DNA of 64,000 nt from Tetracentron sinense (lineage: Eukaryota; Streptophyta; Magnoliopsida; Trochodendrales; Trochodendraceae). The stretch covers positions 11,674,416 to 11,738,415 of the forward strand of contig CM026567.1 of the NCBI GenBank assembly GCA_015143295.1. The letters are read 5' to 3'. The position numbers and the translations under genes are program-made. The notes beneath the pieces are model-generated. The model did no database searches. It had not been told where the DNA came from and was given only the letters and a program-made list of their open reading frames with translations. This document shows, one piece after another, positions 1-64,000 of the stretch (its first letter is position 1; each line of letters starts with the position of its first letter).

Positions 1-2100
1 AAAGTTATGTCAATTTTACCTCTTGTGAATCCGTTTTTAATTAAGAAGCTACTTAGCCTATCATACCAAGCTCTTGGAGCTTGCTTTAATCCATATAAGG
101 CTTTAGTTAACTTAAATACGTGATTAGGAAATTTATGATTTTCAAAACAAGGAGGTTGATTTACATAAACTTGCTCATTGATATACCCATTTAGAAATGC
201 ACTTTTTACATCCATTTGATATAGTTTAAATGCTTTATGACTAGCAAATGCAAGTAACATTCTTATAGCTTCTAGTCTAGCAACCGGGGCAAATGTTTAA
301 TCATAGTCTATCCCCTCTTCTTGGTTGTAACCTTGAGCTATTAATCTTGCTTTGTTTTAACTACATTCTCATTTTCATCCTTTTTATTTCTGAAGACCCA
401 TTTTGTTCCAATAATAGATTTGTCATTCGGTCTAGGTACTAGATCCCAAACTTGATTTCTATCAAATTGATTTAGCTCTTCTTACTTAGCAATGCCCCAC
501 GATTCATATTCAATAGCTTCTAAGACATTTTTAGGTTCAATTTGACTTAGAAAAGCAAGGTTCATTAGATTTAAGATTTCTTCTTGTACTAACCCTTTGT
601 TCCATATTACCAAGTATTAGATCCTTAGGGTGATCTTTTATTAATTTTCAAGCTTTAGGAAGTTGATAGGATTCTTCGTTTTCAATTTCTTCTTCATTAT
701 CTATTTCAATGGAGTTGTTACTTGATTTATCTTTTTCTTGATCATTTTTATTTTCTTTGTTGATTTCTAAATTAGATATTGCTTTTGGAAGATTATCAAT
801 TTCATCATCCATATCAGTATTGATTTTGTTAAAATGATTTGATTCATCAAAAACTATATGAATTGATTCTTCAACAATTAATGATTTCTTATTAAACACT
901 CTATAAGCTTTGCTATTAGTAGAGTATCCTAAGAAGATTCCTTCCACAGATTTAGCATCAAATTTCTTAAGATGTTGTTTATCATTAAGTATGAAGCATT
1001 TACATCCAAACACCTTAAAATAACTTATATTAGAGATTCTTCCATTCCAAAGCTCATAGGGAGTTTTATTTAGTTTTTTTCTTATAACAACTCTATTAAT
1101 TACATAGCATGAAGTGTTAATGGCTTCAGCCCAAAAATAATTTGATAATTTATTTTCATTAAGCATTGTTCTAGCCATTTCTTGAAGAGATCTATTCTTT
1201 CTTTCTACTACACCATTTTGTTGTGGAGTTCTAGGTGCTGAAAAATTATGATTAAAACCATTTTCATCACAAAATGATTCAAGTTCTTTATTTTTAAATT
1301 CTCATCCTCTATCACTTCTTATGTTGTTAATAGAATAACCTTTTTCATTTTGAACTCTTTTACAAAACTTTTTAAATAGAGAAGGTGCTTCATTTTTATA
1401 AGAAAGAAATAGTACCCATGAGTATCTTGAAAAATCATCCACTATAACAAAAGCATAAGTTTTTCCAGCTAGGCTAGCTACTTCATTTGGACTAAAAAGA
1501 TCCATATGCAAAAGTTCTAAGGGCCTAGTGGTAGAAATCATTTTCTTGGGTTGAAATGAAGATTTTATTTGTTTTCTAAGTTGACAAGCATCACAGATTT
1601 TATCTTTGATAAATTTAGTTTTAGGTAATCCTTTAACTAATTCATTTTTAGAGAGTTTAGACAAAAGATCCATACTAGCATGTCCTAGTCTCCTATGCCA
1701 TAGCCAACTTGCTTCATCTACAACAGAAAAGCATAACATGTTTTGAGATTTCAGCTCATCAAATTCTAAGGTATAAACATTTTCATTCCTATGTGCTACA
1801 AACAAAGTATTTAGATTATCTTTATCCTTAATCATGCAGATATTTGACTTAAATGAAACATTCAATCCCTTATCACAAAGTTGACTAATACTTATGAGGT
1901 TATGCTTAAGACCATCAACGAGTAGTACATTCTCTATAAAAACAGATTTATTCTTACCAATGTTACTTATGCCGATGATCTTCCCTTTAGCATTGTCTCC
2001 AAATGTCACATGACCGCCATCCTTTGGAGTGATTGATGCAAATAGTTCCTTATTCCCGGTCATATGCCTTGAGCATCCACTGTCCAAGAACCATGTTGTC
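1..2100 (-). pseudogene. SIRE copia pol: protease, integrase, start of reverse transcriptase
   Basis: Polyprotein region giving the aspartic protease (DSGCSRHMTG near 2050-2090), the GAG-pre-integrase domain (WHRRLGHAS near 1680), the integrase zinc finger (CDACQLRKQ near 1580), the integrase core start (HMDLFSPNE near 1500, VDDFSRYSW near 1440), the integrase tail with the copia signature on 648-1178 (NYFWAEAINTSCYVINR), and from about 430 down to 1 the fingers-palm start of RT (FRNKKDENE, KALYGLKQAPRAWYD). Known role: cleavage of the polyprotein, integration and reverse transcription inside virus-like particles. It continues beyond the left edge. Several breaks are present; the product is not expected to work. 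Confidence 0.88.
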
Positions 2101-2139
2101 TTGGAAGTTCTTGATTTGAAGCATACCTACACATCCAAT

Positions 2140-3843
2140 TCAAGTAACTCCAAGATACTTTCCCCCCGATACCCAAACAGTTTTGGATGGTACCCAAAGT
2201 GATCTGGATTGTGGTTTGGGAGGATTAGTTCCCTTGGGAACCCATATCATTCTTGGTCCTTTATGGTTAGTTTTTGAAATAGAAGATGTTCCTTTTGGAG
2301 CCCAAACTTTTCTAATTATTTTACCATTATAAAATGAGGTAGATGGTGGAGTTTGGTGACTACTTAATTTTGTAAAGAAGTTTTGATAATCTTTTTGTTT
2401 TGAAAAAGTATTATAACCAAGTCCAGACTTGTTAAAAACACATCTTTGCTGTCCTAAAAGTCTTTCTAGGTTCTTTTGACCATTTGTGAATGTGAGGACA
2501 GTATTGGTCAAGTCCTTGACTTTATCTTTTAGCTCATCACATTCACATGGTGAGTTATGAGGAGCATTTTCAACATCATTTAATTTCTTACTCAATTCCT
2601 CATTCTCAATAGCTAACATACTCTTTTCTTTTTGTAGATTTTCACATGATTGTGAGAGAGTGTGGATTTCCTCTTTAAAGGATTTATTTAATTTAGCTAT
2701 TCTACCAAATTCAGTATAAAGTTCATCAAATGCTTCTCTTATTTCATCATATAAGAGAGAATCATTTGGGGAAGAAGTTACCTCATCCTCATTTGCCATG
2801 AGGCATAGATTTGCCACTTCTTCATCACTTGAATCTTCCGACTTGCTTCCCTCTAAGTTATCCCAAGTTGCCATCATAGCCTTTTTCTTGTGCTTTTGGC
2901 TCTTCTTGAGTTGAGGGCAGTCAGTCCTTATGTGGCCTGATTTCTTGCATTCATAACACGTGAGAGGTTCCTTCTTGCTAGCTTCAGCTTTGTTCACTTC
3001 TTGTGAGAACTCCTTCTTGTATGGTCTCTTTTTGAAGTTCTTCTTATGCTTGAGGAACCTTTTGAACCTTCTTGCCATCAAGGCTATATCTTCATCATCA
3101 CTGCTGGTTTCCTCATCACTGAGTTCAACTTGAGTAGACTTGAGAGCCAGCCCTTTCTTGGTTCTAGGTTCATCAGGCATTTGATCCTTCATTATGACTT
3201 CATGAGTCATAAGAGATCCCAGCAGCTTATCCATAGGCAGTTTGGTGAGGTCCTTAGCTTCTTAGATTGCTGTTACTTTTGGAGTCCATTCCTTGGACAA
3301 TGATCTTAAAATCGTTCTCACATTTTTTGCATTAGAATACACTTTACCCAGAGATTTAAGACTATTTAAAATGTTAGTAAATCTGGTGAACATATCGCCG
3401 ATAGATTCTTCTTTTTCCATTTTGAATAATTCATACTTGTGAACAAGCATGCTAATCTTTTCTTCTTTAACCTGATTAGTCCTTTCATAGGTGACTTTCA
3501 GTTTATCCCATTTTTCTTTAGCAGAGTCACATCCAAAAACTCTGTTAAATTCTTGGGGACTTAAGGCACAGTAGAGGTTGCTAATAGCTTTAGCATTGAT
3601 TTGAATGAGCTTAATGTCAGCTTCATTCTATTCTTCCTCTACCTTAGGAATTCTGACATCATCCACAGTTTTTGTGGGAAGATGAGGGCTATTGACTATT
3701 ACTCTCCAACACTCATAATCTAGAGCTTGAATGTAATACATCATCCTAGTTTTCCAATAGTTATAATTTTCTCCATTAAACTGTGGTGGTCTAGTGGTGG
3801 ACTGTCCTTCTCCTAGGCTTGTTGCAAATACATTGTTTGCCAT
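2140..3843 (-). pseudogene. SIRE copia gag
   Basis: Capsid-nucleocapsid region. The N-terminus begins MANNVFATSLGEGQ at 3843, the usual short copia gag head, followed by FNGENYNYWKTRMMYYIQA (DUF4219-like) and the UBN2-type capsid part (about 3600-3260). The nucleocapsid zinc knuckle CYECKKSGHIRTDC (CX2CX4HX4C) is at about 2919-2960, after a lysine-rich stretch. Then come an acidic region with clustered S/D/E and a leucine/lysine-rich stretch likely to form a coiled coil (about 2480-2740). The long tail after the knuckle fits SIRE/Maximus rather than Tork or Ale types. Start chosen because it lies 45 nt downstream of the PBS. The region is broken in a few places. Confidence 0.85.
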
Positions 3844-3888
3844 AGTAAAATCGATTACTCAGATTGTTTAGATCTAATTAGAGTATTA

Positions 3889-3901
3889 GGCTCTGATACC
3901 A
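3889..3901 (-). promoter_or_regulatory. Primer binding site (initiator tRNA-Met) of the SIRE element
   Basis: On the minus strand TGGTATCAGAGCC, a full match to the usual plant tRNA-iMet PBS. Two bases separate it from the LTR end (…CCAACA on the minus strand, 3904 on the plus strand). It fixes both the orientation of the element and the inner LTR boundary. Confidence 0.93.
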
Positions 3902-3903
3902 AT

Positions 3904-5310
3904 TGTTGGCCAGGTAATGACCCTAAAGGGGGGGGTGAATAGGGTCTAAGGCAGATTTAAAAAACAAAAATATGAACTACAAGTTCAATGAGCGGAATAA
4001 AGTAAAATATGCAACAAGCTAAAACAATAGAATATTAAAAGAAGGAGAAAAGAGAGAAGGAGAGTACAAACTCAAGATTTGTTCTCGAGGTTCAGCAAAC
4101 CAGCCTACTCCCCACCTCAGCTTCCAGCAAGAGGATTCACCATGATTCCTTAATCGCACTGGCTCCTTCACAGGTGGAGTCCAAACCCTTACAATCTCTC
4201 TTATAGGTCGAGATATTACCTTACAAGCTCTCCTTTAGGCTGAGCTGAAAACCTCTCAAGAGCACAACCCTCTCTTGATATAACTGAAGCAACAACTTCA
4301 TTACAAGAATCCTAGATTCTTGACTACTCTCAATAAATAAGTTTTGGATTGAAAAATCCGAATAGAAAGCTCCTTAAATGAGCTGGATAAGAGTGAAATA
4401 CAAACTCTAATAAAGTCTCTTAAAAAAATGTGAATTGAATGAGCTCAAGAGAAACTTTTGGGGATTTTCTAAGTGTGAGAGTGAGTGAAAATCAATAGCA
4501 ATGAATGAGGGATCAATAGGAGTTATTATAGTGATCAAGAGTTATTATTTGTTCATAAATGAACTCCTTTTATAATATTTGATCCAATAGTGCCGTTGGG
4601 GTAGCATTAAATGCTTTTAGGTCCGTTGCAAACTAGCCGTTACAAAAAATTTTCTGTTTCAGATATGATTTTGTCGATGAAGTGGAGTTCCCACTTGAGT
4701 TCGTCGCCGAATTCAAAAGACAGAATTGGATTTCAAAAAATCCTGTAATAACTTCGTCGCCGAATCTTAACCCAACCAAAGATTTCGACGCCGAAATCAA
4801 GAGGCAGAACTGAATTAAGAAAATTCTGTCATGACTTCGTCGCCGAATTCAATCTACCCAGAGAATTCGTCGACGAATTCAGAGCAAAAATTCTGAATTC
4901 AGTGTAGGATTAGACCAAAGGGATGCGATTGATTTTCTAGGTCAATTAGCTATGCTCTTATCATGATATTCTGAATAATTAGAGCTTTAGAGTGATTCTC
5001 AAAAGGTATCCTAGGCTCCTATGGTCAATCTTTGATTCTTGAGCTTATTCACTTCACCTTTCTTTTGAGGACTTTTTACATAAGTCCTATACATTCTCAG
5101 AATAACAAGTGAATACATTTAGAATGATGAGAGATTATCTTGGCTTGACTTGGGTCTTGTGATTTTGCCTTTTGTCTTCAATGGTCTTGACTTGGACTAA
5201 GGTCTTATCTTGAATCTTCATCTTGTATTCAGTGAGTTGAACTTCCTCTTGGGTAATTTCCATCATTTATTTTTCATGATTGGAGTGCTATCAACTTATG
5301 TAATCTGAAA
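3904..5310 (-). repeat. 5' LTR of the SIRE element
   Basis: Non-coding stretch between the PBS and the Tat gag remnant. The inner end reads TGTTGGCC on the plus strand, i.e. the element-sense LTR ends …CCAACA. A G-run (about 3930) and a TATA-like box (4562-4575 in minus sense) are visible. Upstream of the TATA in element sense, 4660-4890 carries a cluster of near-palindromes around TTCGTCGCCGAA, including a perfect GAATTCGTCGACGAATTC near 4863. Outer end estimated only; I could not pick out the target-site duplication. Confidence 0.75.
4562..4575 (-). promoter_or_regulatory. TATA-like box of the SIRE LTR
   Basis: Minus-strand ATTATAAAAGG within the LTR, about 90-330 nt downstream of the GTCGNCGAA palindrome cluster in element sense. 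Position within the LTR (650-660 nt from its 3' end) is reasonable for a U3 promoter. Sequence-only call. Confidence 0.45.
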
Positions 5311-5418
5311 TGTTCACGCAGTTAAACGGGTTTATTAGTACCAAATATTTCATTATATTATTATGTTATTATCAAAATTAGTAGGGGTACTTATGGTTGT
5401 AACCCTGAGGCTAATAGA

Positions 5419-6810
5419 TGTCGATCTATAAATAGAGAATCAAGACATGGCAGGACACCATGGATGCCTTTGTAGAACAATGCTCTTTTAATCAGGGTCT
5501 TCGGCCTCAACGAAGCCAATTAGAACAATTGTAACAATGGAACAATGAGTCGTTCCTGGAATATGCCACCCGATGGAGAGAAATGGCAGCAAAGGTCATC
5601 ACCCCTATCCACAAGGAAGAGCTGGCGAACATATTTTTAGGCATGTTGAAGCAGCCCTACTCTACACTGATGGTCACACTACCGGTTGTGGACTTTGGCA
5701 CAACAGTCAAAACAGGTGCCCGTATTGAGGCAGCAATACAGAGTGGAGCCATTCATTCCAGCCTAGGGCTTGCTCCCCTCAAAGCAGTAGCAGTAGCAGC
5801 TTCAACCAGCAGAAACAACAGTTACATAGACCAGAAGAGAAAAGAAAATGTTAACTTGGTAGCTCCCGCAGCGCCGATCAGATTACTGGCTCCGGCCACT
5901 CAGCAACAGCCAGCACCTGGAAACACCCGGCCGGCTAAATAGAACAAGGGGCAAGCCCGTTCCCCCAGGACCTTTACCCCTCTCCCTTACACACTTAGTC
6001 AACTTTTGGACTTCCTGACCAAGCAAGGTCTTCTCGAACTGAGAGGCACTACCCCTCTTTTACCACTAGACAAGAGGAACAAAAATTATGATGTCAACCA
6101 ACACTGCGCCTTTCATAGGGACCCGGGCCATGCAACCGATTACTGCATTGGTCTGAAGTGCGCTATCCAGGATCTCCTGGATACAGGATAAGGTCAAACT
6201 AGCTCCCAGCAATACCAGTATTGATCAGGTGCCACTGCCCCCACATAACAACCAAGTTACCTTTATTGAGTGGGAGGAGCCCGGGGTAGGGCAAACTAGA
6301 TCCAACGCACCCGCAGTCGATGATGGCATCATCAGGCCCTCGTACCGACCCCCAGTTATAATCCCTTTACCACATTCAAATGTTCAGGCCATCCAGACCC
6401 CAGTACAACTCCCCACTTTGGAATCAGACAAAGAGCAAATCATCTACACAATTCCCTGTACTGCTAGTTGGCCCACAACTTCAACCAAGGCCTCAACCTC
6501 CTCCGGACCAGTCAAAATCCCTTACATCCCTTCCCAGCCTTTTAACATTAATCATGTACCTGCCCCTCAATCTCTCATTCTGGAAAGTGAGTAAATAACC
6601 AAGCTCACCCGATCCGGTCGGGTGTATCAACCTCCGGCGGTTGAGCTGGTGAAAGAAAAGGGTAAAGAAAAAGCAGGGGTGGCAGGCCCAAAAAAGGAAA
6701 CAGCAGATTCAGCTCTCCTACTAAAAATATTAGAAAAAGCGGAAGAATTCAATATTACCCAGCAGTTGGCAAAACTCAGGCACAAATCTCTATCTTGGGC
6801 CTTCTCTTGA
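5419..6810 (+). pseudogene. Tat element gag
   Basis: Capsid and nucleocapsid region. Readable blocks: TWQDTMDAFVEQ (about 5445), FLEYATRWREMAAKV (about 5555), LANIFLGMLKQPYSTLMVTLP (about 5620), IHSSLGLAP (about 5755), FTPLPYTLSQLLDFL-like text (about 5975) and a knuckle-like CAFHRDPGHATDYC (about 6105). After that come a proline-rich linker and LTRSGRVYQPP (about 6605), then a lysine/glutamate-rich stretch. A second copy of the same gag family lies on the minus strand at 59259-60540, so the match is internal to the window. The left end grades into the SIRE LTR. Broken. Confidence 0.8.
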
Positions 6811-6839
6811 CTTCAGAGTATCATAGAAAATAACTTCTC

Positions 6840-8030
6840 CGGGTATTTAACAAAGCCCATGTAACACCAGACATCTCGCCTGAGAAACTGGGGCAGATGG
6901 TAGGGCAAGTGCTCGAATCACGAATCATCTCCTTTACTGAAGAGGAAATACCAGATGGAGATAGGGATCATACTCGGGCCCTATATATTGCAGTTCAGTG
7001 TATGGATAGGACATTATCCTCGGTACTCATTGACAATGGCTCCAGCCTAAATGTTTGTACACTCTCTACTCTACAAAGCCTGGGCTTGAACACCAGTCAA
7101 ATTAAGAAGAGACCCATGACGATAAGGGCTTTTGACAATACTACTAGGCAAAACCTGGGAGATATTGACCTGACCATCGGGGTCGGACCAGCTTAGTTCT
7201 TGACAAATTTCCAAGTTGTGATTGTACCTGCCTCATTCACCTTACTCCTAGGAAGGCCGTGGATTCATTCAACCTGTGCCATTCCCTCCTCTCTGCACCA
7301 AAGAATCAAGTTCATACAGGACGATCACCTAGTTGTCATTCCATCTGAGGAGTTAGTAAGTTCCTTCAGGAACATCCAGGAGCTAGGTCAAGGTATAACT
7401 TTCATGACCTATCAGTTTGAATAGGTCAGCTCCATCGCCCAAGTGGGACTGTAGAACAAGCAAGCAGTACCTCCCTTTATTAGAATGTTGGCAAAGATGA
7501 ATTACCAGCCTGGTCTAGGCCTGGGTGTCAGGAACCAGGGCATGAAGAAGAGATATGTGCCTCCGCGCTACACACCTCCGTTTGGATTGGGATACAAGCC
7601 CAAGTACGAGAACTATCTCAACAAGCTGACAAAGAAGAGTAGATAGTTGGTAAAACCTGAACCCCGACCCCACATTTCCATAACCTTCTCCGTCGGAATC
7701 TTCAAAACCAACCCAGAAACCCCTCTTACACCAGCCATCAATATCCCTAACCCTCAACCCGGCACCGAGTCTTCAAGGATTCCCGAATCGGAAATATTCA
7801 GCGTCGCCCGGATGTTTGAAGAGCTGACTGTTGAAGCTACAGAAGCAGAAGTAGAATATTCAGTGGGAGAGCAGGTATGCACCATCTCCAATAGCGTAAA
7901 AGCGTCATCCAGTCACCAGCCACTAATCCGTTGGTGGACTGAGGCTCTCACCATCGAGGCCGCACAGGGCCAGGGAAAGCGCAGTGCGGGGAAGGTTGGT
8001 CAGAACAAGCAGTGATGCAGTATCATTCCC
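6840..8030 (+). pseudogene. Tat element protease and protease-RT linker
   Basis: Retropepsin-like region. HTRALYIAVQCMDRTLSSVLIDNGSSLNVC (about 6965-7060) is the form seen in Tat/Ogre proteases (DNGSSLNV around the catalytic Asp). The flap/second half with FTLLLGRPWIHS follows at about 7230-7275. From 7440 the linker is proline-rich and low in recognisable structure (PGLGLGV at about 7515; FGLGYKPKYENYL at about 7580). 8030-8490 is acidic and non-conserved. Role: cleaves the gag-pol polyprotein. Broken. Confidence 0.75.
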
Positions 8031-8489
8031 CTATTCTTCTTAATCTATCTCTTTTTTGCTCCCGTTGCAAAAATCCAAAATGTCGGCCAACTGTAGGCCT
8101 CTTTTTGTTTTATCGAGTCAATTTTGTAAACAGTCCACTTCTTTATCAATGAAAATCTAGAATTTTGACTCAAAAACATGTTTTTCAAAAACATTTGCAT
8201 TCGGCTAATGACGAAATCACACGAACTCTTCCCTTGGAAGGCCTAGTGTCCTGAAGCCAACAAAACATAAAAACATAAGCATGCTAAACTAAGCTTACTG
8301 ATTTGCCAAGAAATCGCCTCTGACAAGGCTACCACTGAAACCCTCCCTGAACTTTCAGAAGTTGAGTATAACTCAGAACAGGATGAGGAACCGCCTCAGG
8401 AGATTTTGGACCTTCTAGAACCCAGTGAAGGGCTATTACAGTCGAACATTGAGGATACCGAGACAGTGAACCTGGATTCCGAAGATAAC

Positions 8490-9870
8490 CCTCAGCTGGT
8501 CCAGATTGGCACAACCATTAGCCTACAATAAAGAGCGAACATGATCAGCTTCCTAAAAAGCTATAGTGATGTCTTCGCCTGGTCATATGCAGACATGCCT
8601 GGCCTAGACCCAGCATTAGTGGTGCACAGACTGCCCCTAAGCCTGGATGTCAGGCCGATTAAGCAGAAACTAAGAAGAATGAGGCCTGAATGGTCACAGA
8701 AAGTCAAGGAAGAGGTAGAAAAGTAGATCAATGCAGGATTCTTAGATGTAGCAAACTACCCTGAATGGTTGGCCAACATCGTGCCGGTACCCAAGAAGGA
8801 TGGAAAAGTCCGGATGTGCATCGACTACTGGAATATGAATAAGGCTAGCCATAAGGAAAACTTCCCTCTCCTGCACATCGATATCCTAGTCGATAATACT
8901 GCGAGGCATGAGATGCTCTCATTTATGGATGGTTTCTCCGGGTATAACCAAATCAGAATGGTAGAAGAAGACATGGAGAAAACCTCATTCATTACACCTT
9001 GGGGGACGTTCTGCTACAAAGTCATGCCCTTCAGACTCAAGAATGCAGGGGTAACCTACCAGAGGGCCATGATGGTGTTATTCCATGACATGATCCACAA
9101 GATAGCTGAAATCTATGTGCATGACATGATCATCAAATCACCCACTGCCAAGCAACACCCTAAAGATTTGAAAAGACTCTATGACAGACTCATAGAATTC
9201 GGCCTAAGATTGAATTCGGCCAAATGTGTCTTTGGGGCCTCATCAGGAAAGCTCCTCAACTTCATAGTCAGCAAAAGAGACATTGAGGTTGATCAAGCTA
9301 AAGCCAGAGCTATCATCGAAATGCCAGCACCCCAAACTGAAAAGGAGATCCGTGGTTACCTGAGCCGAATTCAGTATATAAGCCGGTTCATTTCTCAACT
9401 CACTCTGATTTGTGAACCGATCTTCAAGCTTCTCTGGAAGAATACATCGACAGTCTGGACAGTCGAATTCCAAGAAGCCTTTGAAAAAATAAAGGAGTAC
9501 CTTCTGAATCCTCCAGTACTTGTGCCTCCTGTGCCAGGACGACCCCTACTACTCTACATCTTAGTGCAAGAAACCTCCATGGGGTGCGTCTTGGCACAAT
9601 ATGACGAGATAGGCGGAACAGAACAAGTCATTTACTACATTAGTAAGTGTTTACTAGAGTACGAAGAGAGGTACAGCCCGCTAGAGAAAACATGTCTGGC
9701 ACTGGTCTGGGCTATCAGCGTCTTCGGCACTATCTGCTTTCCTACCTGGTAATCCTGATCTCCCAGATGGACCTACTCAAATATCTACTGGAAAAGCCTG
9801 CCACCACCGGAAGGACTACCCGATGGCTTATGATGTTGTCTGAATTCGACATTACGTACATGACTCAGAA
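8490..9870 (+). pseudogene. Tat element reverse transcriptase and first RNase H
   Basis: Ty3/gypsy RT. Visible blocks in order: DVFAWSYADMPGLDP (8570), the entry motif VPVPKKDGKVRMCIDY (8780), FMDGFSGYNQI (8920), the catalytic-loop region near 9115, TEKEIRGYLSRIQYISRFI (about 9335) at the connection, and the first RNase H beginning near 9540 (TSMGCVLAQYDE, YYISKCLLEYEERYSPLEKTCLAL). DVFAWSYADMPG is highly characteristic of Tat/Ogre RT. RT copies the RNA genome into cDNA and RNase H removes the RNA strand. Broken. Confidence 0.88.
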
Positions 9871-9959
9871 GTCAATCAAGGGGCAAGCGATTGCAGATCA
9901 CTTGGCCCACAGCCCAACACAGGACTATGTGTCTGTATATGATCAGTTTCCAGACGAAG

Positions 9960-10330
9960 CCATCCTGTACGCAAAAGCAGAAGAGCAAGAATACTCCGGC
10001 TGGGAGTTATACTTTGACGGAGCTGCCAACAGTCATGGACACGGGGCAGGAGCAGTCCTGATCTCACCCAAGGGGGCACATCTCCCTATCTCTGCAAAAC
10101 CGAAATTCAGATGCTCCAACAAAGAAGCTGAATACGAGGCATGCATAGCCGGACTGAAAGAGGCCCTGAGCATCGGAATTGAAGAGATAGATGTCTACAG
10201 GGACTCATCTTTGGTAATCTGAGAAGCCAGGCTGGTCTCGTACCTAGCCTACCTCAATGTGCTAATCACTCGATTAAGAAGAATCAGTTTCAGTCACCGA
10301 TCTAGGATCCATAACAGATTTACCGACGTA
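9960..10330 (+). pseudogene. Tat element second (additional) RNase H
   Basis: WELYFDGAANSHGHGAGAVL (about 10000) and CSNKEAEYEACIAGLKEAL (about 10110) are the first Asp and the Glu motifs of a second RNase H domain, and VYRDSSLVI (about 10190) lies where the next Asp motif is expected. This follows the classical RNase H and precedes integrase. A second RNase H in this position is a known mark of the Tat lineage, thought to have been captured from a cellular (archaeal-type) RNase H. Homology is clear by motif; activity is not expected. Confidence 0.85.
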
Positions 10331-10639
10331 TTGGCTACTCTCGCTTCTATGGTACAGATCCCCAGGGGCATCTGGCCAATTGAAATTCAGCAACAGGATT
10401 AGCCTGTCTACTGCCTCGAGCTGGACGCAGTGAATGACAACAAGCCTTGGTATGCGAACATCAAGCAGTATCTTGAGGACGGGACATTCCCTCTTGATGC
10501 TACCAAAATAGACCGTCGGGAGATCTGAAGACTGGCCATCCAGTTTGTCCTATCAGGGGGCATTTTATACAAGAGATCATCGAATTTGATCTGGCTTAGG
10601 TGCCTTGACACCAGTGAAGCAGTATAGGTAATCGAAGAA

Positions 10640-11700
10640 GTTCATGGAGGAACTTGTGGCCCACATATGAACGGGTTAATGTTGTCCAAGAAGATTCTCA
10701 GACTGGGCTACTACTGGTCTACTATGGAAGCAGATTATTGTAAGCATGTACAAAAATGCCACCAATGCCAGATTTATGCTGATAAGATCAATGCACCGCC
10801 GACAAGGCTACACAACCTGACCGCACCTTGGCCCTTCTCTGCCTGGGGCATCGATGTCATCAGACCCATAGCTCTGAAAGCATCTAACGGACATCGACTC
10901 ATCCTAATTGCAATCGATTATTTAACAAAATGGGTCGAGGCAGCCTCTTATGCCAACGTGACAGCCTCTGTGGTTCAGCGTTTCCTGAAAAGAGATATCA
11001 TCTACCGTTACGGTGTCCCATTCGAGATTGTAACGGACAATGCTCTGAACTTCTACAATAAGGGGATGACTGACCTCTGCTAAAAATTCAAGATTCAACA
11101 TCATAACTCCACACCATATAGGCCACAGACTAATGGAGCAGTGGAAGCAGCCAACAAGAATCTGAAAAAGATCATCGAGAAGATGGCAACCAACTATCTT
11201 ACCTGGCATGAGATGCTCCCATACACGCTCATGGCCTACAGAACGTCCATCAGAACTTCAATAGGGGCAGCACCATTTTCTTTGACCTATGGTATGGAAG
11301 CAGTCCTCCCCATCGAAGTAGAGATCTCATCACTCCGTGTGTTAATGGAAGTAGAGATATCAGAAGTAGAATGGGCATAGACTCGGTATGAGCAACTGAA
11401 TCTGATTGAAGAACGGCGACTGAAAGCCCTCAATCACTCTCAGGCCTATCAGAGGCATATGGCTAGGGCATTCAACAAGAAATTCAAGCTCCATAGTATT
11501 GAGATCGGTGACCTGGTCCTCCAGAAAATATTGCCAAACCGTCCTGACCCGAGGGGCAAGTTCATGCCCAACTATGAAGGCCCATACATAATTCGGGACA
11601 AATTCTCCGGTGGTGCCCTGCGACTCGGATGCATGGATGACGAAGATCTCCCAGAGCCCATCAACATGGACAAAGTCAAACGATACTACGCTTAGGGTAT
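10640..11700 (+). pseudogene. Tat element integrase
   Basis: The zinc-binding part has the CHQCQIYADKIN signature near 10755. The catalytic core has WGIDVIRPI (10850), ITKWVEAASYANVTA-like text (10920-10965), VTDNALNFYNKG (about 11030), and NGAVEAANKNLKKIIEKM (about 11130-11190) carrying the Glu. After it come WHEMLPYTLMAYRTSIRTSIG and PFSLTYGMEAVLPIEVE (about 11275-11325). The C-terminal part has GDLVLQKILPNRPDPRGKF and NYEGPYII (11505-11600) and ends near 11695. No chromodomain is seen, as expected for Tat. Broken. Confidence 0.85.
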
Positions 11701-13590
11701 AGGTCTGATAGGCACTTTGTACTCGTAGAATTTCCAGAAAATGATAGGAGGCCATCCTTGGCACACTCCTTATCCCCAGCAATGTAACCCCTTTTATAAA
11801 ATCAATGAAATCAGCTAGTTAGCCCTTCGAGCCTAACAGCCTTTCTCTCACAAAAACCTTTTAGGGACACCCTCCCTCGCCATTTGTGGCATTGCTTGAA
11901 CTACGTTATGACCTGATCCTACAAAAGGTACATAGGTAACCTGACAAATCAGGTGCGGTCGCAAAAAGAGATCTCTCCCCTTAGGATCTTTTCCCCCAGA
12001 GAGAGTCCAAAACTTCTTGAAACTCTCTCTCCACAGAAATAACTCTTTCCCCAAAGTCACTCCGCCAGCAAAGACCAACTCTCACCACTTCTTCGATGAA
12101 GTCGACACCAAGTTTACAAAATATTCCATCAAAGGAAATCCCAAAATAGAAGTTGGAATATTCCCCAAGTTAGGGACCCCACGAACAAAAAAATCTCTCC
12201 GGGCTTGCCCCCAACAAGATCAACTTCTCCCAAAAATCTTCCCAAAAAAAAAAAAAAACTTAAACAGGGAAGAATCTCCAAAAAAATTAGCTTCTACCAG
12301 AGAGGACAATCCCCAGTGAAGCCCAACAAAAAAACTCTATCTCTAATAGAAAAATCTCCATGCAAGTCAGTTGCAACAAGAATAATTCCAAGGTGTCCCA
12401 AACTTCGGTCCCCTAGCCTACATTTTGTCTCATTCTAAGTCCTCCTAGCTCCCATAGAAATTGCGAGTACAAGTGCATATCATATCCCCAGTGGAGTATC
12501 AATCCACATCGAATGTCAATTAGGGCAATGAAGGGAGAGGAACTGAACCCTCAAATAAATCGCAGGCATGAGTGAAATCGGAAACGGCCTCATTGCGTAA
12601 AAGTTACGCGATTCTCAGACCTAGTCTTGCGATTAGGGGCAAAAAAGGAACAAAATCAATCAACTTAGCAGGCGTGAGGAAAACTAGCAATGGCCTCATC
12701 GCGCAAAAATTATGCGAACCCCATGACTTGGTCATTCCAAGGGTAAAAAAGGGGAAGAAAAGCTGAAAGTCAGATCTGGCAGTGATCAGTCTCACTGGAC
12801 TCCCCAATTCTTCCAACGGATCCGTATCCCCAACAGATATTCCATCATGGGATATCTCCAGTAGGTGATCTACTCAAGGCATTCCTCCACCACAAAGAAT
12901 CCGTTGGAAAACATCTCCCTAGCAAACAGGCAAACATCAGGAAATCCCCAGCAGATTGAGAAACTCCAGACTTCCCGACTATAGTCTGCAATAGAATCCC
13001 ATTCCCCCAAAACACCTTTAGCAACAGGTTATAACAATCTTCAAATCCCCAGCGAATCTCCCAGCAGAAGCCTCCGACAGCCTCTTAACAACGTTCTTCC
13101 CCAGCAAGAGCCCAAAAGTCTTTCAAAAGATTCTCCCTAGCCAGGGTCCTTAGCCTGCAATAATAGCGTTCTGCTCTGAATCATACTCAACTCTCTGAGA
13201 GTGAAAGGGAACCCACAAAATCCCTAAAGCCCTGAGTAATGGTGATTTATTGGCAAAATTTAAAAGCTAACTAAGCACGCTTTTGTCAAAGTCAAAAATC
13301 TTTACAAAAAGTCTTATGCACTTTTCCTGAAAAAGATTTTCCAAAAACAAACAAACTCCTAGTATCAGAATCTATTTGAACCAACCTGCACTGAGCCGCC
13401 CAGGCAGAAAAAGTAGAAGAAGCCGTTTCCACGCCTCCCTAACAAGTCTCAGTCAACAGGGTCATGGGAAAACATCCTTGCCTTTATCCTCAGCATCATT
13501 CAAACATGATCGAAACTCAGTGCCTTTCGGCCATATCAGCATCAATCCGGCTATTGCCTCCAGAACTTTCTGTGTGTACCTTTACAGTGT
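11700..13590 (+). other. Tat element 3' UTR, proximal part
   Basis: About 1.9 kb with no convincing coding sequence. It is rich in CCCCAGCA/CTCCC-type words (12050-13100) and has an A-run near 12247. Short open frames occur but carry no family motif and no constraint that I can see. Long 3' UTRs are normal for Tat/Ogre elements. Confidence 0.7.
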
Positions 13591-14480
13591 ACACCACCCG
13601 CATGTCCCCTTTGTGACACCCCCGTATGTCCTTGGCATCCCAAGTGAGCGTCGATATAATGTACTTTGTCGACACCTCGCATGCCAGACATCCTGTGTGC
13701 TCCAGATAACCCCGTCACACCGCAGCACTACCTCCTGCATGTCCCCCTTTGTGACACCCCCGTGTGTCCTTGGCATCCCAGGTGAGCGTCGACATAATAC
13801 ATTTTGTCGATACCTCACATGCTGGACATCTTATGTGCTCCGTGACAACCTCGTCACACTGCAGCACTACCTCTTGCATGTCCCCCTCTGTGACACCCCC
13901 GTGTGTCCTTGACATCCCAGGTTAGCGTCGACATAATACATTTTGTTGACACCTCGTGTGCCGGACATCCTGTGTGCTCCGTGACAACCTTGTCACACTA
14001 CAGCACTACCTCTTGCATATCCTCCTTTGTGACACCCCTGTGTGTCCTGGGCATTCCAGGTGAGCGTCGACATAATACATTTTGTTGACACCTTGCATGC
14101 CCGACATCTTGTGTGCACCTTTACAGTGTGCACCACCTGCATGTCCTCCTCTTCGACACCCCGTATGTCTTGGGTATTCCAGGTGAGCGTCGACATAATA
14201 AATTTTGTTGACACCTCACATGCCCGACATCTTGTGTGCACCTTTACAACGTGCACCACCTGCATGTCCTTCTCTTCAACACCCCGTGTGTCCTAGGCAT
14301 TCCAGGTGAGTGTCGACATAATACATTTTGTTGATACCTCGTATGCCCGACATCCTGTGTGTACCTTTACAGCGTGCACCACCTGCATGTCTTCCTCTTC
14401 GACACCCCGTGTGTCCTTGGTATCCCAGGTGAGCGTCGACATAACACACTTTGTCGACACCCCGAATGTCCAACACCCCG
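13590..14480 (+). repeat. Tandem repeat in the Tat 3' UTR, about 7 units of 122-141 bp
   Basis: Anchor GAGCGTCGACATAATA recurs (with variants) near 13647, 13783, 13924, 14061, 14187, 14309 and 14431. Early units (~136-141 bp) contain a CTCCGTGACAACCTCGTCAC segment. Later ones (~122-126 bp) replace it with a GTGCACCTTTACAG-type segment, so the unit has been remodelled along the array. Open frames on both strands here are by-products of the repeat. Tandem arrays in 3' UTRs of Tat/Ogre elements are known and can seed satellites. Confidence 0.88.
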
Positions 14481-14784
14481 TATGTTCTCGACACTCCATG
14501 TGTCTTCCGATCGATTCAGTTAATATCCCCCGGGAAACACCATTTCAATCAGTCCTCCTGCCGCTTCCGAGCAACACTTTCTTCCGGCCAATGCCTCTGG
14601 GCCACTCTATCCCTGCATCATGTTCTTCCCCAGCTACTCGCTATCCCCTAGTAGTAGTCTTCATTACTTCACCGTACTCAACATTTACATAGCACGCATA
14701 TCATCACTACTAACACCCATCTCGGTGTAAAAATAGAATGTTTCTAGTCTTTGCCATTCAATTGTCATCCTAACACTCTCTGGC

Positions 14785-14797
14785 AAAGAGGGGCAGC
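14785..14797 (+). promoter_or_regulatory. Polypurine tract of the Tat element
   Basis: AAAGAGGGGCAGC sits directly before the LTR start TGTAAGCACC at 14798. It is the usual plus-strand priming site position and confirms plus-strand orientation. Confidence 0.8.
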
Positions 14798-14929
14798 TGT
14801 AAGCACCCAATTTTTATATCATGTTTAACCATGGTTAACCTCCGTTAACCATGGTTATTCCCAGCCAAAACCTAGTAGCCCTAGGTAGATGATAATCCAA
14901 GCCCTAGTGGCCTTAGGTAGACCCTAATC

Positions 14930-15175
14930 TAAACCCTAGATAAACCCTAAACCCTAGACCTAACCCTAGGAAAACCCTAAACCCTAGCCTAGCCCTAGGT
15001 GACCCTAAACTCTAGTCTAACCCTAAGCCAAACCCTAGTTTAACCCTAGGTAGTGTCCTAATCCCTAGTCTAACCCTAGGCTAACCCTAACTAAACCCTA
15101 GGACTAACCCTAGGTAAACCCTAGACCTAACCCTAGGTCTAACCCTAGCCTAGCCCTAGCCTGAGCCCTAGGCAA
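14930..15175 (+). repeat. Degenerate telomere-like repeat inside the Tat LTR
   Basis: Dense array of AACCCTAG, AACCCTAAACCCTAG and AACCCTAGG words. It resembles the plant telomere heptamer CCCTAAA but is irregular and mixed with CCCTAGG. Comparable blocks occur at the same LTR position at 23570-23750 and, reversed, at 40650-40870, so it is part of the LTR family and not a chromosome end. Confidence 0.8.
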
Positions 15176-17544
15176 AGCCCCATGGGCTCAAGGCCCGTCT
15201 CAAGTCCAAAACTCCAAAAAAAAAGAAATAATTAAAACCTTGTTTGGGCCCAAGCATTGGCCCACTTAGCCCAACTCAAGAGTGGCCCACTTTCTTTTTC
15301 AAATTTTGAATTTACGAGCCAACTCCAAGTAGGGTAAAACTCTTTTTGCTTTACCCTACATAGGGGAGGGTAGACCTAAAAACATGAAATGCAAAAAAAA
15401 AAGTAATAATAATAACAAAAAATAATTTTCTTTATAAAAAAAAAGGGAAAAATAATAATAAAGGGTTTTGGTGCTAACCCAATATGGCAAAGCCACATGG
15501 GTTGGCCCACTTGTACAAGGGCTAAGGCCCAAACCGTAACAACATAGTATATCAAAAAAAAAAAAAAAAAACAAGAAAAAATGATTTTCAAGGGGGGTAT
15601 TATTCACCTTCTTCCCCAGCAGACCTGCGTGGACAGCGCTGCCACCCCTGGCCGTCTGCCCCTCGCCTCATCCCCCACGGCCGTCATCCTTATCCTTCTC
15701 CTCCATCTTCTTCTATTTAATCCCATCTAAGCCACTGTTGCAAGGGGAGAGAGGATTTCAAAAATAAAAACAGCCGTCTTCTACCTCTGTTCCAGCCCAC
15801 ATCCCCCATCCACTTAGGTCCTAAGCCCCTCCAAATACCTTACCAACCTCAGGCTATCCCCAAGTTTTGCCACGGTTTGCAATACCATCATAGTTTCAAT
15901 TTATTTTTTTTGCAAATGGAGCCTCCCTGAGCTCGGATTACCCAGCCCCACCTACCTGAATCATCAACCCGGACATTTTTCCATCCTTAAACCTTGGCAT
16001 CAATCGTAGTTAGGACCCCAGCCCTCACCGGAGTCACCTCAACCGTCTTCAACATCTACGGTCGCCACCACTGTTCAACCGCACCCATCATTTGCAGCTC
16101 TTTTGCTGGGTGTTCTGAGGGTATACATCACCCCTTATTACTTTTGTAAGGGACCCCTGGTCCCATTCCAGTGGTCCTATTCTATTTTTTTTATTATTTT
16201 GTTTTACTACAGCAAAACAGAAGGCAGGGGAATTTTCTTTGAGGCTTGGCCAAAGGCACCACACCCCCACCATGGCGGTCATTCCCTAGAGGTCTAGTGG
16301 GTCCTCAATCCATGAGGAATCCCCCTAGACCCCCTGGTTTGCATACAAACAGACCACTAAAGGATTTTTTTTGAAAAATAAAATCTGAAAAAAAAAACGT
16401 TTCAGGTAGCCACCTGTAACTGCGGTTTAAACATGGTTAGACCCGGCCTTGGCTGAAACCAAGGCCTTGGATAGACTCCCCACACATAGGGCTACCCCCA
16501 TGTGTAATTTCAGCCTTTAACTTGCCCATTAACCATAGTTAAATCAACCCCAAAGTAGGGTCGACAGTGTGAAAATCTGTGCAACGGGACGAGTTTGGGC
16601 CTCTGTGGGGCCCGCATAAAGCCTCCCCTTGGGCCCAAATTATTCCCCTCTTGGCCAGCTTCGCAGCAGCGGTCTCGGATCCCCCTGAGATTGAGCCAAA
16701 CAGCGGCAAAATCGCCGTAAAGATCACTAAAAAAACTGTTTAAGTCTTTTGTTAAAAATTTATCATTTTATGTGGCTATTTTTGGGCCGAATTTGGGCCC
16801 ATGTGAGGCCCACCCACGACATCATCTTGGGCCCCACAAGGATCCGAATTGCCCCCTGTACTTCAGGCTACCCATGGGTAGTCTCGGATTCCCATGATTC
16901 CTCTGTTAACCATGGTTAAACCCGCGTTAACTGTGGTTAAAAATTTGATAAAATATTAGGTTTTTTTTGCATTTGCTGGACTTTATGAGGGCCTAGACCG
17001 GGTAGGAGGCTAGTCTAAGCCCTGCCATAGACCTTGGGCCCACTTCTGCTTAACCATGGTTAAAGCCACCCGTGGTTAACATTTAACCATGGTTAAGCGG
17101 CCCATGACCTAGCAAAATTTTGGAAAAATTATGAATATTACATGGAATCCAGAAATGTTTTCAGTAACCTTTTTTATTTTGGTTAAGACCCTTAATCAGA
17201 GTCAACCCCATTTTTGACCCTTAACCATGGTTAAAAAATCCTTAACCAGAAAAAATTTGAAAAAATGCTCAAAAAATCCAAAATATTAAGAGAAGCCAAA
17301 AAATGATCTCTTTTGGGCATTTAACCATGGTTAGTACCCCTAACCATGGTGACCTCCCCTCTTTAACCGCGGTTAAGCATACTTAACCATTGAGAAAAAT
17401 CTGAAAAAATCTCAAAAAAATAAAAAAATATAAAAAGATCAAAAAAATCTGATATTGAACTTTTTAACCATGGTTAGCACCCCTGACCAGGGTTAATCAG
17501 CTTTCTTAACCCTGGTTAACAACCCTAACCCTTGGTTAAAACAC

Positions 17545-17830
17545 CCTGGGCCTACCGGGCCTCACCCCTTGGCCTACCGGGTTCAATCTCGACCTACCGG
17601 GCCAAACCCCAGCCTACCGGGCTCACCCTTGGTCTACTGGGCCCAACTCGGTCTACCGGGCTGAACCCTAGCCTACCGGTCTCACCCTTGGCCTACCGGG
17701 CCCAATCTCGGCCTACCGGGCCAAACCCTAGCCTACCGGGCTCACCCTTGGCCTACCGGGCCCAATCTTGGCCTATCGGGCCCAACCCTAATCTACCGGA
17801 CTTACTTTAGGCCTACCGGGCCCAATACCA
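17545..17830 (+). repeat. CTACCGGG tandem array in the Tat LTR, ~14 units of ~20 bp
   Basis: Units of the type GGCCTACCGGGCCCAATCTC follow each other with small changes (CTACTGGG, CTATCGGG, CTACCGGT). Shorter versions occur at 25480-25700, and a longer, reversed version at 38300-38910. The single open frame over it is a repeat artefact. Confidence 0.85.
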
Positions 17831-18292
17831 AGCACTTGACCAACTCGGTCAACCACCCTTAGCCTCCTGGCTAGACCCTAAGCCACCCTTGGTGCACACA
17901 CACACTCCTAGCCTTGGCACGGGTTCATGTGCCAGAACTACGTTCAGTCTGATCTCACCCCTATGTGAGTACGTAGGTAGCCCAACCCGGGTTCGACCCT
18001 AGTCTAGGATTTTCTCCTTCTTTGATTAGCATTATCTTAAACATTTAGGCATTTGATTAAAATTGAGACTAATTTGGCTTAAATCTAGTAAGTAGGGAAC
18101 CACTGAAACGTGGAAGTGCCGGGGTTCATAACCCCTTCACCGGGCTTAACCAAATCTCTTACCCTAATCTCGGACTGCAAACCAAGACATTATCCAAATC
18201 CCGGGGACTTATCCCTTCTGAATGAATAGGTGGTGACTCTAAACTCACCCTGTGAGATTCAAACCAGGGTTTCTTCAAAACCCGTGCTCACA

Positions 18293-19013
18293 CTAAGTGT
18301 TTAAATGATTTCTTCGCTTTCCCTAATTGCACACAAAGGATATGCATGATCACTCACGCTTATATGATCGATTTTCATTGAATACAAGTATTGAAAGAAG
18401 AGTTTTGTTTTAAATAAAGATTTCCATTCAAAATATGATTTCATTTCAAAATATGATTTTATTTAAAGCATGGTTTCCATTTAAAGTGTGATTTCTGATC
18501 AATTGCTTTGCTTGACGTGTGATTTCTACTTAAAGAAGTATTTGTACAAATTATGGCTTTGGTTCAAAGATGGGTTTTCACAGTATTGTTTTGATTTAAG
18601 AAGAGTTTGGCTCAAGGAAGGTTTTTCAAAGTATTTGCTCAAAGTGCGGTTTTGATTCAAAGAAGGGATTTCAAGTAATTGTGCTCAAAGAAAAGTTTTA
18701 GTTCAAAAGAAGGGATTTGCTAAAAGTATAGAAGTATGTGCTCATGTGTGATGTTTTATGTGCAATGAGGCTAGTGTGTTCTGTTCAATCATAGTCCGGG
18801 CACTAGTTAAGTATATGTGATGAGGCTAGTGTCTCCCCTTTCACCATAGTCCGGGTACTAGTTACTTAATAAGATAAAATGCTAATGTGTTCCATTCCAT
18901 CATAGTCCGGGCATTAGTTAAGAAGTGATATACACTAGTGTGTTCCGTTCCACCATAGTCCGGGCACTAGTCAAGTAAAAGATAAAATATTAATGTGTTT
19001 TGTTCCATCATAG
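18293..19013 (+). repeat. Old LTR, piece 1 (tandem hairpin units)
   Basis: Non-coding. 18400-18760 is a run of similar AAAGTATGATTT/TTTGATTCAAAG words. From 18770 there are ~58 bp units of the form GCTAGTG…CCATAGTCCGGGCACTAGT, cut by the solo LTR at 19014. The array resumes at 22334, and piece 4 ends like a Tekay-family LTR (CTCCTAGGG…GGGTCACGATA). I therefore read 18293-19013, 22334-23000, 27918-28086 and 31310-31678 as one LTR split by dated insertions. Its left part is cut off by the Tat element. Confidence 0.6.
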
Positions 19014-19280
19014 TGTAGAACCCCGGACCTTTTCACAGTTAATACATGACACTCTCGTTGTCATTTTTGCCTTTTAAGAGGTATAATTAATAAATAAGGA
19101 AGAAATTGGAAATTTTGAAACATCAGAAATGTTCCTTTTCGAAGTACAAACACAACGCAAGTTGAATCGTCACAATCGGATGAACGAGTCAAAAGATATG
19201 GCCAAAACAGTCTGTACCTGTAGGAAATCGTAGCACAGACAACGTACTCTGATAACGTATACTGTGTGCATCCGTTGTAC

Positions 19281-20412
19281 AACTCACCACGGGCACGTTG
19301 TGCAGCTCACCACGGGTTGACACTATTCATGGCACCACGAGTTGCACTATTCATGGCACCACGGGTTGACACTATTCATGGCACCACGAGTTGCACTACT
19401 CATGGCACCACGGGTTGGCACTATTCATGGCACCACGGGTTGCACTATTCATGTCACCACGAGTTGACACTATTCATGGCACCACGAGTTGCACTATTCA
19501 TGGCACCATGAGTTGCACTATTCATGTCACCACGAGTTGACACTATTCATGGCACCACGAGTTGCACTATTCATGTCACCACGAGTTGACACTATTCATG
19601 GCACCACGAGTTGCACTATTCATGGCACCACGAGTTGCACTATTCATGTCACCACGGGTTGGCACTATTCATGGCACCACGAGTTGCACTATTCATGGCA
19701 CCACGAGTTGCACTATTCATGGCACCACGGGTTGACACTATTCATGGCACCACGAGTTGCACTACTCATGGCACCACGGGTTGGCACTATTCATGGCACC
19801 ACGAGTTGCACTATTCATGTCACCACGAGTTGCACTATTCATGGCACCACGAGTTGCACTATTCATGTCACCACGAGTTGACACTATTCATGGCACCACG
19901 AGTTGCACTATTCATGTCACCACGAGTTGACACTATTCATGGCACCACGAGTTGCACTATTCATGGCACCACGGGTTGACACTATTCATGGCACCACGAG
20001 TTGCACTATTCATGGCACCACGGGTTGGCACTATTCATGGCACCACGAGTTGCACTATTCATGTCACCACGAGTTGACACTATTCATGGCACCACGAGTT
20101 GCACTATTCACAGCACCACGAGTTGCACTATTCATGTCACCACGAATTGCACTATTCATGTCACCACGAGTTGACACTATTCATGGCACCACGAGTTGCA
20201 CTATTCATGTCACCACGAGTTGACACTATTCATGTCACCACGAGTTGACACTATTCATGGCACCACGAGTTGCACTATTCATGGCACCACGAGTTGCACT
20301 ATTCATGTCACCACGAGTTGACACTATTCATGGCACCATGAGTTGCACTATTCATAGCACCACGAGTTGCACTATTCATGGCACCACGAGTTGGCACTAT
20401 TCACAGCACAAT
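19281..20412 (+). repeat. 24/25-bp tandem array in the solo LTR, ~45 units
   Basis: Unit CACCACGAGTTGCACTATTC plus ATGG (24 bp), alternating with a 25-bp form (GTTGAC for GTTGC). Common variants are CGGGT for CGAGT and ATGTC for ATGGC. Pairs of the two forms recur, suggesting a ~49 bp higher-order unit. The long open frames across it only reflect the absence of stops in the unit. The related Tekay LTRs have GATCGATCGG palindromes at the same place instead. Confidence 0.93.
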
Positions 20413-21469
20413 GTGTTCAGCACTATTCACGGTCCTCGCGTCATTGCAGAAATCCCAGTAAGGGTATTACGGTCTTTTGGTCAGTTCACTCTTACCTTAA
20501 GAGTTTAACCCGAGCCTTTAGGGCTTCATTCGACACTTAGAGAGTTTGAGAGAATAGGAAAAAGGGGAGAAGGCGATTCCAACCTAGGGTTTCCATTTTG
20601 GAGAGAAATCAAAGGGTTTTGAAACCCAAGATCAACCTCCAGCCCATTTTCCTTCAAGATCAAGGCACAAACTCGTGAGGAGCATCTCCTCAAACTAGGG
20701 CAGCAGCTACACAGTCGTTTTGGAAAGGGGTTTCTTCCTCATTTCTTCAAGGTCGGTGCTTCTTACTACCCTCCTAGTTATAGTTCCTCTTCTCCCTCTA
20801 TTTCTTTTGATTTTTCTTTCATTGATACATGTGCTATGAGATGGATGAATGGTGAATGGAAAATGGTAAATGGTGAATGGAGATGGAATGGGCGATTGGA
20901 TGCCAATGGTTGTGTGTGATGAACAAATGGGGAAGGGCATTGTTCCAATAATGAACGGACATGTATGATTTGAGAAAAACCCATCTAGAAAAGCATGTTG
21001 TAGGGTAAATCCATAATGAACACACCATGTTTGATGAAATGCCAAGGTGAATAAAGTGAGCTGTGAATTAGGAAATGCATACCTAAGAAATTCTGAATAT
21101 TACTAGGGCCTATGATAGTGTGTTTCTTGCTTTCCCTAAAGGATATGAATATTACATTGCTCAATCATTGATGTCATATGTGTTGTGAAATTATCCAATG
21201 TCATATTTAAGTTTAAATGCAAGCATGTACACGGTTCCCACGAGCACGTCATGCATGACATGATTTATCGAGGTTTTCAAGAACATGGTTAGAGGTGGGA
21301 CATATCCTACGATATGTTTTACCTCGCTCTTGGCAAGGACAAGTCAATCATGCATTATCATAAGAAGGGTCTCCCATCCCCTCGCATGACATGCATAGCA
21401 TCGCATGACACGCATAACATAGCATTCACATGACGCGCATAACTCTGCATGGCATTACACGCATGGATG

Positions 21470-21555
21470 CTAGTTGCGACGGACTATGAACGGCAACTAG
21501 GCATACCCATCTGCATATAGGGTACTAGTTGCGACGGACTATGAACGGCAACTAG
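21470..21555 (+). repeat. Two identical 31-nt hairpins in the solo LTR
   Basis: CTAGTTGC…GCAACTAG stems of 8 bp at 21470-21500 and 21525-21555 around the same GACGGACTATGAACG loop region. The core is similar, in reverse complement, to the ~58 bp units of 18770-19013 and 22334-22680. Confidence 0.85.
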
Positions 21556-22333
21556 GCATGTGAACATGTTTAAATTATGAACAAGCAAGCATGATACTCG
21601 CATGACAAGCATGACATGACATGGCACGCATGATGCACGCATGATGCAAGCATGACAAGCATGACACGGTTAACAGGTTCACAATCACGCAAAGGGTATT
21701 TCAAGTCAAGTCAAGTGCACGATGTTTTCAAGGGTTTTATCAGTCTTTCTGAATGCAAGCATGAATATAAATTGCTTTACTTCCTTGTATGATATAAATT
21801 GTTCCTGTTCTATATATGCAAATTTGTTTCCTACTTTATGTATGCTATCTGTATACTATGACTGTTGGTTAGTATTTAGTACCCGCTGAGTATTCCATGC
21901 TCAGCCGTACTTCTTATGTCGGCAGGTTCTGAGGGAGCTGCTGCTCCAGTTGATGTTTGTGCTCCTGGCTCATGGGTGGAGGAGGAGTACGTCGAGGGGC
22001 CTTTGGAGGAACCTCCCGTAGAGGGTTACCATTAGGTGGTTGTAGATTCTGAGTGAATAGCTGTGGGTGAGATGAGAGATTATATCCACGTATTTTGGCG
22101 GGTCTGTCCGCACTTTCTTTTCGTTGTTTTTTGTATAAACTTGGATTGGCGTGTGTATGTACATAGAGGTTTGGTAGACTTCCGCTGTGCTTTATGGTCA
22201 TGCTTCCGCTGTTATCCTCTATCGTATATGCTCTGTGGGTTTTTGCAGGTTGGTTTGTCAAGCAAGTCATGTAAGCCATGATTAGTCGTCCAAAGTTCAC
22301 TCTAACTCCTAGGGTGGGTTTTGGGGCGCGACA

Positions 22334-23000
22334 CATAGTCTGGGCATTAGTTAAGCAAGTGAAAGAGCTAGTGTGTTCCGTTCCACCATAGTCCTGGCAT
22401 TAGTAAAGTAATTAAGCTAGTGTGTTCCGTTCCACCATAGTCCAAGCACTAGTCAAGAAAAGATAAGAAGCTAATGTGTTTCGTTCCATTATAGTCCGGG
22501 CATTAGTGAAGGAATGTAAAAACAATGAAATGAAGCGAGTGGTTTCATTCCATCATAGTCCGAGCACTAGTTAAATGAAATAAAAGAATGTGCATGTGTG
22601 AAGTATGTGAATGTGTATGTGCGAATGATGCTAGTATGCTCCATTAAATCATAGTCCGGGTACTAGTAATGCATGTGTTAAATGTGGTGTTAGTAAAGAG
22701 ATATGCATGTGTATTGAATGTGAAAAATGATATTGTAAAGAGAAATGTATGTGAAAAATGGTAAAGAAAAATGCATGTGATGAACATGATATTGTAAAGA
22801 GTAAAGTATGTGAAGTATGGTATTTGTAAAGAGTAAATGAACATGTAATGAATACTATACTTGTAAAGAAATACACTTGAAATATGATATTGGTAAAGAT
22901 AAGATACATGTGTGAAATATGTGATTTGAAAGTTATATGCAAATGATATTGAAATAAGGTTTGAAATGTATCGATTGAAATATGATTTTAAGAACATATG
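22334..23000 (+). repeat. Old LTR, piece 2
   Basis: Continuation of the hairpin array (units at about 22355, 22410, 22470, 22535 and 22630), followed by an A/T-rich stretch of repeated GAAATGTATGTGAAA-like words (22660-22990). No gene. It is bounded by the CATAG duplication on the left and by ATATG (22996-23000) on the right. Confidence 0.65.
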
Positions 23001-26000
23001 TGTGAGCAAGAGAATTTACCGCCTTTCCTTCTGGGCCGGGTCCTACGGAGGAACGACGCTAAACACCTACAATAAGAGTCGTCACCTATTTAATTAAGGA
23101 AAAATAAAATCCCAAATATACAATGGATAAGGCCTAAGGTCCAAAATTAGATTCTAGATAAGTGATTCTTTTAATCCCCGGGGAAGGTGTTAGGCACCTT
23201 AGGGACCCCATCCTGAGATGGTAACCTACTCCCTATATCTAAGCCAATAAAAGAAAAAATTCAAATGAAACTTAAGTACGTTATTTAATTATATTAATTA
23301 AGCAAATAAAGCAAGATTAAGGGGAAAATCAAAACTAATCCTAGGTGAGCTGGACCCTTTAGGGCTGCCTACTTACTTGACTTGGCGGGATCAAGCCATA
23401 GTAGTTCTTACAAGCATGCTAAGTTGGTTGGTTGATGTAGGATTGATTGAATATTTTTGGTATTTTGGTCATATTTGAATTTTTTTGTGTAAGCATCTAA
23501 TTTTTACACCCCTTTTTTAACCATGGTCAAGACCTTTTAACCATCGTTTTCTCCAGCCAAGTCCCCTCTAACCCTAGGTCCTAACCCTAGTTAAACCCTA
23601 GGTCCTAACCCTAGTCAAACCCTAAACCTAGGACAAACCCTAGTTAAACCCTGGGACCTAACCCTAGTCAACCCCAGGTCCTAACCTTAGTTAACCCTAG
23701 GACCTAGCCCTAGCCTAGCCGAACCTAGCCCTAACCTAGCCCCAAGCCCTTAGGCTTAAAACCTTAAGTCCAAAACCCCTAGGGTCTAAACCCTTGGCCT
23801 GGGCCCAAGTCTAGGCCCAAAATTTGAATCACCCCTCGTACTGCATGCCTGCATGGGCCAGGCCCTGTTTGGGTATTGCCCAGCTTTGGTGGTAAATTAT
23901 CTACCGCCACTCATTTTTTTTGCCTAGTAGGGTAATGGCAGTAGTTATTCTACTACAATAACCTGGTTTCGTGTTCAGCAGCTCACCTGCCTCTCCTAGT
24001 GCACAGGCAAGCTCCCTGATTAGCCCCACTCGTCCTACAGCTCTGCCTACCACCGTCCTATTCCCCTTTAGGTCCCCAACCCTTCTTCTATAAATGGCAG
24101 ACCTCCAACACCTCCAAGGAGGAGAGAACTTCCTATCCGAACCCCTGTTCGACTTCCAAGGCCTAAGCCCCCTCCTCCAAACTCACCTAAACATCCCCTT
24201 AGTTTCAGGGACCTTCCTAGCTCCCCAACCATGCACCACCACTGTAGGCCACCACCTACCACCGCCAACAGCTGCCTGAGCCAACCTGCAGGGTACGGCC
24301 TTGCCCCTCCCCCCTTTTAGCTTTGGTTTCATTCTATGTGAGCCCCTGATCCTTCTAAGGGACTTTTCTATTTGTTGTTTTGTTGCAAATCCAGAGTAGG
24401 AGGTCTCCCCCACCTTCTTCATAGGTGTGGGGAACCCCTCACGAGTATAGCCATCTCCCTTTAATCATAGACCAGCCTCAGGCCTTTTGGGGGTCCTTCG
24501 ATCCATGATAGCACAGTCCCGTAGGGTAAAAAATCTATTTCTGGAAAAATCCAGAAATAATGGTAAACACAGTACTGCCATTCCTGGTGTTCCTTTGCCA
24601 GTCACTGCGGACCCCTGTAGGTGAGGCCCTGGTCCATTTCAGGGCCTGGAATGGACTCCCAAGACTCCCCTGGTCCTTCTAGGTTCATACCTTCAACTTA
24701 ACCATGGTTAAAACCCAAAAAACTAAAACTGTGCAAAATAGCGGTAGTTCTTCTACCACCATTATTTGAGCTTCTATTGCAGGGATTTCAGGTCACTATA
24801 AGCCCACTTGGGAGCCCAATCCAGGGCCCACCACAGATCTAGGAAACTTGTCATACTCCATTGACCTTATCCGAGGGTCTAAGATCCCCTGGGTTAAGCT
24901 TAACCCCTTCCCTGACCAGGCAACAAACCATTCTTAGAATAACTGAGAATGGTGGTAAACCATCTACCACAATTTCCATTCTTCACAGAATGGAAATGGC
25001 GGTAATGAATTTACCGTCATTCTCAGTCTCTGCTTATTGAATTTTTGCAACGGCCCAGGCCTAGTAGGAGGCCACTCTAGGCTTTGCCTAACCTTCTGGG
25101 CCCATCTCGGACCATCTCTAACCTTAACCACGAGTTAACCCAACCTTAATTAAAATTTAACCACGGTTAACTGATATAACCATGAGAAAAAAATTCTCTA
25201 AAATTATTAATAAATCTCAAAGGTAAAAAGTGACCAAAACCACACCCTGCAGTCTGCCTAACCAGGGTTAACCGGACTAATCATGGCTAACCCCTTGCAT
25301 TAACCATGGTTGAGCCCATTTAACCTTGAAAACATCCCAAAAACATCTAAAAATTTCAAAAAGACCAAACACACTGTTATTGAACCTTTTTACCATAGTT
25401 AGCACCCCTAACCATGATTAACCATCATCATAACCCCGGTTAACAACCCTAACCCTTGGTTAATATCCTTTTGGCCTACCGAGTTTCATCCCTTGGCCTA
25501 CCAGGCCTGACCTCACCTCTCTCAACTGTGGTTAGCAATCCTAATCATGTTAGTTTGACTTAACCCTGGTTAGCAATCCTAAACTTAGTCAAACTTTGCC
25601 TTAGCCTACCGGCCTTCGCTCTTGGCCTACCGGGCCCAAACCTTAGTTTACCGAACTTACCTAGGCCTACCAAGCCCATGCCATGCACTTTAACTATCCC
25701 CGGTCAACCAAACCCTAGTCTACCAGACTAGGCCATTAGCCACCTTTGGTACACACACACTCCCTAGCCTTGGCAGGGGCTCATGTGCTAGAACTATGCT
25801 CAGTCTAATCTCACCCAAATATGAGTACGTAGGTAACCCAACCCGGGTTCGACCCTAATTATCTTTTCCTTTCTTGGATTAGTATAAACTAAAACTAAAG
25901 CATTTGAACGGTAATTGACATTAAATTGGCTTAAACCTAGCAAGTAGGGAACCATTACAAAATGAAAGTGTCGGGGTGCCTAACACCTTCCCCGGGCTTA

Positions 26001-27917
26001 ACCGAACCTCTTACCTAGAACTCTAAAGCAGAGCAAGAGCTCATCCATAAACCCGGGGACTTATATCCCTTCTAAATAAATAGGTGGCGACTCCAAATCC
26101 CAGTGAGCAAAAATCCGGGCTCACATTTGGTATTTTGAGATTTTATCATGTTTTTTTTAGATTTTCATATAGGTAGGATTTTGACAAACTTAACTAAAGT
26201 CAAAATTAATCTAAGAGAAATATTAAGGAAAGTTAAGCTAAAAGATTAAATTTATGACATAAAGATGGGTGTGCATTATGAATAGTAAATGATCTATTGT
26301 CAATACCTATTTTGTTGGATTGGTGTTGATAATAGCTCAAATACCATTGCTTTTGGTATGAGGCATTTTGGACAACATCCTCGTTTAAGTCCTTAACCTA
26401 TCTTTTACCAATTCAAAATGAAACATGAAGAATAAAAAGAAAAGAAAAGAAAAGAAGAGACAAGTAGAGAAATTGAAAACTCATCATCTCCCCTTTTAGG
26501 TGGTTCATTTACACTATTATAAATGATATAATGTGGCCGATGTAATGGGCCCTATGAAGGTTAGAGAGAGGATGAGCTTTCACAAAGAATTCTAGGATGA
26601 AGACTAGAACCTCAAAAAAGAAACAAAAAGAAAGAGAGGTATAGCTTTAGCTTCCACTCTCTCTAGGCCTACCCATATCCGTACTTGTGGGTACATAAAA
26701 AGAAAAAAATATGTACACAAAAAAGATAATGTATATCTCTCCTTGTTCTTAAGATGGGGTCCCTCTACACCATTAGATTGGTGTAGAGAGACCCAACTAT
26801 GCTTGAGAAGTGAGGCTCTCTAAATAATTCTAGAATATGACTAGAAATCAAGAAGAGAGAAAAAGATAAACGTTAAATAAAGAAGAAAAAAAATGATATA
26901 AGGAGTGCCTACTCCTCCAAGGCTTCTTCTCCAATGCTCCAAGAGGTTAAGATTTTTTAGATTCTACAAAAGAAGAGAGTAAGTGAAGAACACTAGATTG
27001 TTTAGTCCTAGAATTCTCTACACATTCTAAACCTTAACTTCTTCTAACTTTTCTTTAAAGCTCAAAAGAAAAATTAAGGGTGAGAGTCCTCTAAGGGGTT
27101 ATGGAGCGTAAGCGTTTTTGGATAGAGATGAGGAAGAACTAAGGTTTCCACTTAGGATTTTGGAGATGGGAGAAATGGCTTATGAGGGTCTTGTATTTAT
27201 GGGGTTTTCATGGGATTGTGGTAATTTGGTACTTAATAGAGGGTTTGGTGAGAAGAATGAGGTGATTGGTTAGTCAAAATGGGTATGGTTAGTGATTGGG
27301 TAGTAAAAAAGGTGTGTACTTGATGAGAGGTGATTTGATGGTCAAAAATGATGTAATATAATTAATTGTTTTATAAGAGCTGTAAGAATGAGTTGTAAGA
27401 GGTGTAAGAGAGTAAAGAAGGTGATTGGGTGGTAAAAAAGGTGTGTACTTGGTGAGAGGTGATTGGGTGGTCAAAAAGGTGTGTAGACACAAAAATGAGG
27501 CTATTTGGGGTTTGAGGAAAAAAAAGAGAGTTCTTTTGTAAGAAAGTGGAAAGTAGAAAATGGGCTTGGGTTTGTCGGTTTTGGGATGTGGGTTGAATGG
27601 ATATTGGTATATGGACTAGATCTTATGGATTATGGGTTATTAGTAGATGGGTCATGGGTTATGGTTATTGGACTTTAACTATGACAATTGGGCTTGAGCT
27701 ATGGTAATTAGGCTTTGGGTAAAGCAATTGAGCTTTGGCTAAGGCAATTGGGTAAATTGGCTTGGCTATTTGGGCATAGGTAATAGAACTAGGTAATTCA
27801 ACTTGATTGGGTTGTTTGGGTATAAGTTTGGCCAAATGGGCTTGGGCCTTGAGTGAACTTTGGAGACTTTGAAGAAGCGGGAAGAGGGGTAGGGGGTGCA
27901 TAAATGGGGTGCTTACA
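23001..27917 (-). repeat. Solo LTR, Tat family, split by a nested Tat LTR
   Basis: Plus-strand ends TGTGAGCAAG and GTGCTTACA mirror the Tat LTR ends in reverse, with a perfect duplication ATATG (22996-23000 and 27918-27922). The left arm (23001-23487) carries the Tat 3'-LTR block (GGGAAGGTGTTAGGCACC, TAAGCCAATAAAAG) in reverse. The right arm (26126-27917) is A/T-rich, with repeats of GGTGTGTACTTGGTGAGAGG (27305-27485) and GGCAATTGGG-like words (27660-27840). Without the nested LTR it is about 2.3 kb. No gene seen. Confidence 0.85.
23488..26125 (+). repeat. Solo LTR, Tat family, nested in an opposite-facing Tat LTR
   Basis: Starts TGTAAGCATC, ends GGGCTCACA; flanks TTTTG and TTTGG are an imperfect duplication. 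It keeps the full Tat LTR order: palindromes, telomere-like block (23570-23750), a palindrome block (25250-25560), a short CTACCGGG array (25480-25700), CCCGGGTTCGACCCTAA (25842-25858) and the 3' block. Open frames at 24068-24422 have no family match and lie in a region that is not conserved in the other LTRs. Confidence 0.85.
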
Positions 27918-28086
27918 ATATGCACATGTTAGTTTTAAAAGAATTTTGATTTCCACTCTTTGATTTACAGTATGTTTTACTTCGTTTGATTCCACATTGA
28001 ATTGCTTTATTATAAGTATATGCAAGCATGTTATTAGTGATATTATAGCATGGTTAACTAGTAGTTTGTATACGTTGAGTATTCAA
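27918..28086 (+). repeat. Old LTR, piece 3
   Basis: Short non-coding piece between two solo LTRs. It ends in ACGTTGAGTATTCAA, the start of a block (TGAGTATTC-AATACTCA) that is completed at 31310 after the Angela LTR. That block corresponds to CTGAGTATTCCATGCTCAG of the Tekay LTRs. Confidence 0.65.
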
Positions 28087-29064
28087 TGAAGGAAATCCAG
28101 ATAAAAAAATTATGCGGAAAATTAGATCTCAAAGATTTTTACACCATAGAAAACAACTAATATTAACTATATGTTTAGTTAATTACCTCGGTGAATGATG
28201 TTCATCAGTGGAGTACAAAACAAGATGAACCATCAGAACTCTTTGTAGAAATTTCTCGAAGAAATACTCAAAGCTCGATCCTCGTTCTTCGCTATCCCCA
28301 CGAAGCTTTTGAATCTCTACTTGAAATTGAAGAAACAAAGAGAAGAAGGATGTTGGAGTAGAAATATCACACAAAACCTTAGGGTTCAAAACCCTAGCCT
28401 TCAAAAACAACTTGGAGTGTACCTTGAAGCTCACAAAAATTAGAGAGGGTATTCTCTCTCTCTAGCTCAAGGTTTGGAGGAGAAATAATGAATGATTATT
28501 CTCCCACACGTTTTGGGGTATTGAGTATATATAGATTTGGATCAAATCCTAATCTTAATCCAATTAGAAGTTATCCCTTAAAGAGTTACTAAATAATGAT
28601 AACTCTTATTATTAATTAAACTCCATATTTATCTATAACTAATTAGTTATAATAAACTTTCTAATTTAAGATTCTTTTTCCTAAAATGATTCCTTAATTA
28701 ATGGGATGTAACTAATTCCCTAGATTCTAGGGATACCAACAAACTTCCTAACAATTAGGGATTCTAATTAAATTAGAAACCCCAAAAGGATGGGCGTGAG
28801 CTATAGTGGGCGTGAGGGAGAGTGTGCCTTGCACTCCAAGTTTTTGATAAGAACTTAATCTTATCCCTTTGTTTCTTATTTTCCAAGAATGGAATCTAAT
28901 CCATTAAGATAAGGGCTAATTAATTAATAATTATTTAACTAACAAACTCCCTACATAATAGAGATTTTCCAAATGGGCGCCACCCTAGGGAGTTAATCCC
29001 ATGGGCTTGGGCCCACCAATAAGGTCCACTTCTAGTTGGAATTTGTAAAGTCCATGTTTTTTTG

Positions 29065-30377
29065 TGTTAGTTTATTCCGGTGTCAAAACAAGTAAATCTA
29101 GGTGATTAGGTGTGTATCTTGTGTTATTGCCGTCAAGCATCCACAACAAGTGAAGTTGAAGACCGTTGAAGACTCGGTTGATCGACTCGATTGATCATTT
29201 CCTTCATAGGATGGTAAGTGACCTAGATACCATATTACTATAGGTGGGAATTGACTTAGAATAATAATAACATGATACCTTAGGTGGTAAGTTTCCTAGA
29301 CTAATCATATGGACCCAGCGAGATGAGATATGCAGTGCAAAACATATTCAAAATTCTAAATTGTTTCAAAAAACCAAGGTTGCTTGTAGGTGGCATATCT
29401 CCCAAACCGTAGATCAGATTTTGCTCTATAATATATCAAATCGACCATGTCAAAAATATCTACAACTTTTGTGAAGGGTCCAATAGCCAAAAATGATTTT
29501 TTTAAATTGGGTCTACACCTCAAGGTCGACCCTGGGCACTTAGGGTCGACCCTGGGTATAGAAAATTTAGTATGGGAAATTATGGCAGAGAGTTGGATTT
29601 TTGAGGATCGACCCTGAAGGATGTTTGGGTTGACCGAAGTGGGGAGTTGGGTTGACCCAAGTATCCTCCAGGGTCAACTCTGATATGGGAGTTTTGCTAA
29701 AACATCTCTTTGCTTGCTTCTGTGGTTTTTAAACTCTTTTAGCAAGTTCTAAACATTGTTTTTTTTCCTTATAAAGTGTGAACCCTTCTAGTTCGTGGAG
29801 CACAAATTTAGGGGAGTATTGAGAGTGCTTTTAACTATCTCTAGAGTTAATAAAAACTCTTTTTTTCATTGTCTCTCCTCCCCTTTGAGAGTTATTATCC
29901 TATCCTAGTTTTGCAAGCTAATGCTATATTCTTGCTTGCTTGGACTTGTCCATTGAAGGAGTCCATCTAGGAGTTGATTCTTATCAAACCATCGACCTGT
30001 TCTAGATAGGACAACTTGGGCGAAGTGTTTCAGAGCCTTTGCGAAGGAGATCGATTCGAGTCGGATCATGGTAGTGTCGAGTCCGAAGGAGTCAAGTTCG
30101 AGTTTTGTAAGTTATTGTTAACTTTGTCTTAGTGGATTCTCATGGCTGGACTAGGTCCCGTGGTTTTTCACGCAAGGGTTTTCACGTAAAAATCCTTGTA
30201 TTATGGTTTGGATGTTTCTCTCTATTTCCGCACTTTAAATTCATCATCCCTTTAATTAATAACTTAATTGTTAAATCATAAAAAGGGTAGATAGAATTGT
30301 AGGGAAACCTAACCATCCCTTTGAACTTGTGAGTTCTCAACTCAAATATTGGATTTGAGGTTCACCGAATTTTTTCA
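29065..30377 (+). repeat. Unclassified LTR (probably copia) nested in the Angela solo LTR
   Basis: Absent from the otherwise matching LTR at 36225-51110, so an insertion. Probable start TGTTAGTTTATTCC and end TTTTTTCA; the duplication is not clear. It carries TATAAAG at 29770-29776. Upstream of it is a cluster of GGGTCGACCC-type palindromes (29505-29690), and further on an AAAAATCCTTGTATT-like 3' part (30185). The last ~120 bp recur in reverse at 59124-59258. Family not recognised; the lack of coding sequence fits a solo LTR. Confidence 0.6.
29505..29690 (+). promoter_or_regulatory. GGTCGACC palindrome cluster upstream of a TATA box
   Basis: AAGGTCGACCCTGGG, AGGGTCGACCCTGGG, GGATCGACCCTGAAG, GGGTTGACCGAAG, GGGTTGACCCAAG and AGGGTCAACTCTG are variants of one self-complementary word, spaced irregularly. 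The TATA-like box follows at 29770. Confidence 0.6.
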
Positions 30378-31309
30378 GGTTTTGAGGATATGGGTCAAAC
30401 CCATTTCCCCTTATATTGGGTTAATTAAATAATCATCATTATTATCCTTTAATTTAGATTAACATTTAATCTATTTATTAAATATTAACATTTAATCAAT
30501 TAAATTATAGATTAACATTTAATCTATTATTTGAACTTGTACTTCTTATATGAGCATCTTCACAGATTACTCTGGGACATTCTAACCCTTGCTTACCCGA
30601 TGTTATCCTATTGACCCTTAAATAGGAATGACATCGGAATTGCAAGTGCCGTGAGATATCCATGTTGCAATTGAATCCCAGTATATGAACATTAACCAAT
30701 AAAGGATCCCGCCATATGAACTTTTTAATTCGATTGATCCTTCCAATAACATTATCCCTAATGGACATTTGAGATTAATATACTATCTAACTCATAGCCC
30801 ATTGTACATCATCATTGCTCAGTTATAAATGAACTCATCAGATCTAAGGATCATCGAAACTGTTCAATGTGAATGAGAGACCAACTAACTGATAGTATGT
30901 TTATGCAAAAAGTCTCTCATTGTATGTAATCATCAGTGTACATTTAAGCACCCATATGCTGATGTGTAGTCTCCACTACAATAGTTTGAGATAAAACTAC
31001 ATCTCAACCATTGAGAACATCTTAGCATTGTGGCAGCCATATAAGTGAAGTGTCCAACTTCACCCATAGCTATGACTCTATAAGGTATAAGCAATTGGAA
31101 AACTATATTTGCCTGTGATAGTCCAATACCTTTCACATAGCTTTCCTATAATATTTCCTAGGGACCTTGATCTATATCTCATATTGTATAGATCATCTCA
31201 TGATCATGGTCAATTACCCATAATGAATTCACAATAGAAGATATCTTTATTAATCTAATCAATAAGAATCTTACAATCTAAATTACTTTTCAGGGCATAA
31301 TGTCTAACA

Positions 31310-31678
31310 TTCAATACTCAACAGAACTGTTATTTCGGTAGGTACACTGCTTGATGATGCACACCGGAACCATGGTTAGAGGAAGAATACTTGGCGGAGG
31401 ATCCTGCTCGGGGTCATCTTGTGAAGATGATGATCTTGCAAGGTAACCCTAGTATTAACGTTTTGAGAGATGAGAGGGAGAGGAATGTATAACTTAACTA
31501 AGTGGAAATGTCCACTTTGCTTATGTTGTATTTCTATACACTTGGAATACAGTTATGTTATTAAGAAATTTTCAGGTTCACCTTTTAGTGTGTCTTGCAT
31601 GCTTTTGCAGGATGGTTTGATATGATAAGTCACGAGCCAAAAGTCTCATAACTCCTAGGGGGATTTTGGGTCACGATA
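31310..31678 (+). repeat. Old LTR, piece 4 (3' end)
   Basis: Completes the block begun in piece 3 and ends AACTCCTAGGGGGATTTTGGGTCACGATA. This is the same kind of 3' end as the Tekay-family LTRs here (AACTCCTAGGGTGGG…CGCGACA), so the split LTR belongs to that broad group. No gene. Confidence 0.65.
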
Positions 31679-31689
31679 ACGTAAATTTT

Positions 31690-34004
31690 TGTCGCGACCC
31701 AAAATCCCTTCTAGGAGTTAGGTGAGACTTTAGGTGTGACTAAACATAACCTGACAAACCATCCTGCAATTGAACAAGGCATATACATAGCAGAAGTATA
31801 AATCAGAGTACGGAAGCACAAACCAAAATTTTCCTTTTCTATACCTGATCAGTATTCCAAGTTCATATACAAGGTGTAACAAAACAAAGGTGGACATACC
31901 CACCTATCAAAATACTAAAAATCATAAAAAAAATTTCTCTCTCTCTCTCAATAGTCATCCGGGTAAGGCCAACTATCTAGGTCTCTTGCCTCCACCTGAG
32001 GCTCTACCATAGGCTCCATGTAAGGCTCCTCTTCAGCATAGTCCTCCTCGATCCAAGGAACCGGAGCACATATGTCGAACTGTGTACCAGCTGACATCAA
32101 TATGTACGGTTGAGTATGGAATACTTAGCGAGTACAAGCTACTAGCTCACTAGATATAATATAATTCAATTCATAATTTCAATTTTAAATAAACATGATA
32201 GTCATGACATGCATGAGACTAAATGCGAAAAGTCCGTATAAAACTCATGCTCATAATTCATCACTTGTTCTTGAAAATATCTTTTCGTGTTTTCAAAACT
32301 TGCTTATCGTGTTTAAGTCTCATTCTTGTCTTGTGAAAATCATGCGTGTCTTGTCTTGCTTCTCATTTCATGCTTGCCTTGTATTGCTTATCTTGTGAGC
32401 CAGATGTTAGTGCCCTTGTATTGACTTGTGAGCCGGACATGTAAATACCCTTCGACGAATTCTTGAAAGCAAGTTGTGAACCGAGTATGTAAATACCCTT
32501 CAACAAAAATAAAAAGGCACACCAACATCCTTGACCAGCCCAAGCATTATCATGCATGTCTTGTCTTGTTTTCTTGAAGTCAGATATGACATAGCCTTGG
32601 ATATGCCCTATCCTTGACCAACCCAAAGTATGGCTTTATCATTTGTTTTCGTAAATCACATGTCTTGTTCTTGGTTGTTTTTCATATACGTATACTAGAA
32701 AACTCGGTTCATGCATACATGTGTGCTTGTGTGTAGCAATTGGTGGACTTCATAGAAACATGAAAACACTTAGAAGACATCATATAGTATTTCAAACATT
32801 TCTATAGACATGTGAGATTTTAACTAAACATATAGAGCATGTTAGCAAAATTTCCAAATTGGGGAAAATCCTTAAATCATATTTTCATAGTCTTAGGTTT
32901 AAATCTCACATATGCATTTTATCGAACACATGACATTCAACATTTTAATAAACATTAACTTATATTCTCATAGTCAAACATTTCATCAAACACCTTAAGT
33001 GCATGTTTTATGTGTACATTTTCCTTCCCCATTTTCCATCATACAATAACCATCTACATTCTCCATGACATCAAATTTCACCTCAACCAATCCATACATC
33101 CCACACCATCTATATCCATATTAATTCATCTATACATTTTAGGAGAACATGGTTGATTCAAGAAAAGTAAACATGCAATCTTAATCCAACATTTATTTTT
33201 TAAAAACCTAGGTTATTACTAAGCCAACTAGAAGGGTGTACTAACCTCTTGAAGATAAATTCCTAGCTTGAAGAAAACCCTTGAGTAAGGACCCCAAGCT
33301 TGATGGAGAAGACACCACCTTGAGGAGGAAGATCCTTTCTTGAAGAAGATGATCCAAGTTTGATGGGGAAGATCCAAACCTTGATTTGAGCTTCACTTGC
33401 TCTCCAACCCAAAACCCCTAATTGGAATCGCTAATCTTCTTCCTTCTCCTTCCAAAATCTCCTTTAGTTTTAGGTTAAACCCAAAACCCCCAAATGGCCT
33501 TCTATTTATAGCCCAAGGGGTTGAAACCCCAATTTCCGTAACTCGGCACCCACGTGCGATTGATCGCACACCACCTCCGATCGATCGTAGCTTGCAGTGC
33601 GATCAATCGCACCTGGAGCTGATTTGTCACACATGAACCAGAACATTTCTGTCAAATTTCAACTGTATGTGATCGATCGTACACCATCTGCGATCGATCG
33701 CAACTTCACCTGAATGTTTTCTCAGTTTCCCTCTTACTGCGATCGATCTCACCTTATCTGCGATTGATCGCAAATCCTTTTTTTTTTTTTTTTCACCTAC
33801 AGATCCTTTGGAATGTTTTTACTATTCCCTTCACTCATCATGAGTGCTTACACTCTTTTACCTTGGCTTTAACACCCACACAACACATAAGAATTCGATT
33901 GCCAACTCTTTTATTCAATCACCATACACCAGCATATATAGAAGGTCTCCTTGACCAACTTACACTATTCACCCAAATAAGAATTGAAGTTTTGGGGTTT
34001 TACA
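31690..34004 (-). repeat. Solo LTR, Tekay-like, minus strand
   Basis: Plus-strand ends TGTCGCGACCC and GGGGTTTTACA; flanks ATTTT and ATTTC are a one-mismatch duplication. The minus-strand 3' end CTCCTAGAAGGGATTTTGGG is of the Tekay-family kind. It has TATAAATAGA at 33501-33510 (minus). Upstream of it in element sense is a cluster of GCGATCGATCGC-type palindromes (33540-33780). No gene; open frames here have no motif. Confidence 0.8.
33501..33510 (-). promoter_or_regulatory. TATA-like box in the Tekay-like solo LTR
   Basis: Minus-strand TATAAATAGA, immediately downstream (element sense) of the CGATCGATCG cluster at 33540-33780. Confidence 0.5.
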
Positions 34005-34445
34005 ATTTCTAAGACAAAATTCTTTTAAGGGGGAAGGATGTAGAGACCCGAACCTTATTCATGCCATTATGTGATTAATAAGGTTAGAATTGTCAAAGAT
34101 GTGTGCTCAATGCTAATCGAATGATGCGGTTGTTTAAAAATGCTAAAACGAATAAAAACATGGAAAAACAGAACCCCCGATCGATCGAAAGTTAGCGCCG
34201 ATCGATCGGAGAATGCCAGGAAATCTTCAAACCTACTTTGATCGCTATGATCGATCGTAGCATAGACTACGATTGATCAGAATGAATCTGGAAAAATAGG
34301 TGAGTTACTGTTCTAGTCCCATCGATGGCATTGTATGCGGTGATCGATCACACCTGCTAATCGATCACAATAATGTCCCGATCAATTGGAGTGTGAGCAC
34401 AGGAATTTTTAAGAACTCACGAAAATTAAGGTTTTAAAACCTCTA

Positions 34446-34455
34446 CTATAAATAG
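34446..34455 (+). promoter_or_regulatory. TATA-like box in the 34039-36075 LTR
   Basis: CTATAAATAG, downstream of the CGATCGATCG cluster; the same spacing arrangement as in the LTR at 52839-55307. Confidence 0.5.
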
Positions 34456-35472
34456 GACTTCTAACTCGAAGTTTTTTAGGGTTTTTAAGATGATGTATGA
34501 ATCTTAATCACAAAGAGAAAGGTCTCATAACCAACATGTGGGTACAAGTAATATGTACTTATACTGAACCGGATCAAATAGTGGATACCCTAGAAAATAT
34601 ATTGTTAAGTTATATAAGGGTGATTCATTTGACTTATTATCCTTAACCTGAGGGTTCGACTTCTTCTCAAGTATTTGCCTATGTAGCTTTGATGTAGCCA
34701 ATCAGAAATGTCTAATATTGGACTAAATAAGGGCACGTTGGGTTATGTACGCAATACTTAGAAAGTGTGTGCACACTCAACAAGGATTCCACCAGTCCTT
34801 AAGGAGTAAGATTTTGAGTTGATACTTGTCAAACCGGACTTGAAAATTCATCTAGTGTTTATTGATGAAATTGTTTTATCGGAATGATTATTTTTTTAGT
34901 ATAGAAAAATAATTATTATTAGTTTTTTTAATGAATTTCAAATGGTATTTGAAAGTTCAGTTTAACCGAAAGTATCAATGAATGTAATCTCAATATATAA
35001 GCTAGGGACTTGACAGTATAAGATATTTTCTTGTAAGCTAATAAGCAATACAGTTAGGTGGAAGGACTGATTTATAAATAAATGTAATTAGAATTACTTA
35101 CATGTATTTCTCTAATTTATGGAAGTTTAATTATGATGTGCTAATGGACATTATCTTAATTAGTGCAAGTCTAGGGCTTTAGATGAAATTCTAAAATACC
35201 TAATGGAATCAATGTTGGAAAGTGTTTCCTATTTTCTGTGCTATACATAAATGTAATGAACTGGGTCTCACAACTGGAAATAGAAGATCTCTTAAGATCC
35301 CACACATTAGAATCTTCTAAAGGTATTTAATTTAATTGATAATTAAATTATTAATTTTCTTCATAATTGATGTTTGTTATATGGTATAACATAGTTCTTG
35401 TTCATATATGAATTGAGAGAAAAGAGGAAAGAATAGGATGAAGGAAAGTGGGACCCACCTAGGGTGGGGCAT

Positions 35473-35474
<2 letters not shown>

Positions 35475-35513
<39 letters not shown>
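35475..35513. repeat. (CT)n microsatellite
   Basis: Uninterrupted CT repeat of about 19 units inside a Tekay-like LTR. Confidence 0.95.
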
Positions 35514-35517
<4 letters not shown>

Positions 35518-36075
35518 TGTTATTAATCCAAATATGTTGAATAAAGTCAAAGGGAGTGGGGTCTGCACTCTGATTATGCGTGTTATGGATACCATGTTAT
35601 GAATGTTAAGCAAGTATGTTATGATGTTTATGATATTGTTAGTTATATCCACTGAGCTCATTGTTGTTCAGCCGATATGTTTCTGTTGATAGGTTTAGAT
35701 TTGAAGTTAGTAGTTAAACCTTGGGAAGAGGAGTAGTACTTCGAGGAAATAGAATATGATCCAGTGGAGACAGAGAATCCTTTGAATAATTAACCTTATT
35801 TGGATTTATTAGGTAGATGATTATTAAGGATATTTATGGGTTGTAATGAAATAATTGAGATAAATTTTTTTATGGATGGATGTTTAGGTTTAAGTTATTG
35901 ATTTTGGGATTATGTTGAATGATTTAGATAATTTATTAAAGAATTTTAAAGTTCAATCTTTTGTGTGCCTTATATACTTTGTTAAGATAAGAATTCTCAG
36001 TATGAGATTCCAAGATAATGCAATGTCATGAGTCAAAGTTCTATTTTGACCTAGATAGAATTTTTGGTCCCGACA

Positions 36076-36224
36076 ATATATTAACATTTTGATGTTCTTT
36101 TCCCCTTGGGCCACCCACATAAGGTTCCATGGTTCTTATGGACCTTGGGCTTACCGGTTAGTGTGGGTTGCAGGTTCTTGCATGTGCCCAATGTTTACCT
36201 GATCTACTAGAAGGGTGCGGGTTT
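36076..36224. other. Unassigned spacer
   Basis: 149 bp between the remnant LTR and the Angela LTR. I see no gene, no repeat of other window parts and no motif. Confidence 0.5.
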
Positions 36225-36888
36225 TGAAGGGAATCCAGATAAAAATTATGCGAAAAACTGGTTCCCGAAGATCTTTACACCATAGAAAACATTTAATATA
36301 ATCTACATTAAAGAAGAAGATTACCTCGGTGAATGATGTTCACCAGTGACGTACAAAAACGATAGAATTTCTCGAAGAAATATTCCAAGCTCGATCCTCG
36401 CTCTTCGCTATTCGAATCTTTCTTTAGTATATTGAAGAACAAAATTTTCCTCGAATCAATCGTAAGAAGGAGATCCTAGGATGAAGAAGAGAATGAAGGA
36501 GTTTATGGAGTTCTAACAACTTAGAACCCCACAATAAAGTCTACGAAAATCCCTTGGGGAATTCTCTAGACCTCACGAAAATCCCTTGGGTTCTCTCCTT
36601 GTGCTCATGAAAATTCTTGAATAATAATGATTAACCCCCCACACGGTTTTAGCTTGGAGTATATATAGATGTGGATCTTATCCATATCTTGATCATTATC
36701 CTTAAGAGTTTCTAATAATGATAACTTTTATCATTAATAGACTCCTAGTTTATCCATAAGAAGTTTGTTATCACAAAACTTCTAAATTAGGTTTCTTTTT
36801 CCTTAAAGGACTCCTAAATTAAAGGGATATAACCAACTCCCTAAACAAATAGGGGCAATAGAATCTAGACTATCTAAATTCTCCACAA

Positions 36889-36911
36889 GGGGGGGGGGGG
36901 GGGGGGGGGGG
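36889..36911 (+). repeat. Poly-G tract
   Basis: About 23 consecutive G in the Angela LTR. The matching site in the solo LTR (about 28790) has only short G groups. It may be real slippage or a base-calling or assembly artefact. Confidence 0.9.
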
Positions 36912-37578
36912 CGGAGTGAGCTATAAGGGAGGATTAGGGATAATTAATTAATAATTATCTACTAACCAAAATATATAGATTAACAATTAATCTATTATCT
37001 AATCTCTTTTGTTTCTTCACTTCCAAGTTATTATCTAATCTCATTAGATAAGGGATAATTAATTAATAATTATCTACTAACCAAAATTTCTTGATTATAG
37101 GGAAGATAAAGTAGGCATCACCTTAGGGTATTTACCAATGGGTGTGGGCTCACCTTTAAGGTCCATATAATTTGGGTTTTATGGATACCACCCATGTCCC
37201 CTTATATTTGGTTGGTCAAATGATTATTATTTTATCTCTTTTAAATTAAATTAACATTTAATCTAAAATATATAGATTAACAATTAATCTATTATTACGA
37301 GCTTGTATTTCTTTATGAGCACCTCCATAAATTGCTTTGGGACATTCTAACCCTAGCTTACCCAGTGTTATCCCATTGACCCTGTAATAGGAAGGACACC
37401 GGAATTACAAGTGACGTGAGATATCCATATTGCAATTGAATCCCAGTGAAAGAACATACACCAAAAAGGATCCTGCCACATGAACTATATGCATTCGATT
37501 GATCCTTCCAATAACATTATCCCTAATAAGCCTTCGAGATTTAGATACTATTTAACCCATAGCCTATTGTATATCATC

Positions 37579-37847
37579 CGGGTTTCCAAGACATTTGATT
37601 AAGCCATCAGAAACTAATTCTCATGCTTAAAAAATTTTGAAAAAATCTTTTATTTAGTATAATATATTTTATTAAAAAATATATTTCAAACATATTTGAT
37701 TTCAAAATCACCTACACAGGCTTTAAGCTTAATGGACTGTCTTACCCCGGAACTTGGATAATCTCTCAATTTAATGAGCATGGATTTCTTGTTTTAAATT
37801 CATCATGACTCAAACAGCTTTCTGATTATCTAACTATCACCTTATTA
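37579..37847. other. Left flank of an insert of unknown kind in the Angela LTR
   Basis: This stretch and 40954-41005 are absent from the matching Angela LTR at 28087-31309, and together they surround the minus-strand Tat LTR. A/T-rich, with no TIR, no motif and no coding. They may be an older small insertion later hit by the Tat LTR, or sequence carried with it. Confidence 0.45.
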
Positions 37848-40800
37848 TGAATAAGGATTTCGGTCCTCGCCCATAGGAGGGATGCTGTCTTGGCGATGTG
37901 GTCGGTTGATTTTATGTTTAGAATCGCCACTTATTTATTCGGTAGGGATAAGTCGCATAATAATGGATAAGGTCTTGGTCTGCTTAGAGTTCTAGGTCAG
38001 AGGTTCGGTTAAGCCCTGGGAAGGTGTTAGGCAACCCCAGAACATCCATTTTACAACGGTTCCCTACTTGCTAGGTTTAAGCCAATTGAAGTCAAGTTTT
38101 AGTCAAATGCCTGAAATTTAATATATACTAACCCAAGAAGGGAAAAACTAAACTAGGGTCGGGGCCGAGTTGGGCTGTCTACGTACTCACATTGGGGTGA
38201 GATCAGACCGAGCGTAATTCTGGCACATGAGCCCATGCGGAGGCTAAGGGGTGTGTTGTGTGTGCACCAGGGGTGGTTGACCGGGTTGGTCAAGTGCTTG
38301 GTTTGATTGATTGGGCCTGGTAGGCCAAGGGGTAGTCTGGTAGACCAGGGTTTGGGCCTGATAGGCCAAGATTAGGCCCACTAGGCCAAGGGTAAGCCCG
38401 GTAGGCTTGGGTTTAGTATGGTAGACTATGCCCGGTAGGCCTTGGATAAGCCCAATAGGCTGAGTTGATTTGGGCTCGGTAGGCCAAGGTTGAAGCCCAG
38501 TAGGTCGAGGATAAGTCTGGTAGACTAGGGGTTAGCCCGGTAGGCTGAGAGTAAGCCCGGTAGGCTTGGGTTCAATCTGGTAGACTAAGGTTGGGCTCGG
38601 TATATCAAAGATTTGGCCCAGTAGGCGTAGGGTAAGCCCGGAAGGCTAAGGTGGGCCCGGTAGGCCAAGGGTAAGCCCGGTAGGCTAGGGTCTAATCTGG
38701 TAGACTAAAGTTGGACCTGATAGGCCTAGGGTTGAAGCCCGGTAGGCTTAGGCCCGGTAGGCCGAGGGTAAGTCCGGTAGACTAAGGGGAAGCTCGGTAG
38801 GCTTAGAGTTAGGCCATGTAGGCCTTGAGTGGGCCTGGTAGGCTAAGGGTTGGGTCTGGTAGGCCAAGGGTAAACCTGGAGGGCTTTGAGTTATGCCCGG
38901 TAGGCCAAAAGGGTTTAACCGTGGTTAGGGTTGCTAACCGGGGTTGGGCAAGGTCCAACATGCGTTCATGGTCCTTTAAATTTGTTTGAACATTTTTAGA
39001 GATTTTTCCTAAATTCTTAAGTTAAATGAGCTAACCATGGTTAAAACATGGGTTTAACCATGGTTAGTCCGGATAACCAAGGTTAGGCAATGTGCATGTA
39101 ATCAAAAATACCAATTTCCCAAGTTTTAGAATATTTGGGATTTTCTGGGACTTTTGGGAATTTTTCCAAGTTGGTCAATTTAACTAACCATGGTTAAATC
39201 TTGATCATGGTTGAATTAACCATGGTTAAGGCAAGGAGTGGCCTGGTTAAGGTTGTGATGGGTCCCAGGGGCCAAATCAGGTCTAGTGGAGGGCCCTCAT
39301 GGGCTGTGGGCCCACTATAAATGCCCAAAATGCTCAGAGTTCATACCGTCGGTAGTCAGATTACTTACCGACAGTTTGAATGATTTTTGGCCAACTTTGG
39401 CCCCCTGTAACTCGGGTTAGGGAGTGAGTTAGGGGACCTATAACCTATGGTTTTGAAGCCCAGGATGAGGGGAAGTGTTTAAGACTGGGATGAACCCTAG
39501 GGGTGGTGTGGTGTGGGCCCCACAGTGTGCCAAAGTAGTACTGTTATCGTTTTACATAAAATAATGAATGTCGGCACTAGTATTGCCGACATTCTGAGCA
39601 GTTTCTAGTTTTTGGATTTTAATCCTAGTTAAGCTTAATTAGGGTTCAAGTGGTCCTGAGGTAAGTTGTAGGGGAAATTCAGGGGATCCTAACCCTGGCC
39701 TCGAATTGGCCCAAAAGATATTCAAGTGGGGACCACAGACCCTGTAAGAGAGAAGCAAAGGGTGTCGGTATTGAGTTTACCGATACCCTGGTTTCTTTTC
39801 AAAACCTGAAAATCTCCACTAGGGTTGCTAGGGGGGTACCAGGGGTTCCCTCATGGCATGAGGGACCCCCAGGACCTTCTGAGGCCACTGGAATTGAGCT
39901 TATACCTTTAGGGGGCTTTCCACACCACAATAGGGGTGGGAAAGAACCCCCACTGCGGGTGCACCTACAGAACACCAGAAATTAGTCCCTTGGAAGGACC
40001 AGGGGCTCACAAAGGTGACAAAGCAAAAGTAAATAGGGTAGGGGAAGCCCTACCCTACTGGAGTCGTGATGGTGGCTGGTAGTGGCCATTGGTGGCGCTA
40101 GGAGCGGTTGCAGGCGGTGGAGGAGAGTGGTGGCGCTGCTGCTGGTGCTGGGGGCTGCTAGAGCTTAGTGGGGACCTACTGGGTGCCTAAAAGGTCTAAG
40201 GGAAGGTCTGGATTTGATTAAGGCTTCGGATCAGGGGATTTTCCTAGTCCATCTTGACTGTGGGGGAGACTGCCATTTATAGGGGAGTCCTATGGGGACT
40301 CCCTTGGCAATAGAACGATGTTAGGTGGAGCAAAAGTAAGCGGAGAGGTCGCTGAGGCTGGAGAAGGGGTGGTGCAGGCGTGCACTAACCGAGCAAGGGA
40401 GTAGCATGCTGCAGGGAAAAAACTCAAGTGTTGGCAGTAATTTTTTTACCACTATTACCAAACATGTGCAGTTTGGTAATGTCGATAAAGACATTACCGC
40501 CACCTAAAGGTTTTGCCCAACAGGTCCTTGGCCTGTGGAAGGCACGCTGTACTGGGTCCCTATTTCGAATTGTGATGGGCCTGGGCTTGGACCCAAGCCA
40601 AGGTGGTGGACTCTAGGGTTTTGGGGTATTAGGGCTCAAGCCCTAAGGGCCTAGGGCTTACTAGGGCTTGGTCTTCCTAGGTTTTGGACTAGGGTTTATC
40701 TAAGGCTAGACTAGGACTAGGCTAGGGCTAGGCTTGGCTAGGGTTTACCTAGGGTTAGGCTAGGTTCACCTAGGGTTAGGGTTTAACTAGGGTTAAATCC

Positions 40801-40953
40801 TATGGTTTGGTAGGGTTACACCTAGGGTTTGCCTAGGGTGTATCTAAAGTCTACTATGGCTTGGTCCTAAGGTTAAGGGACTTGGTCGGGGATTAACCAA
40901 GGTTAAGGGATTTAACCATAGTTGGCAAGAGGTGTAAAAATTGGATGCTTACA
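37848..40953 (-). repeat. Tat-family LTR, minus strand
   Basis: Right end …GGATGCTTACA (reverse of TGTAAGCATCC) is clear. The left end is diverged and uncertain (TGAATAAGG at 37848). In reverse it carries the Tat 3' block (37970-38160), a long CTACCGGG array (38300-38910), TTAACCATGG palindromes (38920-39230 and about 40890-40920) and telomere-like repeats (40650-40870). The 39240-40640 middle is G-rich and coding-free; its open frames have no family motif. Probably a solo LTR, as no internal region adjoins it. The duplication is not convincing. Confidence 0.8.
38300..38910 (-). repeat. Long CTACCGGG array (reverse) in the Tat LTR
   Basis: Units such as GCCCGGTAGGCCAAGGGTAA recur roughly 25-30 times with variable spacing (about 18-28 bp). 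It is more than twice the length of the array at 17545-17830, so copy number varies strongly between LTRs of the family. Confidence 0.85.
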
Positions 40954-41213
40954 TTTATCGTAGTCTCTAAGGTAAAGAGTACTTAGGTGGAATCAAAACA
41001 GCTAGATCACTGCTCAGTTATAAATGAACTCATCAGATCGAAGGATCATCAAAACTGTTCAATGTGAATGAGAGACCAACTATCTAATAGTATGTTTATG
41101 CAAGAGGTCTCTCATTATTTGCAATCAGCCAATGTACATTTAAGCACCCATATACCGATGTGTAGTCTTCACTATAATAGTTTGAGATAAAACTACATCT
41201 CAGCCATTGAGAA

Positions 41214-43411
41214 TTTCGCGACCCGAGACCCACCCTAGGAGTTAGAGTGAATCTTGGACGACTAATCATGGCTTGCAAGACTTACTTGACAAACCAACCT
41301 GCAAAACCCACAGAGTATATACAATAGAGGATAAAAACAGCGGAAACATAGTCTAACATGGTACAACGGAAGTCTACCAAACCTCTATGTATATACATAC
41401 GTAAATCCATGTTTATACAAAAAGGCAACCAAAAGAAAGTGCGGACATGCCCTCTCTCAACTCACCCACAGCTATATCACTCAGAATCTACAACCACCTA
41501 ATGGTAACCCTCTACTAGAGATTCCTCGACGTACTCCTCCTCCACCTAAGGGCTCGGAGCACAGACATCGAATGGAGCAGCTGCTCCGCTATCACCTGCC
41601 GACATAAGAAGTACGGCTGAGCATGGAATACTCAGCGGGTACCAAATACTAACCAACAATCATAGCATACAGATAGCGATACATAGAGCAGGAAACAATT
41701 CACACATATAAAGCAGGAATAATTCATATCATAACAATAAAGTAAAGCAGTATATAATCATGCTTGCATTCATAAAAGCCGATAAAACTCTTGAAAACAC
41801 CGTGCACTTGACTTGACTTAAGGTACCATTTTTGTGCTTGAAAACTCATCTTGTCTATCTTGCTTGATTCTTGTATATCATGTCATGTCATGCATGTCAT
41901 GCGTGCTTGCTTGTGATCATGTAACTTGTGAGATACACTTGTGAGATATCCATGTGAGATGCACTTGAGAGGGAAGGGAGACCCTTCTTTATGCAATGCA
42001 CTTGAGAGGGAAGGGAGACCCTTCTTTATGAGATGCATGTACTTGTGAGGGAAGGGAGGCCCTTCTTTATGCTATGCACTTGTGAGTGAGGGGAGACCCC
42101 TCGTAGAAATATTGTTCTTGTTTTCTTGTGAAAAGTGAGGTAAAACATATCGTAGGATATGTCCCACCTCTAAACTTAGTTCTTGAAAACCTCGGTAAAT
42201 TCATGTCATGCATATCGTGCTCGTGGAAGCGTGTACATACTTGCATTTAAATTTAAATATGACATTTGGAGAGTTAACAACACATAGAACATCAATCATT
42301 TAAGCAATTCGATATTTATGTAATTTAGGGAAAACAAGAAGGCACACTATCATAAGTCCTAGCAATTTCCGCAATTAATTAAGCATGCATTTCCTTAATT
42401 TACAATTCATTTCTTTCATCTTAGCATTTCATCAAACATTGTGAGTACATTATTTGTTAAGCCTATCATATGCTTTTCTAGGTGGGTTCATATTCACAAC
42501 ATGCTTGTATGTTTATTATTGGTGCAATGCCCTTCCCCATTTCATTCATCACATCATCCACACGGCATCCATTCGCCAACATCCATCTTCATTCACCATT
42601 CACACAACCCATCTCATAACACATATATAGATGAAGGAAAAAAAAATAGAGGATAATAGGAATAAGGGAAGAAAAATAAAGAACTATGACTAGGAGGGTA
42701 GCAAGAAGTACCGACCTTGACAAATGAGGAAGAAATCCTCTTTGCAAATGTGTGTGAGCTGCTGCCCTCGCTTGGGGAAGATGCTCTTCACGAGCTTGAA
42801 CCGAGAACTTGAGGGAAAAACGAGCTTGAGTGATCTAGGGTTCTTAAAACCCCTTAGATTTCTTCTTCAAAGCATACCCTAGGGTAGGAAAACCCTTTCC
42901 CTCTTTCTCTAACTCTCAAATGTCCTAAGTGTTGAGAATGAGCCCTAAAGGCTCGGGCAACCCTTAAGAGAAAAGAGTGAAACGCCCAAAAGACCGAAAC
43001 ACCCTTACTGAAATTGCTGCAAAACACGATACACCGATCGATCGGTCGGTTGCCTACCGATCGATCGGTTTCATAACCGGGCGATTGGTTAAAAATCTAC
43101 TCTCTGGAAAATTTCCCCATACATAAATCTTGACCAGTCGATAGCCTCCGATCAATCGGTTTTGGACCGATCGATCGCTCCATGGACTGAGCGATCGGTG
43201 CTCTGCAGGTCCAAACTATTTTGGCCATATCTTTTGACTCGTTCGTCGGATTTCGACGATTCAACTTGCGTTGGGTTCGTACTTTGAAAAGGAACATTTC
43301 TGACATTTCGGAATTTTCAATTTCTTTCTTATTTATTAATTGTACTACATTAAAGACAAATTGGCTACGAAAGTACCATGTATTAAGCATGAAAAAGTCT
43401 GAGGCTCTACA
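41214..43411 (-). repeat. 3' LTR of the Tekay element
   Basis: Element-sense start TGTAGAGCCTCAGAC at 43411; the other end at 41214 is next to the duplication. Contains CCGATCGATCGGT palindromes (43030-43200), CGAGCCTTTAGGGCTCATTC (about 42940-42960), and three to four GAGGGAAGGGAGACCCTTCT repeats (41965-42100). It is matched along its length by 48588-50811. Confidence 0.93.
41965..42105. repeat. Short tandem repeat in the Tekay 3' LTR
   Basis: Four copies of a 30-50 bp unit centred on GAGGGAAGGGAGACCCTTCTT, itself partly self-complementary (AAGGG…CCCTT). The 5' LTR has the same units at about 49345-49490. Confidence 0.85.
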
Positions 43412-43425
43412 TCCTCCCCCCCTTA
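43412..43425 (-). promoter_or_regulatory. Polypurine tract of the Tekay element
   Basis: Minus-strand AAGGGGGGGAGGA directly before the LTR start TGTAGAGCC. Confidence 0.85.
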
Positions 43426-43511
43426 CAAAAATTTCATCCTCAAAATTTAGACGATACTTGCATTACAAACCAAGACAAAATTACAAGTCATATACAAAAC
43501 CTATACAAAAC

Positions 43512-45000
43512 TCATTCAAACAATTCCGGGTACTTCGCTTTGACTTCGGCCTCTCGCTCCCATGTAGCCTCTTCTCGAGCATGATGTTGCCACTGTACGA
43601 GAACCAACGGAATTGTTTTGTTGCGAATGACTTGATCTCTCCGATCCAATATATGAACCGGCCTCTCAACTAAAGTGAGATCCTCTCGAATTTCCAACGA
43701 TTCCAAGTCTATGACATGCGAAGGGTCCGCAATGTACTTCTGAAGCATAGACACATGGAAAACGTTGTGAACTGCGGCCATGTGAGGTGGAAGAGCTACC
43801 CTATAAGCAACCTCACCAACTCGCGTGATGATCTCGAACGGGCCAACATATCGAGGACTAAGCTTGCCTCGCCTGCCAAATCTAATAATCCCCTTGCTAG
43901 GAGATACCTTCACAAAGACTTGATCCCCAACCTGGAATTCCAAGTCCCTGCGGCGTGTGTCCGCATAGTTCTTTTGACGATCTTGAGCGGCTTTCAACCG
44001 ATCCCGGATGATCTTGACTATACTCGCAGTTTGCTCGATCAACTCCGGACCTAACACCTTTCTTTCTCCTACCTCATCCCAGTAGAGAGGAGACCTGTAA
44101 CTTCACCCATACAAAGCCTCGAATGGAGCCATTTAGATACTCACCTGATAGCTATTGTTGTAGGCGAACTCTACCAAAGGCAAGTGCTCTTCCCAACTGC
44201 CTTTGAAATCCAGCATACAAGCTCGTAGCATGTCTTTGATAACTTGGTTCACCCTCTCGATTTGTCCATCCGTCTGTGGATGAAAAGCAGTGCTAAAATC
44301 AAGTCGGGAACCCATAGCTTCCTAAAAACTTTTCCAGAATCTTGATGTGAATCTTGGATCCCGATCTGACACAATACTGACTAGCACCCCGTGTAGTCGA
44401 ACCACTTCCTTGATGTATAGTGCGGTTAACTGACTAGAGTTAAAGGTGGTTCGATAAGGCAAGAAATGCGTGGACTTTGTCAAACGGTCCACCACAGCCC
44501 ATATTGCATCTGAGCCCCTTGCCGTCTTTGGCAAGCCAACTATGAAGTCCATGGAGATGTTCTCCCATTTCCACTCGGGAATAGGAAGAGACTGCAATAG
44601 ACCGGCGGGTCGCATGTGTTCTGCTTTCACCTGTTGGCACACCAAGCACCGTGCCACGTATTCCGCAACATCCCTCTTCATATTCCGCCACCAAAAGTGA
44701 CTCTTGAGGTTCCGGTACATCTTCGTTCCCCCAGGATGCACAGTATACTTTGATCGGTGTGCTTCATCCATAATCTCCCTTCGAAGATCTACATTGGCTG
44801 GAACACACAACCTTCCTTTGAACGTAATAGCACCCCAGCTAGTGAGAGAGAAGTCCTCACTACCCTTAGCAACTTCCTTGTCCCGATAAGCCAACAATTC
44901 AGCATCCGTGGCTTGGTATTCTTAGATCAAATCTATAACGTATGGCCGAACCGTGACATTTTCCAAGATAGGACTACGGATAGAGTCATTCACACTGATG
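43512..45000 (-). pseudogene. Tekay integrase with chromodomain
   Basis: Zinc-binding domain with H-X-H (HRSKYTVHPG, about 44790) and C-X2-C (CLVCQQ, about 44640). Catalytic core with SMDFIVGLP (44545), VSDRDPRFTSRFW (44360) and FHPQTDGQIERVNQ (44270) holding the Glu. GPFEIITRVGEVAYRVALP (43780-43850) is the GPY/F module. The last ~50 codons (VHILDRRDQVIRNK…VLVQWQHH…EEATWE) form a chromodomain of the kind found in Tekay/Del chromoviruses, known to direct insertion to heterochromatin. Region broken in more than one place. Confidence 0.92.
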
Positions 45001-45029
45001 TCCAGATTTGCCAAATCTTCAAGTAGCTT

Positions 45030-46529
45030 TCATTCCTGCACCAACATGTGTGCTAATAACCCTGGAGGTCTTCTACTCAAAGCATCAGCCACTACATTTG
45101 CTTTACCCGGGTGGTATTGAATGGTACAATCATAGTCTTTCAAAAATTCCATCCAACGCCGTTGCCTTAGATTTAACTCTTTTTGGGAAAAGAGATACTT
45201 GAGACTCTTGTGATCTGTGAACACATAGAACTCCACCCTATAAAGGTAATGACGCCAAATCTTAAGTGCAAACACGACCGCCGCAAGCTCCAAGTCATGC
45301 GTGGGATAATTCTTTTCATGCTCTTTTAATTGCCTTGATGCATAGGCAATGACTTTCTTGTGTTGCATGAGCACACACCCAAGTCCAACGTGTGAGGCAT
45401 CACTATACACCTCATACCCATAAGGCCTGGATGGCACAGTAAGGACAGGGGCTGTAGTAAGCCTCTTCTTCAGTTCCGTGAAATTGATCTCACACTTGTC
45501 GCTCCATACAAACTTCGTATTCTTCCTTGTCAGGTAAGTGAGTGGTGCTGCAAGGCTGGAGAAACCCTCCACAAATCTCCTGTAGTAGCTTGCCAACCCA
45601 AGAAAGCTGCGTATCTCTGTGACACTCTTGGGCCTTGCCCGACGCATGACTGCCTCTATCTTCTTCAGATCTACCGAAATGCCTTCCGCGGATACAACGT
45701 GGCCTAGGAATGCCACCTCTTCCAACCAAAACGCACACTTGCTAAGTTTGGAGTATAGCTTGTGCTCTCGAAGCATTTCCAAAGCATGGCGAAGGTCTCG
45801 CATGTGATCTTCCCCTGTCTGGGAATACACCAAGATATCGTCGAAAAACACGATCACGCATCGATCCAGGTATGGCCGGAACACCCGGTTCATTAAATCC
45901 ATAAAGGCTGCCGGCGTATTTGTGAGACCAAAAGGCATTACCAAGAACTCGTAGTGTCCATACTGAGTTTGAAACGCAGTTTTAGGCACATCCTCAGCCT
46001 TGATCTTCAACTGGTGATAACCCGACCGAAGATCGATCTTAGAGAAAAATCTCGCTCCCTTTAACTGATTGAACAAGTCATCAATCCTAGGCAATGGGTA
46101 CCTATTCTTTATAGTGACTTTGTTCAACTGTCTGTAATCGATGCGCATACGCATCGAGTCATCCTTCTTCTTGACAAATAAAACTGGGGCACCCCATGGT
46201 GAGACACTTGGTCGAATGAAACCAAGGCCTTGCAATTCCTCCAACTGAGTCTTCAACTCTTTGAGTTCAATAGGGGCCATTCTATACGGAGCCCTGAAAA
46301 CAGGAGCTGTGCCTGGTGCAAGCTCAATCACAAACTCAATCTCCCTGTCTGGAGGCAATCCTGGAAATTCCTCTAAAAATACATCCAGGAATTCACTCAC
46401 AACCGAAATAGTCGATGAGTCCTTTGCCTCGGGGTTAGCTAAGCTCAATGCCGCAAAACGAGCAATATCTCTACTTTTCAACCCGCGAAAGTGGAATGGT
46501 TTTCCTTCTACTGGCTTGAAGAGTACCAT
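45030..46529 (-). CDS. Tekay reverse transcriptase-RNase H region (long open frame)
   Basis: One open frame of 499 codons. RT motifs in order: [42 protein letters not shown], the DYRQLNK block, [13 protein letters not shown], the catalytic FFDDILVYS (about residue 230), [27 protein letters not shown]. RNase H follows from about residue 365 with [14 protein letters not shown] (Asp), [13 protein letters not shown] (Glu) and [11 protein letters not shown] (Asp), ending [15 protein letters not shown]. It is part of a gag-pol polyprotein, not a separate gene; the ATG at 46529 is simply the first in the open stretch. All expected catalytic motifs are visible, consistent with a young copy. The element as a whole is broken. 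Confidence 0.93.
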
Positions 46530-46615
46530 TTTCTCAAAGCAATCTACATGCCCGTGATGTGCTACTAACTAATCCATTCCCAAGATGACATCGAAGTCTT
46601 GAAATTCGAGGATGA

Positions 46616-46870
46616 TTAGATCAACCGCCAACTTGTGGCTCCCCACTTGAACCACACGTTTCTATACACTTTATCCGCCAATACTGTCTTGCCAAAAGGA
46701 GTCGAAATGGCTAACTCCGGTTCTAGCTGACTGGGCTCCATAGAAAAGCCTTCTGAAAAACTCGACGAGACAAACGAATGAGTAGACCCGATATCAATCA
46801 ACACTCGAGCCAAACATTCATTGACTAGTAAGGTTCCTGAAACTTTAGCTAGCTAAGTCAATCCATGCAT
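46616..46870 (-). pseudogene. Tekay aspartic protease
   Basis: VLIDIGSTHSFVSSSF (about 46760-46805) is the retropepsin active-site block of Tekay/Del elements, between the gag knuckle and RT. It continues toward RT through a stretch with a hydrophobic second half (about 46560-46620). Confidence 0.8.
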
Positions 46871-47125
46871 CAACAGCGTATAAATATCGGTATATATATA
46901 CATATAATCATGCCATATATGTACATCATCGAATAATACATAACAAAACATTTTAAGGATAATTAAATAAACTACAACTGCATACCTTGCACTACATCGT
47001 CAGATGCAAGTGCATCACCCTCTGTCAAGGCAAAAACTCACCCCTGGTTCACCTGGCGAGGCGAAGGTGTAGATCAGGTGGTCTGGGATGATGCCTGATA
47101 TGATCCTGCTGGGCGTGCTAGGGGC
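46871..47125 (-). other. Gag-protease linker of the Tekay element
   Basis: Low-complexity linker between knuckle and protease, including an A/T-rich part (46870-46980) with TATATATATAC words. No domain recognised. Confidence 0.5.
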
Positions 47126-48235
47126 CTAATCCCCTAAGACTGGCCTGGTAAATGCCGACTGGGGCAATCCCTGATCACATGGCCCTAGCGACCACAATGA
47201 AAACATCCACCCGATGCCCTTCGGCAATCTCCTGCCGGGTGCCTTCAACCGCACGAAGTGTAGACCTTGTGTGTATAGGTCGCAAGGGCTGGAGGTGGAG
47301 CAGACCTCACCGTCTGAGGTGCAACTGGCCGTGGAGCTGGAAGGGCTTAAGGTCGCGGTGCCTAAGGCATGTACGGCCGTGCAACTGGAGGCGCATAAGA
47401 TGGCCTCATCGGTGGTGCTGGCCACGCATACTGATAAGGGCCAGTACGAGCCTGCCTCTCTAGAGGTGCTGAACTACTGGCTTGGCCTCTCGCCAACTCC
47501 CTCTTCTTGGACACGGCCTCAGAATTCGCCTCGACCAATAAGGCTTTGTCTACTCCCTCAGGGTAGGTAGCATGTCTGAAAACCGAAACCTTCTCCATGA
47601 TAACATCTTTGAGCCCTTGCTCAAACCTTCTCGCCTTCATTGCCTCGGTGGTAACCATGTGAGGCGCGAATCTAGAGAGTTCTGAGAACTTAGCCTCATA
47701 AGCGGCCACGGTCATCGAACCTTGCTCTAGGTTAATGAACTCTCTTTCTTTCTTCTCCCGTGCTCCAACAGGAAAGTACTTCTTATAAAAAAGTATCATT
47801 GAACTCCTCCCAAGTCCAAGGTTGACCCTGCATAGTCAAATCCCGTGTCCTCAATGCGAACAACCACCAATGGTGGGCCTCGCCCTCTAGCATGAAAACT
47901 GCCCAGGCTACTCTATCCTCCTCTATAGGCGAGAGGACCGCAAAGATCTTCTCCATCTGGAGGATCCACGCCTCCGCAGCAAGAGGGTCCACACTCCCAT
48001 GGAATGATGGAGGCCTCAATCTCCTGAATGCCTCAATTCCAGCTGTATGATATACTGGAGCTACGGGCGGTGGAGTAGGTGCCGTCGACGATGGTATAGC
48101 CTGTCGAGCCGCCAGAATGGCGAGAGTCTCAGCAATAGAGCCTAAGACCTGAGAGAAGTCCGGCTGCTCATCCTCATCTCGTGAAGAAGAAGAAGCTTTG
48201 GTATGTGGTCCACGACCCCGTGTACCCCGCCTCAT
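47126..48235 (-). pseudogene. Tekay gag
   Basis: The N-terminus MRRGTRGRGPHTKASSSS at 48235 is a typical basic Tekay start. LRPPSFHGSVDPLAAEAWI (about 48010) and MLEGEAHHWW (about 47890) are the retrotransposon-gag capsid block, followed by FYKKYFPVGAREKKEREFINL (about 47790-47730) and MTVAAYEAKFSELSRFAPH. A CCHC knuckle lies near 47168-47210. Capsid plus nucleocapsid; forms the virus-like particle. Contains breaks. Confidence 0.88.
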
Positions 48236-48573
48236 GACTAAAGTCCTGAGAACAATAGCACCACAGTCTCACTTGAAACCACAATTTATCATAGTTCTAT
48301 TTCACAAAAATTCCAATTTGTATTAGTTGTATAATAGTAATATACATCGCATCACAACCATCGGTGTATTTATAATATTATACCTTGGTGTTCTAGCGCT
48401 CCTAAGACTCGTACTTGGTTGAAACAATCATTTTGACTAAGACTAAAGTTTAGTCTTTCACTTGGATCAAGACTCGCTTCCGACTTACCTCCTCCTAACT
48501 TGTTTCCTAACATATGCTCTTGTCAAGCCGTGAAATTAGATCCTAAGTGACCCTAGAGACCTAAAGCCTAAGC

Positions 48574-48585
48574 TTTGATACAACT
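48574..48585 (-). promoter_or_regulatory. Primer binding site of the Tekay element
   Basis: Minus-strand TTGTATCAAAGC, a near match (about two mismatches) to the tRNA-iMet PBS TGGTATCAGAGC, just inside the 5' LTR end at 48588. Confidence 0.8.
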
Positions 48586-48587
48586 TC

Positions 48588-50811
48588 TGCCGCGACCCGA
48601 GACCCACCCTAGGAGTTAGAGTGAATCTTGGACGACTAATCATGGCTTGCATGACTTACTTGACAAACCAACCTGCAAAACCCACAGAGTATATACAATA
48701 GAGGATAAAAATAGCGGAAACATAGTCTAACATGGTACAGCGGAAGTCTACCAAACTTCTATGTATATACATACGTAAATCCACGTTTATACAAAAAGGC
48801 AACCAAAAGAAAGTGCGGACATGCCCTCTCTCAACTCACCCACAGCTATATCACTCAGAATCTACAACCACCTAATGGTAACCCTCTACTGGAGGTTCCT
48901 CCAAAGGTTCCTCGACGTACTCCTCCTCCACCCAAGAGCTTGGAGCACAGACATCGAATGGAGCAGCCGCTCTACCATCACCTGCCGAAATAAGAAGTAC
49001 GGCTGAGCATGGAATACTCAGCGGGTACCAAATACTAACCTACAGTCATAGCATATAGATAGCGATACATTGAGCAGGAAACAATTCACACATATAAAGC
49101 AGGAATAATTCATATCATAACAATAATAAAGCAGTATATAATCATGCTTGCATTCATAAAAGCCAATAAAACTCTTAAAAACACCGTGCACTTGACTTGA
49201 CTTAAGGTACCATTTTCATGCTTGAAAACTCGTCTTGTCTATCTTGCTTGATTCTTGTATATCATGTCATGTCATGCATGTCATGCGTGCTTGCTTGTGA
49301 TCATGTAACTTGTGAGATACCCTTGTGAGATATCCATGTGAGATGCACTTGAGAGGGAAGGGAGACCCTTCTTTATACAATGCACTTGAGAGGGAAGGGA
49401 GACCCTTCTTTATGAGATGCATGTACTTGGGAGGGAAGGGAGGCCCTTCTTTATGCTATGCACTTGTGAGTGAGGGGAGACCCCTCGTGGAAATGTTGTT
49501 CTTGTTTTCTTGTGAAAAGCGAGGTAAAACATATCGTAGGATATGTCCCACCTCTAAACTTCGTTCTTGAAAACCTAGGTAAATTCATGTCATGCATATC
49601 GTGCTTGTGGAAGCGTGTACATACTTGCATTTAAATTTAAATATGACATTTGGAGAGTTAACAACACATAAAACATCAATCATTTGAGCAATTCGATATT
49701 TATGTAATTTAGGGAAAACAAGAAGGCACACTATCATAGGTCCTAGCAATTTCCGCAATTAATTAAGCATGCATTTCCTTAATTTACAATTCATTTCTTT
49801 CATCTTGGCATTTCATCAAACATTGTGAGTACATTATTTGTTAAGCCTATCACATGCTTTTCTAGGTGGGTTCATATTCACAACATGCTTGTATGTTTAT
49901 TATTGGTGCAATGCCCTTCCCCATTTCATTCATCACATCATCCACACGGCATCCATTCGCCAACATCCATCTTCATTCACCATTCACACAACCCATCTCA
50001 TAACACATATATAGATGAAGGAAAAAAAATAGAGGATAATAGGAATAAGGGAAGAAAAATAAAGAACTATGACTAGGAGGGTAGCAAGAAGTACCGACCT
50101 TGACAAATGAGGAAGAAACCCCCTTTGCAAACGTGTGTGAGCTGCTGCCCTCGCTTGGCGAAGATGCTCCTCACGAGCTTGAACCGAGAACTTGAGGGAA
50201 AAACGAGCTTGAGTGATCTAGGGTTCTTAAAACCCCTTAGATTTCTTCTTCAAAGCAAACCCTAGGGTAGGAAAACCCTTTCCCTCTTTCTCTAACTCTC
50301 AAATGTCCTAAGTGTTGAGAATGAGCCCTAAAGGCTCGGGCAACCCTTAAGAGGAAAGAGTGAAACGCCCAAAAGACCGAAACACCCTTACTGAAATTGT
50401 TGCAAAACACGATACACCGATCGATCGGTGGTCGATACCGAGCGATCGGTTGCCTACCGATCGATCGGTTTCATAACCGGGCGATCGGTTAAAAATCTAC
50501 TCTCTTGAAAATTTCCCCATACAAAAATCTTGACCAGTCGATAGCCTCCGATCGATCGGTTTTGGACTGATCGATCGCTCTATGGACCGAGCGATTGGTG
50601 CTCTGCAGGTCCAAACTGTTTTGGCCATATCTTTTGACTCGTTCGTCGGATTTCGAGGATTCAACTTGCAATGGGTTCGTACTTCAAAAAGGAACATTTC
50701 TGACGTGTCGAAATTTTCAATTTCTTCTTTATTTATTAATTATACTATATTAAATGCAAATTGGCTATGAAAGTGCCATGTATTAAGCATGAAAAAGTCT
50801 GAGGCTCTACA
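48588..50811 (-). repeat. 5' LTR of the Tekay element
   Basis: Matches 41214-43411 along its length, with about 3% mismatch by eye. Plus-strand ends TGCCGCGACCC and GGCTCTACA. The GATCGATCGG palindrome cluster lies at 50415-50600. Next to duplication GAGAA at 50812. Confidence 0.93.
50415..50600 (-). promoter_or_regulatory. CGATCGATCGG palindrome cluster in the Tekay 5' LTR
   Basis: At least seven CCGATCGATCGGT or CCGAGCGATCGGT words in ~190 bp, the same slot as the 24-bp array of the solo LTR at 19014-22333. The flanking blocks (CTTACTGAAAT / GGTCCAAACTGTTTTGGCC) are conserved across the LTR group. Confidence 0.7.
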
Positions 50812-51110
50812 GAGAACATCTAAGCGTTGTGGCAGCCATATAAGTAAAGTGCCCAGCTTCATCCATAGCTATGACTATATAAGGTATAAGGAACTGGAAA
50901 GCTAAATCTACCCGTGTTAGTCCATAACCAATCACATAGCTTTCCTACAATATATCCTAGGGACCTTGTTCAATATCTCATATCGTATAGATCATCTCAT
51001 GATCTTGGTCAATTACCCATTATGAATTCACAATAGATAAAGAAGATGTCTTTATTTATTCAATAAAAATCTTACAATCTAAATGACTTTTTAGGGCATA
51101 ATTTCCAACA

Positions 51111-51121
51111 ATCTCCCACTT
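51111..51121 (-). promoter_or_regulatory. Polypurine tract of the Angela element
   Basis: Minus-strand AAGTGGGAGAT directly before TGTTGGAAATTATGCCC; this PPT-LTR junction closely resembles that of BARE/Angela elements. Confidence 0.85.
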
Positions 51122-52838
51122 GCCCTTAAAGTCATTGTGACATAGATTTCAATCTTATACTATCTACGTGTGTTACAAATACTTTATCTGATAAAGCTTT
51201 TGTCATCGGGTCAGCAACATTAAGTTGAGACCTAATCTTTGTAACAATAATGTCTTGTCTCTCAATAATCTCACGAATGAGATGATACTTCCTCTCCACA
51301 TGTTTCATCTTCTTGTGGCTCCTAGGTTTTTTGCTATGCGTTACTGCACCATTACTATTACGAAAGAGTAATAGGTTTAAGTGCTGAAGGAACATTTCCT
51401 AGCTCTTACAAAAACCTTTTGAACCAGACTGCTTCTTTTGCAGCTTCAGAAGCCACAATATATTCTACTTTTGTGGTGGAGTCTACAATACTCTTCTACT
51501 TTATGCTGTGCCAGCTCACAGCAGCACTACCCAGTGTGAACTCATATCCAGATGTGGAAGTTCTATTGTCTGGATCAGATTGGAAATCGGAATCAGTATA
51601 ACCCTCTACAACGAGATCTTCAGATTGAAAAGTAAGCACATAATCCCTAATCCTTTTCAGGTACTTCATGATGTGCTTCACAACAGTCTAATGATTGACT
51701 CCTGGATTGTTTTGGAACCGACTAACAACTCCCACTGCATGACAGATATCTGGTCTGGTACACAACATGGCATACAAGAGGCTCCCAACTTCCGAAGCAT
51801 ATAGGCACCTCTTCATCTGCTCGATCTCATCAACTGACATAGGAGCAATCTTTTTAGACAAAGAACACCATGTCTAAAAGGAATAAGAGTTGTCTTACAA
51901 TCACTCATACTGTACCTTCACAAGATCTTGTCAATGTAGGAAGTTTGGCTCAATCCCAACATTTGGCATTTTCTATCTCTCTGAATCTTAATTCCAAGAA
52001 TATAGGATGCCTCTCCCAAATCTTTCATTGAGAAATGTTGAGAAAGCCAAATCTTGACTGATGATAGCATCCCTATATCATTCTCAATTAGTAGGATGTC
52101 ATCTACATAGAGAATAAGGTATACTACCGCTCTCCCACTATCCTTCTTGTAAATACAAGATTCCTCTAAATTCTTTTGGAATCCAAATTCTTTGATCAAA
52201 AGATCAAATCTTTGGTTCTAGCTTCTAGAAAATTGTTTCAAACCATATATTGACTTGTTTAGTTTGCATACCATGTTCTCTTGGTTAGGAGCAATGAAGC
52301 CCTTAGTTTGCTTCATATAGATGTCGTCTTCTAACATTCCATTTAGGAAAGCAGTTTTAACATCCATTTGTCATATCTCATAGTCAAGGTGTGCAGCTAT
52401 AGCTAGCAACATCCGGATGGATTTGAGCATATCTACTGGTGAAAAGGTATCTCATAATCAACTCCTTGAATTTAAGTGTAACCTTTTTGCAACAAGTTTT
52501 TCTTTATAGGTTTCCACGTTTCCATCGGCACCCTTCTTCCTTTTGTAAATTTATTTGCATCCAATGGGCCTTATACCATCTGGTGGATCTACTAAAGTCC
52601 AGACGTTGTTGTCATACATGGAATCTATTTCAGCATTCATGGCTTTATTCCATTGAGATGCATCTACATCTAATGTGGCTTCCTGATAAGTGTTGGGATT
52701 TGTATCCTTGTCAGGGGTAACTAGATAAACCTCACTATTGTAATATTGAAGTCTATCTGGTGGTCTAGAAACTCTTTCAGACCTTCTCAGTGAAATAAAA
52801 TTAGAAGAGTCCGTAGTGGAAGAATTAGGTTCAGGTGG
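51122..52838 (-). pseudogene. Angela reverse transcriptase and RNase H
   Basis: The RT start region (SQWNKAMNAEIDSMYDNNVWTL, about 52610-52675) is followed by its middle part at 52200-52560, the catalytic LYVDDILLIEND block (about 52100-52135) and MKDLGEASYILGIKI (about 52000-52050). RNase H shows EGYTDSDFQSDPDNRTSTSGY (about 51555-51615). The C-terminus has ERKYHLIREI and NVADPMTKAL (about 51200-51320). Typical Ty1/copia pol end, close to the PPT. Broken several times. Confidence 0.88.
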
Positions 52839-53607
52839 TGTAGAGACCTGAATCTTCTTCATGTTTTTTATTGCAAGTATTAGGGGTACTATAGTCCTTG
52901 TAATGTTTTAATGTTTATGTATTTATATCTAATTGGTATAGTGTGATTAAGGCTTAATCAAACTTGTAAACGGAGGGAATTCATATCACACCCTGAACTT
53001 TAGGAAGCTCTAGTTTTAGCACCGTTTATTAGAAGTGAATGATTCTTAAACTTTTAGAAAGGTATTGGAACCCTCTTCGAGGTTCATGTTTAATGTTTTT
53101 TCATAATTTTAGTCTAAGCTAAGTCAAAAGTGGGTTTTCCGATGTTTTGTCTGATGGAATTGCAGATCAGTCAAATTTGGGGACAATTTGATCCATAAAT
53201 AAAGGGGAATTTAGAAATTAAATATTCTTTTTGAAATACGAATCCAACGCAAGTTGAATCGTCGAAATCCGACGATCGAGTCAAATGTTATCGCCGAAAC
53301 AGTAAAACGGGTCAAAAATCTGTAGAACACCGATCGCTAGGGATCGATCGGTACAAAACCGATCGCTCGGTCAGAAGTAGTGATCGATCGGTCCAAAACC
53401 GATCGATCGGTATCTATCGACTGGTCCAAAATTTTGTATGGGAAAATTTTCCAGACAGTGTGTTTTTGACCGAGAGCTCGGTCAAGAGCACCGGTCGATC
53501 GGTAGGCGACCGATCGCTCGGTCATAACCACCGATTGCTCGGTCCTTTATGTTTTTGCAGAATTTCAGTAAGGGCTTTTTGGTCTTTTGGTCCTCAACCC
53601 TTGGGGC

Positions 53608-53617
53608 TATAAATAGG
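53608..53617 (+). promoter_or_regulatory. TATA-like box in the 52839-55307 LTR
   Basis: CTATAAATAG about 60 nt downstream of the GATCGATCGG cluster; a strong match to a plant TATA box. Confidence 0.6.
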
Positions 53618-54472
53618 GATCCTATTTCGGGGTATTAGAATACTCTACCTATTTCTAACCTAATTTGGTAAAAAGGGAGAGAAAAACCTAAGGTTTTGAG
53701 AGAGGGATTTCTTGGAGAAGAAGAAGATAGCTTGGGTATCGTTAGGAAAGCTTGGAGATCGTCCTCAAAGCTTCCCCAAATCATCTTGGGAGCGATTCGG
53801 ATCCAAGGGAAGGATCCCTAAGGTCGATAAACTCTCTAACTCAACCCTATTATTGATGTTTTGTGAATATTAGTATAATGTAAATGATAGAAATGGAGAT
53901 TGATTATGTTTTCCCTAATTATGTATGGATTAAGCTTGTTAGAGATGGAAATAGGTTTATACTATAGATTGATTGAATGGAGGAAGGGAAATACTATGGA
54001 GGATTGGGATGAATGTATGGATGTGGATCATGTTTGGGTTATGTGGATTGATTATGGTGTGATGGAATGTTAAGAATGTGAAAGGGCAAAGTATCCATAA
54101 TTAACGCACTCTAAATGTTTGTTGAAATGTCTAAGAATGATAAGTATTAGTATGATGCTTGTGATTATCAAGAAATTAAGTTAAATGGATATTGTTGTCG
54201 TTATGATAAATTAGGCCCTATTTACTTGTATGGTGATCGGTATTCGGGTAGGCTAAACCTTAGAGGAAAATCCTCCACATTGGGAATTCTCTAACTAGGG
54301 AGATGTAACCTAGTGGAGTTTCCTAACGGAAGATTGGAATCTAAGGGATGACTTATTTGAATTCCAATCACGACACTCAAGCACACGTGCACTTGCATGG
54401 TAAGTATTCAAGTCTCATGAGTCCACTTGTCTCACAAGCATGCATGCATTGGATACGAATATGTTACGAATT

Positions 54473-54605
54473 ATGCCATGAAAGAATGGTCCCCCACTAC
54501 GAACATCCACTCTACGCGTTGTCGCACTCATGTTAGGCTATGAAAGAATGATCCCCCATTACGAACATCCACTCTATGTGTTGTCGAACACTATGAATTA
54601 TGCGT
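54473..54605 (+). repeat. Tandem duplication of ~65-70 bp in the solo LTR
   Basis: CTATGAAAGAATGATCCCCC…ACGAACATCCACTCTA…GTTGTCG occurs twice in a row with few changes, followed by shorter GTTGTCGGGACAAA-type partial copies to 54660. Confidence 0.85.
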
Positions 54606-55307
54606 TGTTGGGACAAAACACAATGATTATGCGTTATCGGGACAAACACACTATGAATCATGCATGTATGAGTCTATGCATATGTTAAGTTAAGTTCATA
54701 GATAAGAATTTCACGAGTACACGAGTCAAGATGATGTTATGACATGTTATATGCTCCGCACTCTGATTATGTCTATTTTACGTGAAAGTATTATGATTAA
54801 GCATCGATAAACTGAGTTATGATATTGTTATTGCTCATGCTATTTTATGTTGTTAGTTTGTTTATCCACTGAGTATTCCATGCTCAGTCGACCTATCATT
54901 GTCTTCAGGTTTAGGAGGAGAGCCGTGGACCGAGGAGGTGTACGCCGAAGAAGAGGGAGAAGGTGAGCTTCCTGAAGGGGAGGCTAGGGATTTTGATAGT
55001 CATCCCTATTGAGTAGTTTAGTGTTTCTTTTTGGACGGGATGTTTATATTAGACTTTTTGACTCTTAGTTGATGTTGCCTTTGTTGTTTTACCCTATAGA
55101 TGGTTTTAGACTATTTCGTTATGATGAGCTATGGTGTGTGGACTATTATTGTACAGGATGGTTTGACTTTTCATGATCGAAATTTTATTATCCTCATTTT
55201 TGGAGACTCGTGTAGTATGCCTTGTATGTATGGATTTTAAGTAGGTTTATGTAATGTGACGATTCCAAAGTCCTATTTTAGCCTTGTAGGATTTTGGGGT
55301 CGTTACA

Positions 55308-56720
55308 GATGTGGGATACTAGCTGAGTTATCTTTCATCTCATGAAATTTAACCTTTTTAAGAAGATCCATATCTTCCTAACAACAATTGTTTAGTTTGC
55401 CTTGGAGTAGAAATAGAAATCCTTAATTTCCTTTAGATACCCTACAAAATTCCATTTTTCTGTTCTAGATTCCAACTTGGTAGGTTCGAGCTTGCGAACA
55501 TGCGCAAGACCCCATACCCTTAGATGTTGTAAACTAGGTTTTCGCCTAGTCCACAATTCATAGCGTGTAACCAGTATTGATTTAGAAGGAACTTGGTTCA
55601 GAATATAAATGGCCGTTTGTAAGGCACACCCCCAAAGATAGGAAGGTACATCGACATGGCTCATCATAGATCGAACCATATCTAATAAGGTCCGGTTTCT
55701 TTTTTCAGAATCACCATTCTGTTGAGGTGAGGCAGGGCTTGACCCTTGTGAGATAATCTCATTATCCTTTAAGTAATCCATAAAATCGTTAGTGAGGTAT
55801 TCACTACCTCGATCTAATCGAAGTGTCTTTATGGATTTGTCTGTTTGATTCTCAACTTCTAATCTGAATTCTTTGAACTTTTCAAAAGTTTCAGATTTGT
55901 ATTGCATCAAATAGACATATACATATCTAAAATAGTCATCGGTAAATGTAACAAAATACCCGTATTGACCTCGTGCAACAATATTAAATAGACCACATGC
56001 ATCACTATGTATAAGTCTCAACTTCTCTTTAGCTCTTCCTACCTTTTTAGGGTAAGGCTTCTTGGTCATCTTCCATTCGAGACATGACTCACAAGTAGAG
56101 AGTGATTCTACCTTGAGCAATTCAAGGGGACTATCTTTTACCAGCCTCTTGATCCTATCAAGATTAATATGACCAAGTCTCTTATGTCAAAGATAAGTTG
56201 ACTATGTGCAATATCTCTTCATTCCAGACATTCTACATGAGGAGGCATTGTCACTAAGTAGACTTACATTATTTACCAAAGGAAATATCAAATAGAGACC
56301 GTTGATAAGATTACCAGTAATTAAGACCATTCCATCTTTTTTAATCTCAACAATTGAATTAAAAAGGACAAAGTAACCATAATGTAAAAGTCTTAAATCT
56401 GAAATCAAATTCCTGTGTGCACTAAGCACATAAAAATAGTCTTCTAAAAGTAAAGTTTTTTCTTGAGGTAAATAAAGAATAAAAATGCCTATTGACTTGA
56501 CTGCAACATTTGCACCCGAGCCAACTCTAAGCTTCTGCTCCTGTTTTGTCGGTTTTCTGGTTTCCTTGAATCCCTGTAAACAATTGCAAACATGTACAGT
56601 GGATCCATAATCCATGCACCATGAATTAGGGGGACCATCCAAAAAATTTGAGTCAACAGTAATTAGTATTTCAAAGCATCTCATACCTTGAGTATCGGTG
56701 CCACCCTTCTTAAAAGTTGT
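55308..56720 (-). pseudogene. Angela protease and integrase
   Basis: Protease block SWCMDYGSTVHVCN (about 56580-56625) with GAG-pre-integrase text after it. Integrase: zinc finger part CESCLEWKMTKKPY (about 56060-56095), core Asp HSDACGLFN (about 55990-56020), second Asp LRLDRGSEYL (about 55795-55825), Glu in QQNGDSEKRNRTLLDMVRSM (about 55660-55720), then LWGCALQTAIYILNQVPSK and the tail toward FYFYSKAN (55395). Standard Ty1/copia order. Broken. Confidence 0.88.
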
Positions 56721-56739
56721 GAGGTAAGTCCAGCAGTTC

Positions 56740-57515
56740 CTCTTCTAGTGGCTTATCTTACCACAATAGAAACATTTTCCTTTGGCTTTGTTATCCTTGC
56801 CAGCATAACCTGAAGAACCTTTGACAACCTTTTTCTTGCCCTTATAGTCTTTAAACTTCCCTTTATCTTGTTCCTCTTTCTTTTCTTATTGTTTTGCTTG
56901 GAGGTATTAGGTTTATCGACAATTAATATTTCACCCTTTGTTGACCTTTTGATCAAATCTTCTGCAGCCACCAGTGAATTCGTAAGCTCACTAAGTGACA
57001 TTTCACTTTTGTTCATGTTATAATTTAACACAAACGCATTAAAAGACAAAGGGAGTGACTGCAGAACTGTATCAACTTGAGTGATGGCATCCATCTCTCT
57101 ACCAAGAATTTCCAGTTCATTCAATAAGCCCATCATCTTTATGATGTGTTCTCTGACTGGAGTTCCCTTAGCCATCTTGGTGTTAACAAGGGTTTTCAAC
57201 TTTATTTGTCGAGCTGACCTATTTTGCTCACCAAACATCTCATGCAGGTTTTACAAAATGTCATAAGCTTTATCTATGTGTTCATACTGGCTTTGCAAAA
57301 TGTTAGACATTGAAGCCAGAATATAACACTTGGTCATCTGATTGGACCTCTCCCAATGCTCAAACTCAGCCTTTTGGGCTGGTGAGGTGTCTTAAGACAC
57401 AGGTTAAAGTTGTTTGAGGTAAATACAATTCTTATTTTTCTTTTCCAGTCAACATAGTTAGTTCTAACTAACTTCTCATCACGTAAATTTCAGTTAGAGG
57501 GTGTAGGCTTGTCAT
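56740..57515 (-). pseudogene. Angela gag
   Basis: Begins near an ATG at ~57512 (MTSLHPLTEI), followed by NYVDWKRKIRIVF, the copia gag W-block. It then has EMFGEQNRSARQIKLKTLVNTK, PVREHIIKMMGLLNELEILG, VLQSLPLSFNAFVLNYNMNK and LSELTNSLVAAEDLIKRS, the UBN2-type capsid domain. A lysine-rich stretch and a knuckle CFYCGKISH (about 56750-56780) follow. Matches BARE/Angela-type gag in arrangement. Broken in a few places. Confidence 0.87.
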
Positions 57516-59123
57516 GATCTAATCAAATGACAAAAGATAGTATTAGAGATCTATTGAATTCATTTAATACTATTAGATTATGGGTCTATTTCTAATAGTA
57601 TTGCCAATATAGGAAGATTTAATTGACATCAAATACCTAGTCACTGGCTTAGTGTAATCCCGCCTTTGGGTGCAATATTACATCGCCTTGAATAGGTAGA
57701 TAGAATCTATCTTCTCCACTTTCACAGATCTTATCTTGTGAATCTTGGAGCATTCGATCTTCTATCTGATCTATAAGGGATGTTATACTCATGCTTTGGC
57801 ATTATTGTATGACATATCTTATTCATGTGCCCACCCACCATTAACTTAATAAACATCTAGTGAAAGCTCACGCTTTGGCGTTGTTGCTCCCACTATTTGC
57901 TTATAAAGTTTTCACCATGTGTTCACATAGGTAAAAGAGATTGGGCCTGACTTTGGCCTATCAACTTACACTCTTCACTATAAGAGCACATAGTGTATGG
58001 TAGAAGATCATAATACTTAGGGACTTATCCCTAGTCTTATATACACATGATATATAGGGAATATATTTTAACAAAATAAAACATAAATAATAAGCTGTTA
58101 ATATCATCTCATGATAAACTAAACAAGTATCATCTCATGACAATAAACAACAATAATAATTATATGAGATTAATTGCTATGGGTCAAATAAAATAAAATG
58201 CATGAAGCAAGAGAATGAGGTAAGAATAAAGGTAACTCACAAACAGCTTCGCGATCCCTTCCTTCATCATCTATTCAAGATCCTACTCGCAGCATCCTTC
58301 TCTCATTAAGGGGATCTAAGAGATTGCTTTTCTTGTCCAAGAAATAGCTCACTCTCGACCAATGCATGATACATAAATTAATTGGCATTAGGAAAACCAG
58401 ATTTTCATTCGTCCTTTATCAGGGAAACCGAATGAATCTGCCCTTTATAAATTACCAAAATCTACTATATATTTTCCTCTATTATGAATGCATGATAAAT
58501 AATTTATCACAGTATATAAGATTGACTCATAATTATAATCTCATACATTTAAATGCAACATGGTGATGGAGTACTTTTTCCAATATTTTAAAAGATTAAA
58601 AAATGATAGCAATAATCATTAAGCTCGAAGAATCTATATCTCATATAGATCAAACCGGAAAATAAAAACATTATATTTTCCAACAAACAATTTTAATAAA
58701 AAATATTTTAAAATTCCGGATAGGATTCTCTTAAATTTCTTTAAGTGATATTTATTATTTATTAGGACTTTCCTAACAAAACAAAATAAATACCAAGAAC
58801 CTTTCTTGATCAAGCCCTTCCAATTCAAACTCTATGATCTTTTATTCTTTTCTTGAATGCAAGATCCTTTCTTAAAGATTGGTTCCAATATTATTCAAGA
58901 TTGGTTATGATATTATTCAAGATCCAAACCAAAAACCAAGAGAAGGAATGGGAGGAAAATCCTAAACATGATCTCATCAGCAAAAAAGGAAAATTTTATA
59001 TTTAATTAATAAAATACCTATGATCTTATCGCCGAAATACTTTATTTCGATAAAATTAAATAACTTTTATTATAAATAAAAACAATTATATTAAAATAAT
59101 CTCATCACTTTATAGGGTTTTAA
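57516..59123 (-). other. Long A/T-rich leader of the Angela element (inferred)
   Basis: 1.6 kb without coding motifs, upstream of gag in element sense. BARE/Angela elements are known for a long untranslated leader, which fits. 57660-57960 contains repeated GCTTTGGCNTTNTTG words. 58560-59120 is very A/T-rich. I see no LTR end and no PBS, so the assignment rests on position only. Confidence 0.45.
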
Positions 59124-59258
59124 AATTGAAAAATCAATTCGGTGAACCTCAAATCTAAGGTTTGAGTTGAGAACTCACAAAGTCAAGGGTATGGTTAGGG
59201 CTCCCTATAAGTCTATCTACCCTTTTTGATGTTTTAACAATTAAGTTATAAATTGTTT
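59124..59258 (-). repeat. LTR 3'-end fragment shared with the insert at 29065-30377
   Basis: In minus sense reads TAACTTAATTGTTAAA…AAAAAGGGTAGATAGAC…TGTGAGTTCTCAACTCAAA…GAGGTTCACCGAATT…TTTTCA, matching ~30262-30377 of the plus strand. It directly abuts the Tat gag remnant, so it marks a breakpoint between elements. Confidence 0.65.
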
Positions 59259-61328
59259 GCTGAATCAGCTGCTTCCTTCTGTGGATCTGATACCCTTGCT
59301 TTTTCTTTCTCTTTCTCTTTCTCTTTCTCTTTCTCTACGTTCTTCACCTTTGTCGGATCAATTGCAGGAGGTTGATATACCCGGCCAGATCGGGTTAAGT
59401 TGGCAATGCTCTCGCCCTCAAGGATGAGAGAGCGGGTACTCAGTTGAGGTTGAAGGGAGGCTCTAGGATGTAAGGGATCCAGACGGGGTCTGAAAAGATT
59501 AAGGCTTGAGTTGGAGCTGTAGGCCAATTTACGGGGCAAGGGATAGTATAGATGATCTGTTCGAGGACAGGTATCTAGGTTGGAGACTGAATGATCTTTG
59601 ACTGGGGGAAGGGGATTATGACAGGTGATCGGTAAGAAGGCCTAATGATGCCGTCATTCACTGCGGGTGTGCTAGGTCCTGGCTCCCCTGCCTCGGGCTC
59701 TTCCCAGTAGATAAAGTTGACTTGATTGTTATGGGGGCAGTGGCACCTGATTGATGCTGGTGTTGCTGGGAGCCAGCTCAACCCTTCCGTCATCCAAGAG
59801 ATCTTGGATTGCACACTTCAGGCCTATGCAGTAGTCTGTAGCATGGTCTGGGCCTCTATGAAATGCATAGTGATGATCAGCATTGTAGTTCTTGTTCTAT
59901 TTATCTGGAGGTAAGAGAGGTGTGGGGCCTCTCAACTCGAGAAGACCCTGCTTGGTAGGAATTCCAATAACTGGCTGAGTGTGTATAGAAGAGGGGTAAA
60001 GTTTCTGGGGGGACGGTTTTGCCCCTGGGCTGGTCGGGCTGGCCGAGTATTCCTGATAACTGATTGCTGTTGAGCTGGTAGTCGGATGGGTGCTGTAGAA
60101 GCAACCATGTGTACATCTTCCTTCTTTCTGTGGTCCCGGGGACCGATGTTTCTACTGGATGAGGCTATTGTCTTGGGGGGATCAAGTCCTAGACTGGAAT
60201 GAATGGCCCCGCTCTTGATAGCAGTCTCGATATGGGCACCTGTCCTGACGATGGTACCGAAGTCCACCACTGGTAGGGTCACCATGAGTGTAGAGTAGGG
60301 CTGCTTTAGAGTGCCCATAAACATGTCTGTCAGCTCCTCCTTAAGGATATGAGTCGGGATCTTTGCTACCATTTCCCTCTAGCGGGTGGCATAGTCCAAG
60401 AATGATTCATTGTTACGCTGGCTTCATTACTCAAGCTGGCTCCTCTGAGGGCGGAGCTCCTGGTTAAAGGAGTACTGCTCTACGAAGCTGTCCATGGCAT
60501 CTTGCTAAGTCTTGACCTTCTGCTTGTCCACAGACATCCACCAGGTAAGGGCTGCCCCCTTCAGACTCTTCTGGAAGTACTGGATGAGCAAGGGCTGATT
60601 TCTATTGTGCTGGAGCATGTCCCTAGGTACAACTATAGATGTTGTTTTGGATAGCCCGAGCTGTCGTATTTTTCAAAGTCCGGAACCTTGAAACCTGCGG
60701 GAACAGCATCCCCTGATGAGAAAGTTAAGTCTTCCAATGATAGACTGGTGCTGGTGGATGCACCCTTCATTCTTCTCATCTCCTCTTTCATCTGCTTGAT
60801 CTCGTCCTGTAAGGATGGGGTAGGATCCGAGGATGATGGCCCGTCCTGGTGGACGTGGGAGGCCTTGGTTTGCTCTTCGTACTAGTCATATTCCTCTCCT
60901 CCGCCTGTTGCGGGTATGGGGTTAGGTATGATGAAGGGGGGAGGACGAGGCTCTAGTATAGGTTACTCGGTTGGTTCTCCGGTCGGGATCCGGGTGGAGG
61001 GTTCTTCGATTCAGGTACCAATCAAAATCTTCAGGGATTCCAGAACACTGTCAAGCTTTAACTGTATGGCTGCTATGTCCCTGTCATTTGACTGTAAGAT
61101 CTCAGTGATTCGCTGGTGCTGATCTGCAGGTTCCGCCATTGAGTCAGCGCTGCTTTCTGATTGTGATGTGTAAGAGCTACTCTCTGATTGGGCTATGCAA
61201 GGTACTAACTCTGTAATTGGTACCTCTGTCAAGACTGCGTCTGCGGCTGCTGATTCTGCGAGAATCGCAGTTAGAGAATGAGTCACAGGTCGGCTCATGC
61301 AACTGAAAAGAATGCAACGGCTAATCAT
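59259..61328 (-). pseudogene. Tat gag (second copy)
   Basis: The N-terminal part with S/E-rich QSESSSYTSQSESSADS (about 61160-61205) is followed by AAIQLKLDSVLESLKIL (about 61020-61075), likely helical. The capsid blocks are SLKGAALTWWMSVDKQKVKT (about 60515-60575), AMDSFVEQYSFNQELRPQRSQLE (about 60430-60500) and FMGTLKQPYSTLMVTLPVVDFG (about 60260-60330). Further on are a basic stretch and LTRSGRVYQPPAIDPTK (about 59345-59395), then an EKEKEKEK run encoded by a CTTTCT repeat (59298-59338), which varies relative to the other copy. Broken. Confidence 0.82.
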
Positions 61329-61444
61329 GATTATGCATGATGATAAGAATCAGATGCTAGAAAAAATTAGGATTTTTCATTGATGCATGAAGAGTGCAGT
61401 GAGTATAGGGATAGCGAGACTCAAAAGAAAAAAGAATCGATCCT

Positions 61445-63060
61445 AGGCAGGCCCTTCGGGGATCGCGAAGTCAAGTGGCCGAGGCACACCCTTAAGATCC
61501 ATGATCTGTTGCTGGAGGGATGTGACTTCAACTTCCATGTGCATAAGGGTTTCAGTAGCGTTGAATATGCGGTATCCAAATTGTTGGATACGGGAGGTCA
61601 TCTCCACCTTTGTACTATCAAGCTGCTCTTGGTGGAAGTGAAGCCAGGCCCGGATGACGACTGCTTCCCTGGCGTTGCCTTTGCATCTCTTGTGAAGAGA
61701 CTGGATTGTCTACTCCAATTGTTCAACCTGTTCTTGTACGGCTTGGAGTTCACGACCTTGTTCTGCTTCCTGTTGCCTAAATTCACGCTGGGCTTTCCGT
61801 AGCCTTTTCCATTTCTACTGGATTTAGAATTGTCTCTCTAGGAAGAAGTCTGTCCAGGGAACCACCATTTCTGCTAGGGGTATGGTTCCTTGTGATGGAG
61901 CTGCGACTGGTGTGGGTAGTTCCTTGGGCGTAGGCATGTTGGTTAGAATGTCAGGATTATCCACCCACTTTCGGTATGCTGAGTTGGTTGGTGGTCCTGA
62001 TGTAACCATGAAGTCCAGCCATTGGTTTCGTCTGGAGCTGCGTCAAGTTGACTGGAAGCGTCGGGTGAGGCTGTCGGAGTGCATTGTGAAAGCGATCCAA
62101 TCATTTTCCTACTAGTTTATCACTAGGATACGTTGAGAGAATTCAAACTAACGGAGGACTCGGAGTGGTGTATAGACCGCGGAGCCTATCAGACCAGTAA
62201 GAATCATGCATCGTCTACCAGTGATGACAACAAGAAGTAGCCTATTTAGTACAAGCCAATCGTATTGTCAAGTGATTTCTTCCTCTAAGAGGTCTTGGAG
62301 AAGCTGGTAGAGCTCTCCAACGTCAGTAGTTGCTACCGGGCCTTGATTCTGAGAAATCTTCTGAGGAAGATTATAGGCATCGCGGATGCCTTCTGGCACT
62401 GATATGATTGTAGGCAAATGACTTACCAACCAGAAGTGTAGGAGAGGTGTACTGGTATGGAAGACTCCCTTTCTGCAGTTTGCTAACTAGTTAAGAGCCC
62501 TGAGAAGCTCGACTAGGATGACTGGTACAACTGAGCAGGAGTTGTACATGTCCTCGATGATCTCGACCAGAACTGCTTCGACAAGTGAGCGACACCTTGG
62601 GAAGACTAGCTGAGACATGACTATCAGTAAAAGGGCATTGAGACCAGGAAGTTCTGCTGTAATAGAGTCAAGGTTCCACTTACGTTTATACTTCTTTTCT
62701 AGAAAAGACACGGGTATCTGATCAAAAGAGCCGTTAAGACCGGGCTGCAAGCAGGTAGGCTTGATACGCAAGAACCTGGATAGTTCTGCCTGATATGTTG
62801 TCTTGTAGCGCGATACTATGGATTCGCCGTCCATGTTTAACCCTAGAATGCGCTGAATCTCTTCCAGTGTTGGGCAAAGCTCGTTCTTACTAAAACGGAA
62901 TACCATGTGAGATAGGCTCCAACACTGGATAGCAGCGTTCATGAGGCGCAAGTCCTGGTTAACCATGGATAGGTTTAGGATAGTTCCGATTTTGTAGTAC
63001 TGAGCCCAAACGAGACGCTGACTCGCCAATTGCTTCCTAGAGGTTGTTATCACATGCCCC
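61445..63060 (-). pseudogene. Tat/Ogre ORF1 (function unknown)
   Basis: The main readable block (63053-62487) reads LVWAQYYKIGTILNLSMVNQ, MNAAIQCWSLSHMVFRF, ELCPTLEEIQRILGL and FLEKKYKRKWNL. The F-X-ELCPTLEEI pattern resembles the plant-mobile-domain-like/DUF7745 module reported in Ogre ORF1. The C-terminal part (about 61450-61800) is Q/E-rich (EFRQQEAEQGRELQ, VEVTSLQQQIMDLK), probably coiled coil, ending near 61445. ORF1 upstream of gag is a mark of Ogre-type elements; its role is unknown. Broken in several places. Confidence 0.7.
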
Positions 63061-63259
63061 TTGAGAAGTTAGATGCACGGGTCTTGATGGTCAACCCATT
63101 GACTGAACAATCCTTGAAGGACCAGCCATCTACCTGGATAATATATACAGACTCTGTGAGTACACTGTGTATACGGATGGGATGCAAAATGATGATGCAA
63201 TATCTTTGATTTTTTGATTGGGTGTGACAAGACACATGTGATCCGATAAGGCAAACGGA

Positions 63260-63985
63260 CGGAGGTCCGACGTGCTTTAGCTCAGGTTGTTGGAACCCAA
63301 GGGACCTATCAGATCAAGGTTGGGACAGGCCCAGTGAAGGCCTGTCTGCCTGGGATTTGGACCCCATATGCTATGTCGGGAAGCAGGGTTGGATGTAGTT
63401 TATTACAAGCACAGGTTTGGCTCATTACATGCCCTTGGGTGGTGCTTATCCGGGTAGAATGTGCCCAGGTAGTCAACCATGACTAGGGATAGGTATAGGG
63501 TACAAGTAGGTTAGGGTTTATAGTAGCCCTCCTAGGATGGGCTGCTTGTAGACTATACCCTGGCCTATACTACATGTATGAATGCTAGTTTGATGCAGGT
63601 GTGTTCCTAGCAGAATGGGGGGGGATCACTTAACACCGTATATGCGACTCCCCGATATAGAACATACCAGAAAATGGATGATTGGTGCAAGCGGGAGCAT
63701 TCAGAATCCTTCCTTGAGAGTAGTTACCCAACAGGAGTAACTCCGCAGACCTCCAAGAAGCTTAAGTCACTGACACTGAGGATGATCATCAAGCAGCCGT
63801 TAACGTAATAAGCCTGTCTACTGGGTTGAATGGGATAATTACACTACTATGACATGTATGGATGCACAGTACAAAATTAATCAAGAGATGCAAAAAAGAT
63901 TAGTGTTAAGTTAAACGCTTAGGCATTTTAATCAAGATTAAGGTTTAATTGGCTTAAACCCAGGTTCCTAGTTGAACCCTGAAAT
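63260..63985 (-). other. Leader of the minus-strand Tat element
   Basis: No coding motif. Contains a G-run at 63619-63627. 63908-63985 resembles, on the plus strand, the 3' block of the plus-sense Tat LTR, i.e. the leader holds an antisense-like copy of part of its family's LTR. Confidence 0.6.
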
Positions 63986-64000
63986 GTCAGTCCCCAGCAG
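63985..64000 (-). promoter_or_regulatory. Probable primer binding site of the Tat element, cut by the window edge
   Basis: Minus-strand CTGCTGGGGACTGAC. Tat-type elements often have a PBS of the form GGCGACTCTGCTGGGGAC right after the LTR; only its 3' part is visible here. This places the 5' LTR within a few bases of the right edge. Confidence 0.55.

Follow-up and report, generated by a model that had tools for sequence, protein, structure and literature searches.

Palindrome arrays and elements at the locus

The window, a 64,000-nt stretch of the Tetracentron sinense (Trochodendraceae) genome (assembly GCA_015143295.1, contig CM026567.1, forward strand 11,674,416-11,738,415), contains LTR retrotransposon sequences whose LTRs carry arrays of short palindromes (Table 1). 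The element at 41214-50811 has two LTRs (41217-43411 and 48591-50811) of ~2.2 kb each, which are 95.4% identical, and is flanked by the 5-bp target-site duplication GAGAA (41209-41213, 50812-50816). It encodes the domains Retrotrans_gag, RVT_1 (1.5e-35), RT_RNaseH, Integrase_H2C2 and Chromo, the last (2.5e-5, 24.5 bits) slightly below the Pfam cut-off of 25.1. The array at 43 kb, in the other LTR of the element with the 50.4-kb array, had been overlooked in the preliminary description.

Table 1. Predicted elements, palindrome arrays and TATA-like boxes in the window
Feature	Positions	Strand	Basis and details
Ty3/gypsy chromovirus	41214..50811	-	LTR pair, protein domains, flanks
Array ACCGA-TCGA-TCGGT, 5' LTR of chromovirus	50415..50600	-	7 sites, at most 4 mismatches; spacing 20,19,71,20,19,21
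Same ACCGA array, 3' LTR of chromovirus	43015..43205	-	6 sites; one affected by a 17-nt deletion
Array in LTR related to the 50-kb LTRs	53330..53550	+	10 matches, at most 4 mismatches; spacing 10,19,21,19,14,57,21,19,21 (gap of 71 nt without the weak match at 53419)
Array TGCGA-TCGA-TCGCA (family F33)	33540..33780	-	7 sites; spacing 21,49,21,70,22,21
Array with GATCGATC core, mixed arms (family F34)	34170..34390	+	7 matches; spacing 21,49,22,49,22,38
Array AGGG-TCGA-CCCT and TTGGG-TCGA-CC(C/G)AA, Ty1/copia LTR (family F29)	29520..29685	+	Family alignment, six sites
Array GAATTCG-TCGA-CGAATTC, Sirevirus LTR	4660..4890	-	6 sites, at most 6/18 mismatches; spacing 30,52,31,53,30
Gypsy LTR relative with 24-nt tandem array (19308-20403)	19014..22331	+	Sequence comparison
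TATAAATA, 53-kb LTR	53608..53615	+	71 nt beyond last palindrome centre
TATAAATA, family F33	33503..33510	-	
TATAAATA, family F34	34447..34454	+	
TATAAAG, family F29	29770..29776	+	
TATA-like TATTATAAAA, Sirevirus LTR	4568..4577	-	~100 nt from cluster

Palindrome clusters had been described at six positions, and all six are present there. We counted 14-mer palindromes, allowing up to one mismatched pair, and compared each stretch with 500 dinucleotide-shuffled versions of itself. The counts were 8 at 53330-53550 (shuffle mean 0.43, maximum 4), 6 at 33540-33780 (0.31, 3), 4 at 34170-34390 (0.37, 4), 4 at 50415-50600 (0.46, 5), 3 at 29505-29690 (0.18, 2) and 2 at 4660-4890 (0.26, 3). The clusters are enriched, as had been expected, and the best shuffle is beaten by three of the six; the cluster at 34170-34390 beats its shuffles by perfect 10-mers (4 versus a maximum of 2), and for the 50.4-kb and Sirevirus clusters only the shuffle mean is surpassed. 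A stricter threshold, at least four such palindromes in 260 nt, was applied to 264 kb comprising the window and two 100-kb random blocks. It returned six clusters, five of them gypsy LTR arrays (33.6, 34.2, 43.0, 50.4 and 53.4 kb) and the other a TTAACCATGGTTAA group at 17.3 kb, versus none in each of five shuffles. Both copia arrays (29.5-kb and Sirevirus) fall below this threshold, being weaker than the gypsy arrays, and the 200 kb of random blocks surveyed beyond the window hold no strict cluster. Of two primer-binding-site (PBS) matches in these blocks, one (L021) has a weaker array with three strict palindromes, and the other (L020) has none. A relaxed scan, which missed the 50- and 53-kb arrays, found four TCGA clusters, all within the window, none with ACGT or CCGG centres, and four GCGC clusters that all represent the 24-nt tandem array.

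The TATA-like boxes noted earlier near five clusters were also located; box and last palindrome centre are separated by about 50-110 nt. No TATA match is present in the 50.4- and 43-kb LTRs, and 4 of 8 sibling copies carry TATATAG at the corresponding place. A stable distance to TATA within a family holds for F33, since 23 of its 25 oriented copies have the box between 423 and 436, within a 14-nt range; for F34 it holds in only part of the 20 copies.

Relatedness and classification of the LTRs

By assigning a separate cluster to every family, the earlier suggestion overcounts, since the four CGATCGATCG clusters share ancestry. As judged from sequence, they belong to one Ty3/gypsy lineage, one element of which is a chromovirus. 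Six independent families were rejected, given that masked profiles join F33 and F34 with the 53-kb LTR, which in turn is linked to the 50-kb LTRs. Compared directly after masking, F33 and F34 match the 50-kb set only at 0.03-0.96 (best reversed control 0.1), so the connection runs via the 53-kb LTR. The masked matches of F33 and F34 mostly span the array end through TATA, and the site-by-site correspondence of the arrays rests on colinear unmasked profiles. The F33, F34 and 53-kb LTRs are tied to the chromovirus by LTR homology only, its domains being seen in 41214-50811 alone. These domains place the gypsy clusters outside the Sireviruses. The Ty3/gypsy reverse transcriptase, the chromodomain and the LTR length of about 2 kb (2.2 kb) agree with Del/Tekay elements; LTRs of 2.1-2.4 kb are given for several groups in a table of the Del study (PMC4029996).

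The 4.7-kb cluster lies in a predicted Sirevirus (copia), whose C-rich LTR end and PBS junction (...CACCCCCCCCTTTAGGG...CAACA ATTGGTATCAGAGC) were read by eye. The 29.5-kb cluster is assigned to Ty1/copia, possibly with Sirevirus kinship besides. In the F29 copy L075, a copia gag behind LTR and PBS resembles the Sirevirus gag of the window (29% over 76 aa, 8e-8) and shows no resemblance to the window's other copia gag; a C-run is close to the LTR end of L021, a relative of F29. A pol piece in L076 shares 40% identity with the window's other copia element and 25% with the window's Sirevirus; L076 has no PBS, and the piece may not be that of F29. A non-Sirevirus copia reading of F29 was dropped in view of the missing PBS of L076 and the likeness of the L075 gag to Sirevirus, and the extension beyond Sireviruses therefore rests on the gypsy lineage. 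That clusters occur in both gypsy and copia elements is borne out, and their supposed convergence could apply at most to the gypsy lineage versus copia.

Spacing and conservation of the palindromes

Among the matches listed, the first 50 for each palindrome out of 735 to 22,558 places, on one or two chromosomes, genome-wide pairs mostly lie two (19-23 bp) or three (29-32 bp) helical turns apart; since copies inherit spacing, the counts are non-independent. Within these matches, 43/50 GATCGATC pairs, 50/50 GGTCGACC pairs and 39/50 GTTCGAAC pairs, with 8 more at 29-31, fall at 19-23, while the 50 CGTCGACG pairs divide into 14 at 21 and 36 at 30-32, with none between. The matches listed for two control palindromes gave 5/50 (GGAGCTCC) and 3/29 (GGACGTCC) at 19-23, the latter with its own peak at 28 (17/29). 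Genome-wide, GATCGATC pairs within 30 nt number 22,558 versus 39 for the reversed control; GTTCGAAC pairs (1,080) are not above theirs (1,178), and for them spacing alone is informative. Not every larger gap (49, 62 and 70 nt) corresponds to a whole number of helical turns.

Site number and spacing are kept in related LTRs though their arms differ. Related gypsy LTRs bear either TGCGA or ACCGA arms. Two copia LTRs whose homology continues past TATA, F29 and L021, have spacings of 20,62,22,22,22 and, after two weak matches (8159, 8241) were dropped, 20,61,21,20,21, with arms AGGG/TTGGG versus GTGGT/GGCGT; the centre of the first L021 site is TTCCAA.

Palindrome columns are better conserved than spacers. 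In column permutation tests, which ignore the relatedness of copies, pi of palindrome versus spacer at non-CpG columns was 0.100 versus 0.236 in F33 (25 copies, p 0.0001; 6/7 sites labelled, the seventh falling in 'cluster to TATA'), 0.187 versus 0.364 in F34 (20 copies, p 0.0001) and 0.021 versus 0.077 in the gypsy set (10 copies, p 0.03; 4/7 array sites labelled, with conservation biased at one site because L001-L008 were picked via a word inside it). F29 gave 0.114 versus 0.340 (10 copies, p 0.0001). A2 excludes L073, and A3 excludes 4 of the 20 F34 rows. Between the 53-kb LTR and ten copies of the 50-kb family, the proportion of differing columns was 0.057 in arms, 0.181 in the core and 0.277 in spacers.

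This conservation bears on the idea that the arrays are a functionless mutational by-product, in which slippage or template switching at quasi-palindromes makes and homogenises 20-30-nt units. Part of the Sirevirus array is an 83-nt tandem repeat, the 24-nt array of the LTR at 19014-22331 occupies the slot that holds the palindrome array in its relatives, and the arms of related LTRs differ in concert, the pattern expected from homogenised units. However, the inter-unit spacers of F33, F34 and F29 are mostly dissimilar where the palindromes are alike, unlike plain tandem duplication, and a by-product would not account for palindrome columns conserved over spacers; we consider this origin unlikely.

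The column data also address methylation-related CpG arrays, in which CpG-dense islands or decoys would modulate silencing and palindromy would follow from self-complementary CG. The Sirevirus array and all five gypsy arrays have CpG observed/expected ratios of 1.4-1.8, and the literature describes CpG islands in both kinds of element: plastic 5' islands in the Del elements of monocots (PMC4029996) and islands made up of Sirevirus motifs (PMC2829016). Such a role appears improbable, because palindromes and spacing persist in the 29.5-kb cluster at a ratio of 0.39 (window copy), the terminal T/A of F33 palindromes are conserved outside any CpG (pi 0.052), and CpG density alone does not give a 21-bp spacing. 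As to the binding-site reading proposed below, the T and A flanking the central CG of F33 speak for it, with a pi of 0.007-0.013, below that of the TATA box (0.031). Arm position six, counted from the centre, varies freely in both F33 and F34 (0.33-0.43), which speaks against it. The CpGs within F33 palindromes are variable (0.26), suggesting that the sites are probably methylated in many copies.

Folding potential of the arrays

RNA structure in U3 had been put forward as one meaning of the clusters. Within the element RNA, U3 is situated at the 3' end, where palindromes and their neighbours might fold into stems that serve the element or that the host dices into small RNAs. Folding itself is feasible: all four folded clusters have negative z-scores (-6.7, -4.8, -5.7 and -3.5), and palindrome clusters have been linked to small RNAs in maize Sirevirus LTRs (Bousios et al. 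2016, via PMC10760457, PMC5311732). Hairpin-based silencing is possible. The left-right covariation, with one or two sites outside the arrays included in each of the F33 and F34 site groups, is less favourable. No compensatory excess was found within the palindromes of F33 (8 site groups) or F29 (6 sites), and the signal in F34 is marginal and confined to arm position 5 (98/166 paired versus 87.9 within sites, p 0.03; p 0.0005 pooled over sites). Hairpin or quasi-palindrome repair as the source of symmetry likewise found little support there. RNAalifold listed double-changed pairs (5/44, 12/42 and 9/27), but its covariation terms are close to zero (-0.02, -0.5 and -0.1). In F29, a helix of 8 bp that flanks sites 4 and 5, chosen after the fold was seen, covaries, with 8 double-changed cells, a value reached by 2/500 shuffles and compared with 0-1 in slid controls. 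Wobble-keeping changes on the sense strand are not favoured (arm TG versus CA, 32 versus 72 in F33, 69 versus 65 in F34 and 1 versus 9 in the gypsy set), a reading that antisense RNA would reverse, and helical spacing with a 31-bp class is unexpected for RNA. Absent or weak compensatory change within the palindromes, together with the phasing, favours recognition as duplex DNA, and we regard an RNA hairpin function as rather unlikely.

Discussion

We propose, with a probability of roughly 0.55, that the palindromes are putative binding sites of protein dimers and that the array is the upstream activating enhancer of the LTR promoter. Each palindrome would bind one dimer of a DNA-binding protein, with two like half-sites opposing each other across the TCGA centre, and a row of about 6-10 sites would activate transcription. 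Adjacent dimers, about two and sometimes three helical turns apart, would face the same side of the DNA, where cooperative binding would be possible. Related LTRs retain the centre and the spacing but carry different arms at most or all sites, and these arms would determine the family member that is recognised. Because the arms differ across families, no single known factor explains the arrays; a family of host factors is the likelier candidate, ahead of a factor encoded by the elements. A bolder and rather doubtful extension is a promoter code common to the gypsy and copia LTRs of this one genome, with a fixed TCGA centre and two- or three-turn spacing. The interchangeable arms would serve as a family-specific address, read by rapidly diversifying dimeric proteins of host or element and avoiding cross-activation or shared silencing. 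Should palindrome arrays upstream of TATA be a design of gypsy elements too, and no peculiarity of Sireviruses, they would offer a handle on how very abundant plant repeats are activated or marked, and the conserved spacing with exchangeable arms yields a direct DNA-binding prediction that separates DNA recognition from hairpin models.

Several known systems resemble these arrays. Del LTR CpG islands (Cruz et al. 2014, PMC4029996) occur in long-LTR gypsy elements, probably of the same lineage, in the same slot, the 5' part of the LTR, and vary between groups; they are described for monocot groups and not for the eudicot group, and the main text does not contain 'palindrom'. The VANC target motifs of VANDAL elements (PMC5735166) are likewise short, family-private motifs, which recur across non-coding regions and change together. 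VANDALs differ in being DNA transposons with a TE-encoded binding protein, again with no 'palindrom' in the main text. Palindromes as integration targets (PMC6911290, as far as its available text goes) were set aside, as they concern insertion sites rather than LTR arrays. The maize Sirevirus case shares palindrome clusters in the LTR cis-region, and the subject of that study, as reported in PMC10760457 and PMC5311732, is the host response by small RNAs.

The closest precedent shows that the feature is not nameless, as had been supposed: palindromic repeated motifs upstream of TATA were published for Sireviruses as RM boxes (Bousios et al. 2010, PMC2829016). According to the available text of that account, RM boxes are family-specific, reportedly Sirevirus-specific and absent from the other Ty1/copia elements studied, and mostly have a CGG-CCG core, Tnd-1 being an exception; two listed motifs, Vitis CGGTCGACCG and Tnd-1 ACAATCGATTGT, have a TCGA centre. 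RM boxes comprise at least eight palindromic copies. The 4.7-kb cluster has six within the LTR and a TTCG-TCGA-CGAA core, and shares the position shortly upstream of TATA (~100 nt). Our arrays differ in also occupying a Ty3/gypsy chromovirus lineage, in their TCGA centre and in their helical spacing rule, of which the available text of the Sirevirus account makes no mention; our literature searches found no published report of gypsy palindrome clusters upstream of TATA. What appears to be new is the TCGA centre common to gypsy and copia arrays with family-specific arms, the helical spacing of genome-wide pairs among the matches listed, the retention of site number and spacing under differing arms, and the superior conservation of palindrome columns. 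The gypsy arrays look like an extension of a design that earlier descriptions place mainly in one copia group.

Results

All six clusters named in the preliminary description were found in the window. When strict palindromes (14-mers with at most one mismatched pair) were compared with shuffled sequence, the clusters lay above the shuffle mean in every case, and above the best of 500 shuffles only in three of the six (33.6, 53.4 and 29.5 kb). Scanning the window together with two random 100-kb blocks yielded six strict clusters, while the five shuffles each yielded none. Of the six, five are gypsy LTR arrays and the sixth is a TTAACCATGGTTAA group at 17.3 kb. In the same scan, the two copia arrays fell below the strict-cluster criterion, and neither random block held a strict cluster. 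The 50-kb element has an array in its second LTR as well, which is absent from the preliminary description.

Arrays and other features (window positions unless stated)
Feature	Position	Commonest form	Centre spacing (nt)	Remarks
Gypsy lineage		GA-TCGA-TC
F33 family	33540-33780 (-)		21,49,21,70,22,21	25 copies
F34 family	34170-34390 (+)		21,49,22,49,22,38	20 copies
50-kb LTR	5' LTR of 41214-50811 (-)		20,19,71,20,19,21
Second LTR of same element	43015-43205
W53, gypsy-related LTR	53330-53550 (+)
Sirevirus array	4660-4890 (-)	CG-TCGA-CG	30,52,31,53,30
F29 copia family	29.5 kb	GG-TCGA-CC	20,62,22,22,22
L021, related copia LTR	random block	GT-TCGA-AC	20,61,21,20,21	two weak hits left out
F29 8-bp inverted repeat	alignment A1 columns 105-112 with 146-153			around two copia palindromes; compensatory changes
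24-nt tandem array, CACCACGAGTTGCACTATTCATGG type	19308-20403			in relative 19014-22331
TTAACCATGGTTAA quasi-palindrome groups	17050-17533, 25131-25457, 39038-39223			partly 19/23-nt triplets; 17-kb group adjoins 20-nt CCTACCGGGCC repeats, no TATA box seen in stretch read (to 18300)
Nested tandem repeats	13571-14487			123/139/246-nt
ORF	62487-63068			matches DUF7745 and plant mobile domain
Repeat pair, loci L012-L013	C1:20,034,274-20,049,812			3.0 kb, 99.9% identical, tandem arrays of ~123-nt step in between; probably a very recent LTR element

The 50-kb element is a Ty3/gypsy chromovirus with LTRs 95.4% identical and a 5-bp target duplication, and the 4.7-kb cluster sits in a Sirevirus LTR, as judged by the LTR end signature. 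F29 belongs to Ty1/copia, a gag frame following the PBS in copy L075. This gag resembles that of the window Sirevirus (29% over 76 aa, 8e-8) and shows no resemblance to that of the window's other copia. The pol piece beside a further F29 LTR, L076, matches the other copia better (40% over 123 aa) than the Sirevirus (25% over 185 aa), but L076 lacks a PBS, and this piece may be foreign to F29.

Different families, each with a private cluster, had been proposed. The four CGATCGATCG clusters belong to a single lineage, because their profiles are linked even with the palindromes masked (F33-F34, 5.9e-12; F34-W53, 8.9e-10; F33-W53, 1.2e-5; 50-kb set-W53, 1.3e-17; best reversed control, 0.1). F33 and F34 compared directly with the 50-kb set, likewise masked, gave 0.03-0.96, and are joined to it via W53. 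The masked matches of F33 and F34 run chiefly from the array end through the TATA box, and unmasked profiles are colinear over the array for F33-F34 and F34-W53.

The commonest form upstream of TATA has a TCGA centre, from which individual sites deviate. Each of the 25 F33 and 20 F34 copies carries 4-9 words that match GATCGATC with no more than one mismatch. TATA follows the last centre at about 50-110 nt, and in F33 its position is stable in 23 of 25 copies.

In non-CpG columns, palindromes are less variable than spacers in the gypsy set (p 0.03) and, at p 0.0001 each, in F33, F34 and F29. F33 and F34 leave the sixth position of the arm unconstrained, and in F33 the letters flanking the central CG are better conserved than TATA. 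Set against ten copies from the 50-kb family, the 53-kb LTR differs in 5.7% of arm columns, 18% of core columns, 28% of spacer columns and 58% of the columns downstream. In the palindrome arms of the window F33 array and 24 further copies, CpG change on the sense strand gives CA more often than TG (72 vs 32).

Turnover is also evident. Arms within one gypsy lineage read TGCGA or ACCGA, and in one relative a tandem array occupies the place of its relatives' palindrome array in a gypsy-related LTR. Past the TATA box, the copia LTRs of F29 and L021 show homology (63%, 9e-39), and they share a further short block upstream (70%, 1e-5; 0.085 for the best reversed hit). Their palindrome-masked array stretches gave no alignment, yet the arrays agree in site number, centre and spacing.

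Genome-wide pairs (two copies of one 8-mer palindrome within 30 nt; control, reversed word)
Word	Pairs	Control	Spacing 19-23	Other spacing
GATCGATC	22,558	39	43 of first 50 listed
GGTCGACC	7,258	8	50 of first 50 listed
CGTCGACG	735	40	14 of first 50 listed	remaining 36 at 30-32
GTTCGAAC	1,080	1,178	39 of first 50 listed	8 more at 29-31
GGACGTCC	29	0	3 of 29	peak 28
GGAGCTCC	149	62	5 of first 50 listed

With identical GG..CC arms, the TCGA centre gave 7,258 pairs, against 29 for ACGT and 149 for AGCT. Since copies share descent, the spacing data amount to about four independent observations, not hundreds.

Discussion

Recognition could concern RNA or DNA. The arrays fold strongly as RNA, and an 8-bp flanking helix in F29, picked after inspection, covaries beyond controls (8 cells, 2/500 shuffles). 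Within palindromes, no compensatory change was found in F33 and F29, and F34 gave a weak signal at one position only (p 0.03 within sites, p 0.0005 pooled). Wobble-keeping changes showed no preference on the sense strand; in consensus folds covariation terms are near zero, yet some pairs have double changes. The helical-turn spacing, including a 31-bp class without intermediates, naturally fits proteins on duplex DNA. We infer binding and function: in our best reading, the palindromes would be dimer sites on duplex DNA, a row of which would form the upstream activator of the LTR, with exchangeable arms.

Our literature search of open-licence papers, mostly at listing level, turned up neither a description of gypsy LTRs with palindrome arrays upstream of TATA nor one of a helical spacing rule. 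Plastic CpG islands occupy the same LTR slot in Del elements (Cruz et al. 2014, PMC4029996), in a main text that does not use the word "palindrome". Citing papers (PMC10760457, PMC5311732) link palindromes of maize Sirevirus LTRs to small RNAs. The palindrome design itself was described in Sireviruses, and as specific to them among the Ty1/copia studied (Bousios et al. 2010, PMC2829016); the case for its occurrence outside Sireviruses is carried by the gypsy lineage.
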